The notes under the pieces are model-generated. The model saw only the letters and a program-made list of their open reading frames with translations. It did no database searches and was not told where the DNA came from. DNA of 64,000 bases from Liolophura sinensis (Eukaryota > Mollusca > Polyplacophora > Chitonida > Chitonidae): NCBI RefSeq assembly GCF_032854445.1, contig NC_088299.1, positions 16,301,608-16,365,607 of the forward strand. Direction: 5' to 3'. Positions 1 through 64,000 of this stretch are shown one piece after another; the first letter of the stretch is position 1, and every line of letters starts with the position of its first letter. Made by a program: the position numbers and the translations under genes.

Positions 1-1030
1 CAATCTTTGTACAGCAACAGGATGTGACTTGAGTTACCTTTGTGCAATCTTTGTACAGCAACAGGATGTGACTTGAGTTACCTTTGTGCCATCTTTGTAC
101 AGCAATGATATGTGAGATGATTTACCTTTGAGCAATCTTTGCACAGCAATGATATGTGAGGTGATTTACCTTTGAGCAATCTTTGCACAGCAACAGGATG
201 TGACTTGAGTTACCTTTGTGCAATCTTTGTACAGCAACAGGATGTGACTTGAGTTACCTTTGTGTACTCTTTGTACAGCAACAGGAAGTGACTTGAGTTA
301 CCTTTGAGCAATCTTTGTACAACAACAGATTGTGAGATGATTTACCTTTGAGCAATCTTTGCACAGCAATGATATGTGAGGTGATTTACCTTTGAGCAAT
401 CTTTGTACAGCAACAGGATGTGACTTGAGTTACCTTTGAGCAAACTTTGTACAACAACAGATTGTGAGATGATTTACCTTTGAGCAATCTTTGCACAGCA
501 ATGATATGTGAGGTGATTTACCTTTGAGCAATCTTTGTACAGCAACAGGATGTGACTTGAGTTACCTTTGTGCAATCTTTGTACAGCAACAGGAAGTGAC
601 TTGAGTTACCTTTGAGCAAACTTTGTACAACAACAGATTGTGAGATGATTTACCTTTGAGCAATCTTTGCACAGCAATGATATGTGAGGTGATTTATTTT
701 TGAGCAATCTTTGCACAGCAACAGGATGTGACTTGAGTTACCTTTGTGCAATCTTTGTACAGCAACAGGATGTGACTTGAGTTACCTTTGTGCAATCTTT
801 GTACAGCAACAGGATGTGACTTGAGTTACCTTTGTGCAATCTTTGTACAGCAATGATATGTGAGATGATTTACCTTTGAGCAATCTTTGTTCAACATTAG
901 ATTGTGAGATGATTTACCTTTGAGCAATCTTTGTTCAACATTAGATTGTGAGATGATTTACCTTTGAGCAATCTTTGTTCAACATTAGATTGTGAGATGA
1001 TTTACCTTTGAGCAATCTTTGTACAGCAAT
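1..1030 (-). repeat. 44-bp minisatellite, about 23 copies, 5' splice-site derived
   Basis: The array starts before position 1. On the minus strand each unit contains the exon-like stretch TGTACAAAGATTGCTCAAAG followed by a donor (GTAAATC or GTAACTC) and about 16 bases of intron. Two main unit variants alternate in blocks, one with GTAACTCAAGTCAC and one with GTAAATCATCTCAC. The last three units before the exon share a TTGAACAAAG variant. The array lies directly downstream of exon 5. Confidence 0.9.
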
Positions 1031-1082
1031 CGGACTCCCATCTCCTGTGAAGAAATCATCAGCAGTTTGACCGCCTTCTTCT
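1006..1082 (-). CDS. RWD-like gene, exon 5
   Basis: The exon has 77 bases between a TAATTACAG acceptor and an AAAG|GTAAAT donor. Two frames are open, depending on whether exon 4 is included: one ends G-V-R-L-L-Y-K-D-C-S-K, the other S-P-I-A-V-Q-R-L-L-K. The 3' end of the exon with its donor is the founder of the 44-bp array that fills the rest of the window to position 1. Confidence 0.5.
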
Positions 1083-4000
1083 CTGTAATTAGGATTGAAA
1101 AACTATGTCACTACATGGATTACAGAGACTTTAATACAGATATCAAAATTGAAATTTAACACATAAGACACCTGCATTCTACTAAGCTATGAAACAGACT
1201 TTGTATTCATTAAAAAGATGAATACAAATTCAAAATCGAAGGAAACACAAACCTCAGACTAATCTATCCAAAACAAAGAAAAAAAATGTCATGAATTAAT
1301 TAGTTCTTTTTCTACAGATATACATAGTACAGTGTGATCCTAATGAGATATAGAGTACAGTGTGATCCTAATGATATATATATATATATAGTACAGTGTG
1401 ACCCTAATGATATATGTAGTACAGTGTGATCCTAATGCCATATACAGTACAGTGTGATCCTAATAATATATACAGTACAGTGTGATCCTAATGATGTATT
1501 TTACACACATAACCAGAGCATTTGCGTAGAAAGGCTGTAATATAGGAGATTAAGTTGTTAAAATCAATTATACAGCCAAGATGTGGTGCACCATCCGCAT
1601 ATGATCGGCACATGATCCGAACAATGAATTGATGAACACTCATTTTGTTTGTACTATCAGCATAAACATTTTATTTACAAACATCAGAATCCAACTCCAA
1701 CTGTTTCGTAATTCACACACAAAATGCCGATTGCGTTTGGCTGTGCCCCCATTTTGCCATGTTTGGTAAATACAAAATCATAACTGGGCAATTTCAGGCC
1801 AGTACATAACTTTGTGAGGTAGTCAATTTATGTGATGAATACATCTTTTAGTTGTAATGAAACTGGGAAATGGTTAACCTAAACACTACCAATGGCTAAT
1901 AAACAACACATGTAGAGATTTTGGAGACTACTAGCAATAACTGTAGTCATCCAGGAACGTGGGTCCAATATTCCAATTCTAAATGAGACTACAAGTACTG
2001 GTTAATCCAAATCAGCACAAGCTGTGATCAGGATGATGCCAACACCTATGCATCTACAGCATAGCTGTAGGATCTGTGTGGGATCAGTACCACATACCAT
2101 CATCGTTGTAGGATGTGTGTGGGATCAGTACCACGTACCATCCTGGCTGTATGATCTGTGTAGGATCCTCACCACTTACCATCATGGCTGTATGATCTGT
2201 GCAGGATCCACACTACATACCATCGTGGCTGTATGATCTGTGTAGGATCCTCACCACATACCATCAGGGCTGTATGATCTGTGCAGGATCCACACTTCAT
2301 AGCATCATGGCTGTATGATCTGTGTAGGATCCTCGTCACATATGATCATGGCTGTATGATCTGTGTAGGATCCTCACCACATACCATCATGGCCGTATGA
2401 TCTGCGTAGGATCCTCACCACATACCATCAGGGCTGTATGATCTGTGTATGATCCTCACCACATACCATCATAGCTGTATGATCTGTGCAGGATCCTCAC
2501 CACATACCATCATGGCCGTATGATCTGCGTAGGATCCTCACCACATACCATCATAGCTGTATGATCTGTGTAGGATCCTCACCACATACCATCAGGGCTG
2601 TATGATCTGTGTATGATCCTCACCACATACCATCATGGCTGTATGATCTGTGCAGGATCCTCACCACATACCATCATGGCCGTATGATCTGCGTAGGATC
2701 CTCACCACATACCACCATAGCTGTATGATCTGTGTAGGATCCTCACCACATACCATCATGGCTGTATGATCTGTGCAGGATCCTCACCACATACCATCAT
2801 GGCCGTATGATCTGCGTAGGATCCTCACCACATACCATCATAGCTGTATGATCTGTGTAGGATCCTCACCACATACCATCATGGCTGTATGATCTGTGCA
2901 GGATCCTCACCACATACCATCATGGCTGTATGATCTGTGCAGGATCCTCACCACATACCATCATAGCTGTATGATCTGTGTAGGATCCTCACCACATACC
3001 ATCCTGGCTGTATGATCTGTGTAGGATCCTCACCACATACCATCATGGCTGTATGATCTGTGCAGGATCCTCACCACATACCATCCTGGCTGTATGATCT
3101 GTGCTGGATCCACACCACATACCACCATGGTGTAAATGAAGGCCTTGTGCTTTGTGCAGAAACAAGAGATTACTGCAGGTGATGTCTTCTGGATGTTTAA
3201 GATAAGATTGGTAAAATGGAAATGAATCTTGATTAACACTCCTCTGGAAAATTAAGTCAGGGCACATGTACACAAAACTTTCTTACAATGATTGTGAAAG
3301 CTGCGAGTCCCTTAAGGCATCAGTATCTTCATCTGGGTAGTAGATATCCACATCATCATCATCATCATCACCATCAGCATCATCATCAGCATCATCATCA
3401 TCCTCTAGTCCTTCATCCTTGTCCTCTATGTCCTCTTGCCCCACAGCCTCGGTGCCCAAAACCTACAGAGAGACAAATAACTCCACACCAATGACTTCTG
3501 TACAAGTCAAGGACAACACTGACTTAAGGCTGGTCCAGACGACTTTGTCACATGAAAACAAAACAGATCCAAGTCATAAGGAGTTCTCTAGGTATATGGT
3601 TAACATTCAACGTGACTTCATAATAAGCAACTAAATAATAAGCCACAAAATCAGTTCAATCCTGATGTCTGAGAGACGCCATGACCAGCTGGCTACACAT
3701 TCACACTGACGGTGACCTTTGAACTTACATGTTTGCCAGGCACCATGACCAGCTGGCTACACATTGACATTGACCTTTGACCTTATGTGTTTGAGTGACG
3801 CCATGACCAACAGGGTTCACCCTCACAATGACAGTGACCCTTGACCTTACGTGTTTGAGAGACGCCATGACCAGCAGGCTACATCTTCACCCTGACATCG
3901 AACTTTGACCTTACGTGTTTGAGTGATGCCATGACCAGCTGGCTACATCTTCACCCTGACATCGAACTTTGACCTTACGTGTTTGAGTGATGCCATGACC

Positions 4001-6357
4001 AGCTGGCTACATCTTCACCCTGACATCGAACTTTGACCTTACGTGTTTGAGTGACGGCATGACCAGCTGGCTACATCTTCACCCTGACATCGAACTTTGA
4101 CCTTACGTGTTTGAGTGACGCCATGACCAGCTGGCTACATCTTCACCCTGACATCGAACTTTGACCTTACGTCTTTGAGTGAGGCCATGACCAGCTGACT
4201 ACATCTTCACCCTGACATTGAACTTTGACCTTATGTGTTTGAGTGACGCCATGACCAGCTGGCTACATCTTCACCCTGACATCTAACTTTGACCTTATGT
4301 GTTTGAGTGACGCCATGACCAACAGGGTTCACCCTCACAATGACAGTGACCTTTGACCTTACGTGTTTGAGAGATGCCATGACCAGCTGTAAGACCTCCT
4401 CCACACTCCTCTGCTTGCAGCTCCCCAAGCTGTCCTGGATCGTCAGTAGTACTGGGATAAGCTCACTCTGCTCACTCCAAACCCTCTGAGGAAATACAAG
4501 TGTGATACAGTGTACAACATTGATTAACATCGACTGATGCCATGTACTGTACCATAGTATGTTTCTTAACCGTAAGGGTGTAAATAACAAAATTATTTCC
4601 ATCACATCATGTCATATACCGATAGTCTCTGTGTTAGCAGGCTGTTCCAAATGTCACCATGTGACAGCTATAGTGCTGCCTCACTACACCACACTTGTTG
4701 CCTGGATGACCCTGTCACAGTACAGCCATACCAGGTTACCCACTAAATGGTTACCCCAGTACAGTGTACAAGCAGCTTTCAATCAATCACCAAGTCCCAG
4801 GAAAAGAGAATCCATAAACTCTCTTATCAAGACAGGAATTAAACCCAAATCTTTTGTCATATAGCAATTTAAACACAATTAAGTGTCTCAGCCACTTAGC
4901 TATGTGCCCCTCTAATTTCAGCTAGAAGGTAGGATTTAACAGTGATTTTGTAGCAAGATGTATGCTTTTATATAAAGAGTGGTCCAGACCTTTGCTGAAA
5001 ATAGAGTCACTTGGGTTGTAGCTTCACATCATACTCAATAATTATTGGCTTGTGCAGTCAGTATTATGAGTGTAACAAACAAAGTAACTGATATAAACCA
5101 CTGACCTTTGTCAAATTACTGACGAACTTCCCCACATATGATGCACGGATATATGCACACCATTAGGCTGGTGGAAGACAAGTGGTCTTCAACAAGCGGA
5201 AGGCTGCACAAATGACCGTGTGAGCACTGTTGACTGCTTATAAGTCCCACAAATGACCGTGCGAGCACTGTTGACTGCCTATAAGCCCCACAAATGACCA
5301 TGCGAGCACTGATGACTGCTTAAAAGCCCCACAAATTCCGCATCTGGGCCAGGCCCATTTTAGGTCTGCAATAGACCACAGACCATAGCTTTCTCCCTAG
5401 AACCACTCATTTTATTTATTTATTTGATTGGTATTTTACGCCCTACTAGCAGTCCACCACTAGCCATGGGTTAACACCACTTGTCTCTTGTCCTCAAGGT
5501 TGACAGCAGCAGGCTTAAAGATATAGGGTAGGAGGAAACTGAGCAGAGCCCGGGAGATACCCACGGCCAATTGCAGGTTGCTGGAAGACCTCCCCATGTA
5601 CGGCGGGAGAGGAAGCCTGCAGGAGGTAGACTTGAACTCTCAGTGACTACATTAGTGGTAGGCTCCTATGTCATTATACCTTGTCAGAATGATGTTCGAG
5701 TAATGAATTTGTCTGTTCTTAGCTACATTCAGGCCTCAGTTAAGGTATGACCTTTTGACTTTGTTATTGAGTTTTGTGTCCTCCATGTAGAAAATCATAA
5801 GGAAATATAGACTACCGGTACACATTGGAGCCCAACCTGAGGAGAGTAGAAGCGCACAAAAGGCCTACACTAATCTTTCTAACTTTTGGGATACATATTT
5901 GTAGTGCTGAACGCAGAATAATACATACCTTTCCCAGATTTTTGGAAAAGTAAAGATATGAGTATGATGTTCACTAGATGGTCTAACCATGTGAGAAAAA
6001 TGAAACTAAATATTCCTGCCACAGTTACATGTATATTGGCTAAAAAGAACTGACTCGGTCTCCCCAAAGCTTGAAGAAATAAGGCATGTCTGCAGTACTG
6101 GTAAGCCTAATGCTTTGTTTTTAATTCCACAAATAAGACATAATCTAGTGTGAGTGTGACATTAAATTTACCCATTGTTGAGTCTTTTGATCTTCGGAAC
6201 AGACCAAATAGAATGAAACTTCCGCGTTGGAAGGGAGAATGAAATCCAGTCGTCTTTCCACATTGTCAGCTGTCAATAGCTGAAGACTCGATTTCTGTGA
6301 CGCTAGCCATTTCTCACAAGCTGATTTAATCGAACTAAAATCCGGTGCAGCTGCCAT
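1006..6357 (-). CDS. RWD/UBE2Q-like gene, 5' part (five candidate exons, runs off left edge)
   Basis: Minus-strand gene starting at ATG 6357-6355. Candidate exons are 6172-6357, 4363-4485, 3287-3462, 3123-3241 and 1006-1082, each with GT-AG borders and compatible phases. Residues 1-62 hold an alpha-helical start followed by a beta-rich stretch. Across the first junction, the segment W-R-V-W-S-E...L-I-P-V-L aligns with the W-x-V-x-S-x-x-x-x-L-x-x-V-L pattern of the N-terminal RWD-like domain of UBE2Q-type E2 proteins. Next comes an acidic linker rich in Asp, as UBE2Q proteins also have at that place. If exon 4 is skipped, exon 5 reads S-P-I-A-V-Q-R-L-L-K, which is like the first helix of a UBC fold. 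The C-terminal catalytic part is outside the window, so no active-site residue can be checked. The gene is divergently arranged with the SDR gene at 8 kb. The gene call is fairly secure; the family assignment is an inference from short motifs. Confidence 0.6.
1083..2019. other. Intron of RWD-like gene, mostly unique
   Basis: AT-rich intronic sequence. Apart from the 28-bp array at 1321-1500 I see no exon, RNA gene or recognisable mobile element in it. Confidence 0.5.
1321..1500. repeat. 28-bp tandem repeat, about 6 copies
   Basis: Units share GTACAGTGTGATCCTAATGA followed by a variable AT dinucleotide stretch; one copy has an expanded TA run. The unit length drifts because of the TA part. 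Confidence 0.8.
2020..3122 (-). repeat. 41-bp minisatellite, about 26 copies, next to a 5' splice site
   Basis: The unit on the plus strand is GTATGATCTGTGTAGGATCC plus about 21 more bases, with a BamHI-like GGATCC in most copies. On the minus strand each unit carries GATGGTATGTGG, the same donor-like sequence that ends the possible exon 4. Units at the 2020-2150 end are the most diverged. The array sits immediately downstream of that exon. Confidence 0.85.
3123..3241 (-). CDS. RWD-like gene, possible exon 4
   Basis: This is an open stretch (S-V-N-Q-D-S-F-P-F-Y-Q-S-Y-L-K-H-P-E-D-I...) between a TTTTCCAGAG acceptor and a GTATGT donor. With this acceptor it joins exons 3 and 5 without a stop; the alternative acceptor two bases earlier gives a stop in exon 5. 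It would be separated from exon 3 by an intron of only about 45 bases, which is unusually short. Skipping it also leaves an open frame into exon 5, so it could be a cassette exon or not an exon at all. Confidence 0.4.
3287..3462 (-). CDS. RWD-like gene, exon 3 (poly-Asp linker)
   Basis: The exon starts in phase 0 after a CTGTAG acceptor and ends in phase 2 at a GTAAGA donor. It encodes V-L-G-T-E-A-V-G-Q-E-D, then a long Asp run made by an imperfect GAT repeat, then D-I-Y-Y-P-D-E-D and a Ser/Gln-rich end. The triplet repeat sits in frame, so its length variation would change only the Asp tract. Reading through the donor meets TAA at once, so splicing is required. Confidence 0.6.
3350..3405. 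repeat. Triplet repeat (CAT/ATG) inside exon 3
   Basis: Imperfect (CAT)n run with CAC and CAG interruptions. Read on the minus strand in the exon 3 frame it gives the poly-Asp tract with a few Ala/Gly. Confidence 0.85.
3668..4400 (-). repeat. 64-bp minisatellite, about 11 copies, 5' splice-site derived
   Basis: The minus-strand unit begins with TGGTCATGGCGTCACTCAAA, then CAC|GTAAGGTC, then about 35 bases of former intron. The unit nearest the exon merges into exon 2 itself, where the same bases are coding (L-V-M-A-S-L-K-H). A shorter variant with AACAGGGTTCACC occurs twice, at about 3810 and 4320. Confidence 0.88.
4363..4485 (-). CDS. RWD-like gene, exon 2
   Basis: The exon has 41 codons, phase 0 to phase 0, from RVWSEQSELIPVLLTIQDSL to ...VMASLKH. 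The acceptor is a pyrimidine-rich tract ending CCTCAG and the donor is CAC|GTAAGG. It continues the RWD-like domain. The last ~24 bases and the donor are the founder sequence of the adjacent 64-bp minisatellite. Confidence 0.65.
5206..5334. repeat. 42-bp tandem repeat, about 3 copies
   Basis: Three consecutive units share CACAAATGACCGTGCGAGCA and TTGACTGCTTATAAG-type sequence, with a few substitutions between them. Confidence 0.75.
5405..5685 (-). mobile_element. tRNA-derived SINE, diverged copy
   Basis: Reversed copy. The TTTATTTATTTATTTGATTG tail is at the left, followed by the body (GGTAGGAGGAAACTGAGCAG, TTGCAGGTTGCTGGAAGACC), with the B-box side (AGACTTGAACTCTCAGTG) to the right. The middle differs from other copies, so it is either an old copy or a subfamily. 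Confidence 0.65.
6172..6357 (-). CDS. RWD-like gene, exon 1 (initiator)
   Basis: This exon encodes 62 residues from MAAAPDFSSIKSACEKW to ...SEDQKTQQW and ends in phase 0 before a GTAAAT donor at 6171. The start ATGG has a purine-poor upstream context. An out-of-frame upstream ATG lies 13 bases 5', inside the presumed leader. Codon use and the balanced helix/strand pattern look coding, unlike the surrounding AT-rich sequence. Confidence 0.65.
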
Positions 6358-8037
6358 GACTATATGGCATGTATAAAGTCACACAAAACACTATATCAGG
6401 TACACTGAACTAGTAACGCGGCTGTCGACGCCAATCAGCGCTTCTATGGTTTCACAACATCCCGAAAACGAAACCAGGAAGATTAGGATGTGTGTGGACT
6501 AGCATTTGCCCTAATGCCACAATTGGCCGCAAATAATTGTTCTGGGTGTTAATAATTGCCATTACGTGAATATAGACATTGTGCTATAGTTTTCCTGTTG
6601 ACAAGGTGATGTCAATCAGGGTACCACTATATAGAGAGCTATTATAGTACTGTATCTAACTGTAAAGTCCTGAGTTTGTATGCTAGACGCCAGTGCGTTT
6701 AATCTGAGCGAGGGTTTCGGGAGCCACAATTATGGAAGCCCATCCTGTCCATCTACACTGCTACATCTACTCCGCATATTAGCATGTGCCCTAATTCTTC
6801 TCAAATTTGGGGCAAATATTAGCAGTGTTGAAAGTATAATATTACATTTCTTTACCAGCCTTTTGGAGAAGTAAAGATATGAGTATGCGTTGTTCATTAC
6901 AGATGCTCTAACCATGTGAGAAAAAAGAAACTCAGTGTTCCTGCCAGAAATACAAATATATATTGGTTAAAATGAGCAGACTAGGTGTCTTTCATTTAGC
7001 GGAAATGGGGTACATCAGCATCAATGTCACTCTGATACACGGTAATACACAAGAAAGCTTAATTAATTTTCTCCATGCATTGATTTACTGAAACAGGAAA
7101 AGTTTTGGGTACCGCTACCTATAAGGCATTATAATCAAATAATTAACATAGGTTGATATTATAATACGTTCACACATGATCGCTAACGAATTCATTCGTT
7201 ATTTATATGCATTAATACGACGATGTAAAGTTTGGAAATAGGGGATACTAATCGGTATCTTAATACTACCTCTTGGGACAACTCCAGATGACAGAACTCC
7301 AGATGGGAACATACAATGTTTGCTGGTAAACAGATTTCAGTCTACCGTACTCAAAACAAACCCCCCAGGGTCTAAGGTGAAGCCTTCCCCTGTCAACTCG
7401 CTAGACGGTAAAATAATGTGAGTGTCTTGTCAGGAAATGCATGTACGTTGGGTAGATTTTAAGCTCAGGTTGCTGTCACGTGGTTGATTGATGTCAGGTC
7501 ATTGAGGAACCCGCTTTTCAAAATGAACACCAGAGAAGGGGCTCAGAGGAACTTGGAACCGGCCAGTATGACGTACCCTAGGAGTATCCTAGGCAAGGAT
7601 ACCATATACAGCAGTATTTCATTTTGCTCTACTGGTCGGTTCCAAGTGCCTGTGTCATTGACTTGCAAAAGCATCGAACTAATCTTTACAACAGCTGATA
7701 CGTTGTTGAAGGAAGACGAATCTAAAACATATAGGCTACGGTACATATGTATGTCCAAGGGAAATGATTCTCATGGGAAATTATTGTCAAGGAAACTAGT
7801 TAGGGGACTTCTGCTTGCACAGCTTACACTGATAACATATAGGTCTAGGCCTGCACTGCGCCCAGTAGGCATGTAAAACTCTGGTGTTCGTAAACAATAC
7901 TCAGAAACTACTCCTATCTTCGTTTTGTGTTTATGGTAGCTGAAAGTGAAGGGAGATAACTCCTACCACAATGTATCCTCTTGATTGACCTCCCTTTGTC
8001 CATGTTTGAAATTTCTTTTATTGCTTTGTTATTTCAG
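6358..8037. promoter_or_regulatory. Head-to-head intergenic region with putative promoters
   Basis: About 1.7 kb between the start codon of the minus-strand RWD-like gene and the first visible exon of the plus-strand SDR gene. It must hold the minus-strand promoter and probably the plus-strand first (non-coding) exon, because the SDR exon at 8038 is preceded by an acceptor. The part just right of 6400 is the least AT-rich and has several CpGs. A hairpin-forming inverted repeat lies at 7545-7652. No core promoter element is clear enough to name. Confidence 0.4.
7545..7652. repeat. Inverted repeat with about 20-bp arms
   Basis: The left arm CTTGGAACCGGCCAGTA (near 7552) is matched by the right arm TACTGGTCGGTTCCAAG (near 7629), complementary with one G/T-type mismatch; weaker pairing continues outward. 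The loop is about 60 bases and contains a second short palindrome (CCTAGGAGTATCCTAGG). This could be a MITE remnant or an RNA hairpin. Confidence 0.55.
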
Positions 8038-8521
8038 ACCTAGCAAGCATGAGGAGCAATTAAATTAAAGACAAGATGAAGTCTGCGTTGGTCATTGGGG
8101 CATCTCGTGGCATCGGGCGACGCATCGCTTTGACATTGAGTAAGAACAATTATCAAGTGGGCGTAGCTGCCAAGACAACTGATCATACCCTAGAGTTACC
8201 CGGCACCATTTATTCTGTGACGAACGAGATTGAGACCTCTGGCAGGACAGCGCTCGCGCTTCCGTGTAATGTTAGAGATGAGCAACAGATTCAAAATGCG
8301 ATACAAAGTTGTCTTGAGGCATTTGGAGGCCTTGACTTTGTTGTTTATAATGCTGGAGCAATTCTGTGGAAGAAAGTGCTTGACACCCCAGTGAAGCGGT
8401 TTGACCTAATGCAGGAGGTGAACGTGAGAGGTGCATACATCATGATACAGAAGGTACTGCCTTACTTTCTGGAGAAGAAAGCAGGCAAAATCCTCCTCGT
8501 CTGTCCTCCAATCTACAGTAG
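8038..8521 (+). CDS. SDR gene, first coding exon
   Basis: An acceptor (TTGTTATTTCAG) ends at 8037, so at least one upstream non-coding exon exists. ATG at 8076 is chosen because it places the first beta strand (S-A-L-V-I-G-A-S) at the N-terminus as in other SDRs. The exon ends AGTAG|GTGAGT in phase 2. Confidence 0.85.
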
Positions 8522-11500
8522 GTGAGTATGCAGTGATTTTCAGTCATGTCATTGAAGGCTGTCCAAAGCTGTGTCATAAATCTATGATGTGTTAAGAGAT
8601 GTATAAATCTTAGTAACCATGCAGCCATTCATGATTTTGTAACACCGCAGATAAAATATACCGGCCAGCTACATCAAGGCCAATGGGAACGGCCATTCAT
8701 TCCGGGAACGGCCATTCATTCTGGGAAAGTGTGTTGTGCACATTGTCCCTAAGGTTAATGGTTAAAGTGGTAATGCGGTAGTGATACAGGTGTAAACTGG
8801 ATGCCAGCAACTGCACAAGCGTAACTTCCTGTTGGGTCGGTGTTAAAAGTGTCACATTTACGTTTATCATTTCGACTTGTAGCATAAAAAGTCCAGCACA
8901 GTACAATGACCCTACCACAATGCTGGCCACTGTTGTATAAGTGAAATAGTCTTGAGTACGTCATAAAACACCTATCAAATAAATATAATAAATAAATAAA
9001 TAAACAGAAAGTCAATTGTAGCACTAGACTTTAAAAACCCGTTTATTTATTCCCATATCTGTATTTGCTTTTCAGATTTTTCAAAGGCAAAGTTCCCTAC
9101 TCAGTTGGTAAGGTGGGAATGACTGTCCTGGTACATGGGTTAGCCACAGAGTTAGAAAACACAGGTAAGATAGAGTTGACACATCACCCAGTGAGACTAC
9201 CCACAGGTGTCAGTTGGTAAAGTGGGAATGTCTGCTCTTGTCCATGGGCTAGCCACAGAGTTAGAAAACACAGGTAAGATAGAGTTGACACATCACCCGG
9301 TGAGACTACCTACTGGTGTCAGTTGGTAAGGTGGGACTGACTGCTCTGGTCCATGGGTCAGCCACAGAGTTAGAAAACACAGGTAAGATAGAGCCGGCTG
9401 ATCACCCAGTGAGACTACCCACATTTGTCAGGTGGTAAGGTGGGAATGTCTGCTCTTGTCCATGGGCTAGCCACAGAGTTAGAAAACACAGGTAAGATAG
9501 AGCCGGCTGATCACCCAGTGAGACTACCCACAGGTGTCAGGTGGTAAGGTGGGAATGACTGTCCTGGCACATGGGCTAGCCACAGAGTTAGAAAACACAG
9601 GTAAGATAGAGCTGGTTTATTACCCAGTGAGACTACCCACATTTGTCAGGTGGTAAGGTGGGAATGTCTGCTCTTGTCCATGGGCTAGCCACAGAGTTAG
9701 AAAACACAGGTAAGATAGAGCTGGCTTATTACCCAGTGAGACTACCCACATTTGTCAGGTGGTAAGGTGGGAATGTCTGCTCTTGTCCGTGGGCTAGCCA
9801 CAGAGTTAGAAAACACAGGTAAGATAGAGTTGACAGATCACCTACAGGTGTCAGTTGGTAAGGTGGGAATGACTGTCCTGGTACATGGGTTACCCACAGA
9901 GTTAGAAAACACAGGTAAGATAGAGCCGGCTGATCACCCAGTGAGACTACCCACAGGTGTCAGTTGGTAAGGTGGGAATGACTGTCCTGGCACATGGGCT
10001 AGCCACAGAGTTAGAAAACACAGGTAAGATAGAGCCGGCTGATCACCCAGTGAGACTACCCACAGGTGTCAGTTGGTAAGGTGGGAATGTCTGCTCTGGC
10101 ACATGGGCTAGCCACAGAGATAGAGAGCACAGGTAAAATAAAGCTGACAGATCACCCAGTGAGACTACCCACAGGTGTCAGGTGGTAAGGTGGGAATGAC
10201 TGTCCTGGCACATGGGCTAGCCACAGAGTTAGAAAACACAGGTAAGATAGAGCTGGCTGATCACCCAGTGAGACTACCCACATTTGTCAGTTGGTAAGGT
10301 GGGAATGACTGTCCTGGCACATGGGCTAGCCACAGAGTTGGGAAACACAGGTAAGATAGAGTTGACACATCACCCAGTGAGACTACCCACAGGTGTCAGT
10401 TGGTAAGGTGGGAATGACTGTCCTGGTACATGGGTTAGCCACAGAGTTAGAAAACACAGGTAAGATAGAGCCGGCTGATCACCCAGTGAGACTATCCACA
10501 GGTGTCAGTTGGTAAGGTGGGAATGACTGTCCTGGTACATGGGTAAACCACAGAGTTAGAAAACACAGGTAAGATAGAGCTGGCTGATCACCCAGTTAGA
10601 CTACCCACAGGTGTCAGTTGGTAAGGTAGGAATGACTGTCCTGGTACATGGGCTAGCCACAGAGTTAGAAAACACAGGTAAGATAGAGCCGGCTTATTAC
10701 CCAGTGAGACTACCCACATTTGTCAGGTGGTAAGGTGGGAATGACTGTCCTGGCACATGGGCTAGCCACAGAGATAGAGAGCACAGGTAAGATAGAGCCG
10801 GCTGATCACCCAGTGAGACTACCCACAGGTATCAGGTGGTAAGGTGGGAATGACTGTCCTGGCACATGGGCTAGCCACAGAGATAGAGAGCACAGGTAAG
10901 ATAGAGCCGGCTGATCACCCAGTGAGACTACCCACAGGTGTCGGTTGATAAGGTGGGAATGTCTGCTCTTGTCCATGGGCTAGCCACAGAGTTAGAAAAC
11001 ACAGGTAAGATAGAGTTGACAGATCACCTACAGGTGTCAGTTGGTAAGGTGGAAATGACTGTCCTGGTACATGGGTTACCCACAGAGTTAGAAAACACAG
11101 GTAAGATAAAGCCGGCTGATCACCCAGTGAGACTACCCACAGGTGTCAGTTGGTAAGGTGGGAATGACTGTCCTGGCACATGGGCTAACCACAGAGTTAG
11201 AAAACACAGGTAAGATAGAGCCGGCTGATCACCCAGTGAGACTACCCACAGGTATCAGTTGGTAAGGTGGGAATGTCTGCTCTGGCACATGGGCTAGCCA
11301 CAGAGTTAGAAAACACAGGTAAGATAGAGCCGGCTGATCACCCAGTGAGACTACCCACATTTGTCAGGTGGTAAGGTGGGAATGACTGTCCTGGCACATG
11401 GGCTAGCCACAGAGTTAGAAAACACAGGTAAGATAGAGCCGGCTGATCACCCAGTGAGACTACCCACAGGTGTCAGTTGGTAAAGTGGGAATGTCTGCTC

Positions 11501-13185
11501 TTGTCCATGGGCTAGCCACAGAGTTAGAAAACACAGGTAAGATAGAGCCGGCTTATTACCCAGTGAGACTACCCACATTTGTCAGGTGGTAAGGTGGGAA
11601 TGACTGTCCTGGTACATGGGCTAGCCACAGAGATAGAGAGCACAAGTAAGATAGAGTTGACATCCAGTGAGATTATACCCGCATGAATCATTATTTCAGA
11701 TAGTTTTTCCTCATGTGTTGCTATCACAGATTGTTTTTCTCCTTAACAGCGAGTGTCTCACGATTGTTTGTTTTGCCTTGACTCAATATAGCACATTGTT
11801 TTTTCTCTCCATGATTCTGACCTGACCTGGAGTCATTATCTCAGATTGTTTTTCTCTCTAGAAATAAACATCTCAGATTCTTTTTCTCTCCAGAAATCAG
11901 TATCTCAGATTGTTTATCTTCTCATTCATCTCAATATGTTTATCTCACTAGTAGTCACTATCTCAGATTGTTTTTCTCTCCCAAGAGTAATTACCTTTTG
12001 TGTGATTATCTCCAGATTGTTTAATTTCCCAGGAGGGGGGATCTCAGATTCTTTATCTCAACAGGTGTTATTATCTTAGATTGTTTATCCCCACATGAGT
12101 CAGGTTCACAGATTGTTTAACCCTGGAAGAATCAGTATCTCAGACTGTTTATCTCTCCATGAGTTATCTCTGATTGTTTATCCTCACAGGAGTCAGTATC
12201 TCCGGTCTGTGGCCAGCCACAGCCATTGAATCGCATGTCACCACAGTGAAAAATGTACCCCAAGAATTGATGAGGAAATCCAGTATATTTGCTGATGCTT
12301 GTCTTCATATAGCTGAGGAAACAAATCTAAGCTTGTGAGTAAATCATCTTGTAATGTTATTATGCAGACAGGTTAAAATGGGTTTGCCATCCTGAGTACT
12401 TCCTACTGAAGAACCCCTTCTAGATCTGTGTGGCATTAGTCTTTGGTGGATTTCTTGGAGAGATTTCCCAATTTTGATGGGCACCTGACCAGTTTTGTTA
12501 CAGACTTGATTCTTACTAGTTCAGCTGTGCTTGAAAGTCTGAAGATTCGTCAATTACTTGACAGAGGGCTGTGGTTTATTTTGGGCACTCTGGTTTCCTT
12601 CTATAATGGTGGACCATCAGAACTCTTCATCATCATTGTATGGGTGTAACATTCTTGAGGAAATACCATTGAAAAATAAAAAAGAAATTGACTCACTTGT
12701 TTTTGTCCCAAGTCCACCTCATGCTGGTTTCCTCTCTGTTCTTCCATGGGATTGTCTCCCAGTAACCTGCAGATAGTCCTGGGATTCCCCGGGCTGTACC
12801 CAGTTTCCACTCACCATAATGCAGGCTGCTGTCATGCTAAATGAAATATTATTGATTGTGGTGTAAAACACCAGTCAAATAAAATGAATAAAGTATTTCT
12901 GACAGTGAGGACAAACTACTTTTGCATGAACATGAAGTAGTTTGTACAGCTGGAGAGTGTTAGGATGGACAGATCCCCTGACGCAAGTTTTCTTGTCTCA
13001 TCTCACCTGTTCTGTATTACAGGATCAATGGTAAAGCCTTGATTGATGAGGATTTCCTGAGAGCCAAAGGTGTGACAGATTTCTCCGCATATCGATGTGA
13101 CCCAGACAAGGAACCTCCCAGGATGATGCCTAAAGCCTTTCCCTCTCTCCTGGTGGAGGGGGATTCTCTAACATCCAAGCTTTAG
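8038..13185 (+). CDS. HSDL2-like: Short-chain dehydrogenase/reductase, HSDL2-like SDR domain only
   Basis: The coding exons 8076-8521, 9076-9164, 12190-12334 and 13023-13185 join in phase to 280 residues; 8038-8075 is leader. The Rossmann motif GASRGIG is at residues 8-14, NAG at 92-94, structural Asn at 116 (EVNVRG), and catalytic Y157-x-x-x-K161 (YSVGK). The stretches LPGTIYSVTNEIE, NVRDEQQI and LWPATAIES match the corresponding segments of HSDL2, a peroxisomal/mitochondrial SDR-SCP2 protein. This product stops after the SDR fold and has no SCP2 sterol-carrier domain. The position equivalent to the catalytic Ser in HSDL2 (I-S-P-P) is Cys143 (V-C-P-P). It is probably an NAD(P)-dependent oxidoreductase of unknown substrate. 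The end S-K-L-stop is a perfect peroxisomal targeting signal type 1. Confidence 0.85.
8905..9003 (+). mobile_element. SINE 3' fragment
   Basis: Tail half of the common SINE: ATAAGTGAAATAGTCTTGAG, then CATAAAACACCTATCAAATA and an (AAAT)n run. The head is missing. It lies in the SDR intron, just before the acceptor of the 9076 exon. Confidence 0.7.
9076..9164 (+). CDS. SDR gene, exon with catalytic Tyr/Lys
   Basis: After a TTGCTTTTCAG acceptor it encodes F-F-K-G-K-V-P-Y-S-V-G-K-V-G-M and ends E-L-E-N-T-G at ACAG|GTAAGA, phase 1. The segment after the first 29 bases is the template that was multiplied in the following intron. Confidence 0.85.
9165..11660 (+). repeat. About 109-bp minisatellite, about 23 copies of an exon end plus 5' splice site
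   Basis: Each unit carries about 60 bases matching the end of the 9076-9164 exon (TTGGTAAGGTGGGAATG to AAAACACAG), then the donor GTAAGATAGAG, then about 49 bases of intron ending CCCACAGGTGTCAG. Copies of TGGTAAGGTGGGAATG-type sequence start near 9212, 9321, 9431, 9540, 9650, 9759, 9854, 9963 and so on to 11586. A shortened unit (about 95 bp) occurs twice, at about 9759 and 10945. The duplicated exon part is a multiple of three, so a spliced copy would stay in frame. Confidence 0.92.
11690..12189 (+). repeat. Degenerate 30-45-bp repeat derived from a 3' splice site
   Basis: Repeating pattern GAGTCANTATCTCAGATTG followed by TTTNTCTCTCC and usually an AG. The last occurrence is the real polypyrimidine tract and AG of the exon at 12190, whose first bases (GAGTCAGTATCTCC) are the start of the unit. 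At least six upstream units keep a plausible acceptor, for example TTTTTCTCTCCAG near 11893 and TTTAATTTCCCAG near 12030. Confidence 0.8.
12190..12334 (+). CDS. SDR gene, penultimate exon
   Basis: The exon begins GAGTCAGTATCTCC after TATCCTCACAG and encodes V-S-I-S-G-L-W-P-A-T-A-I-E-S, the conserved LWP segment after the active site, to ...E-E-T-N-L-S-L. The donor is GTGAGTAA. Its first bases recur in degenerate form upstream. Confidence 0.85.
12705..12895 (+). mobile_element. SINE copy, diverged, head truncated
   Basis: The body is recognisable from AAGTCCACCTCATGCTGGTT through CAGTTTCCACTCACCATAAT to TGTAAAACACCAGTCAAATA and an AAAATGAATAAA tail. It lies in the last SDR intron. Confidence 0.65.
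13023..13185 (+). CDS. SDR gene, last exon with PTS1-like C-terminus
   Basis: The acceptor is CTGTATTACAG. The exon encodes I-N-G-K-A-L-I-D-E-D-F-L (equivalent to T-G-N-F-V-I-D-E in HSDL2) and ends L-T-S-K-L-stop, TAG at 13183-13185. The C-terminal SKL is the classical peroxisomal import signal. Confidence 0.85.
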
Positions 13186-14469
13186 CCGAGGAGAGTATGA
13201 CATCTGGACAAGAGAATCCTGGTTTGACAAACAATGAAATATCAGAGTGGGAAGTTTACAGATACATAACTGCAAAACAGAAAGCGAAAGTGGTGATTCA
13301 TGAATACTACATAGTGTGATTCTGACCAAAAGTTTGAATCCTCAGAGAGCAGATTACTCTTCTGATTCTTATCTGTTCCTCTTCTGAGATGAATGACACA
13401 CCAGGTGCACGTTCCATTTGTACCTTTTTGGCCACTGGAATAGCCAAGTGTCAATTTTTTTTTTTCATTTGGCACAAGTGGTCAGCCAGAATGCTGTTGA
13501 TCACATGATAATGACTCAACAATACGTTTGATAGTTAGGAATGTCACCACAAGTCCTCTGTGGAGCACATGAATTCTGAATGTGTTGCCTATATCCAGTG
13601 TAAACCATCATACCCTAGGAAATACCTGAAATCAGGATAGAAGTCTCATGCTATCCAAGAAGAGAGAAAATCAGTAAAGATTTTAATTACACTGTCAGTG
13701 ACTTGTGAACAATGTAGGGCTAAAGGTGTTACTGGCTCAATACTGTTGTGAACACAGTCCTTAAGGAGGTTCGTATGTTGCAGCGTAATGACCCAGGAGC
13801 CTCTCACCAATGCAGGTGCTATGAGTTCAAGTCCAATTCATGCTGGCTTTGTCTCCGGCCGGATGTGGGAAGGCCTGTCAGCAACCTGTGGATGATCGTG
13901 GATTTTCCCCCAGGCTCAAAGTCATCGTTTTTCTCTCACTATAATGCTCAAAGCCAGCGTATGAGTGAAGTTGGAATACTGCCGAAGCTTTAACATGTAG
14001 AAAAATACATGTAGGTTAACTGGAACAAAGTGTACACTAATTGTATGCAGCTATTTTCTTTAAGATACAGAATTATATTTGTGAAGTTTGATCAGAGCAA
14101 ATGAATTCTGCTCTTTCTCATTTGATCATACAATGAGGAACCATTAAATATTCCGTTTTTGTGATACATGTATTATATTACAAGAGCTTGGAGTTCCCAA
14201 TTTATACACCATCTTGCCTGCTATGCTAAGATTGATTGTGGTGGATTTTTGTCTAGTGGTTAGAAACTCGGTGGTAGGCTGTTCAATTCCAACTTCGGGC
14301 AGGTAATTGTAAAAACTCCAGCTTTTATCTGTTCAGGGGGCCGTCCTACAACAGCAGGGCGATTTATGTCATATTACATGAAGTCCGCTACAAATGCCAT
14401 GTCATCCATGTTTGTGGAATACACATTCAGCTGCACAAAATCTTTGTGATACACCATAAATGTTTTAGA
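13186..14469. other. 3' flank of SDR gene
   Basis: Contains the SDR 3' UTR of unknown length, a SINE (13776-13955) and a second tRNA-like head at about 14250-14300 (TAGTGGTTAGAAACTCGG, then GTTCAATTCC). No further gene seen. Confidence 0.45.
13776..13955 (+). mobile_element. tRNA-derived SINE, head and body
   Basis: The head includes TAATGACCCAGGAGCCTCTC and the B box GAGTTCAAGTCC, followed by the CATGCTGGCTTTGTCTCCGG body; the tail is degraded. The B box confirms that this end is the pol III promoter side. Confidence 0.7.
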
Positions 14470-17400
14470 GCAGAGCTCATACCCAGTGACTGAGCCTTGT
14501 TTAGCTGATCCTGACTTCATGCTGACACATCGTAAAGGTTTGGAGCAGAGCTCATACCCATTGACTGAGCCTTGTTTAGCTGATCCTGACTTCATGCTGG
14601 CACGTCATAAAGGTTTAGAGCAGAGCTCATACCCATTGAGTGAGCCTTGTTTAGCTGATCCTGACCTCATGCTGACATGTCATAAAGGTTTGGAGCAGAG
14701 CTCATACCCAGTGACTGAGCCTTGTTTAGCTGATCCTGACTTCATGCTGACACATCGTAAAGGTTTGGAGCAGAGCTCATACCCATTGACTGAGCCTTGT
14801 TTAGCTGATCCTGACTTCATGCTGGCACGTCATAAAGGTTTGGAGCAGAGCTCATACCCAGTGACTGAGCCTTGTTTAGCTGAACCTGACTTCATGCTGA
14901 GACGTCGTAAAGGTTTAGAGCAGAGCTCATACCCAGTGACTGAGCCTTGTTTAGCTGATCCTGACTTCATGCTGACACATCGTAAAGGTTTAGAGCAGAG
15001 CTCATACCCATTGACTGAGCCTTGTTTAGCTGATCCTGACTTCATGCTGGCACGTCATAAAGGTTTAGAGCAGAGCTCATACCCAGTGACTGAGCCTTGT
15101 TTAGCTGATCCTGACTTCATGCTGACATGTCATAAAGGTTTGGAGCAGAGCTCATACCCAGTGACTGAGCCTTGTTTAGCTGATCCTGACTTCATGCTGG
15201 CACGTCATAAAGGTTTGGAGCAGAGCTCATACCCATTGACTGAGCCTTGTTTAGCTGATCCTGACTTCATGCTGGCACGTCATAAAGGTTTAGAGCAGAG
15301 CTCATACCCAGTGACTGAGCCTTGTTTAGCTGATCCTGACTTCATGCTGGCACGTCATAAAGGTTTGGAGCAGAGCTCATACCCATTGACTGAGCCTTGT
15401 TTAGCTGATCCTGACTTCATGCTGAGACGTCGTAAAGGTTTAGAGCAGAGCTCATACTTATTGACTGAGCCTTGTTTAGCTGATCCTGACTTCATGCTGA
15501 GACGTCATAAAGGTTTAGAGCAGAGCTCATACCCATTGAATGAGCTTTGTTTAACTGATCCTGACTTCTTGCTGGCACGTCATAAAGGTTTGGAACAGAG
15601 CTCATACCCATTGACTGAGCCTTGTTTAGCTGATCCTGACTTCATGCTGAGACGTAGTAAAGGTTTAGAGCAGAGCTCATACCCAGTGACTGAGCCTTGT
15701 TTAGCTGACCCTGACTTCATGCTGAGACGTCGTAAAGGTTTTAGAACAGAGCTCATACCCATTGAGTGAGCTTTGTTTAACTGATCCTGACTTCTTGCTG
15801 GCACATCATAAAGGTTTGGAACAGAGCTCATACCCATTGACTGAGCCTTGTTTAGCTGATCCTGACTTCATGCTGAGACGTCGTAAAGGTTTAGAGCAGA
15901 GCTCATACCCATTGACTGAGCCTTGTTTAGCTGACCCTGACTTCATGCTGAGACGTCATAAAGGTTTAGAGCAGAGCTCATACCCATTGAATGAGCTTTG
16001 TTTAACTGATCCTGACTTCTTGCTGGCACGTCATAAAGGTTTGGAACAGAGCTCATACCCATTGACTGAGCCTTGTTTAGCTGATCCTGACTTCATGCTG
16101 AGACGTAGTAAAGGTTTAGAGCAGAGCTCATACCCAGTGACTGAGCCTTGTTTAGCTGACCCTGACTTCATGCTGAGACGTCGTAAAGGTTTAGAGCAGA
16201 GCTCATACCCATTGACTGAGCCTTGTTTAGCTGATCCTGACTTCATGCTGGCACGTCATAAAGGTTTAGAGCAGAGCTCATACCCATTGACTGAGCCTTG
16301 TTTAGCTGATCCTGACTTCATGCTGACACGTCGTAAAGGTTTAGAGCAGAGCTCATACCCATTGACTGAGCCTTGTTTAGCTGACCCTGACTTCATGCTG
16401 AGACGTCGTAAAGGTTTAGAGCAGAGCTCATACCCAGTGACTGAGCCTTGTTTAGCTGATCCTGACTTCATGCTGACACATCGTAAAGGTTTGGAGCAGA
16501 GCTCATACCCATTGACTGAGCCTTGTTTAGCTGACCCTGACTTCATGCTGAGACGTCGTAAAGGTTTAGAGCAGAGCTCATACCCAGTGACTGAGCCTTG
16601 TTTAGCTGATCCTGACTTCATGCTGGCACGTCATAAAGGTTTGGAACAGAGCTCATACCCATTGAATGAGCCTTGTTTAACTGATCCTGACTTCATGCTG
16701 GCACGTCATAAAGGTTTGGAGCAGAGCTCATACCCAGTGACTGAGCCTTGTTTAGCTGATCCTGACTTCATGCTGAGACGTCATAAAGGTTTGGAACAGA
16801 GCTCATACCCATTGAATGAGCCTTGTTTAACTGATCCTGACTTCATGCTGGCACGTCATAAAGGTTTGGAACAGAGCTCATACCCATTGAATGAGCCTTG
16901 TTTAGCTGATCCTGACTTCATGCTGGCACGTCATAAAGGTTTAGAGCAGAGCTCATACCCATTGAATGAGCTTTGTTTAGCTGATCCTGACTTCATGCTG
17001 GCACGTCATAAACGTTTGGAGCAGAGCTCATACCCAGTGACTGAGCCTTGTTTAGCTGATCCTGACTTCATGCTGCACGTCATAAAGGTTTAGAGCAGAG
17101 CTCATACCCAGTGACTGAGCCTTGTTTAGCTGATCCTGACTTCATGCTGAGACGTCATAAAGGTTTAGAGCAGAGCTCATACCCATTGAATGAGCCTTGT
17201 TTAACTGATCCTGACTTCATGCTGGCACGTCATAAAGGTTTGGAACAGAGCTCATACCCAGTGACTGAGCCTTGTTTAGCTGACCCTGACTTCATGCTGA
17301 GACGTCATAAAGGTTTAGAGCAGAGCTCATACCCATTGACTGAGCCTTGTTTAACTGATCCTGACTTCATGCTGGCACGTCATAAAGGTTTGGAACAGAG

Positions 17401-17870
17401 CTCATACCCATTGAATGAGCCTTGTTTAACTGATCCTGACTTCATGCTGGCACGTCATAAAGGTTTAGAACAGAGCTCATACCCATTGACTGAGCCTTGT
17501 TTAGCTGATCCTGACTTCATGCTGGCACGTCATAAAGGTTTAGAGCAGAGCTCATACCCATTGACTGACCCTTGTTTAGCTGACCCTGACTTCATGCTGA
17601 CACATCGTAAAGGTTTAGAGCAGAGCTCATACCCATTGACTGAGCCTTGTTTAGCTGATCCTGACTTCATGCTGGCACGTCATAAAGGTTTGGAGCAGAG
17701 CTCATACCCAGTGACTGAGCCTTGTTTAGCTGATCCTGACTCCATGCTGACACGTCATAAAGGTTTGGAGCAGAGCTCGTACCCAGTGACTGAGCCTTGT
17801 TTAGCTGATCCTGTCTCCATGCTGGCATGTCATAAAGGTTTGGAGCAAATCTCACACCCAGTGACTGATA
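14465..17870. repeat. 75-bp minisatellite, about 45 copies, open frame on plus strand
   Basis: The unit is 75 bases (25 codons). Read on the plus strand it gives T-E-P-C-L-A-D-P-D-F-M-L, then a variable triplet (ARH, THR, RRR, RRH, TCH), then K-G-L-E-Q-S-S-Y-P-(L/V). One 1-base insertion (about 15740) and one deletion (about 17075) break it into open frames of about 427, 443 and 281 codons. Several minus-strand frames are also open in places. I see no start context, splice sites or terminal exon to support expression, so I annotate it as a satellite. Subunit variants are interspersed, which indicates repeated unequal exchange. Confidence 0.9.
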
Positions 17871-20057
17871 CAAAGAGTAACGCTCAGAGAGTGACATATT
17901 TGGTTTGTTATGTTTTATTAGAAAATATCTCAGTGGCATGTAATATACCTTTATAATGAAAGTACCAACATCTGAGGTGTCAGGCAAACACCGCGTTCAT
18001 ACAAGTCAAACCCTGACTATAGAGATTACAGGGATGAACAACTGAGAGACTCCATGACTAGCAGTTAACAGTGCACTACATGTGTGTAACCACCAGGGTA
18101 GTCCAAGTCTAGGCACTATGACCAGCCAGTGGTGGTCTACAGACAAAACTAGTCCATTGTCACCAGATGATCGACATGTACAAGGTCAGACAAGAGCATT
18201 GATTAGCACATTCTGGGAGCTGGTACTTCCTCCCAAGCTGGTGTATATAAAAGCCTGTATGTACGTGGCCTCCAGGCGTTCTACAAGGTACATGTACATC
18301 TACAGTCAACAACAACAACAACAACACATGAGTTTCAACATGAAGACTTGTCTTCTGTGAAAACTGAATCTTTTACTTTTTGCACATTTCCCTGTTGCCA
18401 TTAGATACGAATATACAGCACTTAATTATATGGATTTCTCAGAACATCATGCAGATAGCGCAATTTGTACCCCATTTTGATTATAACTAAAAGTATTTAT
18501 CATGTTTCGACATGTCTACTGCGTTAACAGCGTATACATTTACCGGTAATGTGTCAAACAAACCCGAAGGATAAGTTTACTGCTATCCAGATCTGGGCCC
18601 TTTACCTCATAGACATATCAGCACATCTTGTGCCAGTGAAACCTCTCTACACAATTTCAAGGGGACTACAATGTAAATAATTCAGAATCTGTCAGAGCAA
18701 ATGTATTACTGCCATAATGTCATTACATAAGCCATTAAGAGGTTATCAATCAAGGATGTAAAGAAAAGAGACAAAAAGAAAACAAAGGCAGGCAAGAAAA
18801 TCTGCCTTACCGAACATAATCCAGAAACAACCTGCAAGATAATAAAGTGTAACAGAAAGAAACGATTGTTACACTGTACATGTACTGCAAACCATGACCA
18901 GCATGTTGTATCAACAAGAGAGATATGCACAAAATAAAAGGCAAAAATATGATTAAACCTATGTACCATAAATCATAAACAGTTTTACTGAATTGCACTT
19001 TCAAAAATTGTAGGAAGAAAAAAAAAAGGAAAAAATGTATATATGTTACCCTGACCAAAAAGCACAGCATTCGACTTTCATATACCGTTTTTTGACGAAA
19101 AATTTTTGAACGGTTTATTGGTCAAATGAATTCTCAGTTTAATTTGTCTGAAAAGTTTGTTTTGCTTTGGATGAAATCCTGAGGAATGGCAAAATGGAGA
19201 TAAATTCCTCAGGACTAGATGGGACCTGTATACTGATGACAACCAGATTCATCATTACCCATAAATGTTTACCGCTATCAGAATAGATGGAACAACTACT
19301 TCACTATGTGCGAGGATAATAATTACTGTTCATCACTATCAGGACAAAAGAAAATTATACCTAAATTAAGTCCCTGCGTCACGTTACCACACGACAAGAA
19401 TCTCTATGCCATTTTAGTCAAATTATGCCTATTTTAAAACGAAATTATGCCAGCTATTTCTTTAACCACCACATTCAGACAAAGACATTTTTAGAGTTAA
19501 ATAAAAACTGTTTCATTCTTGAAATTCACATTTATGTGGTGAACTCTGAAAACATTTATGATTCACAGACAGGTGAGAGCTACATACAGCACTCCATGGG
19601 ATAATATATGTCACATGACTAGAACTGTCCGATGGAATCATTTCCACTAAACTTCTGCACCGCACAAGTTATGTCAGCCAATCACAGGATAGGAAAAATG
19701 TCACATGACTAGGACAGGCCAATAAGAACACTAATAATGTACCCTGTGAGAATCACAAAACACAAGTTGACAAGGTAGTTAGTGACTTTGACAGTTACAC
19801 AGTAGTCGTAACGGAGTACTCTCCCTTGCTGACTACAGATGATAGGGTCATAGTTCATGGTGACACTTAATTGGTTTATCTCTCGGTCTATATTGTGTCA
19901 TCTTGTGTGTCCATCGCTGTACAGATCAAGCGCACCAGCCCCTCAAATTTACTTATGTACAAATTAAATAGATTAGTCCTGCAGAAGACCGAGTATATGT
20001 CAGTTACACTGAGTGTAGTCTCCAGTCACGAAGGTAATAATGGTCCTGTGTCCATGG
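17871..20057. other. Region downstream of the MTG gene, including its 3' UTR
   Basis: AT-rich. It holds the MTG 3' UTR on the minus strand, whose end is uncertain; a minus-strand AATAAA is present at 19114-19119, about 940 bases after the stop. A (CAA)n run lies at 18306-18326. Two copies of ATGTCACATGACTAG-type sequence lie at about 19608 and 19699. No coding exon seen. Confidence 0.4.
19114..19119 (-). terminator. Candidate polyadenylation signal for the MTG gene
   Basis: AATAAA on the minus strand, about 940 bases after the MTG stop codon. This would give an average-length 3' UTR. No other support. Confidence 0.25.
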
Positions 20058-20435
20058 CTAACGCCCACTCTCCGTCACTCTGGAATCTGCAGGAGTGCTG
20101 GACCGTGATTCTGAGCGTGACGTTGATGATGAGGAATTTGCTGGACTGGGGGCGGGCCTAGGGCTCAGAGCTGGTTCCCGTGGTAACTTGGTGCCATTAG
20201 GCGAGGATGTGCTGCTGGCCGCCCGCTGCTCGCGTGCGTCTGAGGAGGTGGTGGTTGCTGCCGATGTGGTGGTGCTGGTTGCAGTAGCAGCTGCTGCAGC
20301 GGCGGCTGCCGCCGTCTTGCCACAAATGTGGTGATGGTTCTCCCAGTCTTTATGCTGACAAAATGAGCCGCAGTATCGTGCCACATTACACCCACTGCAA
20401 GTCTCACTTGCCTTCCTACCACAGTTCCAACAGCT
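20058..20435 (-). CDS. MTG gene, last exon with MYND finger
   Basis: Begins [16 protein letters not shown] after TCATTTTCAG and includes [20 protein letters not shown], a complete C4-C2HC MYND zinc finger known in this family to bind PPPLI-type motifs of NCoR/SMRT. The tail has nine consecutive Ala (GCN mix), then Thr/Ser-rich and Ser/Pro-rich sequence, ending E-S-G-R-stop (TAG at 20058-20060). Confidence 0.97.
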
Positions 20436-23400
20436 CTGAAAATGAGGAAAACAAAAGCATATAAGTTTTTTGTTCAGGCCTACATCCCGGACATAAGCAT
20501 AAAAAACCTTCTTTAGAACTGATTCAGATCAGTTTCATTCATGTTTTCTTATAAAAATGTTCTAATTCAACTTTTCAAACCAAACGATCTTTAAAATTCA
20601 TTAAAATGAATATAATTAGTTACAACAATTAACATATTTTAACTCACCTATAGGCTGAACAAAATTTGAACCAACAAAAATATTTTAAATGAGCTACTAG
20701 GTGGTGGCATGGAAAAGTATCATTTTAAGGCCTTAATGTGTGCTCCTGATTAGCATTTCTAAGTACCAAAACTTTAGGTCAAACACAGTATTTTAATTCA
20801 CCTATAAATTAATCTGAAACACTTCTGGACAAAATGTTAGAAGACTCCAGCTGAGATAGGCAGTCCTGTATCCATCACTCACCTCACTTGATTCCTCCTG
20901 CTGATTAATGGTAGCTAGGGCCTCTTCTTGTGCGGTTTTCTTAGCATCCAATAACGACCTCTCCATCTTTGACCTCTCTGCTGCCACAAGCTCACTAGCT
21001 TTCTGCTCTGCTGCAGCCACAGCCTTCTGCAGCTCTGAGACAGCCTGACGCTTCACTTCATTCACGGCTTCCTCTGTAAGGGACACAACTCGTCATGAAA
21101 AATATCATGTATGGGAGTTCCCTCCCCTGCATTCATCAGTAACTTAATATTCTACATATAACTGTCAAGAATTAAAGCTTTACTGCAAGATTGAGTTTAC
21201 ACACACACAAGTCTGATTTACTGCCTTTTCTGCCTTGAGGCTTATGAAAAATAATGATTTTTATCAGCTAAAAAAATGATATTAAAAAATTCAAACACAA
21301 TATAAATTAAGAACAATCTATGAAATCAGTATCAGTTGATAATTTATTTGATTGATGTTTAATGCCGTGCTCAAGAATATTTCACTTATATGACGGCGGC
21401 CAGCATTATGATGGGAGGAAACCAGGCAGAGCCTGCGCGAAACTCATGACCATCCACACGTTGCTGGAAGACCTTCCCACGTATGGCCGCAGAGGAAGCC
21501 AGCATGAGCTGGACTTGACCTCAGAGCGACCGCATTGGTGAGAGGTTCCTGGGTTATTGTGCCGTGCTGCTGTGTTAACCCTCTCAACCACTGAGGCCCA
21601 AGTATTGGCTGACCATGAGCTCAATATGAGTCAAATGCAACCCAGTGAACTGAGCTCAACATGAGATGAGAAAAACCCATCAACTTAATACAATGTGCAC
21701 ATGCAAGCCATACGTGCAAAAGACCAACCTCATGACGAGGTACAGGTGGCTTAAGGCAGACTCAGACGTGACCCACCTGCTCGTCTTTTGACCTCGGACA
21801 CCCGGTCCTCCGTCTGCCGCAGTGTGTGCGCCATCATCTCGTTGTGGCGTTTCTTCATGTCGTGATCCATACCTTCTGCGTGGCGCCGCATCCACGTGGA
21901 CAGCTCCTCACGGTCACGCAGGCTGCGCTCCTGCAGTACTGCCAGCGCACGCTTTGTCTTGTCAACCATCCCAATTATGCAGTGCAGCATCTGTAACATG
22001 GAAGGGCAGACAATTCAGACTTAGGTCAACTGGGCGATATCAGAGTACTACTTGTGGGGAGAGAAATAAATGGTAAATGTTTGCTGAAATCACTAATCAC
22101 ATCATTAAGTGTCAACACATCTTACAACTTACAAGACAGGCCCAACTCATGCGCTCCTTATTTTTTATTTACAAACATTAGTATCAGTTTTAAAGACAAC
22201 TGTGTCAACTCAGTGTGCTAAACCTGCACCAAACAAAGCCCTACCGTTTCTACGTGCTTCCAGTCATCATCTAGACGATCAAGAGGCTCGTAAGGATCCC
22301 GTGAAAATCCTGAAAGGAAAAACCACGGATATATTTATTTATTTTACTAGAGTAGTGTTTTTTGCCACGCTCAAGAATATTTCACTTAGATGGCAGCCAG
22401 CATTACGGTAGGAGGAAACTGGGCAGAGCCCAAGGGAAACCCACGACCATGTGCAGATTGCTGGCAGCCCTTCCCACGTACAGCCAGAGAGACCACGGAT
22501 ATAAAGTCTCTAAATAATTAATACTTCTTCATAAAGCTGTTTGTTATAAAGAATTTGTGTGACCTTTCATGATACAGGGGTCAAAATAATAAGGTGTCCC
22601 TCTGTTCTAAATAGTTAAGTTTGACTGTGACCAGTGAGACAAATGTTACCTTTTACTTGTGACAAGTGAGTGTCTGTACACTATTTGTGGACATTTCTCA
22701 AATAATTTTGGCCCAAACTTCTTCATATCAACATTAGTCTCACACCTTCATATTTTTATCTGTAGTTTAGTATTTGATAGGAAGAAGCAAGATGTTTACC
22801 CTAATGTGGCTTCCAAGAGCCGGGTTAATAAAACAAATGCCAAAGAAAAAACAAAGAAAAAAAAATGAAGAAACAGCCATTCAGGTGAGACTTATAATCC
22901 CAGTACAGTCTAATAAGGATAACAGAGTACATCGACCTCTCTGGTCAACTAACCAAAGCCTGTGGGGTAAAAGCGCTCCCTTTCCCTCTCCCTGTCCAGC
23001 CTCTCGCGCTCGGCACGCTCTCGCTCCAGTCTCTCGCGCTCCCTCAGTTCTCTCGACAGACTGATGTCCTCTAACCGTATGGGGCCTCCTGAGCTGAGGC
23101 TCAGTGTGCCGTTAGGGCTAACCCTGCTGTTGTTGTGAGGGCTCAGAGGGTGGTGTCGCTTGGCGGGATGAGCCGCCTCCATGTGAGCATCCATACCATT
23201 CTCCTTAGGTCTGCAAATACCCAGCAACAAAGCACGGTGAGATCACAGCATTTACACTCTGATTTCCAGAATTAGAACTCCTAAAATAGCAATATTCAGG
23301 ATGACACAATTTTGATGCCTAACACAAAAATATTTAATCATCAATTATATCACACATGTACACAAACTTCTGTATCAATGCATCAATCTAATTGACATCA

Positions 23401-26400
23401 CCTCTCTGGCCGTACGTGGAAAGGTCTGCCAGCAGCATACAGATGGTCGGATGGTTTCCACTGGGCATTGCCCAGTTTCCTCCCATCATAATGCTGGGTG
23501 CTGGCATATAAGTGAAATATTCTTGAGCGTGGCAAAAAACACCACTCAAATAAATAAATAACTAAAATCACTATCTTACTTGTTAGCATTTATTCTAGCA
23601 TCAACACCAATGAGTATGAAGTGAACAGTTAGTCAGCTAAGAGTTATCTCCCCTTACACGCAGGTGCTAATTTCTGCTACACAAATCCTGTCTTCTTTTC
23701 TCTGCCTCAAAGAACATCTGTCTGACCCAGAATTCAAAAGAAGCCTTTGTTGTGGAACAAACTCACTCCTGTTTATCATACAGCCTAAACTATTTGTCAT
23801 GACAGGGTAGAAATGTGTGGGGAGTGAAACAAAATGTTACATGTTGCTGAACAAGGAGGACGGAGGAGAAGAGATTGATCTGAATTGTGATAATGCTATT
23901 CACGACAATGGCAGTACAGGCCATACGTAACCTGTCTGGGTAATGGCTACATGTACACTGTCTGGGCGGCCAAATTGCATGGGTTTTTGGGGGCTGAAGT
24001 GGACAAATGGGTTACAGCAGCATGGCTGGAGCTAAGTCCACCCTAAATTAGCATCCACTCTACTGCTTTCATTTGAGACGGCCACCCTTATGTTTTATAA
24101 GACCATCTTGTTCAAGAGTTCTAAAACCCGTGAAGTGACAGTTCAGATTTCTCCGCAAAAATGGTGATCAAATTACACATGATCTTTCAAACAGTGATCA
24201 AATCACACATGATCTTTCATTTCCAACACCATACTTCAGTTTATCAAGATCAGTCTAGTTCTCTGTTCGAACAGACACAAGAATCTGAGATGTGAGAATT
24301 ACAACCCAGTACTTTCACATTTCACACTAAAGAACTCGATCTGATATATATTCCATATTTGCACTTAAAACACATTTTCTTCAATTAATGAATGACTTAT
24401 CAGCCCCTGACGTCGCAGACCTTATAATGTATATTGTCTTTATTCTTACACACTATGGTCATCATAGTTTACAGTGTGTGTATCTTTCAATGACCAGAGC
24501 ATCAGTGTCTCAACTAGACATCATGTGGTCTGAGTGAGGAGGCTGCCGAGGCTGAGAGAGCAGATGCTACATCACCTGTCTCAGTGACATCACACCCAGC
24601 ACTATCCCCAGTCACCTCTCTCTAGCTGTGTGCCAACCAGTTTGCTCACACACACACACACACATATCCCGAATCATTGCTACTTGCCACTGCCTTATTT
24701 CCTCAAAAAGACCTTTTCTTATCATCTTTTTCTCCAATAAAAACTTCTTAAATGACATGTGTAATGAGTATTTTGTCATTTTTGTAATGGTGACTAATAA
24801 TTGTACAATAAGTCCACAAAATATGTGCCTGCTAAATAGTCAAGCTTCACAACACTGGCAAACGGATGCTACGTGTATGTCCCAACCCAGACAACACGAA
24901 ACCTTACCTGTCAGGCGACCTGCGTTTACCGTTCTCGTTGATGTCAGATGGCAGTGTATCCTGGGACTCCGTTGGAGAACTGTTAGCATCAAACAGTATA
25001 TGTTCATTATGGGCCAGGTACTGCTGAGTCGTCTGTTTGGACATCCGTGCGCAGTGTAGCAGTTCCCGCTGCAGAAGGGGTAGATTGGCCTGGAGAAAAA
25101 AAATCAAGAAATTCTAAATAAAGATTTAGGGTGCAATATGGACCTATCAAAGTGTAATAATTAGTTTAATTAGTTTGAATGTGATGAAACCCAAACCCAC
25201 AGTGCCAAGAATACCTGTAATTCTAACGAGGGCCAACTTAAGAATTTAACTACGTCTGCGTTGTCAAATAATTTCTCTCTTAGTCTTCTACATAATCTCT
25301 TCCATCAGATTAAATAAATAAATAAATAAATAAAGCTTCTGTAATTCAGCTGTTGTTTTAATGTGACTATATGACAGGAGCTTATCAGTCTTGCTGTACT
25401 TTCATAGCCATTTACACCAGCTGACACATATAGAATGCAAACGAGATATTGTTAAAACCTTCTATAATCTCACAAATCTACAAACATCTGTTGCTTGCAG
25501 TATTTTATTGTTAAGGACTTTTCATAATTTTTCCGAAACTACTTTATTTTACTTTTATCATCAATGTACTTTTTGTGCACAAAAACTTATGTCTCCAATT
25601 TTTCTGCCTATAAATCAGAATTCTTCCTGGGCGATTGAGCTGAGTAACCATCTGTTGTCTGAGAGTGTATAGATCAGTGGGGAGAGGGGTGACAGAGGGG
25701 TGGGAGGGGAGAATCTAAGGTACAGCTGTCGGTATGGCCAGTACACAAAGGCTAGCACAAGGAAGAAAACCCGGTTACTATGAGCAAACGATTTACATAC
25801 AGGCTGCCATTGTTAAAACATAATAAAAGAAATCTCTCCCCTCTCTAGGGTGCCCCCCCTCCCCCAACCCTTTCGATGTAGAACATGTGTGACCTCAGAG
25901 AACATAGAGCCCACACGTACACAACAAACAGGCAACCCCTTAAACAGCCTCAAATCTGCCCTCGTAAAAGCAACAAATTATCCAGTTTTTCAATCCATGG
26001 TCACAGATGTTTGCAAGGTGACTATCAGGAAATAAAATTTGAATTTTAAAATTAATTTCAAACTGGAAACATCGCTTAGTGGTGATTTTATGTGATACTG
26101 CTTAACACAGGAATCAACAGCTGTTTGGAGATTTGAATAATGATAGGCATTTTCAAAATGACACTTAAATCTGTCCAAGTAATAGAAAGCTTCACATAAC
26201 CAAATATTTTTTTTATTTACTTAACTACACATAGCTCTACATACTGTGCATATTATTTTCAATTAAATCTTGGAAAGTTAAATATTTTCAATTTCATTTC
26301 TAAATACTTAGAAATGTAAAACATACAAACTGAATTTACAAGCCACTCAGACAGTGAATACCCGTGTCGTTGTGCTCACAACAACATCAGACATCAGCCA

Positions 26401-27548
26401 TTGTGCTCACCTTAAGGAATGGAATAACAAATGGTCGAAGAGGGAAATTGGTAGCCTCTTGCAATTTTGCGTGAAATTCTTCTATTGACAAATGAGAGTT
26501 CTGAAAAGAAATTAACAATTCATTTATCCTATTGTACTGTAAACGTTATTTACTGTAAATTAAATTAGATCCAAATGCTGAATCAGCACTAGTTGGATTT
26601 ATATCACTGATAAAGGGTAACATATTTCTAGGGAGAAGACTTTTACATATTATACATGGAAAAAATACACCTACATTGTGCACAATATTTTTGTATCAAA
26701 TATTCTAAAAACCAGTGAAGACCTACTTGAATAAGTTTTGCAGTAAGCATAAAGCTAAACATACCACTAATCCTAAGACAAGTGTGCGGACCCGTTCCCC
26801 TATCTCAGGAGAGATGTCGGAGCCAAACTGCTGCAGTGTGGTGAGAAAACGTTTGAGCTTGCTGAGCTGTCTGGCCCCGCAAGCTGGGGGAAGTTGCTGG
26901 CTAGAGGCAGTGCTGCCCATGGAGGGTGGGGACGGGGTGCGTCCGTTAATACTGCTCAGCGGGGAGTGAGAGCCGTTCAGACCTGAAACATATCAAACAA
27001 TTAACAGATATTATATAAAATCTGACCCACAAGATGTGACGGACATCCACGTCTAGTCAGAAGAGTGGCTCTGACAGCTCAATGGAAAAGTTGCTGCTTT
27101 AAAATTAATCAAGTTTTCTCTTACAAAATCTCATCAAAATGCAAGATAGATCTGAATTGAGGATACAGACCATTGGGATCCTTTCTAGGAATGTACGTAG
27201 CATTAGGGCTGAACTGAATCCAGGCAATCCTAAACCTGTCAGAGTGTATTAACCTGTGGATCAAGCTGACATGAAGTCGTCAATGAAAGCTGTCCTCCTC
27301 AATGCAAAATGAGACAGAAGTGAAAAAAAACATGAAACACATTCGCTTTGATTTATCGTTCTTCTTAGATTTATTGACTAATCTGATACATGTCATTCTG
27401 TAAGCCTCACCTGACATGGTGCTTCCGCTGGAGTGGGGGCGTGTGATGGCAGCCACCCCTGCGATGGCGGTTGATGTGGGCGAGGTAGTCGTCTGAGAGG
27501 GTACTTTGGACTCAGGGGGCGAATCCGGCATAATGCTGTCCCGGTAAT
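20058..27548 (-). CDS. CBFA2T: ETO/MTG-family transcriptional corepressor (RUNX1T1/CBFA2T/nervy)
   Basis: Nine exons on the minus strand join in phase. From the ATG at 27531-27529 (M-P-D-S-P, as in vertebrate MTG proteins) they give about 571 residues, close to human RUNX1T1. Domains: NHR1/TAFH at about residues 74-175 ([20 protein letters not shown]); NHR2 oligomerisation helix at about 305-345 (W-K-H-V-E...M-V-D-K-T-K-R); NHR3 at about 383-435 ([19 protein letters not shown]); and a MYND finger at 448-484 with Cys448, 451, 459, 462, 468, 472, His480 and Cys484. By family knowledge, such proteins are nuclear scaffolds that bring HDAC/NCoR/SIN3 complexes to DNA-bound factors. They do not bind DNA themselves. 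The C-terminal tail after MYND has an Ala/Thr/Ser-rich run not found in vertebrate members. Upstream non-coding or alternative first exons are expected to the right. Confidence 0.97.
20883..21073 (-). CDS. MTG gene, NHR3 exon
   Basis: Encodes [20 protein letters not shown]...E-R-S-K-M-E-R-S-L and ends [10 protein letters not shown] in phase 0 at GTGAGT. The coiled-coil character matches NHR3. Confidence 0.95.
21338..21608 (-). mobile_element. tRNA-derived SINE, near full length
   Basis: Reversed copy in the MTG intron. The tail is AATTTATTTGATTGATG, the body TGCTCAAGAATATTTCACTT and GCCAGCATTATGATGGGAGG, and the head (B box on the minus strand, then a tRNA-like start) reaches CTCAACCACTGAGG at the right. 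Confidence 0.85.
21777..21990 (-). CDS. MTG gene, NHR2 exon
   Basis: Starts [16 protein letters not shown] after GTTACAG and contains [11 protein letters not shown]. It ends V-K-R-R-A in phase 1 at GTGGGT. NHR2 is the amphipathic helix through which MTG proteins tetramerise. Confidence 0.95.
22245..22309 (-). CDS. MTG gene, short exon before NHR2
   Basis: The exon has 65 bases between a CCTTTCAG acceptor and a GTAGGG donor. It encodes [21 protein letters not shown], equivalent to the E-W-K-H-L start of NHR2 in vertebrate proteins. Confidence 0.9.
22330..22490 (-). mobile_element. SINE, 3' portion
   Basis: Reversed copy with tail TTTATTTATTTTACTAGAGT and body CGCTCAAGAATATTTCACTT to CCCACGTACAGCCAGAGAGA; the tRNA head is missing. 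Confidence 0.8.
22954..23210 (-). CDS. MTG gene, variable linker exon rich in Arg/Glu
   Basis: Encodes [18 protein letters not shown], a Ser/Pro stretch, then a charged run of R-E-R/L-E-R-E-R repeats to F-Y-P-T-G-F. The donor is GTTAGT, which is less canonical. The charged repeat is lineage-specific; the ends align with the family. Confidence 0.9.
23211..24907. other. MTG intron
   Basis: Contains a SINE (23398-23575), a direct repeat GATCAAATCACACATGATCT in two copies (about 24166 and 24194) and a (CA)n run at 24646-24664. Nothing else recognisable. Confidence 0.5.
23398..23575 (+). mobile_element. SINE, body and tail
   Basis: Forward copy from CTCTCTGGCCGTACGTGGAA to AGTGAAATATTCTTGAGCGT and an AAATAAATAAATAA tail; the tRNA head is absent. 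Confidence 0.8.
24908..25089 (-). CDS. MTG gene, exon after NHR1
   Basis: Starts [20 protein letters not shown] after a CTCCAG acceptor and ends [13 protein letters not shown] at GACAG|GTAAGG, phase 2. It contains the end of the TAFH domain and the basic N-E-N-G-K-R-R motif, a likely nuclear localisation segment. Confidence 0.95.
25090..26410. other. MTG intron, unique AT-rich sequence
   Basis: Intron between the two exons around the end of NHR1. It has a short (AAAT)n run at about 25310-25335 and otherwise shows no element I can identify. Confidence 0.5.
26411..26500 (-). CDS. MTG gene, exon encoding second half of NHR1/TAFH
   Basis: Exactly 30 codons in phase 0 ([20 protein letters not shown] to ...V-I-P-F-L-K), between TTCTTTTCAG and GTGAGCAC. 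Nearly identical to vertebrate MTG proteins. Confidence 0.95.
26765..26982 (-). CDS. MTG gene, exon encoding first half of NHR1/TAFH
   Basis: Starts after TATGTTTCAG, ends LVLGLV at GTATGT. Encodes [10 protein letters not shown] and the highly conserved [20 protein letters not shown] segment, then [12 protein letters not shown]. Confidence 0.95.
27411..27548 (-). CDS. MTG gene, exon with MPDSP start
   Basis: The acceptor is TTGTACTTGTAG and the donor ATGTCAG|GTGAGG. It encodes [16 protein letters not shown] from the in-frame ATG, and ends in phase 1. The 17 bases before the ATG are open (Y-R-D-S-I), so an upstream coding exon could extend the N-terminus. Confidence 0.85.
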
Positions 27549-27589
27549 CTACAAGTACAAAAAATGACACCTGCTGAAGGGTACTACAT

Positions 27590-28394
27590 GTACACAAGAC
27601 ATTCACCTGACCACTGTGGATCTGAAAATCTTCACAGACCACTACCAGGGAAATACAGGTAAATTATCTTCAGGTGAGTTGTGTACACAAGACATTCACC
27701 TGACCGTTGTGGATCTGAAAATCTTCACAGACCACTACCAGGGAAATACAGGTAAATTATCTTCAGGTGAGTTGTGTACACAAGACATTCACCTGACCGT
27801 TGTGGATCTGAACATCTTCACAGACCACTACCAGGGAAATACAGGTAAATTATCTTCAGGTGAGTTGTGTACACAAGACATTCACCTGACCGTTGTGGAT
27901 CTGAACATCTTCACAGACCACTACCAGGGAAATACATGTAAATTATCTTCAGGTGAGTTGTGTACACAAGACATTCACCTGACCGTTGTGGATCTGAAAA
28001 TCTTCACAGACCACTACCAGGGAAATACAGGTAAATTATCTTCAGGTGAGTTGTGTACACAAGACATTCACCTGACCGTTGGGGATCTGAAAATCTTCAC
28101 AGACCACTACCAGGGAAATACAGGTAAATTATCTTCAGGTGAGTTGTGTACACAAGACATTCACCTGACCATTGTGGATCTGAAAATCTTCACAGACCAC
28201 TACCAGGGAAATACAGGTAAATTATCTTCAGGTGAGTTGTGTACACAAGACATTCACCTGACCGTTGTGGATCTGAAAATCTTCACAGACCACTACCAGG
28301 GAAATACAGGTAAATTATCTTCAGGTGAGTTGTGTACACAAGACATTCACCTGACCGTTGTGGATCTGAACATCAACATGTACAAATACACTAC
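27590..28394. repeat. 93-bp minisatellite, about 8 copies
   Basis: Unit of 93 bases (31 codons), very homogeneous, from GTGGATCTGAAAATCTTCAC through CAGGGAAATACAGGTAAATT to GACATTCACCTGACCGTT. Because 93 is a multiple of three it forms a 260-codon plus-strand frame. It lies in the intron just upstream of the MTG MPDSP exon. Its right edge resembles a minus-strand GTAGTG donor next to a candidate exon. Confidence 0.9.
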
Positions 28395-28431
28395 CTGAAG
28401 ATGTGCTAAGTCTAAGCCTCCTGGCTCCCAT
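28395..28431 (-). CDS. Candidate alternative first coding exon of the MTG gene
   Basis: On the minus strand an ATG at 28431 opens 12 codons (M-G-A-R-R-L-R-L-S-T-S-S) and ends CTTCAG|GTAGTG in phase 1. That is exactly the phase needed by the exon at 27548; the joined reading continues [11 protein letters not shown]. Vertebrate MTG genes use alternative short N-terminal exons at this place. The stretch is short and could be chance. Confidence 0.25.
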
Positions 28432-28837
28432 CTAGTGTATGGTAACATGCTAATAACTGAATGTGAAGGCTTCTAACAACAGACTCACTGATGGATATCA
28501 TACTGTTTTGAACCCATGATTGATACAGAGCTGTAAGTTACCTATGGTACATTATATTGCACAATCTTTTGATTTCTTGTAATGTTAATACAAATTCAAA
28601 TTCAAGTTCATCTCCGCCGGCAAACTAGGCAGGCAGCAAAGCAACAGAACATTTGACTCAAGGTAGCTATCATCTACTTGTACAGGTAAGTTAGACAGCT
28701 CAGGTATGCATGGACAGGTGAGTATCTCTGGTTATCCTGGCATCACAGACCAGCTGCAAACATCTGGCGCTGGTCAGTTATAGTCACTGCCACAAACACA
28801 CCATACCTGGCTCAGCATACACCTGGGCAGCTTTGAT

Positions 28838-29095
28838 TTATAATTTTGATTGTGGTATTCTGCAATACTTAAGAATATTTTACTGCTACAAGGGTGCCAA
28901 CATTATGGTGGGATGAAAATAGGAATAGCCTGGGAGGAAAACCAACACACATCCACATGTTGTTGGCAGACAAACAGCTTGAGAGAAAGCCAGCATGAGC
29001 TGGACTTGAACTCATAGCAACAGACAGGACTGGCCAGAGAATCCTGGGCACTGTGCTGCATTAGTGCGCTAAGTACTTAACCACTGAGGCTTTGA
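28838..29095 (-). mobile_element. tRNA-derived SINE, diverged full-length copy
   Basis: Reversed copy: TTTTGATTGTGGTATTCTGC tail side, AACATTATGGTGGGATGAAA body, GCCAGCATGAGCTGGACTTG with the B box, and a head ending TTAACCACTGAGGC. Confidence 0.75.
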
Positions 29096-30390
29096 GCACC
29101 TTTGACAACCACACGGTCAATTAGTGAGCACAAAACTGGGAAGGTGCTTTGATCTGTTAAGGAGCAGTACTAAATAAAACCACAGCTAACTTTAAGTACT
29201 GTTCAGTCAATCCACAAACTCAGAAAATTCAAAAGCTGGTTGGCCAGTTACTGGGGTGAAACTTAAGTCATGCTGATTCACTGCACTCAGGACTGAGCAG
29301 GTTAAGTGTCTGACACAGTCCAGTGAAGTCAGAGCTCTGAGCAGGAAATCATGATTTGTCAGATCAAACTAATTACTTAAACCCTCAAGGATCTGACATT
29401 TGATCAGTATTACTAGTACAGCTGTCAATCTATCTGCAAGACAGAATTAATAGGTGGCTATTGTGCATTGCATGTCCCATAATTATGAACAGCACACCTG
29501 AGTATAGAATTCAGGACACTGAACGATGACGTTTCAAATTATTCTTATTTATACCCGCCACACAGAAGACGAAACTGAAGGCTCAAAATTACAAGAATTC
29601 TTTTGGTTTTTTTTTTTCATTATTATTTCATGTTTTTGTTTTTTGTTTCTTTCTTTGGTGGGGGTGGGGGGGGGGGGGGGGGGTAATCTACATCCAATAT
29701 CTACAATGATGTACATATAAAATGTGTGATATCAAATGATAACAGCTGAATGGAAGGTACCTGCTTCCTCAACATACAAATTTTAAATGCACGAAGTGCC
29801 AGGCCTCAAGGAAACATGGACAGGTAGAGATTGTGTGCCTAACTGCTGGAGCATGGATGGAGCTTTCAAGTCCTACTCCTAAACTTGTATAACACATAAA
29901 GAACTCACTATGTATAGTCAGAATTCGCCACTCCAGTGTCAGGTGTAAAAAAGGTAAGGTTAGGTACTCATGCCAGGGACAAACAGAGAGTACATCTAGA
30001 ACTCTGCCAGGTGGTCTACCTATAAAGGTTGTGTCATAGATACCCTGAGGCCATTAGGCCCTGAACATTAGCAAGCACTCTCAAGATAATCTTCAATGAG
30101 TGCTGATCCCCATGGGTTTGACCTTAGATTCAGCCCCCCCCCCCCCTTCCTTTGACACATTGGTCAGTACTTACGACATACAACCACTGTGATTTCCATG
30201 ACAACTACCCCTCCCCAAACAGACCCCTGACATGATCACACAACATCAGGAGATAAGAGTTGGCAGATTACAGGTATAATGCAAATTTATCTGGGTGATA
30301 AACCTTACTTCTTCACATTCTTCAGAATGAATACAAAAAAAAAAAACAACAAAAAAAAGCAAACATATGCTGTTAAGTTAATGGTGTAGG

Positions 30391-30490
30391 CAGGACCTTT
30401 CTCTGTCACAACATCCAGTGTAAGCAGAACCTTTCTCTGTCACAACATCCAGAGTAAGTAGAACCTTTCTCTGTCACGACATCCAGACAA
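30391..30490. repeat. 34-bp tandem repeat, 3 copies
   Basis: Three units of ACCTTTCTCTGTCACAACAT followed by CCAGTGTAAGCAGA-type sequence. Confidence 0.75.
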
Positions 30491-33327
30491 TGTACATACA
30501 GGTATACTGAAATATAACATGGAATAAAGTCCAAGACTGAACTCATGCTTCACCCAACTATCTTGACAGCTCACCAGTAAAATTACAGGTAACCTTTTCA
30601 GACCTCCAAACCACTAACCACTAATTGATCCTGTCAACCTTATAGATACATGCCCCTTATACCTACACGTGCATGTAAACACAGGTATAAAGCAGATAAT
30701 CATATGACTAAGGCTCCTCCACACCCACTCCATGTCATTATCAGCGGTGACCTCATTATTATCAGGGGTCATCCCTTCTTAACTCCTCCATAGCCACTTG
30801 CATTCATCAAAACAGATTCATCTTCCAGTGAAGTAAATTTAGAAATTTGTTCATGCACAAGGATAAGTGGCACGGCTAAGAGTAACATGTTCCTCAATTC
30901 ATCAGTCACCATGTTTTAGCTGTGATAATGGCAATGTGGCCCTAAGCCCTATTCATCCCACTCCACTCATTGTTCTCCTGACATGTGACAAGCACAATCT
31001 ACAATGTAACTGGAAGTTCAACCACTGAGTCCAAAATTCAAAATTTCAAATTAAAAATATGAAAACTACAGTTCTTCTACCGACGGTTTCATTTGTTTTT
31101 CAAATTGAGGACGCAGCCATAATTTCCTGGGTCAAACTCCTGCAATGACTGAAGTCCACAACATTCAGAAGTTATTTTAATGTGTATTTATCAGCAGAAG
31201 TATAGCCTATTTGGCCTAACTGATTCAGTCCGTGTTTGACCAAGCTCATCAAAAGAATCAGAGGCACACAACCTTCTGAACGTAGCCCCAGCGGCTGTGG
31301 TAAAGCCCTAACCCACTGGCACACAACCTTCTGAGCCTAGACCCAGATCACAGGTTGGCAGGCCTCTATCTTAGCTGTGGACATACCAACCATTCTGAGA
31401 CATGCTAACAGATCCACCCCTCGCACTGTTTACATCATGGTGCTGATGACAGTCTATCAATGAAGGCTAACACACAGGTAATAGACTGCTTACCCCACTA
31501 GCCCCACTGTCTGATAGTCTCTGTCAATAAGCAGAGGGTAGCATAGCCAGCAGCACAACACAAACTCTGCACCGCTCTCCTCCAGCAGAATGGCAGTCTA
31601 ACTATCTGGCTAATAACACAGTGCCTAGGGTAAATAGTCGGAGAGTTTGTACAAATGCTTGCCATGTGAGGCCTGTGAGGTGGCTCATGGAGAGATGTTT
31701 TACCTTGCTCTGTTCTCGCCACATCTGCTCTAGATTTGCCCCCAGCTGGTCCCTGGTTCCAGGCTGTCTGGAGAATGTGGGGCTCAGGCACCCATCAAAG
31801 AGGAGGAAGCCTTACTCCCAGGCCCTTCACCAGTGGGCATGGGGGCAACACTAATTAAGCACACAGATAAGGTGACACACAGTCAGGCTAACTTAGTAAA
31901 GATGTGCACAGCTCACCCAGTTATAGACTTCTACCCAGCTTTTTATCCTCAATGAAATAATATGCGCCTTGTACCTCCAAGATCTACCCATCTCTAGGTG
32001 CCAACACAGATTAACTGTGTTAAACTCAAGAGTAGGGGGAGAATCAATCTAATTTAGGCAGGTCTGGTGTTCTGACAGTGCTGAGGGGTGTGGGCAGTAC
32101 CCCCTGGGTGTTAGTCCCTATCACACACACCCCCACACTCAGATACTCAGCCACTTGACTGGGGGGGGGGGGGGGGGGAGCTGTTGCCACTCGCTCCCAT
32201 GTGCTGTTTTACAACAGGCTCACCTTATATTACCTACAAACTTCAGCCAGGTAGTCACCAATTATAACTCTCCTTAAAAGGGTAAAACAGGTGAGTATAA
32301 GTTTGAATGCATGCCGTACAAAACTATGACAGACAGATCTCCATGTGCCAAAAGTCCGTACCACATCTATAATCCCAAGACATTGGGGACAGATCACCTA
32401 TCACAGTCTTAGCCAAACATGCTTCAAAACATAGCAACAGCTGCTCTATTCCCCCCCCTCTACTGAATTTGTACCAGGGGTGAGATTTGGGTGATTTAAC
32501 ATCCATATAATATCAGAGAAAATTTCCATTTTTTTCTGTGCTTAGAGCCCACAAAAAATGTTATCTGAGTATGCATTGGCTGGGTTTGTTCTAATGATTG
32601 TCAAAGAAAACTGTAGGCCTACTCAATAACTTTAATTTTTATTCACATATTTTTTCTAATCTTAATGACCTTACTGGACCTGAAACTCATGCACAAACAT
32701 CTGCAATATTTCAGCCATATCACAGCAACTAGATTCGTAGACTTTTGTCCATAGAGTAATTAATTAGCACCAAATGTTTATGGCGAATACTATAAAATAA
32801 CAAATAGTAAAGGAACCATTTCTATCATTTATCCCACCTTTACTCTTAGGGCTACAAAGTAGAAATCCTTATCAGTAAACAGTCACAAAAATACAACCGG
32901 AGCACTGGGTGTCCTAGTAAAACATGCTCCACCATATGATCATAATGAATAGCAAAATGAACACGGCTTTCAAAGAATTCTACAACATGTTATACAATAC
33001 ATGTGTAACGCAGTAAAGACTGTCATACAAACACCACGCAATGAATGACACACTGGCTTACCTCTAGATTTCCTATCCAGTGGGTAAGTGACTGGAATAT
33101 ACATCACAACCCTCTGCCAAACAGCCGAGCAGGGATTAACTCCCAAAATCTACGGACACACAAAATGCTTAAATCCTCCGATCTGGCACAATCCAAGTCA
33201 GACAACTACAGACACAACAGAAGAGTGTGAAGGAAGAGTGTGAAGGTCTGAATGGTAACAGCTGCCGCTCTGGGCTGCTGGCCAGGCATTGAATGATCTG
33301 CCTCAACCAACCGTCCCTGCTACATGT

Positions 33328-33350
33328 ATATATATATATATATATATACA
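33328..33350. repeat. (TA)n microsatellite
   Basis: A pure TA dinucleotide run of about 11 units following CATG. Confidence 0.85.
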
Positions 33351-36300
33351 GGCTGTGTAATAGGGTTAACAGATGGCACTTTCCCTCTCCTGCTGGCCCC
33401 CTCTGTCACTGGCTAACACAACCTCAGTTCAATTCTGCATCACGTACAATATAAGGAAAAATGAGGTAATGTCTCTGCTGTACAATCTCTCCTGACTGTA
33501 TGTAGCACAGTGTTCTGCAGCTCTCAATGTGGAGTGACAGTGTTAGGTCTCGCTACAGCAGATGGAGGAACTGGCCCTGTCCCTGCCTTGAGCCTGTACT
33601 GAGTCTATCCCTGGTTTCAGCCACACTGCCTTCTCCAGCACACAGACACAGTACAGCAACTCCTCATGCAGCTAGCAGACACCAACGCTGGCTGCTGATT
33701 GGCTGAGGGGCTGGTTATGACAATGAGCCCAGCACCAGTCTGGGGGCAGTCCTCACAGTTTCCCTGTGCCTCACTCTTAAGGGGGCAGCTTGCCTATGCT
33801 ACAAGCACTGAAGTAGCAGGAACCTTGTAGTCATAATCAGCCTTCACAGGCTGACAGGCCAGTAAGTCTGCTCACCCACTACACTACAGCTGACAGCTAA
33901 GCCCTGACCTCTGCCAGCCTCTGTATTGTCACCCAGACATCTAGTGGCAAATTAGTACCTACCCATTAATTAGGGCCTGCCTCTGCCCCCTGCCCAGCCA
34001 CACAAGCCCCCATTCCTCATCTTACACAGGCTGTCCTGTAAGGCCACCCCAGTAGTCTCTTTCCAGGTGGGCCCATGTACAGGGTGTGACTTATGGGGTA
34101 TGCATTAGTGTATAGTCCACTCAATGTCTTTACCTAAACAACTTCTACCCTTGACAACATGCTAAGTGCAGTTGGACAAACAGTTTACTGAAGACTAAAC
34201 ATGTTTAGGTGTGAAGCAATGCCTCTACACAGAAACAGATTTAAACATGTGTACATAACATTATGTACAGATACAAATAAAAGAGGACAAAAATTGAAAA
34301 CTATTTTGCACAAACAAATGGCAAATATGATTCACACAGATTGATATACACATATAAAATACTCCAAACAAATACATGTCTGATCTACAACGCATCCCTG
34401 GCAAAAATGCAATTATAATTAAGGCGACAAATTTTGTATTTTTTGGGGCGAGCTAACTTTTCAAATTAACAAGGCATTCAGAAAACACAGATAGCTTGGC
34501 TGATTAAGCAGTTTTTACAGCTGCATAATGTTCAAGTTAGGTGATATGGAGAAATACTGACCTCAAAAACCCAAACTAAGAATCATCATACACGTGTCAG
34601 ATATTATTCTCGGATGTTCACAGATATTATCCATTTAGCTATACACACAGAAAGCATTAGTACGCTGTGTACCGAAATCGGGGTAACAATGAAACTAAAA
34701 GTAATAATCTGACATTATTATTATTGAACATGTAGATGTTTAGAAGATATATAAGATACACAGACAAAGTTTCAGGGAAATTAGTGCAATTAGCAGGAGT
34801 TGACTGGACAAAATCTGTGTACCTGAACAGGAGTAATTATGAAAATAATTACCTGATTGTAATTAAACTTAAACATGCATAAGTTTACATGACACTGGGA
34901 AAATTATACTAAGTTTCATGGAAACAAGTTCAGTACATTGAGAAGAGTTGCCTGAACAAAGTCTGAATATATGGAAAAGCACAATTACACAAGAGTCCTC
35001 CATGGGGCGTAATCCTAAAACTTATCCGATTGCCATTAAGCTTCCCATCAAAACCAGCGCAGTAGTTTGGGTGGTGATGTATGGACAGCACACTGTCTGC
35101 AGACAGACAAAAGGACAGACCAGGTGATTCCAGTATACTCCCTGCCCTCCTCTCCCCATTTTGTTGGGGTGGTATAAATGTAAAAAAAAAAAATAACCCA
35201 TAATTTCTATTGCTGTAAAAAAATAAAGCTTAAACTTTAATACATGGGAGGAGTGCCGTTTACATAGGAGTTAAAAAAAATAACCCGACACTGACACTCT
35301 TGCCCCTCTCAAAATATCTCTTCTTACTTCTTACAGCCGAGCTAAAAACGTTGAATAGAAAGAAAAATCCACCTTTTTACTGTCTCCATTTTTGTAGACT
35401 TTCCAGTTATGTAGATATGTCTTCAACAGAAAAAAATGGGATTGAAATGGAAAAACAATTCTTTAACTTCTAGTTCAACCATAATTTAGCTATAAATAAC
35501 AATTTCTTATTCCCCCGCTTCCCTACCAATAATCAAAAAAAACAAAAAAAAAAAAAACGAATGTTAAAATGTCACAAATTATATAGCCCATGCAGATAAT
35601 TTACTCCCATCCTGCTATGACTGTTTATTTAATAATTAGATGAGGGCATTGGGGGGGGGGGGGGAGCAGCTGGGAGAGGTTGAGGGTGTGACAGCTTGGC
35701 CAGGCCTGGTGTTTGTCCATGGACAGCTGGGATATGTCCCCTCACCCAGGCCAATTCCTGCAGGACACCCCATTTCATACCTGCTCAATTGGCTTCCATC
35801 ACTGTATCATAATGAGATTAACAGCTGAGTTGTGATCTGTCCTGTACCACACAGACCGATGACTCTCCTCCCTCCCCTCCCACCCCACTCACTGCAGCCT
35901 TACCACCTGGACTGCAGGGCATACCGGAGTGCCAAATGCCACCTTTATTACCTGAACAAACAAAGTCTTTTTGTCAACCTAATGAGCTAAATGGTAATGG
36001 AGTAAAATTCATGCATGGTTAGTGGAGTGATTTGATCTCTGATAAAGCACAAAATAATCAACTCTAAACATCCTGTATTGTAGACTTCATCACTTATCCA
36101 CTGACAATTAACATATCCACCTGATTACAGGTTATATTTACAATACACCTGGTATTATTCTGGACAAATCAAAGACAAATCACTTTCACACTCATACCTA
36201 TAAAAAATAATGCTCAGGTACTGCCAATAAATGTCAATGAGATGGCAGTGTAGACTGTATATTATTTCTGCGATGAATACACAAAACTGGTAAGAAAAGA

Positions 36301-38814
36301 TGACATGCCACTTTAAATTTCCAGATCAGATGAATTTAAAAAAAAAAATGGCAATATAGCGGATGCAGACAAATTTGAGGTATGACCTATTCTACTACCC
36401 AACATCTATAATCAGCAGGGGTGATTAATTAAATACAGGTGAAAAGTGCAGATGTCCACGATATGATACATTATTTAACACACATTGCTGTTTTTGCATA
36501 CTAAGTCCATGAAGGCCTACATGAATCTCATATGTCAAAACTTTCCTCTGTCCTGATAAATATCCTCTGTACCTGTCAACTGATCTCATCTGCACACGTC
36601 TTAATCCCTGATGCTACAATTCTCTAATCTCCCATTTCTGCAGCCACTTGAATAATTAACGACACAATCTGATCATGAAAAGGTCCATCACAGGTATTAA
36701 TATGTTGATCAATTATTTGTGTGCTTGTGAAAGGTTTCTTCAGGGAAGCCTCACAGATTTCTGTCCGCTGAGCTCCTGTGTTCTGGGATTCAATTTAATC
36801 ACAGAAAGTAAGGAAGGCTTAGCAAAATTCATTAGCAAACTGCTCACCCACTGTCTTTAGCAACTCCCACAAGGGTTTCAATTCCCCGCGTGGATTCTCC
36901 TAAACAAAGTACATCTCCTATCCCAATCATATACTTATAGAGTTTTTCAGGGCTCAGTTGTTTTCTACAGTGATGAAATTACAAGGAAACCAAAAAGCTA
37001 ACTAAAGTGAGGATTTTATGCAGCCATTAGCTGAGAGTTTTGTGGCTGAAGCTTAGTCGGGTGTTGGTTAAGTCTGGGCTTCATCAGACGATATGGAGCT
37101 GTAATATCTCCGGTCAGGTCAAGCCTCGGTGAGCAGGGATAACAGGTGACTTAACAACAACAGGCGAGTTAAGATCAGGAGATAACCTGGCAAACACAGT
37201 GAAGAGTAGAGGAGAGATGGTCAAGAAGCTTTTTATATGTCACTCTCACTCATTACATCTCTTTTCTCCCCCAGTTTTTTTAGCTTTTGAATCAAGTAGG
37301 TACATAGATGTTATTTTTATGTAAATAAATTTAGGCCTACATGTACTTTGGCTTTAGAGACAGTTGCATGGATGGTCTCTATGGTTACTGATGGACTTTC
37401 TCACGTTTGATTTCCAGGCATGTACGTTTGATTTCCAGGCATGTACGCAATCCTGGTGGAGGACCAATGACTTCAACAAACATTAGATGGTGCAAACAGC
37501 CCCACCAGCGTTGTCAACCCTTAACTGTCCCAAACACCCCTGTAGACCTGTAAAAAAAGGGGATTCCACAAACTCCCTGTCCAATGGCTGGGACTGTGCT
37601 CTTCCCAGGATGGACCACACATCTCATGTGTTCAGAACTATTAATGAACCTCGTCGGAACTTCATCATTGTAGAATTGTCCTGTATGATTTGCTTGGAGA
37701 GTGTGGGTTTGTGCAGAGAACAGCTAGAGCAGGCCTGCATACCTGGGCCATTGCAATCACAGGTGATTAGCTCGTGAATATCTGCTACTAATCCATCACC
37801 GACCATATGTTCTCTGTGCTCGTCTGTTAGCCCATTAATATGACTCTCTTGCATGTCCCTAGCCTGCTACTTTCTCATTGTCCACCAGCTTCCCACTCAT
37901 GGGCTCTGCCATTGTTATGACAATAATATTGCTGGGTGTGCGTGTGGAGGGGGAGGAGGGTAGAAGAGGGCATACACAATCTGTGAGGTGCTGCAGAGTG
38001 GGAATCCCTTCCTGTACCCACAGCCTGTGCCTTGTTCTCCCCTGGGGTACAAACACTTGCTGAATATGCCAGATGACAAGGGGGAAATTTGTATCACAAA
38101 GTGGAACAATAGGGGCCTAAAGAGTACGTTGTTGAAGAGGCATTAGATTGACAAGCAATCAAACGACATTACACCTTTGTGCTGGAGTGTTGTAAATGAC
38201 AGTTTTAGCAGCATGTCAGGGGTGCTACTGAACTGACTGTCGCAGGAAACACCCTGTCACACGCATGCATCCACATACACGCACAGACAAACATATAAAA
38301 ACAACCACTGACTACTATAAATGGGGTGAACTGGCCCTGACCAGACAGCCTTGGCTATAATCACATGTACAACACTGACCAGCCTACCTACTCTAATTAA
38401 GGTGGACAGTGTGAATTGCCTGACCAGCACCTGGTCACCCGGCTAGGGACAAAGGCCTAAAAAATTACACAGAGGTATTAAGGGCCATCTATTCACTTGT
38501 AATCACCAGGTTATTACTTCAGGGATAATATCCCACACACTAACCCTGTATGTCAGAACAGCCACCTTATCTTGGCGTATCTCTTTATATGCCATAATGT
38601 CAACAAAACGGCTCCTCGCTAATCCATTTGACTCCCGAAAACATAGCCAATGACCAGCTGAGGGAGAACAATGCCAATCATTAACAGTGAAAACACCATA
38701 TCCGTGTTATCATATTGAACAGAGAGAGAGAAAAAAGCTCCTACAACCGAGACAACAAATCTGAACATCAACTGTTCTGCTAATGCTTATCATTTATATC
38801 CATTTCGCTCAGAC

Positions 38815-39035
38815 AGCTGATAAAGCCCTGGCCTGCTGCCTCAATCAGGCACTTCACCTATGAGGATGTGAGTTCGAATCCAGCTGAAGATACCTGAGCT
38901 TCTGGGGGTTAAGTCTGGCATTTTGTCCCTTAACTGGCATTGCTATGGTTCTTTCAACCATAAGTCTGACCACCATCATATAGGAGCATAAACTTCTGCA
39001 GTCATTACTGTGTTTAAACACCAATAAACTATATA
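38815..39035 (+). mobile_element. Second SINE type, tRNA-derived head
   Basis: Head with A-box-like GCTCAGACAGCTGATAAAGC and B box GAGTTCGAATCC about 50 bases later, then a body unlike the common family (CTGGGGGTTAAGTCTGGCAT-like, AACCATAAGTCTGACCACC) and an ACACCAATAAAC 3' end. Confidence 0.6.
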
Positions 39036-42000
39036 ATTCAATTTAATAGCACCCTTCAGTTCTATTCAATTGATGCCCTGAAAATACAAAAAAAATGACA
39101 TGTTATATCTTATGATTTGCAGAATTATTTCAAAAATTACTACTGCCAATGTTGATCTGGGAATGTTTATAATAACATTTAAGTCCACCCATATTTTAGG
39201 TTTGCAGCATGTCAACATGATATCCCAACATTTGTATGCCTGAAAAGAAAAAGAACAAAAAGAAAGAGGAGGAGGTGGGAGGAAAAATGTAGGGGCAAAT
39301 ATGTAGGGAATGACCCAAACTGAATTTGTGGTCTAAACACAATTATAGCACATGCAGAGAGGAGTATAGACAGCCCCTAATGGTGGATCTGTTTCCTCTT
39401 AGAGAGTGGCTGTTACCAGCTAGTGGACTGTATCATGGACAAACTCCACTGTCCCCTGAGAGAACAACCAGGAAAAATGAGAACAAATTGCAGGCAAGCA
39501 AGAGTAAGTTTCATATTGCTGACAAATAGCATGTCTCTCCCAGGCATTCTTTTGCCCACCATCTGGTTTGTTTTGGGCACTATTGACAGCAACAAGAGCT
39601 GATGGGTGAAGAATAATAACCAAGGTTAACAGAGACCTCATCTCCCCATGGCAGTCCCGGCAGGGGTGTAGGGACAGGAGAGGCTTCTCCTCTTACCAGC
39701 TGACCACTATTTCTAGCAGGCCCAGGTGAACGTTCAGAGAACTGCAGTCAACATCTGTGGGTTCACAGGCCCATCGGTGAGTTATACAATGCGTTTTGGG
39801 ATGCTGCAAAGTGTACAAGTTAAGAAATACTGTCTCCTATCACTCACCAGGCATTATGTCCACAATCAGATTCCTTACCACTTTAACCAACTTTTACATG
39901 ACTTTGTTGCCAACTACAGAAGACTATTAACACCGTCAATAAGTGAATTCCACAGACACTACATAATGTGCATGTACATGTGCGAGGCATCTGCTGTCAT
40001 ATTTACTGAGATGCGGATAAGATTTCACATTAATACTACATACAGAGAAGCAATGTAGGCACTGTAGTAATCCTTCCATTTGACCTTGATGCCAATGATA
40101 TATACATGTACAACATTTGTTATGAAAAATAAAAGTTTTGAAATTTGCATAACCCTAAATGACCTAAATATTCGACCGTAAAAGAGCATTTTTGCAGGCA
40201 AACAAATGTCATTAGATATTACTTCTGGTGCTAAAATTTACATTATCTCTTTTGGATATCATCCAACCCTTCCAAACATCTCTCAAAGTACATTTTTAAA
40301 ATCAGTTCAACTCGAGGAACTTGGAAAAATAAGTAACTCAGCCATGGACGAAATTTTTAGGTCATTGAGGGTACATCAATTCTTTACATACATTTACTTC
40401 CATTTTCTATTTTTGCAACTGGTGAAGGAGATTGAGTTAAGTGTTTGGACTGCAATTTTAGAAATCTTATTAACCATGAACACTAGGGATATACCCTGCG
40501 TACTGGTGTGTACATTACCTGTACATACAGCTTGTACTCTGATGATGGTATAGACACAGGGTCTGTTAGGGAAGGGACATCAATCGTCACCTGCTTACCC
40601 ACTGTGTCTATGTCAGATAAGAGTGTATAGGGAGAGGAGGGATTGGGGGATCAGGTGTGGGTGGGAGGGAGGAAATAAGAGGAGTCTAGTTCAGGGAGGA
40701 AACCATAAACATCTTGCACATCAGTCCTGACATCTTGATAAAACAATCAGACAGGCAGATTGCAACTTGACCTTGGACTACAAATTGTTATCTTCAGTAT
40801 GAAAGTGATGCCTACAAGCCTCCTGCTTCATCCCACAAGCAGGGAACTGAGTGTTTTTGCTCAATGTTACAAAGGTTGGAAACACAAACAAAAATGGAAT
40901 AAAAGCCAAAATAGGGTAACCTGTGTGGTACATGGGAGAAAAACAGATTTCTAAATTCTCATTTATGTCTCAATAAACCACATTCGCATTTTTAACGATG
41001 TGCCCCACAGCACTTGTCAGAACAGAGCAGCCCTGGGCAATTAGCACCCAGTCGCGGATGGTGGCTTTTGGCTTTTGAGATTACAGCTGCTTTTCATGGT
41101 CAATAGAATATCAACATTTCAAAGTACTACTTTCTACTTGGCATTTTCAGTTTCTCCATTGTTTTTACTATAAGTAACTGCAAATGGGGGCAAGATTTCC
41201 AATGCAGAATTTCTATGAAACAGATTTAGTAAATATGTTGCTGCATAAAACAATGAAAATTGGCCCCCAGCTCCCGTGTGCTACAATACCTCACCACATT
41301 TCTGTTTTAAAGATGGCTGTGGTCTGAAATGTGAATGTGACTTATTGTTTTCTACTGTAATTTCCATAAACTTTTCCATCTTGTCTATACTGATCAGCTT
41401 TGTACAGTCTTATGGCATAATCTGGCTTATACCTTTAACTTGTACACATGACTATTTGTCACCTGTACGAGTCACACTGAAGCCAGGATGTAGTATAGCC
41501 TGGTACCCACACTTCACAGAGTCTTGTTCTAAGACAAAGCACCGACACTTTCTGATGAGCAGATTGTTGGACTATGGTGTGGCAAAAGAGTAGTAGTGTA
41601 CAGAAGGAGATCAGGCCTCTGTAGTTACAGCCTCTCCCTGAGGTATAACAATTTCATTAATGTCCAATCTGGCTAGCCAACTGCTGGGTGAGTGTGGGGA
41701 CAGTGGGCACAGGCAGCCAGCCCCTCATCCCTCCTGCCCCCCCTCTTCTACTCACCTCCCATCTGCCTCCCCATCTGTCCACACAGCCTCTAGCTCCCCA
41801 GTCTTAGCAGCCACCCACCCAAGAAAACACTGACCATATGGCCAGCTTTTTAACATGATTATCTGAGAGAATTTAATTTGGGAGCAATGAGCTATTGCCT
41901 ATCAAAGCCTTCCTCCCTGGTGATTTTATAGGGCCTGTGTTTGTGAGTGTACCAGCACTTCCTCCTCTCCCAGTGTCATTCACCAACAATGCCACTGATT

Positions 42001-42335
42001 GGTGGGGGAGCTGCAACTGTTGAGCAATTATGCAGCAGGCATGGAGCCAGTTATGGAGCTGGATAGAGAGGGTTTAGTTAGTCTCAGACAGCTGTTCACC
42101 AGCCTGTTAAAACATTACACAAACAGATTACACCCCCTTCTCTGTGCCAGGACCCTACCCAACACATACAGCTCTACACCCCCTCCCCTCCTTTCGACAT
42201 CCCCATTCTCCCCCTTACCACAACAGGCCAATTATAACACACTTAACCCATCCTTGGGATAAACTCTACAAAAGCAATATGTATATATGTTTGTCCTGGT
42301 CATTAAACAACCTTTTTTGACCTATTTAGTCATCT

Positions 42336-42640
42336 TGATAAGGGTACAGGACCATTTAATAACCAGCCCATTTAGTTGCATGGCCACAGTCAATCTGGTT
42401 GCATGATCATTTAAAAACTAGGTCAAATAGTTGCATGATCATTTAAAAACCAGACCATATAGCTGCATGATCATTTAAAAACCAGGTCAAATAGTTGCAT
42501 GATCATTTAAAAACCAGGTCAAATAGTTGCATGATCATTTAAAAATCAGACCATATAGTTGCATGATCATTCAATAACCAGTCCATCAAGTTGCATAAGC
42601 ATTTCAAAACCAGACCATTTACATGTAGTTGGATGACTAT
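42336..42640. repeat. 32-bp tandem repeat, about 9 copies
   Basis: The core unit is TAGTTGCATGATCATTTAAA plus AACCAGGTCAAA. The central units are nearly identical and the flanking units are increasingly diverged. Each unit holds the palindrome TGATCA next to TTTAAA. Confidence 0.85.
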
Positions 42641-44052
42641 TCGAAAGCAAGACTACCTATCTTTACGGCCATTTTAAAAAAAAGATGGTCAAGATGAAGG
42701 CTATGGCTATTCAGCAAAGAAGGACATGTCAAAGCTGATGTATAACTAGGGACTAAAATTCTGCAATTATGCAACACTTCATAAACTTGTCTACATGGCT
42801 TAAAAGATGAGGGCATATCCTTTGGAAATGAAGAAATGAGACAAATAATTCATTTCAAATCATGTTCGAGACAAGTGAAAAACTGTTATGCCCCAGAATG
42901 TTCAGCAAAACTGAACGGGGTTCTAATGGAACAATACAGAGTGAGTGAGGTAGGGAATGGCACAGTGGACCTTAAACACAAGTAGTTAAAAAGGAACATG
43001 ATAAAATCTGTTTTGACACTGGCTAGAAATGATGTAGACAAAACCATGGTGACAGGAATGTGGAAAAGAGGGAGAGTGGCAAGAAAGAAAGCATGTTAGT
43101 AAAAAAAAAAAATGGTTCAGGCAGCAAAGGTTAATACAGAAATGGTGTTTTTATGAAGGATAAAGTCCTCAAACAGCTATAGGGTGTCAAAGTGAGAGGT
43201 GGAGAACAGCTTGAGTGCAGAACACTGAACCTGTCAGCCTCTGGTATTTGATACATTTAAACCAATAGGTCATAGGAGGGGACTAAATGGTTGAAAGCAG
43301 GCTCGGGTTTCCTGTTGGTAAAGACAATGCACCAGACTTGTACCAAGTTACATCTCCCAGTAGACCCACAATAAGCGGGCTGGCTACATGTGGGTCCTAT
43401 CAGGCCGAATCTGTCTTTAATACTCATATTAATAACATCAGTGGCTGTATAAAGAAGAGCATGGTAGTAATTCAGCCAGGGATTACAGAGAGCTGTTGTG
43501 AGGAGCTGGCCTTGGCCAGATGGACCTTGCAAGCCTGGTGTTGATGGCAGAAACACACACATGAACCTGCTCTTGGAGCTCGAGCTGCTATATAAGGCGG
43601 CCTGGAGGTCCAGGCTTATGGGATTTGAGGAACTTGAAGCAGTTTTGCGGCAGACAAAGAGGAGCCAGTCAGGAATTTCTCGCCCTTTTTTCTTATCAAC
43701 TCTCTCATCTGCCTCCACAACCACACAGCTGCTCTCAGTGATGGCTGTTTGGGATGCGGAATACTACCTCTAGCCACATGCCAACTGAAATATCACACAC
43801 ATTTGTGTTTAATCAGGGGCCCCCAACCTGGCTACACTGCCTCTCTCCTGGCTCTCCCTGCTTCACAAGACTGACAGGTACCCCCTCCCCTCTCTCTATA
43901 TCTCTGGCATTGTCACTAATACTTCCTCATCACTCTTAACTCTAAGGAAGAGGCAATGCCTGGCCCAGACAGAATTGAACAGGTGATTTGTTAGCAAATC
44001 ATGTGGCACCTTTCCTACTGCAATCAATTCAAGGTTTGTGCATGAATATATG

Positions 44053-44175
44053 CGTTGTAACATTCGTATACCAGCCATCAACCAATAAAAACATTCTGGG
44101 TCAATAATCGCAAGGCCATTTCCCAAAACAATGTTAAACAAAAACTACTAAAGAGCTAAGAAAGTATATAAAGTA
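44053..44175 (+). promoter_or_regulatory. Promoter-like module, copy 1 (CCAAT + TATA)
   Basis: Contains ATCAACCAATAAAAACATTC, GGTCAATAATCGCAA, and 60-70 bases later AGAAAGTATATAAAGTA. The same elements in the same order and spacing recur 2.4 kb downstream. Sequence similarity stops just after the TATA-like box, as expected if the core promoter rather than the transcript was duplicated or kept. Confidence 0.4.
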
Positions 44176-46430
44176 TACCTAGGTATTAATCAACAAGAGA
44201 CAAATCACCATATATATGTCACATATGACATATGACTACAGCATATAACACAATCAACAAGCACTCTACCAACATAAAAAAACTTTCCAATGATTCATTT
44301 TTGTGCTGTAGATTTGTCAACATAGTGTACATAAAGATAGAAATAATGATTTTTGTAATCGCAATACTATAATTCAATAACATGGTTTAATGTTTGAACT
44401 CATCTCTCTCAAATAAATACTTTTCTTATTTAAATACATATAAAATTGATTTGTGTATTCTACCTAACTCAAATGATTAAATTGCAGCAATGCTGTGACT
44501 AGATTTAGCAAGCATAAAACACCTTCTCTGGCACCTTAACTGCGTCAAGTCCTTTTAAGTTGTTTCACTGATGTATTGTGGTTTGGGGGTTAAAAAGCGG
44601 CTGGTGTTCAGTATATTTTGCCTAAACATTTACACCAATTGAAAGAATGAACAAATTGAATTGTCACCAAACAAGTGGCTTATAATGGGCCCATAAATCT
44701 CTGCCCCTCATACACAACTGACTCCCTGAGGGCACCACAAGTAACTCAGGACTTGTGTTCACTAACAGCCACTTTCATTTAAAAATAAATCAGAGCATGT
44801 TTACACTTTGCCAGAGTATGTGAATCCATCCGTATTTTTATTCCCATAACTGGTGGAGTGGCCGTGGCCCAGAGGACTTGTACCTCCCCTACAACCCAAC
44901 ATTCACACTTTCCCAGTTCCCTATTGCCTTACCCTTGCCATCTCCAACATCTGGAGCCAATGGATAGACCAGGTTTCTTTTACTTCAGACTCCTGCCAGA
45001 AATGTAGATGCAAAGCTACCAAGATAAATAGCAGACAGCCAGGCACATGTGTAGCGATTAAGAAAGAAAACATGTCTGGCGCCACACGATCATTAAAGAC
45101 CGTATGTTCGTCTGGTTCTCTCAAGTAGAGGGGTATCTAAAGGGAAAACACTGCTGGTATCTGAGCTCTTCACCGCCACCTTAACACATGTTTTCTAAAC
45201 TAGCCTGAACCTGTTCTCAAGCTGTTAGCCATCCCCGGAACTGCCCTGTTGGCTATGAACTGTGGGGGATCGACAGGCAGCTTTAAGGATCCCTGCCTAC
45301 CTGCCTCATTCTAGGACAATGTGTTCACCTCTGAGCCCACAGCTATCATTAGCTAATAACTCCCTTGTCTCCACATGCACTTTGAACCAGTCACTCATTG
45401 CACAGAGAGCTGGTCTACAAGGATTCCAAACACAAAGCTGCATATACCATTATGAGCCATCCAAGAAATGGCTCATTCTTTGATATTTAACAACACAGCC
45501 TGTTTGATTTGACAGTCTGTTTGACAGCCTGAGTGATAAGGGGTACACTATGACCCTGCATGAAGTAATGGAATAATGGCTTAATGCCAGGAGCCAATAT
45601 TTCAGCCCAATCATGGTAAACAATAAATGTAATTTATTCTAAATCTAGGTGGAACTTTTCACAGAAAATAAACTCATACCGACCAAAGCCTCATAATTTC
45701 ACATTTCTCACACTGAAATGAAATATTTTAAGCAATGAATATTACAATAAATGTTATGATGACTCTAATTCTTTGACCTTTTCAACCGCCTCTGCAACCA
45801 CTATTTTGAAACATTCTGACAGAAATATAGGGTCTACAGATATAATTGCACAATTTCATGAAACTTGCATTTTTAATTAAACAAATCATTTTTAGCGTCA
45901 TTTTCATACATTGGGGTGAAAGGTTAAAGATTTACAGTAAACAAACTTTGTCAGGTCTGTGGTTGTGTTCCCTTTTATAACGACTTGATCAATTTATTTA
46001 CATGCATTTACAAATCAAGATATAAATTATTTTGTTTGCATAAACAGCTACATCAAACATTTCTGGGTAATACATAAACCAGAGAAAACGTGATCTACCA
46101 CACAAATTTGCTTGTCTCTCAAACATTCTCAAAAATCTTTGCATATTTGTGGACCCCTTTTTGCCTTTCACATAAGCTAACATTAAATCCTTGCATAACC
46201 CAGGACCACCCTTTTAACCCTGCTGCCTTTTTGAATTGCCATTCAGATATAAACACCAGAAAACCTCATCAACATTCAACAGTAAACATGCAGATTTGTT
46301 TTACACATTTCGCAGATTTTCCATGTTTGCAATGTGAGGAAATTTTAAGTACATATCTCATGTTATCAAACAGCCATTGCCATTCCACACGCTTTATTTA
46401 CAAATAATCAAATGTGCAGCGTTGTAATAC

Positions 46431-46565
46431 TATGTGGCAAACTAAGACATTCCTATGCCCGCCGTCAACCAATAAGGACGTTCCAGGTCAATAATCGCAA
46501 CGCCAATTCCCCAAAATGTTCTTTAACATAAACCACTAAAGAACTGAGAAAGTATATAAAGTAGG
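46431..46565 (+). promoter_or_regulatory. Promoter-like module, copy 2 (CCAAT + TATA)
   Basis: Contains GTCAACCAATAAGGACGTTC, the same GGTCAATAATCGCAA, then CACTAAAGAACTGAGAAAGT and TATATAAAG. About 70 bases downstream CAAG|GTATGT could be the donor of a short first exon (about 46585-46631). No open frame follows, so a non-coding transcript is possible. Confidence 0.4.
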
Positions 46566-48964
46566 AAAATATGACGGAATCATGCAAAGAGAAGCAGTCA
46601 ACAGTTTTTAATGATGTTTGAAAGACACAAGGTATGTTCTAGACGACTGAGTGAAATCAGCATTCAAATCGTGTGCCATGCTAGTGTATAAGCTGTTGAT
46701 GATAACATATGTATCTCAGATGCGCTTTTATTGTAACTGTTCATATATCCAACATGGTAAGCTAATTCAACACGATGAGTATATGCTCTCTACATTGGGT
46801 TAAGCTTACTGTAAGTCACACTGCAATCACTCCATTCTTCTGTCACATGCAGCAGATCTGAGTTGAATTCCATCGCAAACTTGCAACTTTATCCCCCTTC
46901 CACTGTTTCAAAATATATTTTGTATTGCAGTTTGTAACATCAGGAAACCAGAAAAGAAACAGTTAAATCATGTGAAAAAAAAACAAATGGTCACATTAAA
47001 AAAAAACATAATTATATCAAATTTTGTTGTGTTCGACGAAAAGGTGTAAAAACATGAAACGCTCATAAAAAGCATCTAGTACTTTTTGGTCACATACAGA
47101 ATGCTTCAAGCATTTTGCACACACACACACACACAAACAAAAAACACACACACACACATACAATTACATCAAACTTGTTGTATTAGATGAGGAAGTGTAA
47201 AAAGTAACCTTATTACTAATAGAAAAAGGCACTTGACAAATTCGTTCCAAATAACTGAAGGAAAAGTAAATCAATAATTAAGTTTTGAATTGGTATTTGT
47301 TTGTTTGCCTTGCCACAATGTTGCCTGTATCTGGAAGAAAGGCCAGCAGCACACATGTGTTTTCAGGGACATGTGTTCACCATCAGGATAATGCCACTCT
47401 GCTACACAGAGGTATATTAAAGGGAGCAGAGGAGGCTGGCCAGGCTGGCTGGTTATTGTTTGTTAGTAACTCCTGCTGATTCTCTGGTCACTGGGAAGGG
47501 GCAACATCTACCTCCCCCCCCCCACCATCCCCCCCATCCCCTCCAGCACTGGGCAATCTGCCATCCAGTCTACCAGCAGACCTCTTCCAGATGGGACACA
47601 TATTTCACAACAAATATTCCCCAGGAAGTCATTTATACAATTTTCATTTTCCATTCACACCATTTTCCACCAGCACTGTCAGATGGAATCTCCCCGAAGT
47701 TGACCAGATATACAATTTATCTCCAATTATGGGAAGTATGTGAAACAAGCTTTCTCTGCCTGGGGTTTGTTTAACCTTCCACTCAGTAACTCATTGTATA
47801 TATCAAGCACATGTGCCTTACTACGTGTATCTGCTGGACCTAAAGGTGGAGAAAATGTAAAAACTACATAAAGTTCAGAGCAAAGAGTGCGAAAAGTTAT
47901 TTGTAAATGTGGTCTATAATATTTTGTTTGATTCTCCTTTAGAAAGAAAAAAGACACATGAAAATAATGTTTGTATGGTGGGTATTTTGGTCCACCATTT
48001 GGTATATATAGTCTTTATGTAATAATGTTATAAATAACACATATTGAAAAAATATATTTGCGCTAAAATTTGGCCTTTTCAGCTAACAACTGCTTAAACC
48101 TGGATTTGGACTATATTTATGTTTTTAATATATTCATAAATATTTTCATTCAGATTCAGATTTAATGCATATGTTTGGATATAGACAACAAATTTACATT
48201 CAAATATACTTATTAGACAGTCATCACACACTCATTTAGAACCTTATTATGCAACCATGATTAATACCAAAAGGTGGTCCCAACACCCACCATACAAAAA
48301 TATTTTCAAACACCCTTTTTTCCCCGAAAAAAATATTAAAGACCAAATTTGCAAATAAGTTTTGATGCTCTTTCATCTAATATTGACAACATTTTTATGT
48401 TTTCTTAAAAGTATACGAGTAGAAGATCTGAGAGAATATTGGTCGCAGATAAGAAAAATTATTTCAACCAGAAAATTGTCTGTTTTTACACTTGTCTATT
48501 TATTTACATTTTCAGCTGATGCATGTAGTGCACGTACTATCCAACATTTTCCCGTTTTGAAAAAAGGAATTGTACATACTGTTTCTTCCTGTCCGTGTAT
48601 TGTTATAATGGGGCTCAGGGTAGAGCAAATTGTACAAAGAGTTACTCTCTTTAAATAAAGGTTTCATTGCATCCATCTGAGCCATCTCCCACATCATGCT
48701 TCTCCTGCTGGCTGGGACAGTTGCCGTGACAGCACTACTGGTTGCTTTGTTGTTGTTTTTCGTATGTATAAATGTATTTATGTCCATGTTTTCCAACCAC
48801 ATGATGCTTAATGTTGTTTAATATATACTGATGTGTGTTAACACTCTGAAGTTTCCCATGTATTGTTTTCTCGGTGAAGGTCTTGGGGGAGAACAGTTTC
48901 ATTGTAAATTGACCAACCTACCTTCAATAAATAAATATATTATTATGTATTATTATTATTATAA

Positions 48965-49166
48965 TACACCAATGCGGTCGCTGTGAGTTCAAGTCCAGCT
49001 CATGCTGGCTTCCTCTCCGGCCGTATGTGGGAAGGTCTGACAGCAACATGCGGATGGTCGTGGGTTGCCCGGTTTCCACCCATCATAATGTTGGCCGCCA
49101 TCGTATAAGTGAAATATTCTTGAGTACGGCATAAAACAACAATCAAATAAATAAATAAATAAATAT
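48965..49166 (+). mobile_element. tRNA-derived SINE, best-preserved copy
   Basis: Forward copy: CCAATGCGGTCGCTGTGAGT with B box GAGTTCAAGTCC, GGCTTCCTCTCCGGCCGTAT, GGAAGGTCTGACAGCAACAT, AAGTGAAATATTCTTGAGTA, GGCATAAAACAACAATC and an (AAAT)n tail. The first part of the head is truncated by the TTATTATTA run before it. Confidence 0.88.
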
Positions 49167-50389
49167 TATAATAATTCATAAGTTGTAGGCAGCTGGTACA
49201 GAAGTCTACCACATGTACTTGTACCTTGCCACTACAAGTAAGGAATCTGAAAAACACCTTAAGATCAATGTCAAAATTTTTGTCCAAAACTCTGTAGACA
49301 ACTGAGAACTAGCAGGATTTGAACCTGCAATGTCACTGGTAAAATGTTCTGGAATTTCATCAATAGCTGTTACATAAACTCATCACATCAACGGGGTGAT
49401 CCAAAAAGAAATATTTGCTTTTATAAAATGCTAATCAAAATGCCACAAATGAGAGCTTTTCATTTTGTCAATGAAAAAAATTGTATAAAAACCAACCATC
49501 AATGGTAAACAAACATCAGATTTTCATATCAATTACATTTTTACATTTAATACAGACACACAGGCTGATTAGTTTGGGTGATTAACAGATTAATGCACTA
49601 TAATACATTAGTGGAATATTAACAACCAGACACTGCCTTGCACTATAATATATTGGTGAAATATTAACAATCAATGTGTTTTTAAAAATTAGATTCAATT
49701 CAGAATTTACCTATCAATAATGCAATCCACTGATAGGCATTTTTGTCTTTCAATAAAAAAAAGTTTGCTACAGAGCATTTCCTGATGGCTTGGTTTTGTT
49801 AAGATAAGCCATAGATATATAAACTTCATGGCCTGCAAGCTTTGCAGCCTTACATCAAGGTCATCGGTTTCAACAACCTCTCAAGACGCTGATAACAAAC
49901 CACGGCATAAAAACATATTCAAGATAAACAGACTGTAAGCACTGTGTCTTCATATGCTCTCTCTTACCAGCTTAACTTCACACTTCCCTGTCTTTCCAAA
50001 ATGTACCCTTTAGTGGAAAATGTGCAGTGGTAACTAAATATTTTGAAATTTGAAATCTTATTGTAATGGGATGCTGTTTGTGGGATGTTATCTGGTAGGG
50101 GGCTGGGCTGTGCTGGCAGACAGATTAGGCCGACCCCCAGCACCCACAGAATGTGACTGTTTAGGAAACGTGGAGCCAGCCCAGGATGGTTTTCTACCCT
50201 TCTGTCTGCCACAAAAGATCTGCCTTTCATCATGTCACTGACAAGAGCCACCTGTGGCCACAAGTGTTTGCCATCAGCTACAGAAATGGCAGAACACAAA
50301 ATAGCTTTGAGTGCTGCTACATGTATCATGGGGGAACCAAAAACAGGTCCTGATTGGTTAGTTAGGAACAGTTATCAGTGTAGCAGAAG

Positions 50390-52295
50390 AACAGATTTAG
50401 TGGTTTATTCTAGCTGGTTATTACACACATACTTCTTCACAGGGCTTGATACTCTGGATGGTTATTACACATGTCCTACTTCACATGGCTTGATACTCTA
50501 GATGGTTATTACACATATACTTCTTCACACGGCTTGATACTCTAACTGGTTGGTACACATGTCCTTCACACGGTGATACTCTGGCTGGTTATTACACATG
50601 TCCTTCTTCACACGGCTCGACACTCTGGCTGGTTATAATACACATACTTCTTCACACAGTTTGATACCCTAGATGGTTATTACACATGTCCTTCTTCACA
50701 TGGCTTGATACTCTGGCTGGTTATTACACACATACTTCTTCACACAGTTTGATACTCTAGATGGTTATTACACATATACTTCTTCACACAGCTTGATACT
50801 CTAACTGGTTGGTACACACGTCCTTCTTCACACGGCTTGATACTCAGGCTGGTTATTACACATATACTTCTTTCTTCACACGACTTGATACTCTAACTGA
50901 TTATTACATACATACTTCTTCACACGGCTTGATACTCTAGATGGTTATTACACATATACTTCTTCACACGGCTCGATACTCTAGCTGGTTATTACACAGG
51001 TAATTCTTCACACGGCTTGATACTTTAGATGGTTATTACACATGTCCTTCACACTGCTTGATACTCTAGCTGGTCATTACACATATACTTCTTCACACAG
51101 CTTGATACTTTGGCTGGTTATTACACGTCCTTCTTCACATGGCTTGATACTCTAGCTGGTTATTACACGTCCTTCTTCACATGGCTTGATACTCTGGCTG
51201 GTTATTACACACATACTTCTTCACACAGTTTGATACTCTAGATGGTTATTACACATATACTTCTTCACACAGCTTGATACTCTAACTGGTTATTACACGT
51301 CCTTCTTCACATGGCTTGATACTCTAGCTGGTTATTACACGTCCTTCTTCACATGGCTTGATACTCTGGCTGGTCATTACACATATACTTCTTTCTTCAC
51401 ATGACTTGATACACTAGCTGATTATTACATACATACTTCTTCACACGGCTTGATACTCTAGCTGGTCATTACACATGTACTTCTTCACACAGCTTGATAC
51501 TCTGGCTGGTTATTACACGTCCTTCTTCACATGGCTTGATACTCTGGCTGGTTATTACACGTCCTTCTTCACATGGCTTGATGCTCTGGCTGGTTATTAC
51601 ACGTCCTTCTTCACATGGCTTGATACTCTAGCTGGTTATTACACAGGTAATTCTTCACACGGCTTGATACTTTAGATGGTTATTACACATGTCCTTCACA
51701 CTGCTTGATACTCTAGCTGGTCATTACACATATACTTCTTCACACAGCTTGATACTTTGGCTGGTTATTACACGTCCTTCTTCACACGGCTTGATACTCT
51801 AGCTGGTTATTACACATATACTTCTTCACACGGCTTGATACTCTAACTGGTTATTACACGTCCTTCTTCACATGGCTTGATACTCTAGCTGGTTATTACA
51901 CGTCCTTCTTCACATGGCTTGATACTCTGGCTGGTCATTACACATATACTTCTTTCTTCACATGACTTGATACTCTAGCTGATTATTACATACATACTTC
52001 TTCACACGGCTTGATACTCTAGCTGGTCATTACACATGTACTTCTTCACACAGCTTGATACTCTGGCTGGTTATTACACGTCCTTCTTCACATGGCTTGA
52101 TACTCTGGCTGGTTATTACACGTCCTTCTTCACATGGCTTGATACTCTGGCTGGTTATTACACGTCCTTCTTCACATGGCTTGATACTCTAGCTGGTTAT
52201 TACACATGTAATTCTTCAGGCGGCTTGATAGTCTAACTGGTCATTACACATGTACTTCTTCACATGGTTTGATATTTTAGCTGGTTATTACACAT
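50390..52295. repeat. 42-46-bp minisatellite, about 43 copies
   Basis: The unit is based on TTCTTCACACGGCTTGATAC followed by TCTAGCTGGTTATTACACAT, with the linker varying (GTCC, ATATAC, GTAA). 42-bp units with CGTCC create short plus-strand frames (F-F-T-W-L-D-T-L-A-G-Y-Y-T). Blocks of units are themselves duplicated (about 51001-51480 against 51649-52040, and 51475-51650 against 52036-52212). Confidence 0.92.
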
Positions 52296-52404
52296 GTTGC
52301 TGGCTGGTGTACAATGCAATAAAGGCTTGTGAATATTACATAATCCATTAACTCCTTGAGATTTTCGGCACAAAATGACACCACTACCCAGCAAAAAGCA
52401 CCAT

Positions 52405-52495
52405 TTTTTTCTTCGGCATGATCCCACCCGGGTTTGATCCCTGGTCTCCTGACTCTGAGGTGGACGCTCTAACCATTAGGTCACTGAAGTGGTCA
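52405..52495 (-). mobile_element. tRNA-like SINE head or pseudo-tRNA
   Basis: The minus strand reads CCTAATGGTTAGAGCGTCCA (A-box-like), CCTCAGAGTCAGG (anticodon-arm-like) and AGGGATCAAACCCGGG (T arm with B box). The acceptor stem does not pair well and a SINE-like body follows, so I favour a SINE or pseudogene over a working tRNA. Confidence 0.5.
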
Positions 52496-52574
52496 TTGTG
52501 AAGAAGTAAAAGGCATTACTTTACACTAGCCAATGAATGGGAGGTAATGGACTGACTCATTATTACCTGAAGTT

Positions 52575-53115
52575 TTGATCAGCACCAAAATATCATCCCA
52601 GTATACCATCCCAGCACCAAAATATCATCCCAGTATGTCATCGCAGTATCAAAATATCATCCCAGTATATCATCCCAGCACCAAAATATCATCCCAGTAT
52701 ATCATTACAGTACCAAAATATCATCCCAGTATCAAAATATCATCCCAGTATATCATCCCAGCACCAAAATATCATCCCAGTATGTCATCGCAGTATCAAA
52801 ATATCATCCCAGTATATCATCCCAGCACCAAAATATCATCCCAGTATGTCATCGCAGTATCAAAATATAATCCCAGTATATCATCCCAGTATCAAAATAT
52901 CATCCCAGTACCAAAATATCATCCCAGTACCAAAATATCATTCCAGTATCAAAATATCATCCCAGTATATCATTACAGTACCAAAATATCATCCCAGTAC
53001 CAAAATATCATCCCAGTATATCATCCCAGTATCAAAATATCATCCCAGTACCAAAATATCATCCCAGTATATCATCCCAGTATATCATCCCAGTACCAAA
53101 ATATCCTCCCAACAG
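52575..53115. repeat. Mixed 13/19-bp tandem repeat
   Basis: Irregular alternation of ACCAAAATATCATCCCAGT (19) and ATATCATCCCAGT (13), with GTATGTCATCGCAGTA variants. The two overlapping open frames here (about 182 and 112 codons) are by-products of the low-complexity sequence. Confidence 0.88.
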
Positions 53116-55044
53116 ATAATTGATAAAGAACACTTTCCATATACTACCAGTCATCCAGGAAAATGGGATAAAACTTTAACATAACATATCCATGTGCACA
53201 TGTATGTAATGTAACCAGGAACGTAATGCCATGTACTAAACAGTTCAGGTGTGTACTAAGTATTATATATTCTCAACGAGTTTTATAAAATGCAGTCATT
53301 CATACAACTAGTTGATCCATTCTCTAACTGGAAGTTGCTCAGTTTGATCACGCAAAACACTCTCTGGGCACAGCTTGAGTTTTGAAGTCCGGAAAAAAAA
53401 TCAGAGCTCTGGACAATGGCGAATGAATAATCCTGCCTTACAATGCATCAGAGTCTTAACAGGTGTGTATGTCTGTTCAGTCTCTCCAATATGTACAGCA
53501 GATGTAACACAAAATTTACAATTTACATACACGATCACATTACCTTGGGTCACCATGACAACCTGATATCGTCTCTGATGCGACACATACTGTGGTTTCA
53601 TCTGAAAGGCTTAAATATTCCTAACTTTCAATAAAATGCTGTTGAAGCTGGAAAAGCACCTCAATTCACAACTTGTTCACAGGGTTAGTCTTCAGAAGTT
53701 TTCATGTATTTCCCAGGGTAAGATAAGAGTTAGTGGACCACCATACGTGTCTCATTTCCAACACATTTTTCAGGTCAATACATGGTAAATGATCTAAAAT
53801 TTTGTTCAAAAAAGTGCATTTTTAGGGGTGAATAATTGTCCTTAAGAATTGTTTTTGGCAATGAAATTTCCATTTTTCCAGCAGGATATCACATTACATT
53901 CCTAACAAACCTCAAAACACCTCTCCAAGATCAACAGAATTCTCACAATCAGGCACAATGATGAATATAGCCTTGTGCAAAGTTATATGTCATTTACCGG
54001 TCATACATGTAGTCTGTGTATAGGGACAGGAAGTAAACAATGAATGACTTACAACGTGACTTACTAATGGCCTAACCGCCTTCAAGATTCACAGGAATAA
54101 AAAATGCAAACAAAAAACAAATTCATTAATCAAGAAAAAGTAAATTCAGCTTTATAATTTCCAGTTGTTGCTTTACGCCAAACTACCTGTCAATCATTAC
54201 CTGTGACGTACAGTGCATGTCCACCACCAGGTGTTGTAAGCTTAGATACCTTTGAGGGTGTGAACACAAGAGAAATCTCCCACCTGTCCAGGTGTCGCCT
54301 TATTGCCCATGTGTTGTTTTCCCATCCATCAAAGAAATTGTCAATATAAACCACATTTATCACAAACCAGTCTGTTTGCTGCATCTGTAGGCTTATTTAC
54401 CTCATGCTACCAGGCAATAGGCTAAATATAATGTGAACATCTGACTTTAAAATGCAAGTAAATTAAGTGTTTCTGATGTGTCATATTCAAGTTTGCTGAA
54501 GACTTTGTTATAGACATAATTAACAAATCCACCTGTGCATCATGTAGAGAATTCATATGTTCAGGTGCTGAGGGACTCGTGTATGTAACGGCTCCTGCAG
54601 ATACAGGTGAGTAGATGTAGCTGGCCACAAAGCCCTCACGATTTGCATTATACAAGTGTTTAGGACCGGATGAATCCGCTCATGACTGCCTATCACTAAT
54701 GATCTTGCCCAGGTGGTGTGGTTCACTAATGAGCCTATCAAGGCTGACCAGGTGTAAATTGTCCCGGACGTTGTCACCTGCATATAAGGGCAGTACAGGC
54801 AGGTGTCAGATCAAAGGCTCGTCTTGTACAAGTACAATACCAGGCTACCTGCTAATTGAGCTCTTTGTAAATATCTATTCCCTACTGTTGTTGACATCAT
54901 ACCTGTCAGCCCTCATGTAGTGGTTTGCTTAAACTGTAGGCCTGAATGCCGAGTGGCTAAAATGATAGGTCTCCTTCTGAACCCTGAATCTAGTGTTTTT
55001 AAATTACCTATACGTGTAGGTCATATATGTTCATCTGACTGGTA

Positions 55045-55260
55045 TTGTACACCATAGGCGAGAATATTTCACTAATACAATGTCAGCCTACTTTATGGTT
55101 GGAGGTATCCGGGCAGCACCTGAGTAAAACCACCCCCAGGTTGCTAGCAGTGATACAGCTGGAGACGAAGCCAACATAGGAGCTGGCCTTGAATTCACAG
55201 CTATGGCGTTTGTGGGAGCTAGGATACTGGGTCATCGTGCCACCTGGCCACGGAGCCCTG
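55045..55260 (-). mobile_element. tRNA-derived SINE, old copy
   Basis: Reversed and strongly diverged: GCGAGAATATTTCACTAATA, TTTATGGTTGGAGGTATCCG, GGCCTTGAATTCACAGC (B box side) and a head ending CACCTGGCCACGGAGCC. Confidence 0.65.
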
Positions 55261-56724
55261 CCTCTATAGGTCTGAATGAAGGCTTTCTGAAATCATAGCT
55301 CTTTATGTAATCTTTTTGAAACTTTGGGTTCAAATGCTTATTTCCTGATGGAAACTACATACTCCTCAATCTGAATGCTATCTGACTGGTGACAGAATGT
55401 AGAGGCTGGTAACAAAATCGTTTAGGAAAAGAGATGTGGGCTACATCCTGAGTTTTGATAATAGAAAATGACATGTTGATTCAGCTAATTCTTTAACAGT
55501 TAATCAGCTTGAAGCACAGACCCTGTGCAAATGTTATTTCTAAATGAAGACCACCATTTGACTATTTGTAAATATTTGGTTATTTGATTTTATAGAAGTG
55601 TCCTTCAGAAGGAAACAAGTCCCTGTATCCAACGGTGCCAATGCCAATATATTTAGGACATAAAAACAGGAATGTATGACTTACAGACCATACTATCAGA
55701 AAAGTGGCTTTCCCAAACAATCACATATTAAATCATTTATAAAATTTCCAAGAACTGCACATCCCTGAAATTCCACACCATGTTACACGTTAGCTCTTTG
55801 CCTTGTGCATGTAAGAATGCCTCTTAATAAATTCCCCCTAAGTGGAAGTCTCAGCATACCAACACATAAATCCGTCTCGTCTGGCCACAATATTAATCCT
55901 GCAAGTCTACATGCCATTAAAACATCTGCCCAAAAGCACTCTTCCAAGTTTTGTCTTCAGTGACAATCGGGGTGGGCGAAATTTAAAATTGTAATTATTT
56001 GTTTGCAGTAGGGTTGGCTGTGTTGGTCCAACTGTGGAGAAAATCTATGAGAAGAGCGGCAGTCACCGTTGGTGTCAGCTCGCTAACCACCTGGGTACAT
56101 ATTTGTATACATTATAAATGAAGGCTGAGTACACATCAGTCTTCAGGCCTCTGATCACTGGGGCAGATTGAAAACTTCACTTGTTTCATCAAACAGTTCA
56201 ATTAAACTCTAGCCGGCAGATGTTTAAATCGGCCTATTTATCACAGGCCCAGCTGCATGAAAGCAGTGCTTTTGGGCCGGCTTCAGTCGATCATCAATAA
56301 CATAGCTCATCAGAAACCAGAGCAATGTACAGTATAGGCAGACAGACACATTGTGGTTACATGTGCAGTAGCCTACATGTGACACTCGCAGCTTTTTGTG
56401 TTGACCCACATGAACATGTATGTGCAATAACAACACGTATTTCTATCCTGCTGCATGTCTAAGTGCCACAACATTGCATACTGGATCATGGTCCCACGAA
56501 TAGATTAAATGTCACACTGGCATCCATACATATTGCAACAGAATACATCAAATGTCAGCTGTTAAAACAGTACACGAAGACTGAAAATACTTGTATGCTA
56601 TATCAGATCAGCATGGATTAACACTGGCTACATAATAACCTACACGTACACCCAGGAGCCATGCATGCAGTCATAACAAATCCTAACACACCTAATGCTC
56701 AGTGAGGATTCTGCCTGTTTAATT

Positions 56725-57080
56725 CTCAGTAAGTGCTTGACCTATGAGGTCACAGGTTCAAATCCAGCTCCTGCTGGTTTCAGATTTGAGTAAATGAGTG
56801 TGTGCTTGGGGTTTAACGTCGTACTTAACAATTTTTCACTCATATGACTGCGAAGGAGTCCTTAGAGTACATGTAATGTGCTTCCTTATTGCAGGATGGA
56901 TTCCCATCGCTCTTTTATCTAGTGCTGATTCATTGAGACGACCTACCGAAGGCAAGTAAGCCGCACGGCCCAAGCCATTATACTGATACAGGTCTACCGG
57001 TGAATGCCCTATCCCCTTAATGCTGAACGCCAATCCAGAAAGTTACAACTTCTTTTAAGGTCTTAGGTGTGACCTGTCAG
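56725..57080 (+). mobile_element. SINE of a different family, near full length
   Basis: tRNA-like head with B box CAGGTTCAAATCC, then TTGGGGTTTAACGTCGTACT, AATTTTTCACTCATATGACT, CTCTTTTATCTAGTGCTG, TTGAGACGACCTACCGAAGG, CCTTAATGCTGAACGCCAAT and GGTCTTAGGTGTGACC. I remember this body as common in mollusc genomes. Confidence 0.75.
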
Positions 57081-60000
57081 TCAGTAATCATGGCTGTTAG
57101 AGATGGCCACTGCAGCTGTGTGTACCCAAAAAAGAGAACTGTGAGAATCTACAGAGCCAAACCCTGACTATGTGACTCTTCCAAGACTGCTGTGGGATGC
57201 CAGTCTTTATACATCAATTTGTCATCTCTCACTTACACAGCATCCCTGGGAGCCTAATGGCCCCAGTGGTCTTCATCAGGGAGGTAAATCTGCTGGCCAC
57301 TTGTGCTGATGACAGAGATGTTTCACACCAGCTTACAAATGACCTGTCCAGTGCAGCTGTCAGATGCTGACTGACCAGTACTCAACTGGTCAGTCACACT
57401 GACCATACAGTATGGGAATGCAGACCTCTGGGAAGGTATCATTAGCTCTATTACTGGTCAGTTAGATGTGGAGGTGTCAAACAAATAGGTCATAACAGAT
57501 GCCTTGGACATACCTACTCCCCACCCTGCCTCATAAGGCCCACCTCCACTCTCTGGTAACCCCATCACCATATAAACCACTCCCAGCATCAGTATCCTCC
57601 CCACCATAGCTCTCCTGGAAGTTGTCCCAGCTGTGGTATACATTACTACTGACACTATTACATCTTCTCTCCCACCCCTAATGATGACATTACACAGTCA
57701 ATGGTTTACACCCTGCCTTATTACAAACCTACACATCTGACATGATGTGAGGATAAAGATGCATGTAGGCCATCATTTAATACACCAGCCCCTAGCATCA
57801 ACAGGCAGTTCAACTAACCATCCCTTTTACATCTGTGGACATGGTATCTACCAGGACAACAATATGTCAGCTGCCACTCACTGAATGCACAGAACCAAAT
57901 GCCAATAAACTAATGTGTCACAGAAGGCATGTAGAATACAAATCACTAAATGCCACAAAACAAAGTTCATCACGCAATACTGCAGAACCAGAAAATGCAT
58001 ATATTTTTTATGTTGTACACCATTTATACTGAAAAGTTTATTCTGGAACACAGATGTGACAACGCTGAAATCATTGCACAGATGACGTTTTATACATAAA
58101 CACACACACATAAGTAAAAAGTTAAATGTTCTGATGTGGAGAATTAGGTACATGTGTAAGAAAAAAACAGGGAAACCTTCTCAACATTTTTCTCACAAAC
58201 ACATACATTTATCCCACCTAAGACAAAATACTGTGGTTTTCATTGGACAGCAAAAGACATGAGGGGCGTGTGTATATACTCCTATGCAAATATGAGGGTT
58301 ACGGACACCATATATTTCCATATCCTATCACAGAGTAACCATGTATCTGTAACTCATAGTCATGCCAGAAATGATGATATCGTGTGTCACTTCTGCTGGA
58401 TGTTTGTGAACCACATGTAAGATACATGTAGATGACAAACCCCTGTGAAATTTAAAAAAAAAAAAAACGCTATTCCTGTGAGAGTATGAGGTAAGAGACT
58501 CGAAGTATAATATCAACTTTCCATGATGGATCATGCCCACTTGTTTGCATCATTTTGTGTTACGAATATGATTTTCAGAATGTTTTAATTTCCCAAAATT
58601 GTGGCATTTCATTACTCGATATAAAATGATAAAATCTTCATGATAACTATTTGCAGGGGCATGTATGCCCTTGGACAAACTTGTTTCTTCATTCAAAAGA
58701 ATGGTGGTTGGATCACATTCTCATGGTCAACATTTTAACATGTCATTTGGAAGACATTATTGTCTAGCCCTGAGATTCAAGGTTACTCAAAGGTGAATTG
58801 ACAACATACCTCTACATGTACTCATATAATAACAAAAATATCATTACAAATATTATATCACTTGGAGGAAAATATTACTTTCATCTGTGATTATATTCAT
58901 GATGTTTCACCTTAAAGAATGAAAGTATTTATGACAAAACATGTATAACTTATGTAGCTGAGTTATGAAAGCTGGCATGTTTATCTGGCAAGGGCCATGG
59001 TTTACTCCAAAAAATTCTTGGGCGCAACATTTTTACACAAATCATATCCATAAATACACAAACACCAGGAAATACATATATGTATACTCACTGATCATGC
59101 CCAGAGGACTTGAGCTTGACACAGCAATTAAACTGTCTGTCAGGTACAGTCAGAAGTTAGCAAGCTGATCTTGATGCCAAAATGTGTCCTCAACCCTTGA
59201 AGTACCAGAGGGGGTGATGATCAAATAACAGATCCAAACTGACAAGTGCGATCTTCAGATTTCAGGCCAGGAGAACACAAGATGCGGTAACAGTCGCATG
59301 TCCTGTACTTCTACCATATACCCAATGATTTTCCCAATCAACAGACGCAGATGTCCACCAAAAGGTAAGAAGACACAAGCCTACTCTAATTAATTAAACA
59401 AGGCAGGCTGTCTGTCCAGAGGCAGTCAGTAACAGGGAGTCAATCAGCATCAGTGTGGAGGGCTGATAGGTAGAGAGTGATGACAGTTGCCTGTTAGCTT
59501 GGGGGACATGACTGTGGTGCTGGCCTTGTCTGGGATAGGGGATGGTTGACCAATGTGGAGAAGGTGTCAGACATTAAACGATTGTCAATAGAAGTAGAGG
59601 ACAAATGTCCACTGGCCATACACAGAGGCAGCAGACAGACAGGCCACCAGCCGTGTGTCAACAATCTTTCTGATACAAGCCTGTTAGCCAAGAGGAGGCT
59701 GCTGGTTAGGTCTGTCCAGAACTGGTTTATCAGAGGCTTGTGTTACAGAACACAAAGATTATACCCACCCAGTCACAATCACAGGGCTAACACGATCCCC
59801 TGATCACAGTAGCTCATCCTATATCAGGTCCACTGTTTCAGGAATCCTCCAAGGACAGTCTGCTTTTTCAGGTCAATCGCCTCAGAGGCTTGAGTTGGCT
59901 TGTTCCTGCTCTGTTATGTTACACCCACAAGGCATGGGCAAGCGCTATCACTGCAGAGCCATGTCATGTGAACAGAGAAGCAAACAGTGCCTGCTAGCCA

Positions 60001-62377
60001 GCAGCTTCCCAGCTAATTGTTGTGTGTCCTCACTGCCCAGATTGACTGCTGTGTCATTAGATAAGAGCAGAAGGACAGCCTGGCCAGGGTTCAGTGACTG
60101 TTCAGGCTTATACAAGCTGAGCTAAGGGCTGGTAGTGTGATGCCACAGCAGTGCTGTCCCCAGAGAACTGGACAGTAGCAGCAGAGAGCAGAGGGCTGAG
60201 GAGGAGGAGGCTAGTACTGTGTACACAAGCAGAGCTGGCTGGTTATCTCTGGGTCAGCGGACAGCCTAGTTATTCAGGGTATTGATGGGCAGCGCTATTG
60301 AGCTGCTGTTGCGACTGGTGCGAGATTATGCTGATGATACGAGGCCAGGGTCTGATCAGCGCTGATCACACCCGCAGATGTAGAACGCGACCTGGCAATC
60401 AGTATGAGCCAGCCGCACTCCAATCACCACATGTGTACTGTGCATTGGGGAGCATGTAATTACCCTGGGTTTCTGTGGGGGCACAGCCTCAAACTTCCCA
60501 ATCCCCTCCCTTACCAAGATGATCCTTTCTGTGCTGGTTCAATGTTACTCCGAGCTTCCATAATGTGTCACGTAACATACCCCATTCAGGGTGCACAAAA
60601 AGGAACGGCAAATATGACAAGAGTTTGCCATTCACAATATGCCCCTATCAAACCAGGTCCCCACTCCAGCAGCCTGTTCCCTGACCCCCCCCCCCCCCCA
60701 CCCCTCCCCTCCCCACCCACAACACCTTACAGTCATATCCTTGTGTCAATCCTGGCTCCCAGCTAAACACTGTACTGGTTAAATAATCATATACTTAAAT
60801 ATCCAGTCTACAAAGGTCATTATAATGGGCTATAATGTGCCCCCAAATGTCACTTCACGCCTACAATACTCTCTTAAATACAGGGCACCTGGTGTGTGTT
60901 CAATACACCAGCTGCAGTAAAACGTATCATTACAGAGAATGTAGTATATTTCAAACTATTTCATACAATAATTTTAGAGATCAGATCATCCAATGGCAAT
61001 TTTAATTTGATGAATTTTAATCCTTGAGCCAAGTCAGATGTTAACACCAATGCTGCCAAATGTGGAAAATGCATTGATGACATAATTGACAATAAAGTAT
61101 CATGAAGGACCAATTTTAGGTCAGCAGACTAATCCATCCTCCTCTGTAGATCTTCATACTCCTGGCACAGCTGCTTAAACTATCAGCAGAGGAGAGAGAA
61201 AATCTGCAGTAGTCTGCTAATTCTCGGCTAATATTCCAAAATGGTAACACAGTATATGTAGAGAGCATAATTTATATCTAACATGCACATCCAAAATACC
61301 GCTCACATATAGGCACAGGTATATAATGCTGTTTGATTTGATTGTTAAGCACCAAAATACCTTAATTAATATCCATCTATGTGTAGTTTCAAACTGAACA
61401 GACAATTAATTCGTCCACACATATTAGTTCCCTGCTGCAGCCCCAGTTGTGGTTTAACACCGGAATGACTTTAAAACCTCTTTAATATCCAGAGGCCAGT
61501 TACCAGTTCCTCCACACATGTAACACATCTGAAGGGAGAGATAGAGAGAGGGCAGCAGAGGATTAGCTTTTTAAATTGTTTTATGTTGGAATGTAGAGTG
61601 GCATTCTCCAGGCAGATGGCTTTAGAAGAGCCACATGTCCTGTTCTGATACAAGCTCAGTATCTCTCAAACACCTTAAACCTGTCACTCCTCTACTTTTA
61701 TTTCCATTCAGCCCACATATAAATCTCCCATATCTAAAGCCACAAGCCTCGGGTTGTTCATAAAGGCCTGCAGTCTTGCTGAAGATGGTCGGTTTAAGAC
61801 GTTGTATTCAAGGACCACCTCTCCTCAGCAAAACTTCCCATATTTACCCTTCATTCCTATCTCCCCTCCTCACGCCAGGCCTAACAACGCTCAATAAATT
61901 ATTCAGTAACAGTTATTTCTTCACAAAAACATTTAAATCCTGAATCAAATCAAACATATAACATCATAAAGCTTTGAGCACAGTGAGTTTGAAGGGAAAC
62001 TTTCCAAATAAAACATTCATTGGTCCTCAAACACATGCTCAAGGAAGTTTCTGAGGTGTTCTCTCCTTCACAGACAAGAGAAGTAATATAACTCTGTTCT
62101 TCAGAGTGACAGACACAAACTGTGATTGCTTGTACACATGAATATCAGAGTGGGTTCTCTAAGTATAGCTTAGTTCATGACTTATGGAAGACAATAAACT
62201 GTCTTCAAGTTACAGCTAACTTCTCATTAAGAACAGATATAGATTTTGTTTGCATGTTTATGCACTTTTAAAGGATTTCTTCTTTAACCTGTCCAATAAA
62301 CATATTTCCTTTTTTGACAGAAAACTTGAAACTGAGAGAACAGCTTCCCATCAGAGACTAGAATCTGTATTTTCTGA

Positions 62378-62465
62378 CTATGTGATCAAATCAGACAGAC
62401 TATGTGATCACATCAGACAGACTATGTGATCAAATCACATGACTATGTGACCAACTCGTCAGACC
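62378..62465. repeat. 22-bp tandem repeat, about 4 copies
   Basis: Units of ACTATGTGATCAAATCAGAC with small changes. Confidence 0.8.
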
Positions 62466-62489
62466 TGCTGATGCTCCAGCCTAAGTCAG

Positions 62490-62725
62490 ATTTATTTCCA
62501 TGTTTTATTTGGAATCTTATGCCTTACTCAAGAATTTTTCACTTGTAATATAGTAGCATATAGCTTTATGAGCGGAGCAAACTGCTGTGGCTGGAGTACA
62601 CCACAGACCTTCACCAGAAAAACCTTCTTCTTAAAGCCGCAGCCAAAATTAGAGAGAGATGGATTTGATCTTGCAGCCTCAGTCATGGGTCTGACTCTAT
62701 GACCGAACAACAGTCTAGCCAAAGG
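62490..62725 (-). mobile_element. SINE-like element, variant body
   Basis: Shares the 3' part (CTTACTCAAGAATTTTTCAC) with the common SINE in reverse orientation but has a different body (CTTTATGAGCGGAGCAAACT). Its right side resembles a tRNA-like head in reverse. Confidence 0.45.
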
Positions 62726-64000
62726 ATTATGGTCTGAGTTCAACAGTTCTTGCAAACACACTTAAGGTGAAATTTTTCTTGTTACAAAGCGTCATTATTA
62801 CCATGTTTATGATAGCAGCACACTGATAAAATAATCGGCAAGATTTACCAATCCAGAATGTCCTAGCTGACCTTGTGCTCATACCAGGCAATCCTGTGCA
62901 AATTCTTTCTAGCATTCCAGCATATATAGGCCATCTAAAGTTTTTGAGTTTGAATCCTCAGCTTTTGAGGCATGGGCATCAGATTTCAGAACAGGAGTAC
63001 TGCAGAATGTTATTTGACAATCTTTCCCTTTCCTCTTCCACGCACATACAAATAAAACCCAGAAGAAACAACTTCATTGTACTGATTATTCTTTTCATGT
63101 GTTTCAGTAGCAGTACAACATAGTCATGCATCAGTACATGCAATTTAATGAACACATTGACAAGATGAGTGGTTATCCAGAAATGGATGGCCAGTGAGTA
63201 TCACAGTGGAACCCAGGATGCAACCCACAGTCCTCCAATTTCATACATCACAGCAAGGGGACAAAAATTATGCAGACATCTTGTAGTCATCCAGAAGGGA
63301 GAAAAAAATGTAACACACTGGCATTAATTATTCACTTTTCCCTGTGAGATAATGCTGTTTGAAGTTTCTTGGTGAAGGGCCATTTTTCTTCCTGCAAGTC
63401 TTGAATATCTGGAACACAGAGACTGGAAGGGTGAGTTGTTTACTTGTTCTAACAACCAAACACCAGTGATTCCACAAACATTGCCTGGGTAAGTAGGTTC
63501 TCATAGCTGTGAGCTGAGCTCATAAAGCTATCACATGGTAATAATTACACCTCCCTGCCCCCCTCACAGCCCATCTGTCAATAATTAACACAATTGGTAC
63601 AGGATGAAATGGGTGCTGGTTAGCCACTCCTTTAGCCTAAAACACAGGCGAGAGGCCGGGAGATATTTTCTCACCCCTATTATATCTTGGAAAAATGTTG
63701 CAAGTTTAATACTTTGCAGACATAAAGACACCATGAGAAAACCATGTCACTATTGTTTCTACCTGATTTTTTATTCGCACTGCTGCTGATTTTCTCAGGA
63801 TACAGGGTTACATTTTAACTCTTACTATGTTCAAGATGTGCTGAGATACATTTTTCTCCTCTTTGGCAAAGTATTATTTACAATTCAACAGAAAATATTA
63901 TAATTTAACAGAACAAGTTTTCTTTGACACTTATATTATTTTCATAAATATATCTTTAAGCTTTTAACCTTCTTCAACATATTTTGGATTTATTCTGCTT

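Follow-up and report, generated by a model that had tools for sequence, protein, structure and literature searches.

Minisatellite arrays of the chiton Liolophura sinensis straddle exon-intron junctions about fourfold more often than random placement predicts in a sample of genes chosen independently of their repeats, and they do so mainly at donor sites. We consider it likely that these are mirage-type minisatellites, that is, tandem duplications whose unit happens to span a splice site and which were then expanded. The pattern was discovered in a 64,000-bp stretch of DNA, called the window here (C5:16,301,608-16,365,607, within the 609-Mb, 632-contig chiton genome). Every array named in an earlier note on this DNA was recovered in the window by TRF, and the features discussed below are listed in Table 1.

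The plus strand of the window carries an SDR gene with an array at each end of its second intron. The 109-bp unit consists of the final 64 bp of exon 2 and 45 bp of intron 2, and includes the donor, which reads AAACACAG at the exon end followed by GTAAGA. Exon 2 contains what we take to be the YSVGK active-site region. The Pfam adh_short match is continuous over residues 2-189 and spans both edges of intron 2, so that protein homology (SDR) confirms the straddled donor as genuine. The ~32-bp array takes in the polypyrimidine tract, the AG and the first 8 bp of exon 3, consistent with the 3' splice-site array that had been described in the window, and degenerate copies can be followed by eye back to about 11690. 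Intron 2 (window 9101-12197) is thus opened by a donor-straddling array and closed by an acceptor-straddling one. Past the SDR stop codon lies a 75-bp array of 45.5 copies (14455-17868) with no known adjoining exon.

Three further arrays are found along a minus-strand gene encoding a DUF4581 protein. The 64-bp array includes the final 27 bp of exon 2 and the donor (TCAAACAC at the exon end, then GTAAGG). The Pfam match to DUF4581 covers residues 12-130, with the exon 2/3 junction inside the match, and this homology confirms the donor as genuine; a search of NCBIfam with the same gene gave no match. The 41- and 44-bp arrays probably straddle the donors of two predicted exons. These exons (3123-3172 and 1006-1082) have an open frame and splice signals, and no homology was found for them, which is why we grade both arrays as probable. 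The 44-bp array continues to the left of the window and has 68.5 copies in total. Therefore, among the four arrays that the earlier note had anchored at donors, those of 109 and 64 bp are borne out by homology, and those of 41 and 44 bp are probable from splice signals and frame.

The 93-bp array had been put forward as a possible further example, and we rejected it. Between its end and the acceptor of a RUNX1T1-like, minus-strand exon lie ~40 bp, and the donor-like motifs that it contains are on the strand opposite to that exon. The RUNX1T1/MTG8-like gene itself occupies 20040-27548 on the minus strand, with TAFH, NHR2 and MYND domains by Pfam. A dispersed element, which we presume to be SINE-like, has copies at 21340-21600, 22330-22500 and 23400-23560, among others.

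Table 1 Gene models and tandem arrays in the window. Positions are those of the window.
Feature	Position	Strand	Basis or anchor
SDR gene exon 1	8076..8521	+	splice/homology model
SDR gene exon 2, donor at 9165	9076..9164	+	splice/homology model
109-bp array, 23.7 copies	9101..11656	+	TRF; anchored at SDR exon 2 donor
~32-bp array, TRF pieces 11838-11980 and 12074-12197	11838..12197	+	anchored at SDR exon 3 acceptor
SDR gene exon 3, acceptor before 12190	12190..12334	+	splice/homology model
SDR gene exon 4, up to stop	13023..13187	+	
DUF4581 gene exon 1	6172..6357	-	splice/homology model
DUF4581 gene exon 2	4363..4485	-	splice/homology model
64-bp array, 11.4 copies	3666..4389	-	TRF; anchored at DUF4581 exon 2 donor
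DUF4581 gene exon 3; short intron after it, without array	3287..3462	-	
Predicted exon 4, same gene as DUF4581; weak acceptor	3123..3172	-	splice signals and frame
41-bp array, 26.2 copies	2060..3134	-	includes final 12 bp of predicted exon 4 and donor
Predicted exon 5, same gene as DUF4581	1006..1082	-	splice signals and frame
44-bp array, 23.4 copies in window	1..1029	-	includes final 24 bp of predicted exon 5 and donor
93-bp array, 8.5 copies	27589..28374	.	unanchored

Because the window is the discovery set, no null was computed for it, and the comparison with random placement is confined to an independent sample. The genome was searched with three family models, PF00118 (CCT/HSP60), PF12774 (dynein) and PF00063 (myosin), and regions were picked by their exon hits with repeats ignored. 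We used 47 of 50 PF00118 matches (nine genes; the other three lie outside the nine multi-exon genes), all 90 PF12774 matches and 44 of 81 PF00063 matches (nine genes, 37 matches left out). Two of the left-out myosin genes had unusually long open frames that might have to do with arrays. Open frames of 1339 and 1870 aa, each with several myosin exon hits, were seen at C3:10775981-10779943 and C8:10565028-10571210. These frames exceed the length suggested by the coding distance and possibly contain stop-free intronic repeats. The sample comprises 37 regions (274,231 bp) from 44 loci, with 181 exon hits and 58 arrays (period at least 15, copies at least 2.5, score at least 100). Exon ends were defined by Pfam hits and splice scores rather than transcripts, many exons in the sampled regions are unmodelled, and the weights used in splice scoring were assumed values.

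An array was counted as straddling when it reached at least 4 bp into an exon hit and at least 15 bp beyond it without covering the hit. Long arrays often overlap exons by length alone, so in the null every array was reduced to a single unit and given a uniformly random position in the likewise collapsed region from which it came, never wholly within an exon hit. By this rule 14 arrays straddled junctions against 2.84 expected in the unweighted null, and none of 20,000 simulations reached 14. All 14 were inspected, and one CCT3 array (at 1156) was dropped by eye, as it begins 12 bp past the donor and the HMM hit had overshot. This leaves 13 of 58 arrays, or a strict count of 12 of 58 (Poisson P 1.6e-4) when an acceptor array of CCT3 that holds a single exon base is also removed.

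The excess bears directly on the simplest alternative, in which arrays are dense and common and some land on junctions by chance. The arrays are indeed richer in GC than the introns (0.43 vs 0.37), which favours exon ends. A null weighted by GC still gives only 3.28 expected against 13 observed (simulated P 3e-5). All three gene sets point in the same direction under this null: 4 of 21 arrays straddle in the CCT/HSP60 set (1.10 expected, P 0.019), 4 of 9 in the dynein set (1.23 expected, P 0.022) and 5 of 28 in the myosin set (0.94 expected, P 0.0014). The result does not depend on CCT3, which holds three straddlers (10 of 52 without it, 2.81 expected, P 2e-4), nor on short arrays (11 of 44 with at least five copies, 2.57 expected), and it is seen in the 102 introns with both ends confidently fitted (6 of 16 array rows, 2.26 expected, P 0.010). 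We note that arrays within one gene are not fully independent, and the P values should therefore be taken as guides. With the absence of a word-count excess described below also weighed in its favour, we regard chance as very unlikely.

Donors contribute most of the excess, with 9 straddlers against 1.66 expected. The 4 acceptor straddlers against 1.61 expected are not significant (Poisson P 0.08), and neither is a preference for donors over acceptors, either in the sample alone (P 0.27) or with the window arrays added (13 vs 5, P 0.10). Other sampled arrays do not straddle a junction. In one dynein region (L020), two arrays merely abut exons, one at 1495-4027 that ends 28 bp before an acceptor and one at 4905-6130 that starts 9 bp past a donor. 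A myosin gene (L040/L041) has a 26-bp array of ~124 copies that is internal to an intron and off the junction, at sense positions 3062-6300 of the joined 12,901-bp region.

A crude genome-wide count of words did not reproduce the excess. The donor word CAGGTAAGT occurs three times in near copies at least 301 times, against at least 158 for the reversed word, and as a single 9-mer at least 9837 times against at least 4862. The ratios for triples and singles are equal, so the count of matches shows no excess of repeated donors. On contigs C1 and C2, which were listed in full, distinct arrays number 14 for the donor word and 6 for the reversed word, and these numbers are small. This test is blunt, as the words are exact, many are not real donors and long arrays dominate the counts. 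Since the word count shows none, the genome-wide excess rests on the exon-based sample. The predicted excess over random placement thus holds in the 37 sampled regions and not in the word count. Among the 45 non-straddling arrays, a strong sense donor (score at least 8) is present in 8 units, vs 5.9% of random intron segments; a strong antisense donor in 4 units, vs 2.9%; and a sense acceptor in 2, vs 6.6%.

Could the arrays be an artefact of assembly, to which tandem repeats are prone? The genome report describes the Liolophura japonica genome as a PacBio HiFi assembly with a mean read of 8,347 bp (PMC11068029), and copies differ among themselves in all six arrays that we aligned. An artefact therefore seems extremely unlikely to us.

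The units of the junction arrays are 31-124 bp long. No cross match was found at E <= 1e-3 among the 21 arrays compared, so that the unit sequences are unrelated, as the earlier note had held, and a spreading element was rejected for these 21. Together with the excess in each of the three gene sets, this argues for a recurrent process, in line with the general pattern proposed from the window. The units carry conserved peptides, for example of CCT5, CCT3, dynein and myosin, and the arrays were therefore derived from exons rather than exons from arrays. Exonization of a pre-existing intronic repeat was accordingly rejected, given the deeply conserved CCT, dynein, myosin and SDR peptides held in the units.

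Across 13 donor arrays (4 in the window and 9 in the sample), the array overlaps the exon by 6-115 bp, more than the few bases that had been expected. The exon share of the unit ranges from 0.14 to 0.94 and fits a uniform spread (KS P 0.69, a weak test with 13 arrays). The splice site can thus be anywhere in the unit, and the breakpoints therefore look random on either side of it; nothing points to a break or starting point tied to the junction itself. Mutation directed to junctions, in which duplications are triggered at exon ends, foremost at donors, by co-transcriptional R-loops or by nicks or breaks linked to splicing, would account for an excess that is greatest there and for 13 donors to 5 acceptors with the window included. 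The lack of a significant donor preference and the even distribution of splice sites along the units speak against it, and we find it rather doubtful. Slippage, break repair and R-loops had also been named as causes at the outset; nothing that we found shows them at work, and the variable position of the splice site lends them no support. Alternatively, duplications may be seeded at random, and those at splice sites may persist because deletion of the array with its flank would lose the exon end, with the conserved exon copy serving as a template. This account agrees with the even spread of splice-site positions and with the fact that arrays turn over and their copies drift. On the other hand, plain deletion seems, in our judgement rather than by computation, unable to yield a factor of 4 to 5 at donors. 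We hold survival of this kind to be a real possibility that falls short of likely. The residual excess may come from a higher rate of duplication at exon ends or from better survival of arrays there.

A partial count located 132 downstream donor copies in the 13 donor arrays (6 of them in the 109-bp array). GT is retained in 122 of the 132, and the score of 94 is no more than 1 bit below that of the used site. Retention of GT is above the 86.5% identity per base of neighbouring bases, as might be expected if the copies were functional, with repeated donors recruiting U1 snRNP, aiding the splicing of long introns, blocking early polyadenylation or supplying alternative exons. However, copies within one array are not independent, and the units ignore the reading frame. 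Only 3 of 18 unit lengths are divisible by three, so that splicing from a later donor would in most cases disrupt the frame. In the six aligned arrays, 9 of 58 later copies contain premature stops. We give functional copies little credence, and for the same reasons of unit length and stops we do not favour tandem coding exons or frame-preserving variation. Exon and intron columns are similarly diverse in four of the six aligned arrays, and in the CCT3 and myosin arrays the exon columns are more variable than the intron columns. Third codon positions are about twofold more variable in two of the six (dynein, 0.086 vs 0.049; myosin, 0.026 vs 0.013). In view of this third-position excess and the exon-column variation, the copies may not be fully neutral.

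Taken together, the mirage-type reading suggests the following course of events. The initial duplication would be a product of slippage, of microhomology repair or of unequal exchange, and the last of these would later let the array grow and shrink. Duplications lying fully within an exon would be purged, and those over an exon edge would survive. The exon-proximal splice site would remain in use, since as a rule only the proximal site keeps the reading frame, and the spliceosome would presumably choose the first donor in a series of near-identical ones that can number dozens. The remaining copies would be intronic and drift nearly freely, with a longer intron as their chief effect. A bolder extension is that a general bilaterian process, so far noticed as a set of curiosities in lancelets, favours the duplication of 5' splice sites and that introns in some genomes owe much of their growth to it as a main source; exon ends would then be hot spots of tandem duplication through transcription or splicing, leaving intact decoy donors that first-site choice ignores. 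We consider this extension unlikely to hold.

If the excess holds genome-wide, exon ends would be sites at which tandem duplications preferentially arise or survive. This would also provide a direct and testable route to intron lengthening and intron gain, and the arrays would be natural material for studying how the spliceosome selects one donor from many that are nearly the same. As lancelets and chitons are far apart, the process would then be old or have evolved repeatedly.

Introner elements are related, dispersed repeats in introns that carry splice signals. The chiton arrays share with them the presence of intronic repeats with splice signals, but the 21 arrays show no such relatedness at E <= 1e-3. 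Intron gain by tandem duplication (AGGT duplication) likewise crosses the exon-intron border and copies the splice signals. In that case one duplication yields a new intron, whereas the chiton arrays are found in existing introns and have many copies. No mollusc case was found in the literature searched, which covers the field in part. The closest match is with the amphioxus 'mirages' of Adh3, the globins BflGb6/BflGb9, troponin C and PGBD5, which the reports treat as single genes, with splicing said to be undisturbed by the inner copies and intron gain proposed (PMC3087553, PMC3902484). As described there, mirages resemble the chiton arrays: both are minisatellite-like tandem duplications of exon-intron boundaries, occur at 5' and 3' splice sites alike (9 donors and 4 acceptors in the chiton sample, 4 and 1 in the window), and have unrelated units of varied length, with many copies retaining splice signals (AG/GT in amphioxus). 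Units spanning the boundary, as in mirages, are found by homology in two donor arrays and one acceptor array of the window and in 12-13 of the 58 sample arrays. Splicing, and instability of length between haplotypes and in soma, have been shown for the amphioxus mirages; the chiton arrays are known from one genome assembly. The chiton is a mollusc and not a cephalochordate, several of its arrays have more copies, and the excess over random placement has been estimated in it. In anatomy, therefore, the chiton arrays are the same as amphioxus mirages and the pattern is already known in kind; the present data extend it to a mollusc and to long arrays, and give an estimate for the excess, with a non-significant lean towards donors.
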